IMG/VR virus record: IMGVR_UViG_3300044705_000031
Span: 1-22,103 of that record
Source: a virus
DNA: 22,103 nt
Direction: 5' to 3' (one strand)
The stretch's first letter is position 1; every line of letters starts with the position of its first letter. Below are positions 1 to 22,103 of this stretch, one piece after another. The notes under the pieces are model-generated. The model did no database searches and was not told where the DNA came from. It worked only from the letters and a program-made list of their open reading frames with translations. The translations under genes and the position numbers were made by a program.

Positions 1-189
1 GGTCTGTTGGACGCCGGGGCCGATGCCCTGCAATAGTTGGGCGAGCGCCTGGCTGTAGCCGGTGATGTTCTGCTGCTGCTGGTTGGCCGACTGGTCGTAG
101 GCGGTCTGCGCCTGTTTGATCGGTGCGGTGGCGGCGGCGACCATTTGGGCGACCGCCTGATTGATCGCGGCCTGGTTCGGGCTTGCGAT
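1..189 (-). CDS. Ala/Gln-rich virion protein, cut by the left window edge
   Basis: Only the first 63 codons lie in the window, and the frame is still open at base 1. The visible protein is rich in Ala and Gln (IASPNQAAINQAVAQ, then a QQQQN stretch) and should be largely helical, like its neighbour at 1028-1933. No function can be read from it; from its place I infer an internal virion or tail component. The start is chosen as ATC at 189-187, exactly 9 nt after a GGAG Shine-Dalgarno. The frame has a TAG a few codons upstream and no NTG codon before a Met at residue 16. Transcription would have to cross, or restart after, the opposite-strand gene at 222-374. Confidence 0.7.
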   Translation of the reverse strand, partial: MASPNQAAINQAVAQMVAAATAPIKQAQTAYDQSANQQQQNITGYSQALAQLLQGIGPGVQQT

Positions 190-203
190 ATGCGCGTACT
201 CCG
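187..203 (-). promoter_or_regulatory. GGAGTACG start element with ATC start
   Basis: Reads CGGAGTACGCGCATATC on the minus strand: GGAG, a 9-nt spacer beginning TACG, then ATC followed by GCA (Ala). It belongs to the family of eight start elements described in the findings. Confidence 0.65.
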
Positions 204-221
204 TGAGAAGCTAGGAATGGG

Positions 222-374
222 ATGCGCCTGATGGCGGTATCGATCCTGGTGCTCGCCGCCGCGATCGTCGGGGCGGCCTTCATGCTGCGCGATGGCTCGA
301 GCAAGGCGCGAACCGTGTACGTCTACAACTGCCACACGGACCCATACGCACAGAGTCCCGGGAGCGTCTGCTAG
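222..374 (+). CDS. Small single-pass membrane protein, the only plus-strand gene
   Basis: A 50-codon frame begins with ATG at 222 (a second ATG is at 231) and ends with TAG. The product starts MRLMAVSILVLAAAIVGAAF, a clear hydrophobic helix of about 18 residues. A short polar tail follows, with Cys residues near TVYVYNCHTDPY and at the extreme C-terminus. It could be a membrane peptide or have a cleaved or lipidated leader, but there is no lipobox I would trust. AGGA lies 5 nt before the ATG, and third codon positions are strongly G/C. It fills exactly the gap between two minus-strand genes, and its TAG overlaps the TAG of the 371-1018 gene in a shared CTAG. Opposite orientation suggests a separately acquired gene of the moron type. 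It is unrecognised, and it may still be chance. Confidence 0.5.
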   Translation: MRLMAVSILVLAAAIVGAAFMLRDGSSKARTVYVYNCHTDPYAQSPGSVC

Positions 375-1018
375 GGGAACTGAACCGGGGCGTGCCCAAA
401 CTGGCCGCCGAGCAGCCAGCCTGGGCCTAGCGGATGCACCTGACGCACATAGTCCGCGTAGTTCGCGTCGTAGTTGCCGGGCGTGTACGCGATCCCGGAA
501 CGCTTCGCCGCTGTCGGGGTGACAAGATCCGCGAACGCTTGCGCGCCACCTTCACGCTGCACTAGATCAGCAAGCACCTGTTGCGTTTGCCGAAGGTGCG
601 CCATCTCGTGCGGCATGTCAAGGACAGCTGGACTGTGGGCCGAGTTGTTCGCGTTCGTGAACGTCTCGACGCCGAGCGGGTCGATGTTGATCTGGTCCGT
701 TCCCTGCGCCGAGAAGTGTGCCGGGGTGAGCGGACTATCAGTCTGAACGAAGTTCAACGTCGGGGCTGTCCCTCCGAGCACGGTTTGCAGCGCCGCGAAC
801 AGCCTGTTCGACATTGACTGCGCGTCGTCTTGGATGGCGTTGCGGAAGAGGAAGTCGTCGCCGCCATGCGGATTCGATAGGATGCGATAGGTCGGTGTCG
901 CGGTTGGGGCCAGCCCGCTATGAGCGACCGCCGGTACCGCAGCGGTCGCCAACGCAGCGAGCGTGGCGACCCCTCGTTTCACAGCCGCAGTATCCCGCTG
1001 CGAACCGTGAGCCGTCAA
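371..1018 (-). CDS. Putative exported HExxH zinc metallopeptidase
   Basis: The 215-aa protein has a basic and then hydrophobic N-terminus (VKRGVATLAALATAAVPAVA, residues 13-32), which resembles a signal peptide ending near AVAHS. At residues 137-141 it has HEMAH, a match to the HExxH zinc-peptidase motif, preceded by AVLDMP. A Glu in QREGGAQAFADL (residue 156) lies 14 residues after the second His and could be the third ligand, as in gluzincins. The local look (HEMAHLRQTQQ) recalls DUF4157-type domains, but I cannot confirm the family. The start is TTG at 1018 with AGGAG 6 nt upstream. If active it could act on a cell-envelope or virion protein; that role is inferred. It follows the 1028-1933 gene by 9 nt. 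Confidence 0.75.
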   Translation of the reverse strand: MTAHGSQRDTAAVKRGVATLAALATAAVPAVAHSGLAPTATPTYRILSNPHGGDDFLFRNAIQDDAQSMSNRLFAALQTVLGGTAPTLNFVQTDSPLTPAHFSAQGTDQINIDPLGVETFTNANNSAHSPAVLDMPHEMAHLRQTQQVLADLVQREGGAQAFADLVTPTAAKRSGIAYTPGNYDANYADYVRQVHPLGPGWLLGGQFGHAPVQFP

Positions 1019-1027
1019 GTATCTCTC

Positions 1028-1933
1028 CTACGCGCCGTATGCCTGGCCCGGGAGCGGGATCCTGCCCGGGGCGAGCTGCTGAATCGTCGAGTTGACATTG
1101 CTCGGCGCATTACTCGGTACCGAGGTCTGGGGCGGAGGCTGCGGCGTGAAGCTGATCGGGTTCCCGGACGGGTCATAGTGGTTGCCGTTCGCGTCCACAT
1201 ACGTGCCTGTCGCCGGATCCCACGTCGCTGTCACAGTCCCCGTCGTCGGAACCGTCCCGCTCTGCGCAGCCGTGTTCTCCGCCGTCAACGCACCCTGGGC
1301 GAGCTGCTGCGCCGCCGCCTGCTGGCCCGCCGCATACTGCGCCTCGAGCTGGTCGATGTTGCCGAGCAGACTGTTCGTCGCGTTGTATTGGTCCTGGGCC
1401 TGCTGCTGACCGAGCTGTCCCAATTGGTACCCGGTCTCACCCGACGACAAAATCCCTCTAGCGGCAAGCTGGTTCTTCGTCGCGTCCTGTTTCTGCTGAT
1501 ATGTCTGGGCGAGCTGCTTCAGCACGCTAAACGGGTTGTTCTTCGCCAACGCCGCCGTCCCCGACGTGTCAAGGCCGGAATCGGTCAGGACGTTCGACGG
1601 CAGGTTGGGCACGTCGCCGAACTGGATGAGCGCCTGCTGCAACGCACCACGCAGCGATGCTGCGTTCCCGATCCCCTGCGCCGACAACAGATTCTTCAGC
1701 GACAGGAAGGCGGGGTCGTTCTCGATCGCGGACGCATAGTCCGGGGTGCCGGTGCCGATCGTGATCGTCTGCGGGTTGGAGGCTGTCGTCGACCCGTTGC
1801 CGCCCGTTGCCCCGGTACCTGCAACAGGGTTCAAAGCGAAGTAGCCGCCCGCACCGAACGCGTTCTTCAGCTCGGGCGGGTTCAACAGGTTGTAGCCGGC
1901 GGCCCCGGACAGGCCGGAAGTCTGAGAAGCGAT
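1028..1933 (-). CDS. Ala/Gln-rich virion structural protein
   Basis: 301 aa. The N-terminal third is Gly/Asn-rich (FGAGGYFALNPVAGTGATGG). The middle is helical, with LAARGILSSGETGYQLGQL and Gln/Ala-rich stretches. The C-terminus is Pro-rich and starts from a WDPATGTYVDANG repeat-like turn. Proteins with this ARGxLxSGxTG helical pattern occur next to tail genes in many phages and are usually annotated as hypothetical structural proteins, so the role is inferred. The start is assigned to ATC at 1933-1931, 9 nt after GGAG. A TAG precedes it in frame, and the next TTG (1885) has no Shine-Dalgarno and would remove 16 residues. The gene reads in the same direction as its neighbours with a 17-nt gap from 1951. 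Confidence 0.85.
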   Translation of the reverse strand: MASQTSGLSGAAGYNLLNPPELKNAFGAGGYFALNPVAGTGATGGNGSTTASNPQTITIGTGTPDYASAIENDPAFLSLKNLLSAQGIGNAASLRGALQQALIQFGDVPNLPSNVLTDSGLDTSGTAALAKNNPFSVLKQLAQTYQQKQDATKNQLAARGILSSGETGYQLGQLGQQQAQDQYNATNSLLGNIDQLEAQYAAGQQAAAQQLAQGALTAENTAAQSGTVPTTGTVTATWDPATGTYVDANGNHYDPSGNPISFTPQPPPQTSVPSNAPSNVNSTIQQLAPGRIPLPGQAYGA

Positions 1934-1947
1934 GTGTCCGTACTCCT
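1931..1947 (-). promoter_or_regulatory. GGAGTACG start element with ATC start
   Basis: Reads AGGAGTACGGACACATC on the minus strand, followed by GCT (Ala). The upstream in-frame codons are TAG GAG TAC GGA CAC, so no NTG is available before the ATC. Confidence 0.7.
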
Positions 1948-1950
1948 AAG

Positions 1951-2475
1951 TCACAAGTTTCCGTACTTGAGCGCGACAAGCCACCGCTTCGTGAACGTTC
2001 CCGTCCCGCCAGTGACCCTGTACTTCAACGTGATCGTATTGCTGCCGTTGTTCGACAACGCTTTCGTCACCGCCCGCGCCGCACTCATACCGGCCGTGCC
2101 GAACCCGAGCGTAAAATCGGTGTCCGACGCCGCCGCCGAATTGATCTGCGGCGACACCAGAAAGTTGTTCGTCGTGTCCCCCATCGACCCGACAGTGCCG
2201 AACACGATCAGATAGTTGCCGTCCGCAAGCCCGGACAGGAATGGTCCCGTCGTCGCGAGATCAGTGTACGACGTCGATGATGTCGACTCGCTCGCCGCCG
2301 TTGACGCCGTGTTCGCCGTAAATTGCGTGAACCCGAACACTTGCGAAATCGGAAACACAGGCGAGTTCGCAAGCCAGGTCTGGACGCCTACATAGTTGAC
2401 GAAGTCGGGCGGCAGGTTCAGCACGTCCTGCATCACCTCATACACCTGCTCCCGGATGTTCGGATCAACAGCCAC
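1951..2475 (-). CDS. Beta-rich virion protein, unknown role
   Basis: 174 aa. A short helical N-terminus (VDPNIREQVYEVMQDVLNL) is followed by a Ser/Thr/Gly-rich beta-type region (TSYTDLATTGPFLSGL, NTITLKYRVTGGTGTF). That composition is typical of phage tail-associated or decoration modules, but I recognise no family. The start is GTG at 2475, sharing its G with the TAG stop of the upstream gene (TAGTG). There is no strong Shine-Dalgarno, so translation is probably coupled to the 2475-3965 gene. Its placement next to the hub or nozzle candidate suggests a tail-tip component. Confidence 0.8.
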   Translation of the reverse strand: MAVDPNIREQVYEVMQDVLNLPPDFVNYVGVQTWLANSPVFPISQVFGFTQFTANTASTAASESTSSTSYTDLATTGPFLSGLADGNYLIVFGTVGSMGDTTNNFLVSPQINSAAASDTDFTLGFGTAGMSAARAVTKALSNNGSNTITLKYRVTGGTGTFTKRWLVALKYGNL

Positions 2476-3965
2476 TAGCCGACACCGCCGAGTGCGCCGA
2501 TCTCGAGCGGGTCATAGACGAGGGCGAGGTCGAAGAGGCGGAGATCGCCAGGGTTCGTCTGCGCCACCTTCAAGCTGATCGCGTTGGCACGGTTGCCGGT
2601 GCTGATCTGCCTGCGCACCCGCGTCGTCTGCGTCGTCGCGGCCAACGTGGAGCTAATCGCGGTGTAGCTCGACGAGTCCGGCGTGTTCGCATACGACAGC
2701 GTCAACGTCGGAGAGTCGGACGCGTAGTCGGTGAGGTTGTATCGGCAGTACACGTACTTCCACCGCTGCTGACCATCCGACGCAATCCACCGACGATGCA
2801 GCCTGTCCCAGCCCTGGTGCGCCATCGTCTCGAACGTCGCCGTCGGGGTCGTCCCGTCAGCATCCTGCTTCACCGAGCTTGTCGGTGACCAGCACGTTGA
2901 GATTTTCCCGACCCGGCCCGCGTTCGCCAAACCGATGTAGCACTCCTCAGCGCCACCGGTCGACACGTTCAGGCCGGTGTTGGCGTGGAAGTTCGAGAAC
3001 CGCCACATCGCCCCGGTGCTGAGGTTGGTGACGAACGTGTCCACGACCGTCGTCCCGTTGTTGATGGACAGGAAGTAGTGGTTGCGGTACACGAACCCGG
3101 ACAGCCTCCACGACGTGCTGTAGGACGCCATCTGTGTCTGGTAGTAGGTGCTCATTCCGGCGCGGGCGGTGAGGTCTGACCAGCCGGCACCGTCCGTCAT
3201 GAAGATGCCTTTGGCGTTCGCGTACAGCACCCGGTCGTTCCAACGGGCAACCGAGAAGGCGTCGAGGCAGCCGTGGTCGAAGAACCGTTTGTCCTGGACA
3301 AAGTCCGTGCCGGGCGGCGGGATGGAGCCACGGAACCTGTCCATGCTGTCGGCGTGGAAGGCGAGGATCATCGTCTTGAGTGCGACGACAGCGGTGAGCG
3401 CGCCACCATCGGAGTCCACATACCCGGATGACGTGTTCCAGGTGGTCGGGTCACCGGCCGCTGAGAAGTAGATGCGTTGCGGGGCCGAGCTCGTGTTCGC
3501 CAGAAACGCATGGTCGGCGAAGCTGCCTGCGTATTTGCCGGTCGGCGGTGTGCCCGCCAGGTTCCCGAGCGTCGCCCCGTCATATGACTTCGGGGTGGTG
3601 GTGCCGTCGTTGTTCGGGACGATGACGAGGTTCCGGTAGAACACCGGGTTCTGCGCGGGCAGGATCGCCGCACCGATGTCGGTGGGGCCGGAGTCGTACC
3701 GCCACAGCTCGCTGTTCTGGCCGATCGCGAGCACCTTGGTGCCGGCGGTGAACGGCGCATACACGAGCGCCTTGATCGACGTCACCGACGTCATCGCACC
3801 GGAGTCGCCATAGGACCAGCCGCCACGGCCACGCAGCGGCGCCCCGAGCTGGTCGGGGATGAGGTCGACGAGGTTCCATGCGGACGCGCCGGGCATGGCG
3901 GCCCGGTTGAAGTCGCGTTTCATGCCCGCCGTGACAGCGGTATCTACCGGATACGGATGCGGCAC
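2475..3965 (-). CDS. Probable beta-propeller tail hub or nozzle protein
   Basis: 496 aa, beta-rich throughout with repeated aromatic/Gly strand patterns. Examples are SELWRYDSG, KGIFMTDGAGWSDLT, NHYFLSINNG and GAMWRFSNFHANTG. This pattern and the location two genes after a P22 gp4-type adaptor fit the phage DNA-stabilisation or nozzle proteins that close the portal channel in podoviruses (P22 gp10-like). The family assignment is by appearance and context, not by a search. The start is GTG at 3965, one base after the TAA of the upstream gene. The upstream Shine-Dalgarno is weak, which suggests coupling. Confidence 0.8.
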   Translation of the reverse strand: MPHPYPVDTAVTAGMKRDFNRAAMPGASAWNLVDLIPDQLGAPLRGRGGWSYGDSGAMTSVTSIKALVYAPFTAGTKVLAIGQNSELWRYDSGPTDIGAAILPAQNPVFYRNLVIVPNNDGTTTPKSYDGATLGNLAGTPPTGKYAGSFADHAFLANTSSAPQRIYFSAAGDPTTWNTSSGYVDSDGGALTAVVALKTMILAFHADSMDRFRGSIPPPGTDFVQDKRFFDHGCLDAFSVARWNDRVLYANAKGIFMTDGAGWSDLTARAGMSTYYQTQMASYSTSWRLSGFVYRNHYFLSINNGTTVVDTFVTNLSTGAMWRFSNFHANTGLNVSTGGAEECYIGLANAGRVGKISTCWSPTSSVKQDADGTTPTATFETMAHQGWDRLHRRWIASDGQQRWKYVYCRYNLTDYASDSPTLTLSYANTPDSSSYTAISSTLAATTQTTRVRRQISTGNRANAISLKVAQTNPGDLRLFDLALVYDPLEIGALGGVG

Positions 3966-4214
3966 TTATGCCACCAGTCCGCGGCCCTTGAGGAACGGGG
4001 TAATTGCCGTCCCTTGGGCCGTTGTCACACCGGTGATCGTCTGATCGTTCAACGGACCCGGTGACGCTGCAATCAACGCGTCGAGGTAGGCGACGATGAC
4101 CGTAGACGGAATCCCTGACGCTTCTACCGCTGACAAGAGATCGTTCCTTGACGTGGTCCAGCCAAGACTGTCGAACCTGTTGAGCAGGTCCGTGCTGTTG
4201 ATCACCGACGCCAT
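3966..4214 (-). CDS. Small unknown virion-module protein
   Basis: 82 aa, mostly helical at the N-terminus (STDLLNRFDSLGWTTSRNDLL). A Thr/Gly segment follows and the end is GRGLVA. No motif is recognised. The ATG at 4214 lies directly after the stop of the adaptor gene, and the stop lies directly before the hub gene. The tight packing supports a real gene. A small head-tail completion role is possible but inferred only from position. Confidence 0.75.
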   Translation of the reverse strand: MASVINSTDLLNRFDSLGWTTSRNDLLSAVEASGIPSTVIVAYLDALIAASPGPLNDQTITGVTTAQGTAITPFLKGRGLVA

Positions 4215-4925
4215 CTAGGGCCTGTAGGATGGGTAGACGCTGTTGTCGTGGTTCGGGTAGTGGCCGCGATACCCCTTACCGCCAACCGGCCTAACCCTCG
4301 GCAGCCTGTCACCGCCACGAGCCCTCAGATGCCGGCGGATCTTCCGCACCTGATCCTGGTACAGCTGAAAATACTTCGCGCCCATCTGCGAGGAGGCGTC
4401 ATCGTTCGCGTCCGCCGCCTCGCTGAGCGCGAAATACTCGATTGCTTTGTGGTAGGCGGTCGGGATGCCGCCGTTACTTGCGTTCGACGGATCATCCGAC
4501 CCCGCCGACAGAGCAGTCGGGACGGGCACGTAATAGAGCGTGTACGTGTCCGCCGAGCCCGGCGTCGGATGGAACAGCACCGTGTTTTGGCCTGCGAGCG
4601 CGTAATACTGGGTCGGGGCCGTCGAAGCGGAAGCGTTGCGGCGCACCTCCAATAGCTCCGGCACCGTCAACCGTTCCAGCTGATAGGTGATCCCGGCCGA
4701 GGTGGCGGACATGTAGACGATCTCGAGCACCGACGAGGTCAGCGTGTAATCCGATGTCGCTCCCGGAGTCACCGTTGTCGAGGTGACGTAACAGTGGGTG
4801 TCGAGGAGCGTCTGGATGACGCCATCGTTGACCCAGCCGTCGATGTAGGTCTGGTCTCCGGAGACGCTGTTGTCGAGGCCAAGCCGGTTCGCGATGTTCG
4901 TCCGGAACATGGTCAGCGTAGGTAC
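4215..4925 (-). CDS. Head-tail adaptor protein, P22 gp4-like
   Basis: 236 aa. Features seen: an N-terminal helix FRTNIANRLGLDN, WVNDGVIQTLLDTHCY, strands around VLEIVYMSA, the pattern PTQYYALAGQNTVLF, a PGSADTYTLYYVPVP strand pair, and a C-terminal helix containing SSQMGAKYFQLYQDQV before a basic tail (RRHLRARGGDRLPRV). This order matches phage adaptor proteins that dock under the portal ring (gp4 or tail accessory family). The start is either GTA at 4925, 9 nt after GGAG and giving the N-terminus PTLTMFRTN, or ATG at 4910, which is 24 nt from the Shine-Dalgarno. I favour GTA because of the shared start element, but the ATG remains possible. Confidence 0.88.
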   Translation of the reverse strand, partial: VPTLTMFRTNIANRLGLDNSVSGDQTYIDGWVNDGVIQTLLDTHCYVTSTTVTPGATSDYTLTSSVLEIVYMSATSAGITYQLERLTVPELLEVRRNASASTAPTQYYALAGQNTVLFHPTPGSADTYTLYYVPVPTALSAGSDDPSNASNGGIPTAYHKAIEYFALSEAADANDDASSQMGAKYFQLYQDQVRKIRRHLRARGGDRLPRVRPVGGKGYRGHYPNHDNSVYPSYRP

Positions 4926-4939
4926 AGCCGCTTACTCCT
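4923..4939 (-). promoter_or_regulatory. GGAGTAAG start element with GTA start
   Basis: Reads AGGAGTAAGCGGCTGTA on the minus strand. The in-frame TAA inside the spacer rules out an earlier start. An ATG lies five codons downstream, so this member is less decisive than those at 189, 1933 and 5280. Confidence 0.55.
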
Positions 4940-5280
4940 TAGCCGCGAACGTCGATGCCTTGCAAATTCGCCTCACAGTTCGATGTTGAGGCGCTGATCT
5001 TCACGAGGACGTCCTGGTTCGATGCGCCCTTCATGTTGCCGAGCGGCCACGCATCCGACAGCGTGAACGCCGACGCGAAACGCTTCTGGTACAGCTTTGT
5101 CCCCGCCGGGGACTCGATCGTCACCACTGCGGCCGCGTCACCGGAACACTGGATGCCGGTCACGCAATGCCTGACACCGGCCGCGGTCGTCGCGGAATAC
5201 GTGACTGTGACACCGGAGTTCGTGCCGACTCCGGTGGCCTGCCACCGACCGAGGTCGTTGTTGAAGTAGTAATCGCCTAT
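4939..5280 (-). CDS. Small beta-rich virion protein with an ATA start
   Basis: 113 aa when begun at ATA 5280-5278. The N-terminus reads GDYYFNNDLGRWQATGVG, and the protein continues in beta-rich form with Cys residues in HCVTGIQCSGD and SNCEANLQG. The ATA is 9 nt after GGAG. In frame, TAG lies four codons upstream, and the first NTG downstream is GTG at 5163, 39 codons later with no Shine-Dalgarno. Starting there would discard an obviously protein-like N-terminus. No family is recognised; a surface or tail-decoration role is a guess from composition and position between the repeat protein and the adaptor. Confidence 0.75.
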   Translation of the reverse strand: MGDYYFNNDLGRWQATGVGTNSGVTVTYSATTAAGVRHCVTGIQCSGDAAAVVTIESPAGTKLYQKRFASAFTLSDAWPLGNMKGASNQDVLVKISASTSNCEANLQGIDVRG

Positions 5281-5294
5281 CGGTACGTACTCCT
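5278..5294 (-). promoter_or_regulatory. GGAGTACG start element with ATA start
   Basis: Reads AGGAGTACGTACCGATA on the minus strand, and the AGGAG overlaps the TAG stop of the 5293-6336 gene. This is the clearest case for a non-NTG start, because no NTG occurs within 38 codons downstream. Confidence 0.75.
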
Positions 5295-6336
5295 AACGTC
5301 CGTGGTAATAGATGGATGTCGCCCACTCGATCAGCTGGCTGATGAACGACGACTGTTGTCCGGAACCGCCCGTTACACCAAATGACGGGCTGCTCGATCC
5401 GGTTGCCCGAATCGACACCGGATCTGTCATCCCGGCCAACGTGAATACGGGTGCGCTCTTACCTGTCGCCGCAACCGACATCGTGTCGGTCATTCCGGCG
5501 AGGGTGATCGTCGGCGTCGACTTGCCGGTGGCGGCCATCTGGAACGGATCCGTCATCCCGGCCAACGTCACAGCTGGGACCGACCTGCCGGTTGTCGACA
5601 CCGTGAACGTGTCCGTCATTCCGGCGAACGTGAAAACGGGAACGCTCGATCCGGTTGCGGAAACGGTGAAGGTGTCGGTTGTTCCGCCGCCCGAAAGAGC
5701 GGGGCCGAACGCGGCAATCTGGACGGTGTAACTGTCCCCGGTTTTGTTGACCGTGAACGTCGCAGACTGCGCCCCGGAGCCGCCCGTCTTCGACTCGAAC
5801 GCCACAGCGCCGGTCGATGCCGCCGTTCCTGGCTCTGTGACATCAAGCGTCCAGCCCGTCCCCGCCGTGAACGTTGGGGCGGTACCCGACTGGTCGTAGA
5901 TTGACGCGGACAGGTACTCATTCGCGGCGGCAGGGGTGATGCTGTTCGACGTTTCCGCGTTGGCCGTCGTCGATGTCGACCCGAACGCCTTTGCGGTGTT
6001 CGCGGTGTCGAACGTCCACGACTGTGCATCCGACCGCGATACCTCTTTGATGACAACACCGACACCGTTCGGGTTGCCATTCCAGGTAACGGTCGTCGCG
6101 CCACCTGTCGCAGACAGGCAGTACCATCGCTCGGCCTTCTGTCCGTTGCCGGCATCGGTCTGTGAGGTTCCGGCGCGCACCCAAGTTCCACCACCCGTGA
6201 CGGTGGTGATCGTCGCCCCGGCGTCGTAACTGATCGCCAGTTCGAGCAGGTTCCCGGCGGTGACCGCTCCCGGGAACGCAAGCGACCCAAGGGTGTTGCC
6301 CTTCGTGTGGTTTGACTGGACGAGCGCGTACGCCAT
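5293..6336 (-). CDS. Virion surface protein: lectin-like domain plus five 21-aa repeats
   Basis: 347 aa. Residues 1-215 form a beta-rich, Trp-containing domain (VQSNHTKGNTLGSLAF, GGTWVRAG, WYCLSATGGATTVTW, GWTLDV). This layout is common in phage carbohydrate-binding or fibre modules. Residues 220-324 are five tandem 21-residue units of the form TDxFxVxATGxSxPxxTLAGM. The C-terminus (SFISQLIEWATSIYYHGR) looks like a docking helix. The start is ATG at 6336 with GAGG a few bases upstream. The fold and the surface role are inferred from composition and position. Confidence 0.85.
   Translation of the reverse strand: MAYALVQSNHTKGNTLGSLAFPGAVTAGNLLELAISYDAGATITTVTGGGTWVRAGTSQTDAGNGQKAERWYCLSATGGATTVTWNGNPNGVGVVIKEVSRSDAQSWTFDTANTAKAFGSTSTTANAETSNSITPAAANEYLSASIYDQSGTAPTFTAGTGWTLDVTEPGTAASTGAVAFESKTGGSGAQSATFTVNKTGDSYTVQIAAFGPALSGGGTTDTFTVSATGSSVPVFTFAGMTDTFTVSTTGRSVPAVTLAGMTDPFQMAATGKSTPTITLAGMTDTMSVAATGKSAPVFTLAGMTDPVSIRATGSSSPSFGVTGGSGQQSSFISQLIEWATSIYYHGR
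5365..5679 (-). repeat. Five tandem 63-bp coding repeats
   Basis: Five in-frame 63-bp units encode residues 220-324 of the 5293-6336 protein. Each unit carries a TD...ATG/TTG..S.P pattern and the first four end in GM. The units have diverged at the DNA level, more so in the last copy (SPSFGVTGG), so this is an old protein repeat and not a recent DNA expansion. Confidence 0.9.
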
Positions 6337-6349
6337 TGGGCCTCAGCCC

Positions 6350-6730
6350 CTAGGCGCTCTTGACGTGCCAGGTCGAGCCGTCGTAATAGGTGCCGTAATA
6401 CTGGTTTGTCGCGTTATCGCCTGCGGTGGTCCCGGTTTGGGCGAGCGCATACAGGCGGGTTAGGCGGGCGGTGATGTCCTGGCCGGCTGTGGTGTCGAGA
6501 ATGTCGAATCCTGCACGTTCAAAGAACAGGCCGGCCCGGAAGTCGCTGACTTCCTGAATGTCTGCTCCCGTGTAGTCGCCTGGAGCCTGCGGCGACGCGT
6601 TGCCCTGCACCGTCTTGTAGAACGCCTGCCGGTTCGGATCGGTGACCGGGAACCGGAACCAAAAGTGGAGGACTTGAAGGCCGGGGATGTTCTCGTTTTG
6701 ACCGGTGATACCTGCGACGAATGGGCGCAT
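6350..6730 (-). CDS. Unknown tail-module protein, 126 aa
   Basis: The protein begins MRPFVAGITGQNEN and contains VLHFWFRFPVTDPNRQAFY, DFRAGLFFERAGFDI and a C-terminal NQYYGTYYDGSTWHVKS. The aromatic-rich strands suggest a virion component. I recognise no domain. The ATG at 6730 has GGAG 6 nt upstream and lies directly after the stop of the gene at 6731. Its neighbours, all tail or adaptor-like genes, support a structural role. Confidence 0.8.
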   Translation of the reverse strand: MRPFVAGITGQNENIPGLQVLHFWFRFPVTDPNRQAFYKTVQGNASPQAPGDYTGADIQEVSDFRAGLFFERAGFDILDTTAGQDITARLTRLYALAQTGTTAGDNATNQYYGTYYDGSTWHVKSA

Positions 6731-7156
6731 CTAGTTCTCCACGTTCGTGAAGCCGTTGGTGTTGATCTGCGGTGTGTCTGACGCATTGATCGTCGTCGAT
6801 GTGATGTCTGCACCGTGGTAGAGGTTGCCGGCGGTTGACGCGTCGGCGGTGAACGCGGACAGCTGCGTCTGCCCGGATCCGGTGTTCTGCGGAAACGTGA
6901 TCGCGCCGCCGGCAGAACCGGTCTTCGTTGCCGAACCGGAGCCGGTCGCTGCGGGGAAGTTCGTCGTGTTGTTCGTCACCGACACACGCGCATACGACGG
7001 GTATGACGCCTCCGTGATCGTTGACCCGGTCTTCGTGTTGTCGAACGCCGCAGTGGACAGGCCGAAATAGACGGGGGACGCCCCCGCGAAGCTCGTCGCC
7101 CCATAGACCGCGTCGTTGACTTTCTTCGCGAGGTAGTTGAACTTGCCAGCTGCTAT
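6731..7156 (-). CDS. Beta-rich tail or fibre-associated protein with an ATA start
   Basis: 141 aa. The protein has AGKFNYLAKKVNDAVYGATSF, then SPVYFGLSTAAFDNTKTG and YPSYARVSVTNNTTNF. This order (YFGLST, then a segment containing YARVxVT) is typical of small phage tail or fibre proteins often annotated as hypothetical. The rest is Ser/Thr/Gly-rich beta sequence. The start is ATA at 7156-7154, 9 nt after GGAG and overlapping the upstream TAA by one base (TAATA). No NTG is present near the N-terminus in this frame. An ATG at 7198 is in frame, but it is upstream of the Shine-Dalgarno and inside the previous gene. Confidence 0.8.
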   Translation of the reverse strand: MAAGKFNYLAKKVNDAVYGATSFAGASPVYFGLSTAAFDNTKTGSTITEASYPSYARVSVTNNTTNFPAATGSGSATKTGSAGGAITFPQNTGSGQTQLSAFTADASTAGNLYHGADITSTTINASDTPQINTNGFTNVEN

Positions 7157-7170
7157 TAGGCCGTACTCCC
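7154..7170 (-). promoter_or_regulatory. GGAGTACG start element with ATA start
   Basis: Reads GGGAGTACGGCCTAATA on the minus strand, followed by GCA (Ala). The A of ATA is also the last base of the stop codon of the gene at 7156-7614. Confidence 0.65.
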
Positions 7171-7614
7171 TGGGAAGCTGCCGTGGCCGCGATGCCACTC
7201 GTTGTGGTCGGGATGCGAGTCGTAAGCCTGCGCCGGATGCGTCTTGTCATCGGGAAGCGGCGGCAGGATCACCGGCTGGCCGACACCGTGCTTCTCCACC
7301 CATGACAGGTGATGCGGTTGCGCGTATTCGTAGAACCAGTCCTCTTCGCGCTGCTGATCGTCGTTCAGATGCAGTTTTCGGTCTGGGACCTCGTTGCCGT
7401 TGTCGTCGATGCGGGTAGAGTAGTGCCAGCCGCCCTCAAGCACCTTCTGGTAACTGCCGTCCGGCTGCTCGGCGTATTCGTCCCGGCAAACCCAGCAGCG
7501 CGGCCCGTCATACCGCCCGACAGGATCAGGCTCAATAGAAGCCTCTACCGGCTCGTCGTTGACGGGTTCGGGTTCGATAACCGAGGTGACTGCACGGCGA
7601 CGGAACAGATTCAT
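7156..7614 (-). CDS. Unknown 152-aa hydrophilic protein
   Basis: The N-terminus is basic (MNLFRRRAVTSV) and followed by a Pro/Glu linker. Then comes RCWVCRDEYAEQPDGSYQKVL with one CxxC pair, a His/Trp-rich centre (QPHHLSWVEKHGVGQP) and a His-rich tail (HPDHNEWHRGHGSFPG). The Cys and His content could bind metal, but no known finger spacing is complete. The start is ATG at 7614 with AGGAG about 9 nt upstream. It overlaps the stop of the small basic frame at 7611 by four bases. Confidence 0.8.
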   Translation of the reverse strand: MNLFRRRAVTSVIEPEPVNDEPVEASIEPDPVGRYDGPRCWVCRDEYAEQPDGSYQKVLEGGWHYSTRIDDNGNEVPDRKLHLNDDQQREEDWFYEYAQPHHLSWVEKHGVGQPVILPPLPDDKTHPAQAYDSHPDHNEWHRGHGSFPGSTA

Positions 7615-7736
7615 GTGCGTTTCTCCTGGGCGCGAATGTCGCGCAGCTGCTGTTTACGCTGACCGACACGCTTCCTGTACTTGCGCGTCCGGCCCTTGGC
7701 ACCGTGGAAGCTGGTGCCGCCGCTTCTACGCGGCAG
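7611..7736 (-). CDS. Possible small basic protein without a standard start
   Basis: An open frame ends in a TGA that overlaps the next gene's ATG (ATGA), the usual coupling seen in this cluster. It encodes a very basic peptide containing FHGAKGRTRKYRKRVGQRKQ and RDIRAQEKRT. No ATG, GTG or TTG exists between the upstream in-frame TAA and this peptide, so CTG at 7736 is only a placeholder. Without it, about 110 bases between two genes would be empty. A nucleic-acid-binding role is suggested only by charge. Confidence 0.35.
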   Translation of the reverse strand: MPRRSGGTSFHGAKGRTRKYRKRVGQRKQQLRDIRAQEKRT

Positions 7737-8211
7737 AGTCGCTTACCCCTGACGGAAGCCAAATCGACGAGCCCGGCTGATGACGGCGCCGCTGTCCGTT
7801 CTCAAGCATCCGTTCGTACTCGTCCGTCAGGCTTGTGGTGGGGCCGAACCAACGTTCCCCTTCGAACTCTTCCTGGAAGTGCTGCCGCTGCAACGCCTGC
7901 ATCGAATAGCCGCATAGTGAGCACGCCTCAGGGAACGGTGTCTCCTGTGGCTCCCAGCAGCGGATACATGCGTAGCCTTGACGGAATCGTTCGATCGTCT
8001 CCTGGTCGAACGTTGCCCGATATCCCGCTCGCATCACGTTGCCGTCGAACGTCACAGTGGACGGGTCGTCTTCGACAGCAACAGGGCGGATTGGTTTGCG
8101 CCACCGTTCGGCGGGACCGTCTTCGGCCTGCTTCTGCCTGTACTCGCGCAGCAGCGACTCAGCCGACTTCGGGCCACCGGATTTGACTTCCGTGATCTCG
8201 GGTTCGTTCAA
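7726..8211 (-). CDS. Zinc-ribbon protein of unknown role
   Basis: 161 aa from a TTG at 8211 that overlaps the upstream TGA (TTGA). An ATG at 8259 would add 16 residues but overlap the glycosyltransferase by 52 bases. Helical, charged sequence (SAESLLREYRQKQAEDGPAE) is followed by a ribbon with CxxC at residues 82-85 and 97-100 (YACIRCWEPQ...ACSLCGYSM). The spacing is like rubredoxin-type or zinc-ribbon knuckles. The protein ends in a Gln/Arg/Ser-rich tail. It has no recognisable catalytic motif. It lies between the glycosyltransferase cassette and the tail genes. Confidence 0.75.
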   Translation of the reverse strand: MNEPEITEVKSGGPKSAESLLREYRQKQAEDGPAERWRKPIRPVAVEDDPSTVTFDGNVMRAGYRATFDQETIERFRQGYACIRCWEPQETPFPEACSLCGYSMQALQRQHFQEEFEGERWFGPTTSLTDEYERMLENGQRRRHQPGSSIWLPSGVSDSAA

Positions 8212-9851
8212 GCCGCTATCAGCTCCCGTCGTGTCACCGTGGTTACAGCTTCCCGCCACAGGTTCGCGTTGTGTCCCATCGTTCGATGAGTGAGGACATA
8301 CGCGCGACCAGTGGCGGCAAGATCGATCCGGCGATCCGCCCCATACACCAAATCCTGGACCGCTCGGAGGAAACCCCTTGCGTCGGATGCTTTGCGGCAG
8401 TGATCACCGTCAACCCAATCTCGATACGGGATCACGTCCGACAGCACCGGGACGGCACCGCCCATCAGGTATTCCAACGCTTTCACATCCGACCTGCACG
8501 ACGACCACGGGGTCGCCTTCACCGGGGCCAACCCAATGTCGAGGATGCGCAGCATGGCGCGCAGCACACTCATGTCGGACGTCCACGGGATATGCCTGAA
8601 CCCGCCCGCCCGCGACAACCGTCCGGCCATTTGCGGGGTAAGGATCGGTCCGAACACGACCGCCTCAACGTTTTTCCGTCCAGCACACCATTCCAACGCC
8701 TGCATCACCAGACTCATGTCCTGGATGTGTGATGCGGATCCGGCGATACCGACATACGTCTTCTCGGGGTCGTACCAGTCCGGCAATTCCCGTTCGGGCC
8801 AATCACCAGGATCGATCTGGTTCGGACACACGAACACGGGCGCGTCCGTCACCTTCCTGTACTGGTTCGCTAAATGCTCGGTGGTGACGATCAGGCCGTC
8901 GCACCACTTGACAATCTTTCGATGCGTGTCATGGGCGGGCCACGTCCGGGTGTCGCCGCGTTTCGGCGGCTCCGCCTTCCAGCCACGGCCGCGTGGCGCC
9001 TTGATCAGATAGTTGTCGTCACACTCGACGAGGCACGGGATGCCGAGCTCCTGCATCGCCGCCATCGTCTGCCGTTCATACTCATGGCCGGGGAACTGCC
9101 ACACTGCGACGCCGCGATGATGCGGCAACAAAATCTCGTCACCGTGGATCTGCACAAGCGGCCGGTGGTTCCACACCTGGGCGGGCATCACCCGTGCAGG
9201 AAGCAGACACCGCCAATACGTTGTCGCGACCGTCTCTTGCGAATAGAACGTCGCCAACAGTGGTGGTTCCGCACCAACAATCTTGTGTTTCAAGTTGACG
9301 GCCTTCTCGACAACCATCTTGTTCCGTGACGCCTGCACGTTCCGGTAGAGGTAGCGGGCGTCCGTCACCCATTTGAATCGGCCGCCGGCACGAAACAACC
9401 TGATCCACAGATCCCAGTCCTCAAGGGTGGGCAGTTCATGCCAGCCGCCAACCTCGAGAAGCTTTTTCCGGCGGATGACGCATCCGGCACCGGGGATGTA
9501 GTTCCACACTTGGAGGCGGTTGCCGCAGAACTCGCCCGGCGTGGTGATCCCGGTGGCACGGCCACCGTCTTCGGTGATGTGCAGCAGAGACGGGTAGGCG
9601 ACGTCAACGTCCCAACATGCTTGGACTTGCATGTGGACTGATTCGGTGTCGAGGATGTCGTCCGCGTCTAGCCTGAGCACATACTCGGTTGTGGCGGCCC
9701 GGGCGCCCTGGTTGAGCGCGGCGGCTAGCTCGCCGTCGTTTTCGAGGATCAGATATGGGATTCCCTCAGGAACGGACCTGACGGCTTCACGCAACCAGTC
9801 TTTCCGCGCATCCCTTCTGCACGGGATCAGAACAGTGACTTCTGGTGTCAC
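8208..9851 (-). CDS. Two-domain glycosyltransferase (GT-A plus GT-B fusion)
   Basis: 547 aa. Residues 1 to about 200 are a GT2-like domain: VTVLIPCRRD at the nucleotide end, LDADD at 61-65 for metal and sugar-nucleotide binding, and LEDWDLWIRL at 143-152, the usual acidic catalytic region. Residues from about 240 to the end look like a GT-B (GT4-type) domain, with ECDDNYL, YVGIAGSASHIQD and the donor-site-like SDVKALEYLMGGAVPVLSD near 454-472. Two sugar-transfer activities in one chain are inferred. GTG at 9851 overlaps the upstream stop (GTGA). Neighbouring glycosyltransferase and cytidylyltransferase genes support a role in glycan synthesis on the virion or host surface. Confidence 0.88.
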   Translation of the reverse strand: MTPEVTVLIPCRRDARKDWLREAVRSVPEGIPYLILENDGELAAALNQGARAATTEYVLRLDADDILDTESVHMQVQACWDVDVAYPSLLHITEDGGRATGITTPGEFCGNRLQVWNYIPGAGCVIRRKKLLEVGGWHELPTLEDWDLWIRLFRAGGRFKWVTDARYLYRNVQASRNKMVVEKAVNLKHKIVGAEPPLLATFYSQETVATTYWRCLLPARVMPAQVWNHRPLVQIHGDEILLPHHRGVAVWQFPGHEYERQTMAAMQELGIPCLVECDDNYLIKAPRGRGWKAEPPKRGDTRTWPAHDTHRKIVKWCDGLIVTTEHLANQYRKVTDAPVFVCPNQIDPGDWPERELPDWYDPEKTYVGIAGSASHIQDMSLVMQALEWCAGRKNVEAVVFGPILTPQMAGRLSRAGGFRHIPWTSDMSVLRAMLRILDIGLAPVKATPWSSCRSDVKALEYLMGGAVPVLSDVIPYRDWVDGDHCRKASDARGFLRAVQDLVYGADRRIDLAATGRAYVLTHRTMGHNANLWREAVTTVTRRELIAA

Positions 9852-10399
9852 TGATGGTTGTGGTGGTACAGCGTCTGCGGGATCTTCACTATCGTCAGCG
9901 CGGCCCGCTGGACACGGTTGATGAACACACCGTCGTTCTCATAGTTCTGTGTGCCTGGATATCCGACTTCGCGGGCGAGCTGTGTCCTGACGATGAAGTT
10001 GCCTGACGTGGACGAGCCTGCGTGGAATCCGCAGTTGCTCATGCCGCTCCAGTCGCAGTAGACGGCGTCGGCATCTGCGCGTTCCGCGGCGGCCATGAGC
10101 ATTTCGAGGTAGGCGGGGTGGTAGCTGTCGTCGTCGTTGAAGAAACCGAGGTAATCCTTGGTTGCGCGTTCGACGCCGGCTTCGCGTTTCGCGTGCCCCC
10201 AATCAGCCTTGTCGTCCTCGGCGTAGAACGTCGCCCACGGGAACTCTTCCGCAAGCCTCGCGAACTCGCCAGGGGACGCCATGCTGATAAACACGAGCGT
10301 CTCGTCCGGTTTGCGCGTGCCGTACATCAGATTACCTAGGATGTACCGCAAACCCTTGACGTTGTTATGCGACGTGACAATCGCGCTAAAGGTTGCCAC
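9848..10399 (-). CDS. GT2-type glycosyltransferase
   Basis: 183 aa. It opens with FSAIVTSHNNVKGLRYILG, the usual first strand and helix of a GT-A fold. FNDDDSYHP near residues 87-95 supplies the DxD-type metal site. A C-terminal segment contains GSSTSGNFIVRTQLAREVG and ENDGVFINR, which fits the family's acceptor region. It is short compared with many GT2 enzymes (about 230-300 aa). GTG at 10399 is chosen because longer versions run into non-protein-like sequence overlapping the upstream enzyme. It overlaps that gene by 14 bases and the next one by four. Confidence 0.85.
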   Translation of the reverse strand: MATFSAIVTSHNNVKGLRYILGNLMYGTRKPDETLVFISMASPGEFARLAEEFPWATFYAEDDKADWGHAKREAGVERATKDYLGFFNDDDSYHPAYLEMLMAAAERADADAVYCDWSGMSNCGFHAGSSTSGNFIVRTQLAREVGYPGTQNYENDGVFINRVQRAALTIVKIPQTLYHHNHQ

Positions 10400-10802
10400 G
10401 CGCCCTAATCCCTGTCGTTGAAATCGACTTCGTGTACGGGACGTAGCAGAGCGTGATGCCGCGATCGTCCAGCCAGTCCTGATCGAACCCCATCTGCCGG
10501 TAATAGTCCTTCCGCGCCCAATCGCTACCGACCACCACATAGTCCGGGACGGCGCGAGCGACGCATGCGGCACCGTCACCATCACACGGGATCACGGACG
10601 TCACCGATTTGAGCGCGAGAAGCACGGTGCGACGCGTTTCGAACGGCATCACCGGCGGCTGCCCCTTATATGACTCGACGAACTCGTCGGTGTTCAATCC
10701 TACGGTGACGTCACCGAGGAACGCGCAGTGGCGGAGGATGTTGATGTGTCCGTCGTGGAGCAGATCGAAGGTGCCGACCGTGACGACTCTGCGCGGCTTC
10801 AC
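10386..10802 (-). CDS. Cytidylyltransferase, TagD/glycerol-3-phosphate type
   Basis: 138 aa, about the length of TagD enzymes. VTVGTFDLLHDGHINILR at residues 8-25 carries the HxGH nucleotide site. VGSDW is at about 91-95, and SISTTGIR near the C-terminus matches the ISTTxI signature. The family transfers CMP from CTP to glycerol-3-phosphate or a related phosphate to make a CDP-activated precursor. The true substrate is unknown here. The Arg that precedes the ISTT motif in TagD (RTEGISTT) is replaced by YTKSISTT, so specificity may differ. GTG at 10802 overlaps the upstream stop (GTGA). It probably feeds the glycosyltransferases downstream. Confidence 0.9.
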   Translation of the reverse strand: MKPRRVVTVGTFDLLHDGHINILRHCAFLGDVTVGLNTDEFVESYKGQPPVMPFETRRTVLLALKSVTSVIPCDGDGAACVARAVPDYVVVGSDWARKDYYRQMGFDQDWLDDRGITLCYVPYTKSISTTGIRARGNL

Positions 10803-10981
10803 TCCGCCCGGACCAACTCCCTGACCACGGCGACGAGCGGCCCGTGATCAGCGTGGCCCCGCATCGTCTTCCACCACGGGGACGTGTCCCAGACGATGGT
10901 GGAGTAGTGCTCACCGCACTCGCACATCTGCACGTCGGTCGAACCGGTCGCACGCTGCTTCAACAGGTGGCCGCAGGTCAC
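10799..10981 (-). CDS. Small Cys-containing protein
   Basis: 60 aa with CGHLLKQRA and MCECGEHYST, giving a possible two-knuckle metal site. DTSPWWKTMRGHADHG follows. GTG at 10981 overlaps the preceding stop by four bases, and its own TGA overlaps the cytidylyltransferase start, so it sits inside a strictly coupled series. Coupled overlaps and uniform codon use argue that it is real. The role is unknown. Confidence 0.7.
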   Translation of the reverse strand: MTCGHLLKQRATGSTDVQMCECGEHYSTIVWDTSPWWKTMRGHADHGPLVAVVRELVRAE

Positions 10982-11574
10982 GCCTGTACCAGTTCCTCGT
11001 CAGGCTTGGCGGGCGCCGTCAACGCTTCCAACGCGGCGATGACCTCGGGCCGGTTCTCGTTCTCCCGCTCATACAGAATCACATGCTGCGGATCCAACTC
11101 CAGCTCGCGGGTCGTCTCAGCGATCTTCTCCGCAACCATCCCGATAGTGCGACGACCCTGCGCAGTCAACTTGTCATACGCAGGCCACGGCTTCGGGGCG
11201 GCGGGCCGATCAACAACGATGTAGTCGATGCCGTTACCCGGACCGTTCTTTACCGCCTCCTCGACAGTGACGCGCTCGTCGTCGGTCCAGCCGTTCACCT
11301 GCTGCGCCCACAACGAATCGAACGTCGACAAGCGCTGCACCGGATTCTCGTCATGCGTCAGCCCGCGAAACCGGCCGTCGAAATGCCGCATCGCCTCGAG
11401 CCGTTCCCACTCCGTCACGTCACCGTGACGCCACGGCTCAGCCATCAAACCCTTCTGAAGGATCTGCTCCTGCCCTGACGCGAGAACCATCTTCTTCTCG
11501 TCCTGGGCATTCGGTCCACCGTAGTTGCGGTAGATCGAGACGGCACGGATGCCGTTACGCGGCTTCTTCGCCAA
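10978..11574 (-). CDS. Unknown head-proximal protein, 198 aa
   Basis: The protein begins AKKPRNGIRAVSIYRNYGGP and is mixed, charged and soluble. It has VLASGQEQILQKGLMAEPW, a centre with TFDSLWAQQVNGWTDDERV, and a helical C-terminal third ending PAKPDEELVQA. No family is recognised. Two starts compete: TTG at 11574, with GAGGAG about 10 nt upstream, and GTG at 11583, whose spacing of one base is too short. I prefer TTG. The position soon after the capsid gene suggests a head accessory or completion role. Confidence 0.8.
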   Translation of the reverse strand: MAKKPRNGIRAVSIYRNYGGPNAQDEKKMVLASGQEQILQKGLMAEPWRHGDVTEWERLEAMRHFDGRFRGLTHDENPVQRLSTFDSLWAQQVNGWTDDERVTVEEAVKNGPGNGIDYIVVDRPAAPKPWPAYDKLTAQGRRTIGMVAEKIAETTRELELDPQHVILYERENENRPEVIAALEALTAPAKPDEELVQA

Positions 11575-11722
11575 ACTGTTCACGCTCCTCAACTGCCTTC
11601 CGGCAGATCGCCTGTAGATGGATACGTGCGACCATTCCGGGATCGTCGCTGTAGACGTAGAACGGCCACGGGAAGACGCCGTCATCGAAGTGCGCCCTGA
11701 TCACGACGAGCGTCTTCTCCAC
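11555..11722 (-). CDS. Small unknown protein, 55 aa
   Basis: A GTG start at 11722 has GGGAG 5-6 nt upstream. The product reads EKTLVVIRAHFDDGVFPWPF, then YVYSDDPGMVARIHLQAI and a charged helical end. It has uniform high-GC codon use and overlaps the next gene by about 20 bases. It looks like a compact soluble alpha/beta peptide. No function is recognised. It is the first gene after the capsid gene and the tRNA-like element. Confidence 0.75.
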   Translation of the reverse strand: MEKTLVVIRAHFDDGVFPWPFYVYSDDPGMVARIHLQAICRKAVEEREQFGEEAA

Positions 11723-11740
11723 GACTTCTCCCTTTCAGAA

Positions 11741-11784
11741 TGCCCCGCCGCCGGACTCGAACCGGCCGAGCAACCTTGCGGGGC
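11741..11784 (-). ncRNA. tRNA-like element: acceptor stem plus T arm only
   Basis: On the minus strand, GCCCCGC (11784-11778) pairs perfectly with GCGGGGC (11748-11742), followed by an unpaired A like a discriminator base. Inside is a perfect T arm, GCCGG TTCGAGT CCGGC (11766-11750), whose loop fits the TTCRANY consensus. Only 11 nt replace the D and anticodon arms, and one extra G separates the T arm from the acceptor strand. There is no encoded CCA. It starts 12 nt after the capsid stop. It could be a tRNA remnant, an attachment-site-like tRNA 3' end, an RNase P substrate or a 3'-end stabilising structure. Confidence 0.55.
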
Positions 11785-11796
11785 GACTTGCGGTTG

Positions 11797-12981
11797 TTAC
11801 GACGTCATCCCCTGAACCCAGAGATGCGCCTGCTCCTGCTGGAACTCAAGCGACGTCTCGGTCAAAAATTCCTCGTCGATCGTGTCGGCGTCGTTCGCCT
11901 GCCGGTTCGTGAGCAGCACCGTGTCCCGGAGGGGACGGAGCTTCACATACGACAGGTCGATGCCGAACCCGTGCGACCCGTAGCCGCTGGTCGTCTGCGC
12001 GAAGTCGTTCCACTCACGCTTGACGATGATCGGCAGGTTCGTGCCATACGCGCCGGAGATGAACCCATCGACTTTGACACCGAACTTAACCGACGCGCCA
12101 GCGACGTCCGGGGTTCCCCACGCCGACCCGAGCCCGTTCGACCCGTACGTCGAAAGGATGCGGGCGACGAGCGGGGCGGCGAAGAACACCTTCGACGTGT
12201 TCTCACCATGGGCGAACAGCAGATCCATATACGAATCGAACGTCGCCTTGGTGACCTGGCCGGCCGGGTTCTTCTTGTTCGTCGAGATGAACTCGGCCGC
12301 GCCACCCACATAGCCGATCGGATGCAACCCGGACGTGTTCAGTGAACGCGGTCCGAAGAACAGAAGAGACTCGATCTTGCGCTTATGCTCGACCGCCTTC
12401 TTCTTCCGCTCCAGCATCGGCTCCTGGCCGCCGTACAGCTTCGATGCGGCCAGCGTGTTCGTGAACCCGTACGACGACCGGATGATCTGCGTGTAGTTGT
12501 ACGCGTTCGTCTTCTTCGTCTGCCGACGCGTCGGGAGCGAAGCGCCCTGAGCGGCAGCGTTGCCGAGGATGACGATGTCGCCGCCGGACGCAGCAGAAGC
12601 TGCACCGGTCGCGCCGACACCACGCGTAACACCAACCGTGTCGGTTGCCGGATCGGCGGACACAGCGACCGCCTCACCCGTCGACACGATGCGGCACACG
12701 TCACCGTTGATGAAGTACGCGCCCGTACCGGTCGCAACCGAGATCGTCCCGGCCGCCGACGTCGCCGACGCCGCAAGAGTCGTCGTGCGCGGCACGTACT
12801 GGTCCTCAAGCCACTCCACCTTCGACGAGAAGGCGGGACGGGAGGACAGCTTCATGAGCATCGTCGTGAACTGCGACTGATCCGGATCGAGCTCCGCGAT
12901 CACCGGGTCCATGTCGATCACTCGCCGGTTCGACAGGATCGTGTTGTCGTCCTGAAGACCGGTCAGCATGTTGACTGCTAT
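11797..12981 (-). CDS. Major capsid protein, DUF5309/SU10 type
   Basis: About 394 aa. Family-like features are the N-terminal region NRRVIDMDPVIAELDPDQSQ, a YVPRTTTLAASA strand, the segment TKKTNAYNYTQIIRSSYGFT, FFGPRSLNTSGLHP and the C-terminal RDTVLLTNRQANDADTIDEE. These fit the HK97-fold capsid proteins of the SU10/DUF5309 group, which assemble the icosahedral shell. It lies directly after the scaffold gene. Start: ATG at 12969 gives MLTGLQDDN but is 21 nt from any GAG. ATA at 12981 (ATA GCA GTC AAC ATG) is 9 nt after GCGAGTAAG and matches the shared start element, adding four residues. I list the longer form, with moderate certainty for the exact start. Confidence 0.92.
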   Translation of the reverse strand: MAVNMLTGLQDDNTILSNRRVIDMDPVIAELDPDQSQFTTMLMKLSSRPAFSSKVEWLEDQYVPRTTTLAASATSAAGTISVATGTGAYFINGDVCRIVSTGEAVAVSADPATDTVGVTRGVGATGAASAASGGDIVILGNAAAQGASLPTRRQTKKTNAYNYTQIIRSSYGFTNTLAASKLYGGQEPMLERKKKAVEHKRKIESLLFFGPRSLNTSGLHPIGYVGGAAEFISTNKKNPAGQVTKATFDSYMDLLFAHGENTSKVFFAAPLVARILSTYGSNGLGSAWGTPDVAGASVKFGVKVDGFISGAYGTNLPIIVKREWNDFAQTTSGYGSHGFGIDLSYVKLRPLRDTVLLTNRQANDADTIDEEFLTETSLEFQQEQAHLWVQGMTS

Positions 12982-12995
12982 CGGTTCTTACTCGC
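12979..12995 (-). promoter_or_regulatory. Variant start element (GCGAGTAAG) with ATA start
   Basis: Reads GCGAGTAAGAACCGATA on the minus strand, followed by GCA (Ala). It differs from the other members by one base in the Shine-Dalgarno part (GCGAG for GGGAG). An in-frame TAA lies in the spacer. An ATG four codons downstream is the conventional alternative. Confidence 0.5.
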
Positions 12996-13036
12996 TTTTT
13001 GGAAGGGTTGACTAGGTCAGCACCTTCCGGGGTTGT

Positions 13037-13049
13037 CTCCAATTTGGAG
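13037..13049. promoter_or_regulatory. Small dyad upstream of the capsid gene
   Basis: CTCCAATTTGGAG is an inverted repeat with 6-bp arms around a single central base. It lies between the scaffold stop and the capsid start. It could be a protein-binding dyad or an RNA hairpin; it shares CTCCA/TGGAG arms with the hairpin at 13074-13102. Confidence 0.4.
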
Positions 13050-13073
13050 GCCCGGATCTGCCGGCTCTCAACA

Positions 13074-13102
13074 GCGAGGTATCTCCAGAGGTGGAGGCTC
13101 GC
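13074..13102. promoter_or_regulatory. Interrupted hairpin in the scaffold-capsid gap
   Basis: GCGAG and CTCGC form the outer arms, and CTCCA and TGGAG the inner arms around GAGG. It starts about 10 nt after the scaffold stop. On the minus strand the T-run lies before the hairpin, not after it, so it is not a normal intrinsic terminator. It may protect or separate the capsid mRNA. Confidence 0.4.
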
Positions 13103-13112
13103 AAAAAGGGTG

Positions 13113-14078
13113 TTACTGGCCGGCGGGCCGTGTGTCGGCCCACGATGTCGGCGACGGTGCTTTCAGGAAGTCGTAGAACGCCTGTAGCTCCTGGTCTTCG
13201 GGTGTCTCCTCGATCGCCGGGGTTGAGGAGGCCGATGCGGTCGCGGCTGCGACCTTTGCGGCTTTCGCTTCCGCCGCCGCCTGTTCGGCAACGACGGGTG
13301 CCGCAGCGGCAGCCACTTCGATCTGTTCCGCCTTCTTCCAGCGGTACAGCGTTTCGAGCAGCTGCTCTTTCTGTGCCTGCGTTCCGCGTGCCGCCGCCAG
13401 ATACTCCATCGGGAATCCCTGGTTGACGAGCTGCTGAACGCGGGCCTCGTCGGCGAGGTCGCCGACAACCTGTTCAAAGTCTGCGTGACGCGCCGTGACC
13501 GCCCTGGTGGCGGCTTCGGATGCGGACTGGTCCGCGTACTGCTGGGCGGTCTGCACCTGGGGTGCGATCTGTGCAAGCGCCTGCTGCTGCGCAACCTGCG
13601 CCTGCCTCGCCGACTCAAACCGGAGCGCACCGAACCCGTCGTATTGAGACCACTGCTCCAGGATCCGCTCATACGCGCCGTGGTCATTCTGCTGAAGCGC
13701 CTGGACGGCGAGCGACTGCGCCTGCTGCCGTGCCGCAGCCGGGTTCGTCGTGAACGCATCCTCAACCGCGTCCACGTTCACCGGGGCAGGCGGCGGGGCG
13801 GGCTGCTGGTTCCGCAGCTCGCCAACCTCGAGCCGCAAACGGCCGATCTCGGACTGGGAGTGCTCCAACGCTTTCAAGGCGTCTTCGACGTTCTTGTATT
13901 TGCCGAGGATCAGCTCCGGCTCTGCTACCGGTTCCGGAGTCTCTGCGACCGAAGTGTCCGGCGTTTCCGGTGCCACTTCCTCCTCAATGGGGTCAGCGGC
14001 AGCTTCTACAACCTGTGGCTCCTCCTGAGGCTCACCGTCCGTGAATTGTTCGGTGAGGTAGCTCTCGAAGTCAGTCAA
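13113..14078 (-). CDS. Capsid scaffold protein
   Basis: 321 aa. It has an acidic, low-complexity N-terminus rich in Glu/Pro/Val (about residues 1-55). The conserved-looking LILGKYKNVEDALKALEHSQ and a heptad-like RLRLEVGELRNQ helix follow, then a long Ala/Gln-rich coiled-coil middle (ARQAQVAQQQALAQI). The C-terminus is helical (DQELQAFYDFLKAP). This composition, and a place just before the capsid gene, are typical of phage scaffolds that direct procapsid assembly and leave or are cleaved later. TTG at 14078 overlaps the upstream TGA (TTGA) and has AAAGG 7 nt upstream. Confidence 0.88.
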   Translation of the reverse strand: MTDFESYLTEQFTDGEPQEEPQVVEAAADPIEEEVAPETPDTSVAETPEPVAEPELILGKYKNVEDALKALEHSQSEIGRLRLEVGELRNQQPAPPPAPVNVDAVEDAFTTNPAAARQQAQSLAVQALQQNDHGAYERILEQWSQYDGFGALRFESARQAQVAQQQALAQIAPQVQTAQQYADQSASEAATRAVTARHADFEQVVGDLADEARVQQLVNQGFPMEYLAAARGTQAQKEQLLETLYRWKKAEQIEVAAAAAPVVAEQAAAEAKAAKVAAATASASSTPAIEETPEDQELQAFYDFLKAPSPTSWADTRPAGQ

Positions 14079-14350
14079 CTATCGGCCTTTCTGTTCGCGC
14101 GGAGGACTTCGCGTTCGAAGCGTTGCTCCGCTTTGTCGGGTTCAGCGAGAAGATCAGTCCACGCCTGCATGTAGCCGCGCTGGAAATCGATGTCTCGCTG
14201 ATCGAACGGTTCCGCGTCACGCACCAGTTTCCGTGCGACTTCGCGTTCCCATCGTTTCGTTGCTCGTTCATGCGCAGCCCGGAGCTCAGCCCAGCCGCGA
14301 TGCAGCACAAGCTCATGGAGAGCCTGGGCTGCGTTGCCGGTGTCGGTCAC
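14075..14350 (-). CDS. Unknown helical protein, 91 aa
   Basis: The protein is charged and helical: LHELVLHRGWAELRAAHERA, KLVRDAEPFDQRDIDFQRGY and a C-terminal EQRFEREVLRANRK. Short phage proteins with the DQRxIDFQRGY-type helix are often found between the portal and scaffold genes, with no assigned function. GTG at 14350 overlaps the preceding stop (GTGA), and its own stop overlaps the scaffold start. Coupling at both ends supports it as a real gene in the head operon. Confidence 0.8.
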   Translation of the reverse strand: MTDTGNAAQALHELVLHRGWAELRAAHERATKRWEREVARKLVRDAEPFDQRDIDFQRGYMQAWTDLLAEPDKAEQRFEREVLRANRKADS

Positions 14351-14529
14351 CCGGCGGGCGGGAACAGCGGATCGTCCGGCCCTTCGCTCCCGTCCTGGCA
14401 GGTGTAGGTGAGCGTCTCGGTGTCGTTCACCTTGATCGTGTCGCCGGGGTCCGGGGCGGCCTTGACGAAGTGGGGGCCAGGGTCGAGCTGCTGCGCCTTG
14501 TAGGCGATCGAAACCGGGGTGGCGGCCAT
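14347..14529 (-). CDS. Small unknown protein, 60 aa
   Basis: The sequence reads PVSIAYKAQQLDPGPHFVKA, then a short beta segment TIKVNDTETLTYTCQDGSEG and a Pro-rich end. ATG at 14529 shares a base with the upstream TGA (TGATG), with AAGG 8 nt upstream. It could be a small virion or assembly protein, but nothing identifies it. Confidence 0.7.
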   Translation of the reverse strand: MAATPVSIAYKAQQLDPGPHFVKAAPDPGDTIKVNDTETLTYTCQDGSEGPDDPLFPPAG

Positions 14530-14738
14530 CAGTAGCCCTTCACCACATGACCGGTCGACTGTGACTCTCCGGCGAGCGCGTCTGCGTTTCCGGACACGAC
14601 ACGACCGTTCGGATGCATCGGATGATTCGACTTGCCGAAGCCGCTGTCGTGCAGTGGCACATCGACGACGGCGTAACTGTTCGCACCGTTGCCGACTTCT
14701 GCGCCGACGCTTTCAGGCCCGGTTGCTGCTTTAGCCAA
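14529..14738 (-). CDS. Small unknown protein after the portal, 69 aa
   Basis: Gly/Ser/His-rich: KAATGPESVGAEVGNG, VPLHDSGFGKSNHPMHPNGR. No membrane segment or motif is seen. The TTG start at 14738 is exactly 9 nt after GGGAG and belongs to the shared start-element family, the only member with an NTG codon. It begins 15 nt after the portal stop and overlaps the next gene by one base. Confidence 0.75.
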   Translation of the reverse strand: MAKAATGPESVGAEVGNGANSYAVVDVPLHDSGFGKSNHPMHPNGRVVSGNADALAGESQSTGHVVKGY

Positions 14739-14752
14739 AACCTCGTACTCCC
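14736..14752 (-). promoter_or_regulatory. GGAGTACG start element with TTG start
   Basis: Reads GGGAGTACGAGGTTTTG on the minus strand, followed by GCT (Ala). It shows that the fixed 9-nt spacing also positions a conventional start codon, which helps calibrate the others. Confidence 0.8.
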
Positions 14753-14753
14753 T

Positions 14754-16619
14754 TTATGCGTTAGACGGTCCGCCCGACATCGCGCCCAACCGTTGGGTTG
14801 CCGCGGCGGGCGACTGGCTGAACGCGTTCGATGGACTGTTGATATCGATCGACTGGGGGGCGGTGACGCCCTGCGGGGCAATCCCGTTCCCCTGCTGCTG
14901 CTGTGCGGGTTGTGCCTGTGCGCCGGGGACAGGGTTCATCGGCTGCTTCGGGCTGTAATAGCGTTGCGTGTCGTTGATTCCGGCCGCACGCAGCACGTCA
15001 TCCATGAACGCCTGCAAGTTGATGTTCGGCTGGCCGGGCAGGGCGGCGAAGAACTGGGTTGCCTGCTGCGCAATCTGCAACCGTGACGTGGCTTCGGCGA
15101 GGTTCTGCTGCTTCACGAGCGACTCGTCCATCGCTTCCATCTCGATGAAGTAGTCGCCCTGCAACATCAACGGGCGGACTTCTTCGAATGCGACCGCCCC
15201 GTCCATCCCCGTCACCTGCACAAGCCTGGGCTCGGTGATGAACTGCTGGTTCATCTTGAGCCACTGCTCGCCGACTTTCTTCTCAGCCCACTTGAACTGC
15301 TGCTTCATCAGCCCGATCCGCTTCTGCGCCAACGTCGTCGTCACACTGATTTCGGTGGCGGTCTGCGCGGACGGATCCGTCTGCCCCAACAACGTCGGGG
15401 AAGCACCCGGAATGTTCTGAAGATCCTGCTTGATCAACTCCTCCGCCTTCAGCGAAACCTCGGAAGGCATCGGGTTGATCTGCATCATCTCGACCTGCTC
15501 CGGCCGCTGCACCACATTCTGCGCACCAGGACCCCAGTCGAGATCACCTTCGAAGTCTTCCGCGATCAGAAACGGCGGCGTGACAAGGATCTCGGTCATG
15601 TCGATCCGCTGATTCAGGAACGACCATGCCGCCTCCTGAAGTTCCGCAATCAACTCCACGATGGAGACGCCGGGGATGCGGCCAAGATCAGGGACGGGGG
15701 CGCAAACAACGAACGGAAGCTCGCCATGCCAGAACGGCGACGGCGTGTCGCGCAGCAGCACCTTCCGGTTCCCCACACTGACGACCGAGATGGTGCCGTC
15801 TGCTTCGCGGCGCCACTGCTCCAACACCTCGATCTTGCCTTTCGTCCTGTCCTCGCCGAACAGATCGTTCTCGCGATCACTGTTGCCGGAAGAAGTGCTG
15901 TAGTCGCGTGACTCCTTCAGCAGCGACACCGGCTGGCCGTTCGCCCTGACCCCGTACACGCCTTGCGCCTCAAGCTGCAACAGCTCGTCGTACGAGTACC
16001 AGACGCGGTGCGTGACTCGGCCGGCACGGTCAAGTGACACGCTGCCTTCCTGAAAGAAGATGTCCCGGACATCGACGACGTCGACGGTAGGGCGGTCTTC
16101 GATGCGGCGGCGTTTCTTCGTGCCGAGCCTCGGAACCTGGACGCCCTGGTACTGCTGGTAGACGAGGGCCTGCTCGGGGACGTCGCGTTCGTTGTATTCC
16201 CACCGGGTCTTGTACACCGACATCTGGGCGATGAACGCCTGCTTCGCAAACAGCAGCTGCTTCGCCGCGAACTGATCCTCGTCCACCTGCTCGCTGAGGA
16301 GGATTTCGTTGGCGCGGATGCCCGCGTTCAACCGTGCGATCGCGTCAGGCTGATCCATGCGGGGACGGCCACGGACACGCCACTGCACGTTCGGGTCAAC
16401 CACAGAGGCGACGAGCGTTTCGATGACCTGGAACCCGTAGGCGGGATGCAGCTTCGACGTCCACTCCACGCTCTTGGACCGGATTTCCGCGATGCCCCGG
16501 TAGGCGCGATACCAGCGGTCGACGTTCTGCACATACCCGGCGTGGGGTTTGAGGTCTTTCTCGAAGTCGGTGAGGAGCCTGCCGACGAGATCGGCGGGCT
16601 TGTCGGGGCGTTTAGCCAC
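14754..16619 (-). CDS. Portal protein, P22-like
   Basis: 621 aa. N-terminal helices (DFEKDLKPHAGYVQNVDRWY) and the early strand WTSKLHPAYGFQVIETLVAS precede the clip-like region. Near residues 296-345 it has FWHGELPFVVCAPVPDLGR followed by an NQRID helix, and near 404-424 IPGASPTLLGQTDPSAQTAT, a pattern common in P22-type portals. The C-terminal 60 residues are Gln/Pro/Ala-rich. The protein forms the dodecameric DNA channel where terminase and adaptor dock. GTG at 16619 overlaps the upstream gene by 8 bases. The gp4-like adaptor downstream supports the assignment. Confidence 0.93.
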   Translation of the reverse strand: MAKRPDKPADLVGRLLTDFEKDLKPHAGYVQNVDRWYRAYRGIAEIRSKSVEWTSKLHPAYGFQVIETLVASVVDPNVQWRVRGRPRMDQPDAIARLNAGIRANEILLSEQVDEDQFAAKQLLFAKQAFIAQMSVYKTRWEYNERDVPEQALVYQQYQGVQVPRLGTKKRRRIEDRPTVDVVDVRDIFFQEGSVSLDRAGRVTHRVWYSYDELLQLEAQGVYGVRANGQPVSLLKESRDYSTSSGNSDRENDLFGEDRTKGKIEVLEQWRREADGTISVVSVGNRKVLLRDTPSPFWHGELPFVVCAPVPDLGRIPGVSIVELIAELQEAAWSFLNQRIDMTEILVTPPFLIAEDFEGDLDWGPGAQNVVQRPEQVEMMQINPMPSEVSLKAEELIKQDLQNIPGASPTLLGQTDPSAQTATEISVTTTLAQKRIGLMKQQFKWAEKKVGEQWLKMNQQFITEPRLVQVTGMDGAVAFEEVRPLMLQGDYFIEMEAMDESLVKQQNLAEATSRLQIAQQATQFFAALPGQPNINLQAFMDDVLRAAGINDTQRYYSPKQPMNPVPGAQAQPAQQQQGNGIAPQGVTAPQSIDINSPSNAFSQSPAAATQRLGAMSGGPSNA

Positions 16620-16896
16620 TCTTGGCGAGTGCCCGCTGAAGCCCAGGCTGGCCGAGAAGCTGCTGCCGCTCGCGTTCCTCGTTCGCGAGCACCTTCTGGA
16701 TGTTCGCGATACACGACGCGATCACAGCCTTGTCCTGATCCGAGTCCTCAGTCGACAGGGCGACCTTGAGCAGGCTGAGCGCCTGCGTCAGCGCACGCGC
16801 TTCAGCCGCATCGTTGTTGCCGCCGCTCTGCTGTTGCGGTGCTTGTACCTGGATGGTGTGCTGGCCGTTCGGCGGCCCGAAACCCATTGCGGAGAT
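16612..16896 (-). CDS. Small helical protein upstream of the portal
   Basis: 94 aa. A Gln-rich linker (IQVQAPQQQSGGNND) leads into two helices, EARALTQALSLLKVAL and KAVIASCIANIQKVLANEER. The form suggests a small oligomeric assembly protein, but no family is recognised. The start is ATC at 16896-16894, 9 nt after GGAG, followed by TCC GCA ATG. The ATG at 16887 is the conventional alternative, 18 nt from the Shine-Dalgarno. An in-frame TAA (the previous gene's stop) blocks any earlier start. Confidence 0.8.
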   Translation of the reverse strand: MSAMGFGPPNGQHTIQVQAPQQQSGGNNDAAEARALTQALSLLKVALSTEDSDQDKAVIASCIANIQKVLANEERERQQLLGQPGLQRALAKSG

Positions 16897-16910
16897 ATCC
16901 GCTTACTCCT
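16894..16910 (-). promoter_or_regulatory. GGAGTAAG start element with ATC start
   Basis: Reads AGGAGTAAGCGGATATC on the minus strand. The TAA in the element is the stop codon of the 41-aa gene at 16903-17028, which links termination and restart. Confidence 0.6.
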
Positions 16911-17028
16911 CGTCGTCTTCGACCGGCTGCGCCTCAGGCTTCGGCGCTGCACCGTTCATCGTGTTCTGGACGTCCTGCAAGATCGGCACCACCGGACGAC
17001 CGGCAGCGTCACGGAGCGGTTCGCTCAC
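16903..17028 (-). CDS. 41-aa protein with the EPLRDAAGR motif
   Basis: GTG at 17028 follows GGAG by 6 nt and lies one base after the upstream TAA. The product starts SEPLRDAAGRPVVPILQDVQ, then an acidic Pro/Glu tail ending VEDDEE. The N-terminus is nearly the same as that of the preceding gene (TEPLRDAAGRLVVVV). The two share amino acids but differ at most third codon positions, so they are diverged relatives or have been held similar by selection. The function is unknown; a small adaptor or binding peptide is possible. It is easily missed because of its length. Confidence 0.7.
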   Translation of the reverse strand: MSEPLRDAAGRPVVPILQDVQNTMNGAAPKPEAQPVEDDEE

Positions 17029-17029
17029 T

Positions 17030-17248
17030 TTAGTCTCCGATCTGGTGCGGAATCCGCAACGGCTCAGTTGGATACATGTAGGTCGCGCCAGTTTCCGGCG
17101 CTTCGGCTGACGGAGTTACTTCACTGGCGCGGCACGCGGCCACTGCATCCGGATCTGGCTCGCCATGTTCGCCCGGAACGTCAGCCAGATATCCATCGGT
17201 AACTACGACAACGAGCCTTCCCGCTGCATCACGCAATGGTTCAGTCAC
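17030..17248 (-). CDS. 72-aa protein with the EPLRDAAGR motif
   Basis: GTG at 17248 has TAGGAG 5 nt upstream, and the TAG in that sequence is the large-terminase stop. The protein reads TEPLRDAAGRLVVVVTDGYL, then an acidic, Pro-rich body (GEHGEPDPDAVAACRASE) and a C-terminal YMYPTEPLRIPHQIGD, in which TEPLR occurs again. Its N-terminus matches the next gene. The role is unknown; it lies between terminase and portal and could touch either. Confidence 0.75.
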   Translation of the reverse strand: MTEPLRDAAGRLVVVVTDGYLADVPGEHGEPDPDAVAACRASEVTPSAEAPETGATYMYPTEPLRIPHQIGD

Positions 17249-17256
17249 GGTGTCTC

Positions 17257-18927
17257 CTACGCGGCTCTGGCCCACGGGCGGGCAACCACAGCCGCCTTGC
17301 CGCGCGCCCTGCGCCTCCGCGGATGGTGGCCGTTCAGCCGGTACATCTCCAACGCGATAGCCGCAGCAAGAACCCGGTCATCCCGCGACCCGGCACGAGC
17401 CCTGGGCGACACTCCGGTGTCGTGGTGGACGAACTCCGTCATCTCGTGCAACAAATCGTTCGTCACGAACGGGAGTGTCTTCTCGCGGAGCGCCTGTTCC
17501 AGCTGGTTCAGGATCAGCGGCCGTGTTTTCGTGTTCGTCGGGAACCCGAACGGCTTCGAAATCGGCAGATCCGGCCTCGAGGAGAGGACGTGCCGGTACA
17601 GCTTCGGATAGGCGGGGCGGCCGGCGACACCGTCCCGAAGCGGGATGATGACCGCCTCCCCGTAACCGCCCGACGTCTCCACCGCGATCAGGGCGGTGTT
17701 GTACAGCCTGCCGAGGAAGTGGAGGTCACGGGCGTAGATGTCGGCCTCGACCTTGCCGTGATACTCCGCGACCAATTCCAGGTTGGTGAGGTCGATGACG
17801 TAGGCGGCGCTGTAGTCGGCGCCCCGTCCTGTCGCGACGTCGGCGCCGATCGCATACGGGCGGCCGGGGATAGGATCGGCCAGCACCCGGATGCGGCCGT
17901 CCGGGTGACGCGCCTTCCGGGCAGCGAAACCCTCCGGCTCGAAATCGAACCGGTACTCCGAATTCTTGACACGCTCCGAATATTCGAGCAGCGCATCCGG
18001 ATCGAAGAACGACCGGTCGGAGAGCGCAAACGCTTCATGCTCATCCCGCGGGAACTGCTCCTGCCGCTTCCACAACGGCAACGACATGATCTCCGGATCC
18101 GACGTGTACCAGCGATCATCCCGGTCCGGGTGCAGATCGTACGGCAGGAAAATACGGGTGTAGCCGGACTCGTCGGCCTGCGTCCACAGTCGATGGAACT
18201 CGTTGCCCTCCCCGGTCTCCGGGTTGGATCGGCCGTTCGCCGTTGAGATGAGGTCGATGTGGGCGCGGCCGGCGGCCGGCTCAATGGCTGCTCTGATGCT
18301 GAGAAGTAATTCGACGTGGGCTGCCTCGTCCACCATCACACGTCGAACAGACCGGCCATGCCCCGACGAGGCGGCGCTTGTCATCGGAACAACTTCGCTA
18401 AACGAGCCGTCCGGGAACTTCAACACCACACCGTCACGGCCCGGCCTATCGGCCTTGTCGGGCTTGCTGACTTTGATGTGCGAGATCAGCCACGGCGGCA
18501 GCGACTGGTAGAGCGTCCACCAGCGGCGCATGTTGTCGATCGCCTCGTCTTCACGCTGCCGGAACAACAGCGACGTGGAGCCGGGAATCGTGATCGCCTC
18601 CGCCACATCCACGGCCAGCGCGATCCAGGTGACGCCGATCTGGCGGCCCTTCAAAAACATGACGCGGCGCTTCGCGAGCAGCTCGTCGACGACGTACCGC
18701 TGCCACCGCCAGCTTTTGTCTTTCGCGACGAGCCGGTTCCCCTCAAGGGTCACTTCGCCCGGTTGGAGCGGATCCTTCACGTGTTCGAACGTGAACTTCG
18801 TACCGTCTCGCTGATCAACCGCCGACATCAGCGAGATGAGGTGGGGGAGGTCTTTGTCGCGGAAGATGCGCCGCCGGATCAGTTCGCGGCGGGCGAGCTC
18901 AGCCCGCGCCCTATCCGCAACCGTCAC
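17257..18927 (-). CDS. terL: Terminase large subunit
   Basis: 556 aa. The ATPase domain has a variant Walker A (FLKGRQIGVTW, residues 91-101), Walker B RRVMVDEAAHV (195-205, with D200 and E201), and a coupling motif ISTANG (227-232). The C-terminal nuclease has a first acidic site in GADVATGRGADYSAAYVID (D363), a second at AVETSGGYG (E417), and a third in SRDDRVLAAA (D516/D517), an RNase H-like arrangement. It is the packaging motor that cuts and translocates DNA into the prohead at the portal. GTG at 18927 shares GTGA with a 12-codon frame ending at 18924, and there is no strong Shine-Dalgarno, so translation may be coupled. Confidence 0.96.
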   Translation of the reverse strand: MTVADRARAELARRELIRRRIFRDKDLPHLISLMSAVDQRDGTKFTFEHVKDPLQPGEVTLEGNRLVAKDKSWRWQRYVVDELLAKRRVMFLKGRQIGVTWIALAVDVAEAITIPGSTSLLFRQREDEAIDNMRRWWTLYQSLPPWLISHIKVSKPDKADRPGRDGVVLKFPDGSFSEVVPMTSAASSGHGRSVRRVMVDEAAHVELLLSIRAAIEPAAGRAHIDLISTANGRSNPETGEGNEFHRLWTQADESGYTRIFLPYDLHPDRDDRWYTSDPEIMSLPLWKRQEQFPRDEHEAFALSDRSFFDPDALLEYSERVKNSEYRFDFEPEGFAARKARHPDGRIRVLADPIPGRPYAIGADVATGRGADYSAAYVIDLTNLELVAEYHGKVEADIYARDLHFLGRLYNTALIAVETSGGYGEAVIIPLRDGVAGRPAYPKLYRHVLSSRPDLPISKPFGFPTNTKTRPLILNQLEQALREKTLPFVTNDLLHEMTEFVHHDTGVSPRARAGSRDDRVLAAAIALEMYRLNGHHPRRRRARGKAAVVARPWARAA

Positions 18928-18962
18928 GCGGCAGAGCGGAGCGCCTCGTAGGCGGCACCCAA
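18924..18962 (-). CDS. Possible 12-codon coupling frame before terL
   Basis: TTG at 18962 opens a short frame (LGAAYEALRSAA) whose TGA overlaps the terL GTG by four bases. Its only likely role would be to deliver ribosomes to terL, which lacks its own good Shine-Dalgarno. It could equally be chance. Confidence 0.25.
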   Translation of the reverse strand: MGAAYEALRSAA

Positions 18963-18964
18963 GG

Positions 18965-19165
18965 CTATTTCCCGAGCTTCGCCCGGGCCATCGCCTTGAT
19001 CTTGTCAGCCTGATCCTGCGTGATATGGCCCGCCCTCACCGCACGACCAACAAGCCGCAACGCAGCCTGCGCATGCGCCCGATCCTCCACCGGAAACGAC
19101 CGGCCAGGACCCGCGAAATCCTTCGACGGCAGCTTCGACCGCTGGCCGCTAGTCAACTTCGCCAT
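18965..19165 (-). CDS. Small phage protein, DUF6582-like
   Basis: 66 aa: AKLTSGQRSKLPSKDFAGPG, then RSFPVEDRAHAQAALRLVG and a basic end. The pattern LPxxxFAGPGRxxPxxDxxHAxxAL resembles a small family found widely near phage structural genes (DUF6582-like); this is from memory. ATG at 19165 is preferred over an in-frame ATG at 19180, because the second has GAGGAGG 6 nt upstream while the first lies inside that Shine-Dalgarno. It overlaps the stop region of the previous gene. Function unknown. Confidence 0.8.
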   Translation of the reverse strand: MAKLTSGQRSKLPSKDFAGPGRSFPVEDRAHAQAALRLVGRAVRAGHITQDQADKIKAMARAKLGK

Positions 19166-19430
19166 CGTCATCCTCCTCATCAGCCGAATCCGGCCAGTTA
19201 TTCACAACCTCGCCGCACAACCCACGCTCAGTCCACGACGGCAACCCACGATCCCCAGTCGCATCCGAAGACACCTTCGACAGCCACCGGTTCCCGTCCG
19301 TCCCCCGCCACTCCGCAACGAGCACCCAGCCCGTCACCACCGCAGCGTCCGGCTCATCATCCGAATCGAACGGCGTCTCGACCGCGATCGCCTCATGCAG
19401 CCGCGACCTGACCGTCTCCACGTCAGCCAT
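19149..19430 (-). CDS. Unknown acidic protein, 93 aa
   Basis: The protein starts ADVETVRSRLHEAIAVE. It contains VVTGWVLVAEWRGTDGNRW and DATGDRGLPSWTERGL, and ends in a very acidic tail (DSADEEDDDGEVD). Similar short phage proteins with a WVLVxEWxxxDGxRWL strand pair are known as hypothetical proteins. ATG at 19430 has GAGGGG 5 nt upstream and shares its A with the preceding TGA (TGATG). Likely coupled to the zinc-ribbon gene upstream. Confidence 0.82.
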   Translation of the reverse strand: MADVETVRSRLHEAIAVETPFDSDDEPDAAVVTGWVLVAEWRGTDGNRWLSKVSSDATGDRGLPSWTERGLCGEVVNNWPDSADEEDDDGEVD

Positions 19431-19594
19431 CACATCCCCTCAAACACATGCGACGACAACCGCCGCGTAGCCACATGCCAGCCGCCACACTCCGGACACC
19501 GATACGCCCGCATCACCCGCGGATTGCGCGAATGCGCCAACAACGCATCCAGACGGCTACGGAACCGCCGCTTCCCCGACACACACTGAGCCAT
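19430..19594 (-). CDS. 54-aa zinc-ribbon protein
   Basis: MAQCVSGKRRFRSRLDALLA is followed by HSRNPRVMRAYRCPECGGWH and a basic end. Cys4 with a CPEC pair and the following GGWH form a compact zinc ribbon. The YxCPxCGGWH motif is common in tiny phage proteins of unknown role. ATG at 19594 has AAAGG 7 nt upstream, and its TGA overlaps the next gene's ATG. A nucleic-acid-binding or adaptor function is inferred only from the ribbon and the basic residues. Confidence 0.82.
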   Translation of the reverse strand: MAQCVSGKRRFRSRLDALLAHSRNPRVMRAYRCPECGGWHVATRRLSSHVFEGM

Positions 19595-20002
19595 TCAGAG
19601 CCTTTCTCAGCCCCGCAAACCCGCGGGAGGGACCCGATGTCGAAACGAACACACGTTCGCCACAGAAGCCCGCACAACGCCCCGCAAAGGCACCCACAAG
19701 CCCATCCCCGGAGAATCTCTTTCAATCCTGGGAGAACTGGGCCGCAGCCGGGGACCCAACGGATGCACGCGTTCCATGGGGGTGGGCGGCCCGGTCTCGG
19801 CCGGCCTAGAGGTCGGGCTTCCGGCATAGAACCGTTGAAAGATCCCTGATGGAAACGCTGATTTGCAGGAGAAACCCTAGAAACCAGCCTCGAACAGGCA
19901 TGGCATACGAGCTTGTAACACCCGAATACCACTAACAACCCAGAAGGTTGCGTGGTTCACTATCTATCCGCGTGCGCGCGGGCAAACCAACACAGTCACG
20001 AC
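19595..20002. other. 408-bp stretch without a convincing gene
   Basis: It lies between the candidate small terminase and the small zinc-ribbon gene. A long minus-strand frame crosses it but overlaps the well-supported 54-aa gene and has implausible composition (many Cys, Trp and Gly), so I do not call it. Seen: a CCCGC/GCGGG hairpin near 19612-19627, a GAAACCCTAGAAACC direct-repeat pair near 19871, and CTTTCAA/TTGAAAG inverted copies near 19719 and 19834. It could hold a packaging site, a promoter or an untranslated RNA; nothing decides between them. Confidence 0.5.
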
Positions 20003-20320
20003 CTAGATAGCAGTTGATGCGATCCTGGCTAGTTCTTCGTCGCTGGCTTGTGTGAGCTCGGCGAGGGCTTCCTGGGGTTTGTCTGGCTTCGCCGGCTGGG
20101 TTGAGGGTTTGCCGATGCCTTGGTCGGCGAGGAACTGCAATGCGAGGACGATGTCGCGTATGGGGGGGACGTTGTCGACACGGACGTCCCGTCTACAGTT
20201 GGGGCATTTGCCGGTGTAGGCGCCCTCCCTGGAGACTGCCTCTTCCAGGCGTTTGACTCCGTCCCGGTACAACCTGGCGAAGTCTTCGGCGATCTCTGGT
20301 CTGAGGTCTCTAGCCGACAC
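20003..20320 (-). CDS. Candidate terminase small subunit
   Basis: 105 aa. An N-terminal helix (PEIAEDFARLYRDGVKRLEE) is followed by a CPNC pair, a helix PIRDIVLALQFLADQGIGKP, a Pro-rich linker and a C-terminal ELTQASDEELARIAS. This layout, with ALQFLADQGxGKP and a SDEELARI tail, resembles small proteins found just upstream of large terminase genes in many phages. It could bind the packaging site. However, four other genes or spaces intervene before terL, and I see no clear helix-turn-helix. GTG at 20320 has AGGAG 6 nt upstream. It is the first gene after a hairpin terminator. Confidence 0.7.
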   Translation of the reverse strand: MSARDLRPEIAEDFARLYRDGVKRLEEAVSREGAYTGKCPNCRRDVRVDNVPPIRDIVLALQFLADQGIGKPSTQPAKPDKPQEALAELTQASDEELARIASTAI

Positions 20321-20346
20321 CGGACACTCCTAACGGTTTACAGCTT

Positions 20347-20361
20347 CGGGTGCGTTCCTCG
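20347..20361 (+). repeat. Direct repeat copy 1 (CGGGTGCGTTCCTCG)
   Basis: The 15-bp sequence is repeated exactly at 20413-20427. Both copies lie in the control region upstream of the packaging operon. Confidence 0.7.
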
Positions 20362-20389
20362 GCTAATACATGTGTAAGCGTTCAGCACG

Positions 20390-20417
20390 AAACAACAAAC
20401 CCGGCATAACCCCGGGT
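20390..20417 (-). terminator. Probable intrinsic terminator before the packaging operon
   Basis: On the minus strand, ACCCGG pairs with CCGGGT around a 7-nt loop, and the stem runs into TTTGTTGTTT. It lies about 90 bases after the stop of the 113-aa gene and just before the packaging genes, so it likely separates two transcription units. A promoter should lie between it and 20320; the only candidate boxes I see are weak (TTGTTG, then TACACA 16 nt later). Confidence 0.6.
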
Positions 20418-20427
20418 GCGTTCCTCG
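20413..20427 (+). repeat. Direct repeat copy 2 (CGGGTGCGTTCCTCG)
   Basis: Second exact copy of the 15-bp repeat, 66 bp from the first. It overlaps one arm of the terminator and continues with CCTTACGG, which also resembles the third copy at 21541-21563. Confidence 0.7.
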
Positions 20428-20503
20428 CCTTACGGCTCCGGTACGCGTGTGGACAGAGCGAAGCGTGAGCACACCAACCGCGCGAAGCGGACTCTGTCTC
20501 AGG

Positions 20504-20845
20504 CTAGGCAGCCTTGCGGCGCCTGTAATCCCTCATGTACGCGGCCCGATCGCGCTCGCGTCTGCGCTTGGCTTGGCACGTGTCCGAGCAATAGAGGCTG
20601 CGCGCCACGGTCGGCTGATACAACCGTCCGCAGTTGAGACACGCCTTGTAGTCGATCGGTTGCACGAGCTGCGCGGTGCCGTTGTCGACCATCAACACAA
20701 TCTCTTCGTTGCCGCGGATCAGTCCGGCGGGAATCTCTTGGGCGGGCGTCTGGTATGCGCCGTCGTCGTCTAGGTCCTTCCACGCGAGCCGAGAGGTCGC
20801 ATACTCAGGATCGTGCTCTTTGAGCCACGCTGTCGCGGCATCCAT
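20504..20845 (-). CDS. Zinc-binding basic protein, 113 aa
   Basis: The first 65 residues are acidic and helical (AATAWLKEHDPEYATSRLAW) with a short beta segment (EIVLMVDNGTAQLVQPI). Then comes a zinc site with Cys69, Cys72, Cys86 and Cys90 (ACLNCGRLY...YCSDTCQ) followed by a very basic helix (AKRRRERDRAAYMRDYRRRK). This CxxCGxxY...YCSxxCxxxxRRER pattern is seen in many small phage and actinobacterial DNA-binding proteins. A regulatory or DNA-binding role is likely but not shown. ATG at 20845 follows a GAAGGG Shine-Dalgarno by about 11 nt and a hairpin terminator by 26 nt. Confidence 0.85.
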   Translation of the reverse strand: MDAATAWLKEHDPEYATSRLAWKDLDDDGAYQTPAQEIPAGLIRGNEEIVLMVDNGTAQLVQPIDYKACLNCGRLYQPTVARSLYCSDTCQAKRRRERDRAAYMRDYRRRKAA

Positions 20846-20871
20846 AGCGCACCGCCCTTCCCCTGGGATTT

Positions 20872-20894
20872 GAGAAAGGGCGCACGTAGCGCCC
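20872..20894 (-). terminator. Hairpin terminator or attenuator before the 113-aa gene
   Basis: GGGCGC and GCGCCC form a perfect 6-bp stem around TACGT, followed on the minus strand by TTTCTC. It sits 26 nt upstream of the ATG at 20845 and about 25 nt after a 14-codon frame, so it could attenuate transcription and not only end it. Confidence 0.55.
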
Positions 20895-20918
20895 TCACTA
20901 TCTCTAGGTTTCCAGGGG

Positions 20919-20963
20919 TTACGCGGGCCGTTGGGAGACGAGCGCAGGGCGCGGATCGCGCAT
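20919..20963 (-). CDS. Possible 14-codon leader peptide
   Basis: ATG at 20963 encodes MRDPRPALVSQRPA and ends in TAA 24 nt before the hairpin. GGGAG lies 11 nt upstream, a long spacing. The peptide has three Arg and three Pro in 14 residues, codons that could stall a ribosome in an attenuator. Evidence is weak: length alone makes chance likely. Confidence 0.25.
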   Translation of the reverse strand: MRDPRPALVSQRPA

Positions 20964-21046
20964 CAAAGCAGCGTCTCCCGTAATGGTTCCCTTACCGCGG
21001 AAGTGGACGGGTTGACGCTCGCCACCCGTATGCCACCTAGAAACCC

Positions 21047-21460
21047 TTACGCGGCCCTCTGCAACGAGCGCGGCTTCGCATACGTCGCAGCCTCAGACGG
21101 CGCATACCCCGCGTTCTCGCTGATCGCCGGCGGCACATACACGTTCCGCATCACCCGCTCCAACCAGTCCAGCCCCTTATCCGCGATCGCCTGCTTTGGC
21201 GTCAAACCGAGCTTTGCGTGGTCCCGCGGCCCGTACAGGTTCACGAGATGCCACCGGATGCGTGGCGCTTTCCGCTGCATGTAGTCCAGGCACAGCTCGA
21301 GGTCGCCGTAGCTGCCCTCATACCAGAGCGGCGAATGGCTCGGGGAGCGTGAGCCGAGCTCGCCGCCGCCGAGGTCGCCCTCGGCCTCGAGCGCGTCCTG
21401 GCGGGTCTTCAGCAGCAGGACGATTCGCGCCCTTTTCGTCAACCGCAGCGGAACAGTCAA
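21047..21460 (-). CDS. Unknown 137-aa protein
   Basis: The basic N-terminus (VPLRLTKRARIVLLLKTR) leads to a Gly/Ser linker. A helical core follows with SYGDLELCLDYMQRKAPRIR, WHLVNLYGPRDHAKL and LDWLERVMRNVYVPPAISEN. The order LExCLxxMxxxxPRxxWHLxxxYG then NVYxP is seen in small phage proteins of unknown role near regulatory genes. TTG at 21460 follows AGGGGG by 5 nt. A DNA-binding or regulatory job is possible from its charge and place. Confidence 0.8.
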   Translation of the reverse strand: MTVPLRLTKRARIVLLLKTRQDALEAEGDLGGGELGSRSPSHSPLWYEGSYGDLELCLDYMQRKAPRIRWHLVNLYGPRDHAKLGLTPKQAIADKGLDWLERVMRNVYVPPAISENAGYAPSEAATYAKPRSLQRAA

Positions 21461-21621
21461 TCAATCCCCCTAATGGTCACGGCCATAACCACCAGCCTGC
21501 CTAATGGATCGGACGACGGCACCAAGCGCGTACCGCAGCGCGTAAGCGCGAGGAACGCATCCCACACACCCCGCAACCCTGCAAACCACACACCTGATTG
21601 CCGAACCTGTCGATGCGGTGC
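21461..21621. other. Gene-poor stretch with a repeat copy
   Basis: Short frames only. It holds an inverted-orientation copy of the TGCGTTCCTCG motif at 21541-21563. With the uncertain zinc-ribbon frame to the right, the gene-poor interval reaches about 320 bases. I see no convincing promoter or hairpin terminator. Confidence 0.4.
21541..21563 (-). repeat. Third TGCGTTCCTCG copy, opposite strand
   Basis: The minus strand reads GGGATGCGTTCCTCGC followed by GCTTACG. Apart from one inserted base on each side, this equals GGGTGCGTTCCTCGC-CTTACG at 20414-20434 on the plus strand. Confidence 0.55.
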
Positions 21622-21867
21622 TCACTCACTTCGTTCGCTCCGCTCCGCGAAACCAAAACCACAGCGCGGGCAGTACCAAAACTCGGCGAGAGCATCGCAG
21701 TCGAGCGGAGCGTGGCCCTTTCGGTCACACTGAGCCCACGCCCAGTAGAGGCGCAGGCGTGACCAATAACGACGTACTACGGTCGGGGCAGGATTCGAAC
21801 CTGCGACGCCACGAAGGCGTAACGGCTTAGCAAGCCGCCGCTTTAGACCGCTCAGCCACCCGACCAC
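21622..21867 (-). CDS. Zinc-ribbon frame without a clear start, reading through the tRNA
   Basis: The part after the tRNA (below 21780) looks like a real small zinc ribbon: RLYWAWAQCDRKGHAPLDCD then EFWYCPRCGFGFAERSERSE, with a CxxxGHxxxxC and a CPRC pair. No ATG, GTG or TTG lies in frame between the tRNA and this domain. The only NTG is GTG at 21867, which would translate the tRNA sequence as the first 28 codons and shares a base with the upstream TAG. Options are a gene broken by tRNA insertion, a non-canonical start, or chance. Confidence 0.35.
   Translation of the reverse strand: MVGWLSGLKRRLAKPLRLRGVAGSNPAPTVVRRYWSRLRLYWAWAQCDRKGHAPLDCDALAEFWYCPRCGFGFAERSERSE
21780..21865 (-). tRNA. tRNA-Ser, anticodon GCU
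   Basis: 86 nt. Acceptor GGTCGGG (21865-21859) pairs with CCCGACC. The D arm is GCTGAGCGGTCTAAAGC. The anticodon loop TTGCTAA gives GCU, closed by a GCGGC/GCCGT stem. A long variable arm ACGCC/GGCGT is typical of serine tRNAs, and the T arm is GCAGG TTCGAAT CCTGC. The discriminator base is G, and CCA is not encoded. It reads AGC and AGU codons. It sits in the gap after the 22073-21867 gene and could be carried by the phage or mark an integration site. Confidence 0.93.
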
Positions 21868-22103
21868 TATTCGTCACGTCCAATCGTGACGTTGTTCAGC
21901 GCGCGGCGTGCTACGTCTTTGACATCAGCCCGGACGGATTTGAGTGCGTCCCGGTCGCGAGCTTCCACACGAAGTGTCCAGCGCCATCCCTGATCGGCAT
22001 GACGACGCTCCATCTCAAAAAAGCCCGCACCCCACGAGAATGAATCAGTCGGCTGCGCAACGGTGACGCGCATCTCTTCGCCGGTTGACGCAATCCGAAT
22101 TAC
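21867..22103 (-). CDS. Unknown protein, probably cut by the right window edge
   Basis: The frame is open to the edge, adding ten codons (IRIASTGEE before the first ATG). From ATG at 22073 the product is 68 aa: RVTVAQPTDSFSWGAGFFEM, RHADQGWRWTLRVEARDRDA and a C-terminal helix with VRADVKDVARRALNNV. No good Shine-Dalgarno precedes that ATG, so I favour a longer protein starting outside the window. It ends in TAG two bases before the tRNA. No family is recognised. Confidence 0.65.
   Translation of the reverse strand, partial: VIRIASTGEEMRVTVAQPTDSFSWGAGFFEMERRHADQGWRWTLRVEARDRDALKSVRADVKDVARRALNNVTIGRDE

Follow-up and report, generated by a model that had tools for sequence, protein, structure and literature searches.

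Probable AUA, AUC and GUA start codons at a fixed distance from a GGAG core in virion genes of a phage

The stretch of DNA analyzed here (the window, 22,103 bases) is itself the virus record, a 22-kb fragment representing a partial genome of an uncultured phage, and the motif scan covered all of it. Eight genes on its minus strand, designated A, B, D to H and the major capsid protein (MCP) gene, are preceded by the sequence element GGAGTAMG or by a variant of it. The elements and genes are as follows.

1..189, minus strand: gene A, 5' part only (contig end); predicted ATC start at 187-189, then Ala; first downstream NTG at +15 codons
195..202, minus strand: gene A element, GGAGTACG (motif scan)
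1028..1933, minus strand: gene B, 301 amino acids, no assigned function; predicted ATC start at 1931-1933, then Ala
1939..1946, minus strand: gene B element, GGAGTACG (motif scan)
4215..4925, minus strand: gene D; predicted GTA start at 4923-4925, then Pro
4931..4938, minus strand: gene D element, GGAGTAAG, with an in-frame TAA inside it
4939..5280, minus strand: gene E, 113 amino acids, no assigned function; predicted ATA start at 5278-5280, then Gly
5286..5293, minus strand: gene E element, GGAGTACG (motif scan)
6731..7156, minus strand: gene F, fibre protein of the gp80 family (PF23140); predicted ATA start at 7154-7156, then Ala
7162..7169, minus strand: gene F element, GGAGTACG (motif scan)
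11797..12981, minus strand: MCP gene (phrog_1328); predicted ATA start at 12979-12981, then Ala
12987..12995 (approximate span; ends 5 nt before ATA), minus strand: capsid variant element, GCGAGTAAG
14529..14738, minus strand: gene H, 69 amino acids; conventional TTG start behind the same element and spacing
14744..14751, minus strand: gene H element, GGAGTACG (motif scan)
16612..16896, minus strand: gene G, a small open reading frame (ORF) before the portal gene; proposed ATC start at 16894-16896, then Ser
16902..16909, minus strand: gene G element, GGAGTAAG, holding the in-frame TAA of the preceding ORF

The window has seven copies of GGAGTAMG, all of them on the minus strand, against 0.80 expected; the maximum in 100 dinucleotide shuffles was three copies, and none reached seven. 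All seven copies lie directly 5' of genes, as an earlier note on this DNA had claimed. The codons that the same note placed 9 nt after GGAG were confirmed as ATC (189), ATC (1933), GTA (4925), ATA (5280), ATA (7156), TTG (14738) and ATC (16896); the coordinates that it gave (189, 1933, and so on) mark the start codons, not the motif. The variant element that it placed 5' of the capsid gene also was recovered, as GCGAGTAAG-N5-ATA, in which N5 is AACCG and the ATA is at 12981. GGAG lies 9 nt upstream of the codon at seven of the eight sites, and the capsid leader has a GAG core. Near-cognate starts (AUA/AUC/GUA) are apparent in six or seven genes of the window, the capsid gene included, compared with about five or six NTG genes led by a Shine-Dalgarno (SD) sequence. 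Many of the remaining NTG genes in the window lack an SD and overlap, or directly adjoin, the stop codon before them.

GGAG is the ordinary SD core. The proposal that a specially strong SD sets the start codon was not borne out: the mean pairing energy is -7.4 kcal/mol, versus -7.9 kcal/mol at NTG genes, in duplexes computed with a generic anti-SD that may not be the host's. In relatives, GGAGTAMG also stands 5' of NTG starts (TTG in L013, ATG in L016 and L017, GTG in L018), which indicates that the element itself does not select non-NTG codons. A role for GGAGTAMG as a specific non-NTG switch was rejected, since in relatives the motif either precedes NTG starts or lies inside genes, where it supplies Glu-Tyr codons; the near-cognate starts of two relatives, for their part, follow GGAG without TAMG. 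What distinguishes these sites in the window is a 9-nt spacing between GGAG and the codon, versus 5 to 8 nt and occasionally 10 nt at SD-led NTG genes, together with weaker mRNA structure in the initiation region (-15.9 versus -21.8 kcal/mol, MWU p=0.018).

Alignment of the N termini with homologues, a check proposed in the earlier note, placed NTG codons on the window's ATA in the capsid gene and gene F and on its GTA in gene D. The capsid gene is the clearest case of a predicted near-cognate start. Its ATA-GCA-GTC aligns with TTG-GCA-GTA of L008 (77% identity), with leaders that read GCGAGTAAGCAACC-TTG-GCAGTA in L008 versus GCGAGTAAGAACCG-ATA-GCAGTC in the window; the leader element GCGAGTAAG is common to the window and L008/L013. 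At the position of the ATA, the codon is ATG in L009, L011, L016, L017, L019, L020/L021, L024 and L027, TTG in L012, and GTG in L023, and an NTG lies one codon off it in L010, L018, L015 and L025/L026.

Gene D encodes a virion structural protein, judging by a weak match to phrog_399/10775/2941. Its start region, GGAGTAAGCGGCT-GTA-CCT, was compared with GGAGTAAGCGCAT-GTG-GCG of the distant L018, which has the identical GGAGTAAG and 9-nt spacing and a start codon that differs in its third base; the corresponding codon is ATG in L009 and GTG in L010. Gene F reads ATA-GCA-GCT-GGC in the window, and ATG stands in place of the ATA in L009, L037, L039-L041, L044 and L053. The gene F ATA overlaps an upstream TAA (TAATA).

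The genes might instead start at conventional NTG codons nearby, with the near-cognate triplets being incidental. D, MCP and G each have an in-frame TAA inside the motif and an ATG 3 to 5 codons downstream (4910, 12969 and 16887, respectively), so that all three have a nearby NTG alternative, and an in-frame GTG (7198) lies 14 codons upstream of F. In addition, codon log-likelihoods gave practically no coding signal between the ATC of gene B and its first NTG. None of these NTGs, however, has an SD at normal spacing, and the capsid ATG at 12969, the sole conventional alternative for that gene, is ATT in L008, whose TTG aligns with the window's ATA. The first downstream NTG is 15 codons away in A, 16 in B and 39 in E; B has an in-frame TAG just upstream of its ATC, and E has a stop close upstream of its ATA. 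In A, E and F, the codons from the proposed start up to the first downstream NTG carry a coding signal. The earlier note had counted four genes without a usable NTG, and this stands clearly for A, B and E; F has only the SD-less GTG at 7198. Together with the near absence of ATA elsewhere in the window, these observations make a start at nearby NTGs unlikely. No alignable homologous N terminus was found for A, B, E or G, the homologues of B not covering that region. Gene G, with an ATG 3 codons later and homologue N termini that could not be aligned, is the weakest of the eight predicted cases.

Another possibility is that the downstream genes are not initiated separately but are reached by ribosomes that read through a stop codon, or shift frame, in the gene before. 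Gene E would suit such a mechanism, being in frame with g5293, whose TAG stop overlaps the GGAG of E. B, D and F, in contrast, are not in the frame of the preceding gene. MCP is preceded by an in-frame TAA and by no coding frame, and each homologue is a gene of its own, with its own start. Readthrough or frameshifting is thus very unlikely.

Among 6,603 in-frame codons of the window, ATA is used internally only 3 times, whereas it makes up three of the eight predicted starts. The hypergeometric probability that 3 of 6 ATA codons fall on the 8 predicted starts is ~2e-8, and that for ATH plus GTA is 2e-9; both values are conditional on the positions having been picked by motif and spacing, not by codon. 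The second residues, listed for 189, 1933, 4925, 5280, 7156, 14738, 16896 and MCP, are A, A, P, G, A, A, S and A. This upholds the statement that Ala comes second in five of the eight genes, the other three having Pro, Gly and Ser. All eight are small residues (chance of ~1e-4 from the codon usage of the window), and small second residues are typical of methionine aminopeptidase substrates. An origin of the start codons in sequence error, DNA damage or an assembly artefact is barely credible. ATG to ATA and GTG to GTA are indeed single G-to-A changes, but random error cannot confine changes to start positions, deamination of ATG does not yield ATC, and the same kind of start occurs in L015 and L022, from other metagenomes.

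These two recurrences came from an unbiased scan for GGAG followed by any non-NTG codon, covering 16 relatives and 36 loci that are less closely related, the output of which was mostly background. Candidates without homology support fall largely into that background, and for this reason only L022 and L015, both IMG/VR contigs, are claimed. The gp80 homologue of L022, whose terminase is the most similar to that of the window among the relatives (71%), reads ctttaGGAGtcagctcaa-ATA-GCA-GGC, with GGAG 9 nt before the ATA, a stop 4 codons upstream of it and no NTG for 16 codons. The post-capsid gene of L015 reads aaaaGGAGgcgatccac-ATC-CGC, again with GGAG 9 nt before the ATC; at this position, TTG is found in L013, L014, L018 and L022, GTG in L010 and ATG in L016. 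An ATT in the post-capsid gene of L027 was not counted, its status being ambiguous: there is a GTG in frame 3 codons upstream of the Pro codon region that follows. The L022 and L015 cases, as independent recurrences, suggest that this near-cognate start type is real and recurrent but sporadic. Among the phages compared, only the window concentrates predicted near-cognate starts. Viral scans for closer kin returned only L008 and more distant contigs, and several of the relative loci share one contig (e.g., L008, L013, L030 and L066) and hence are not independent. The L008 orthologues of the affected genes have TTG or ATG starts, which implies that even in the nearest relative the trait has not become fixed. 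No relatives of gene E or of the tail protein g2475 were found in the viral scans, and phage tblastn with genes E and B returned nothing. In the host search, no capsid relative was found among 84,980 genomes and no exact match to the core of the phage tRNA-Ser.

Taken together, the homologue alignments, the near absence of ATA elsewhere and the recurrence in two relatives agree with the earlier inference of initiation at AUA, AUC and GUA in several virion genes. On the sequence evidence, we consider it about 80% probable that virion genes of this phage truly start at the ATA, ATC and GTA triplets placed 9 nt after GGAG. The GGAG core would position the ribosome on a weakly structured leader, and the initiator tRNA would start on a codon mismatched at its third base (NUA or NUC rather than NUG). 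The first residue presumably would be fMet, and initiation would have to be efficient enough for capsid protein.

The confidence placed in the start codons does not extend to their cause. The likeliest cause, which we put at even odds, is that third-base checking of the start codon is relaxed in the infected host, through low or inhibited IF3 or a tolerant initiation system. With checking relaxed, start codons at SD-led sites with a 9-nt spacing could leave NTG by drift or by tuning, and SD-less, stop-coupled genes would have kept ATG or GTG. A changed initiation system, based on an anti-IF3 factor of the phage or on an initiator tRNA that reads NUA/NUC (e.g., with a modified or altered anticodon base 34), might make the start codon an expression gate, the virion genes being written with start codons that only the changed system reads efficiently; this seems rather doubtful. 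The only tRNA gene in the 22-kb fragment is tRNA-Ser(GCT), and no IF3-like gene was recognized among the window genes scanned.

The starts also could be true but regulatory, serving attenuation or late gating, such that they are used well only after a change in IF3 or another factor late in infection. Every affected gene whose product could be recognized is a virion gene, all share one leader type, and bacterial AUU/AUA starts serve attenuation and IF3 feedback (PMC13009471). Nonetheless, the portal, scaffold, g2475 and g5293 genes, which belong to the same operon, have ordinary NTG starts, as do the orthologues in relatives, and a capsid protein has to be made in large amounts. The window also consists mainly of structural genes and so offers no contrast by which virion specificity could be judged. 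On this evidence, a regulatory role is possible but is not the reading that we favor, which remains that of near-cognate starts under relaxed third-base checking.

Single rare non-NTG starts are known in bacteria and phages. infC of Escherichia coli has an AUU start and is autoregulated by IF3. It shares with the window the AUH codon class, against which IF3 discriminates, but it is one autoregulated host gene, whereas the window has six or seven phage genes with predicted starts of this kind. In Staphylococcus aureus, infC, ccpN and cvfC1 have near-cognate AUA/AUU starts with an extended SD, and AUA/AUU starts with a strong SD give 10 to 30% of AUG activity, modulated by IF3 (PMC13009471). 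As in those genes, an AUA/AUU-type start in the window would be chosen by an SD at long spacing with no need for NTG. The S. aureus cases are single regulatory genes kept low, whereas the window has a block of virion genes, capsid included, uses AUC and GUA as well, and has only the 4-base GGAG core. The reported efficiency of 10 to 30% at AUA/AUU fits awkwardly with a major capsid protein. At such a rate, the phage presumably either can afford the loss or infects a host that accepts the mismatch more readily than model bacteria do. An AUU start, for which the authors excluded sequencing errors, was reported for orf28 of Streptococcus thermophilus phage TP-J34 (PMC3952083). Like the window, this is a rare AUH start in a phage gene, but it is a single predicted case, compared with at least six in the window, three of them with comparative support. 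L022 and L015, which belong to the same capsid group but are distantly related, share with the window GGAG-N9-ATA/ATC without an NTG alternative; they differ from it in that each contig has just one such gene and its GGAG is not followed by TAMG. Full-text literature searches, with subscription papers outside their scope, turned up neither a phage reported to have several near-cognate starts nor a whole virion module with them.

Phage gene finders generally allow only ATG, GTG and TTG, and GUA is absent even from the start list of genetic code table 11. Genes of this type consequently would be truncated, extended or missed, and the capsid, D and fibre genes described here would all receive a wrong start from such programs. 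A capsid gene started at AUA, if read correctly, would imply that host initiation accepts third-base mismatches at useful rates, either of itself or because it is made to do so. This would run contrary to the usual view that such starts only keep expression low.

Three further features were recorded in the window:

371-1018: gene that begins with TTG and contains a HEMAH-like motif (MPHEMAHLRQTQQ)
8208-10802: three genes, two resembling family-2 glycosyltransferases and one resembling a cytidylyltransferase (PF00535 and PF01467 matches)
21779-21866: phage tRNA-Ser (GCT) gene

The gene at 371-1018 perhaps encodes a metallopeptidase; it had no match in Pfam or PHROG. The glycosyltransferase-like and cytidylyltransferase-like genes are flanked by the capsid gene on one side and by tail/fibre genes on the other. 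An exact match to a 45-nt core of the tRNA-Ser (GCT) was found in none of 84,980 bacterial and archaeal genomes.

Gene starts also were inspected in related viral contigs. In L022 (9880-10060), the first 27 residues of the capsid homologue are missing in frame and a stop interrupts, so this contig may carry a frameshift, or its capsid gene may start in an unusual way. At the gene following the capsid gene in L027, GGAG-N8-ATT-CCT is present at ~8889; the ATT may be the start codon, an assignment that is ambiguous because an in-frame GTG lies a few codons upstream.

In the terminase, L022 shares 71% identity with the window phage, and L008, another related contig, shares 44%. For the capsid the ranking is reversed, with 77% identity for L008 and only 44% for L022. 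These opposite rankings indicate that the head modules are mosaic across the window phage, L008, and L022.
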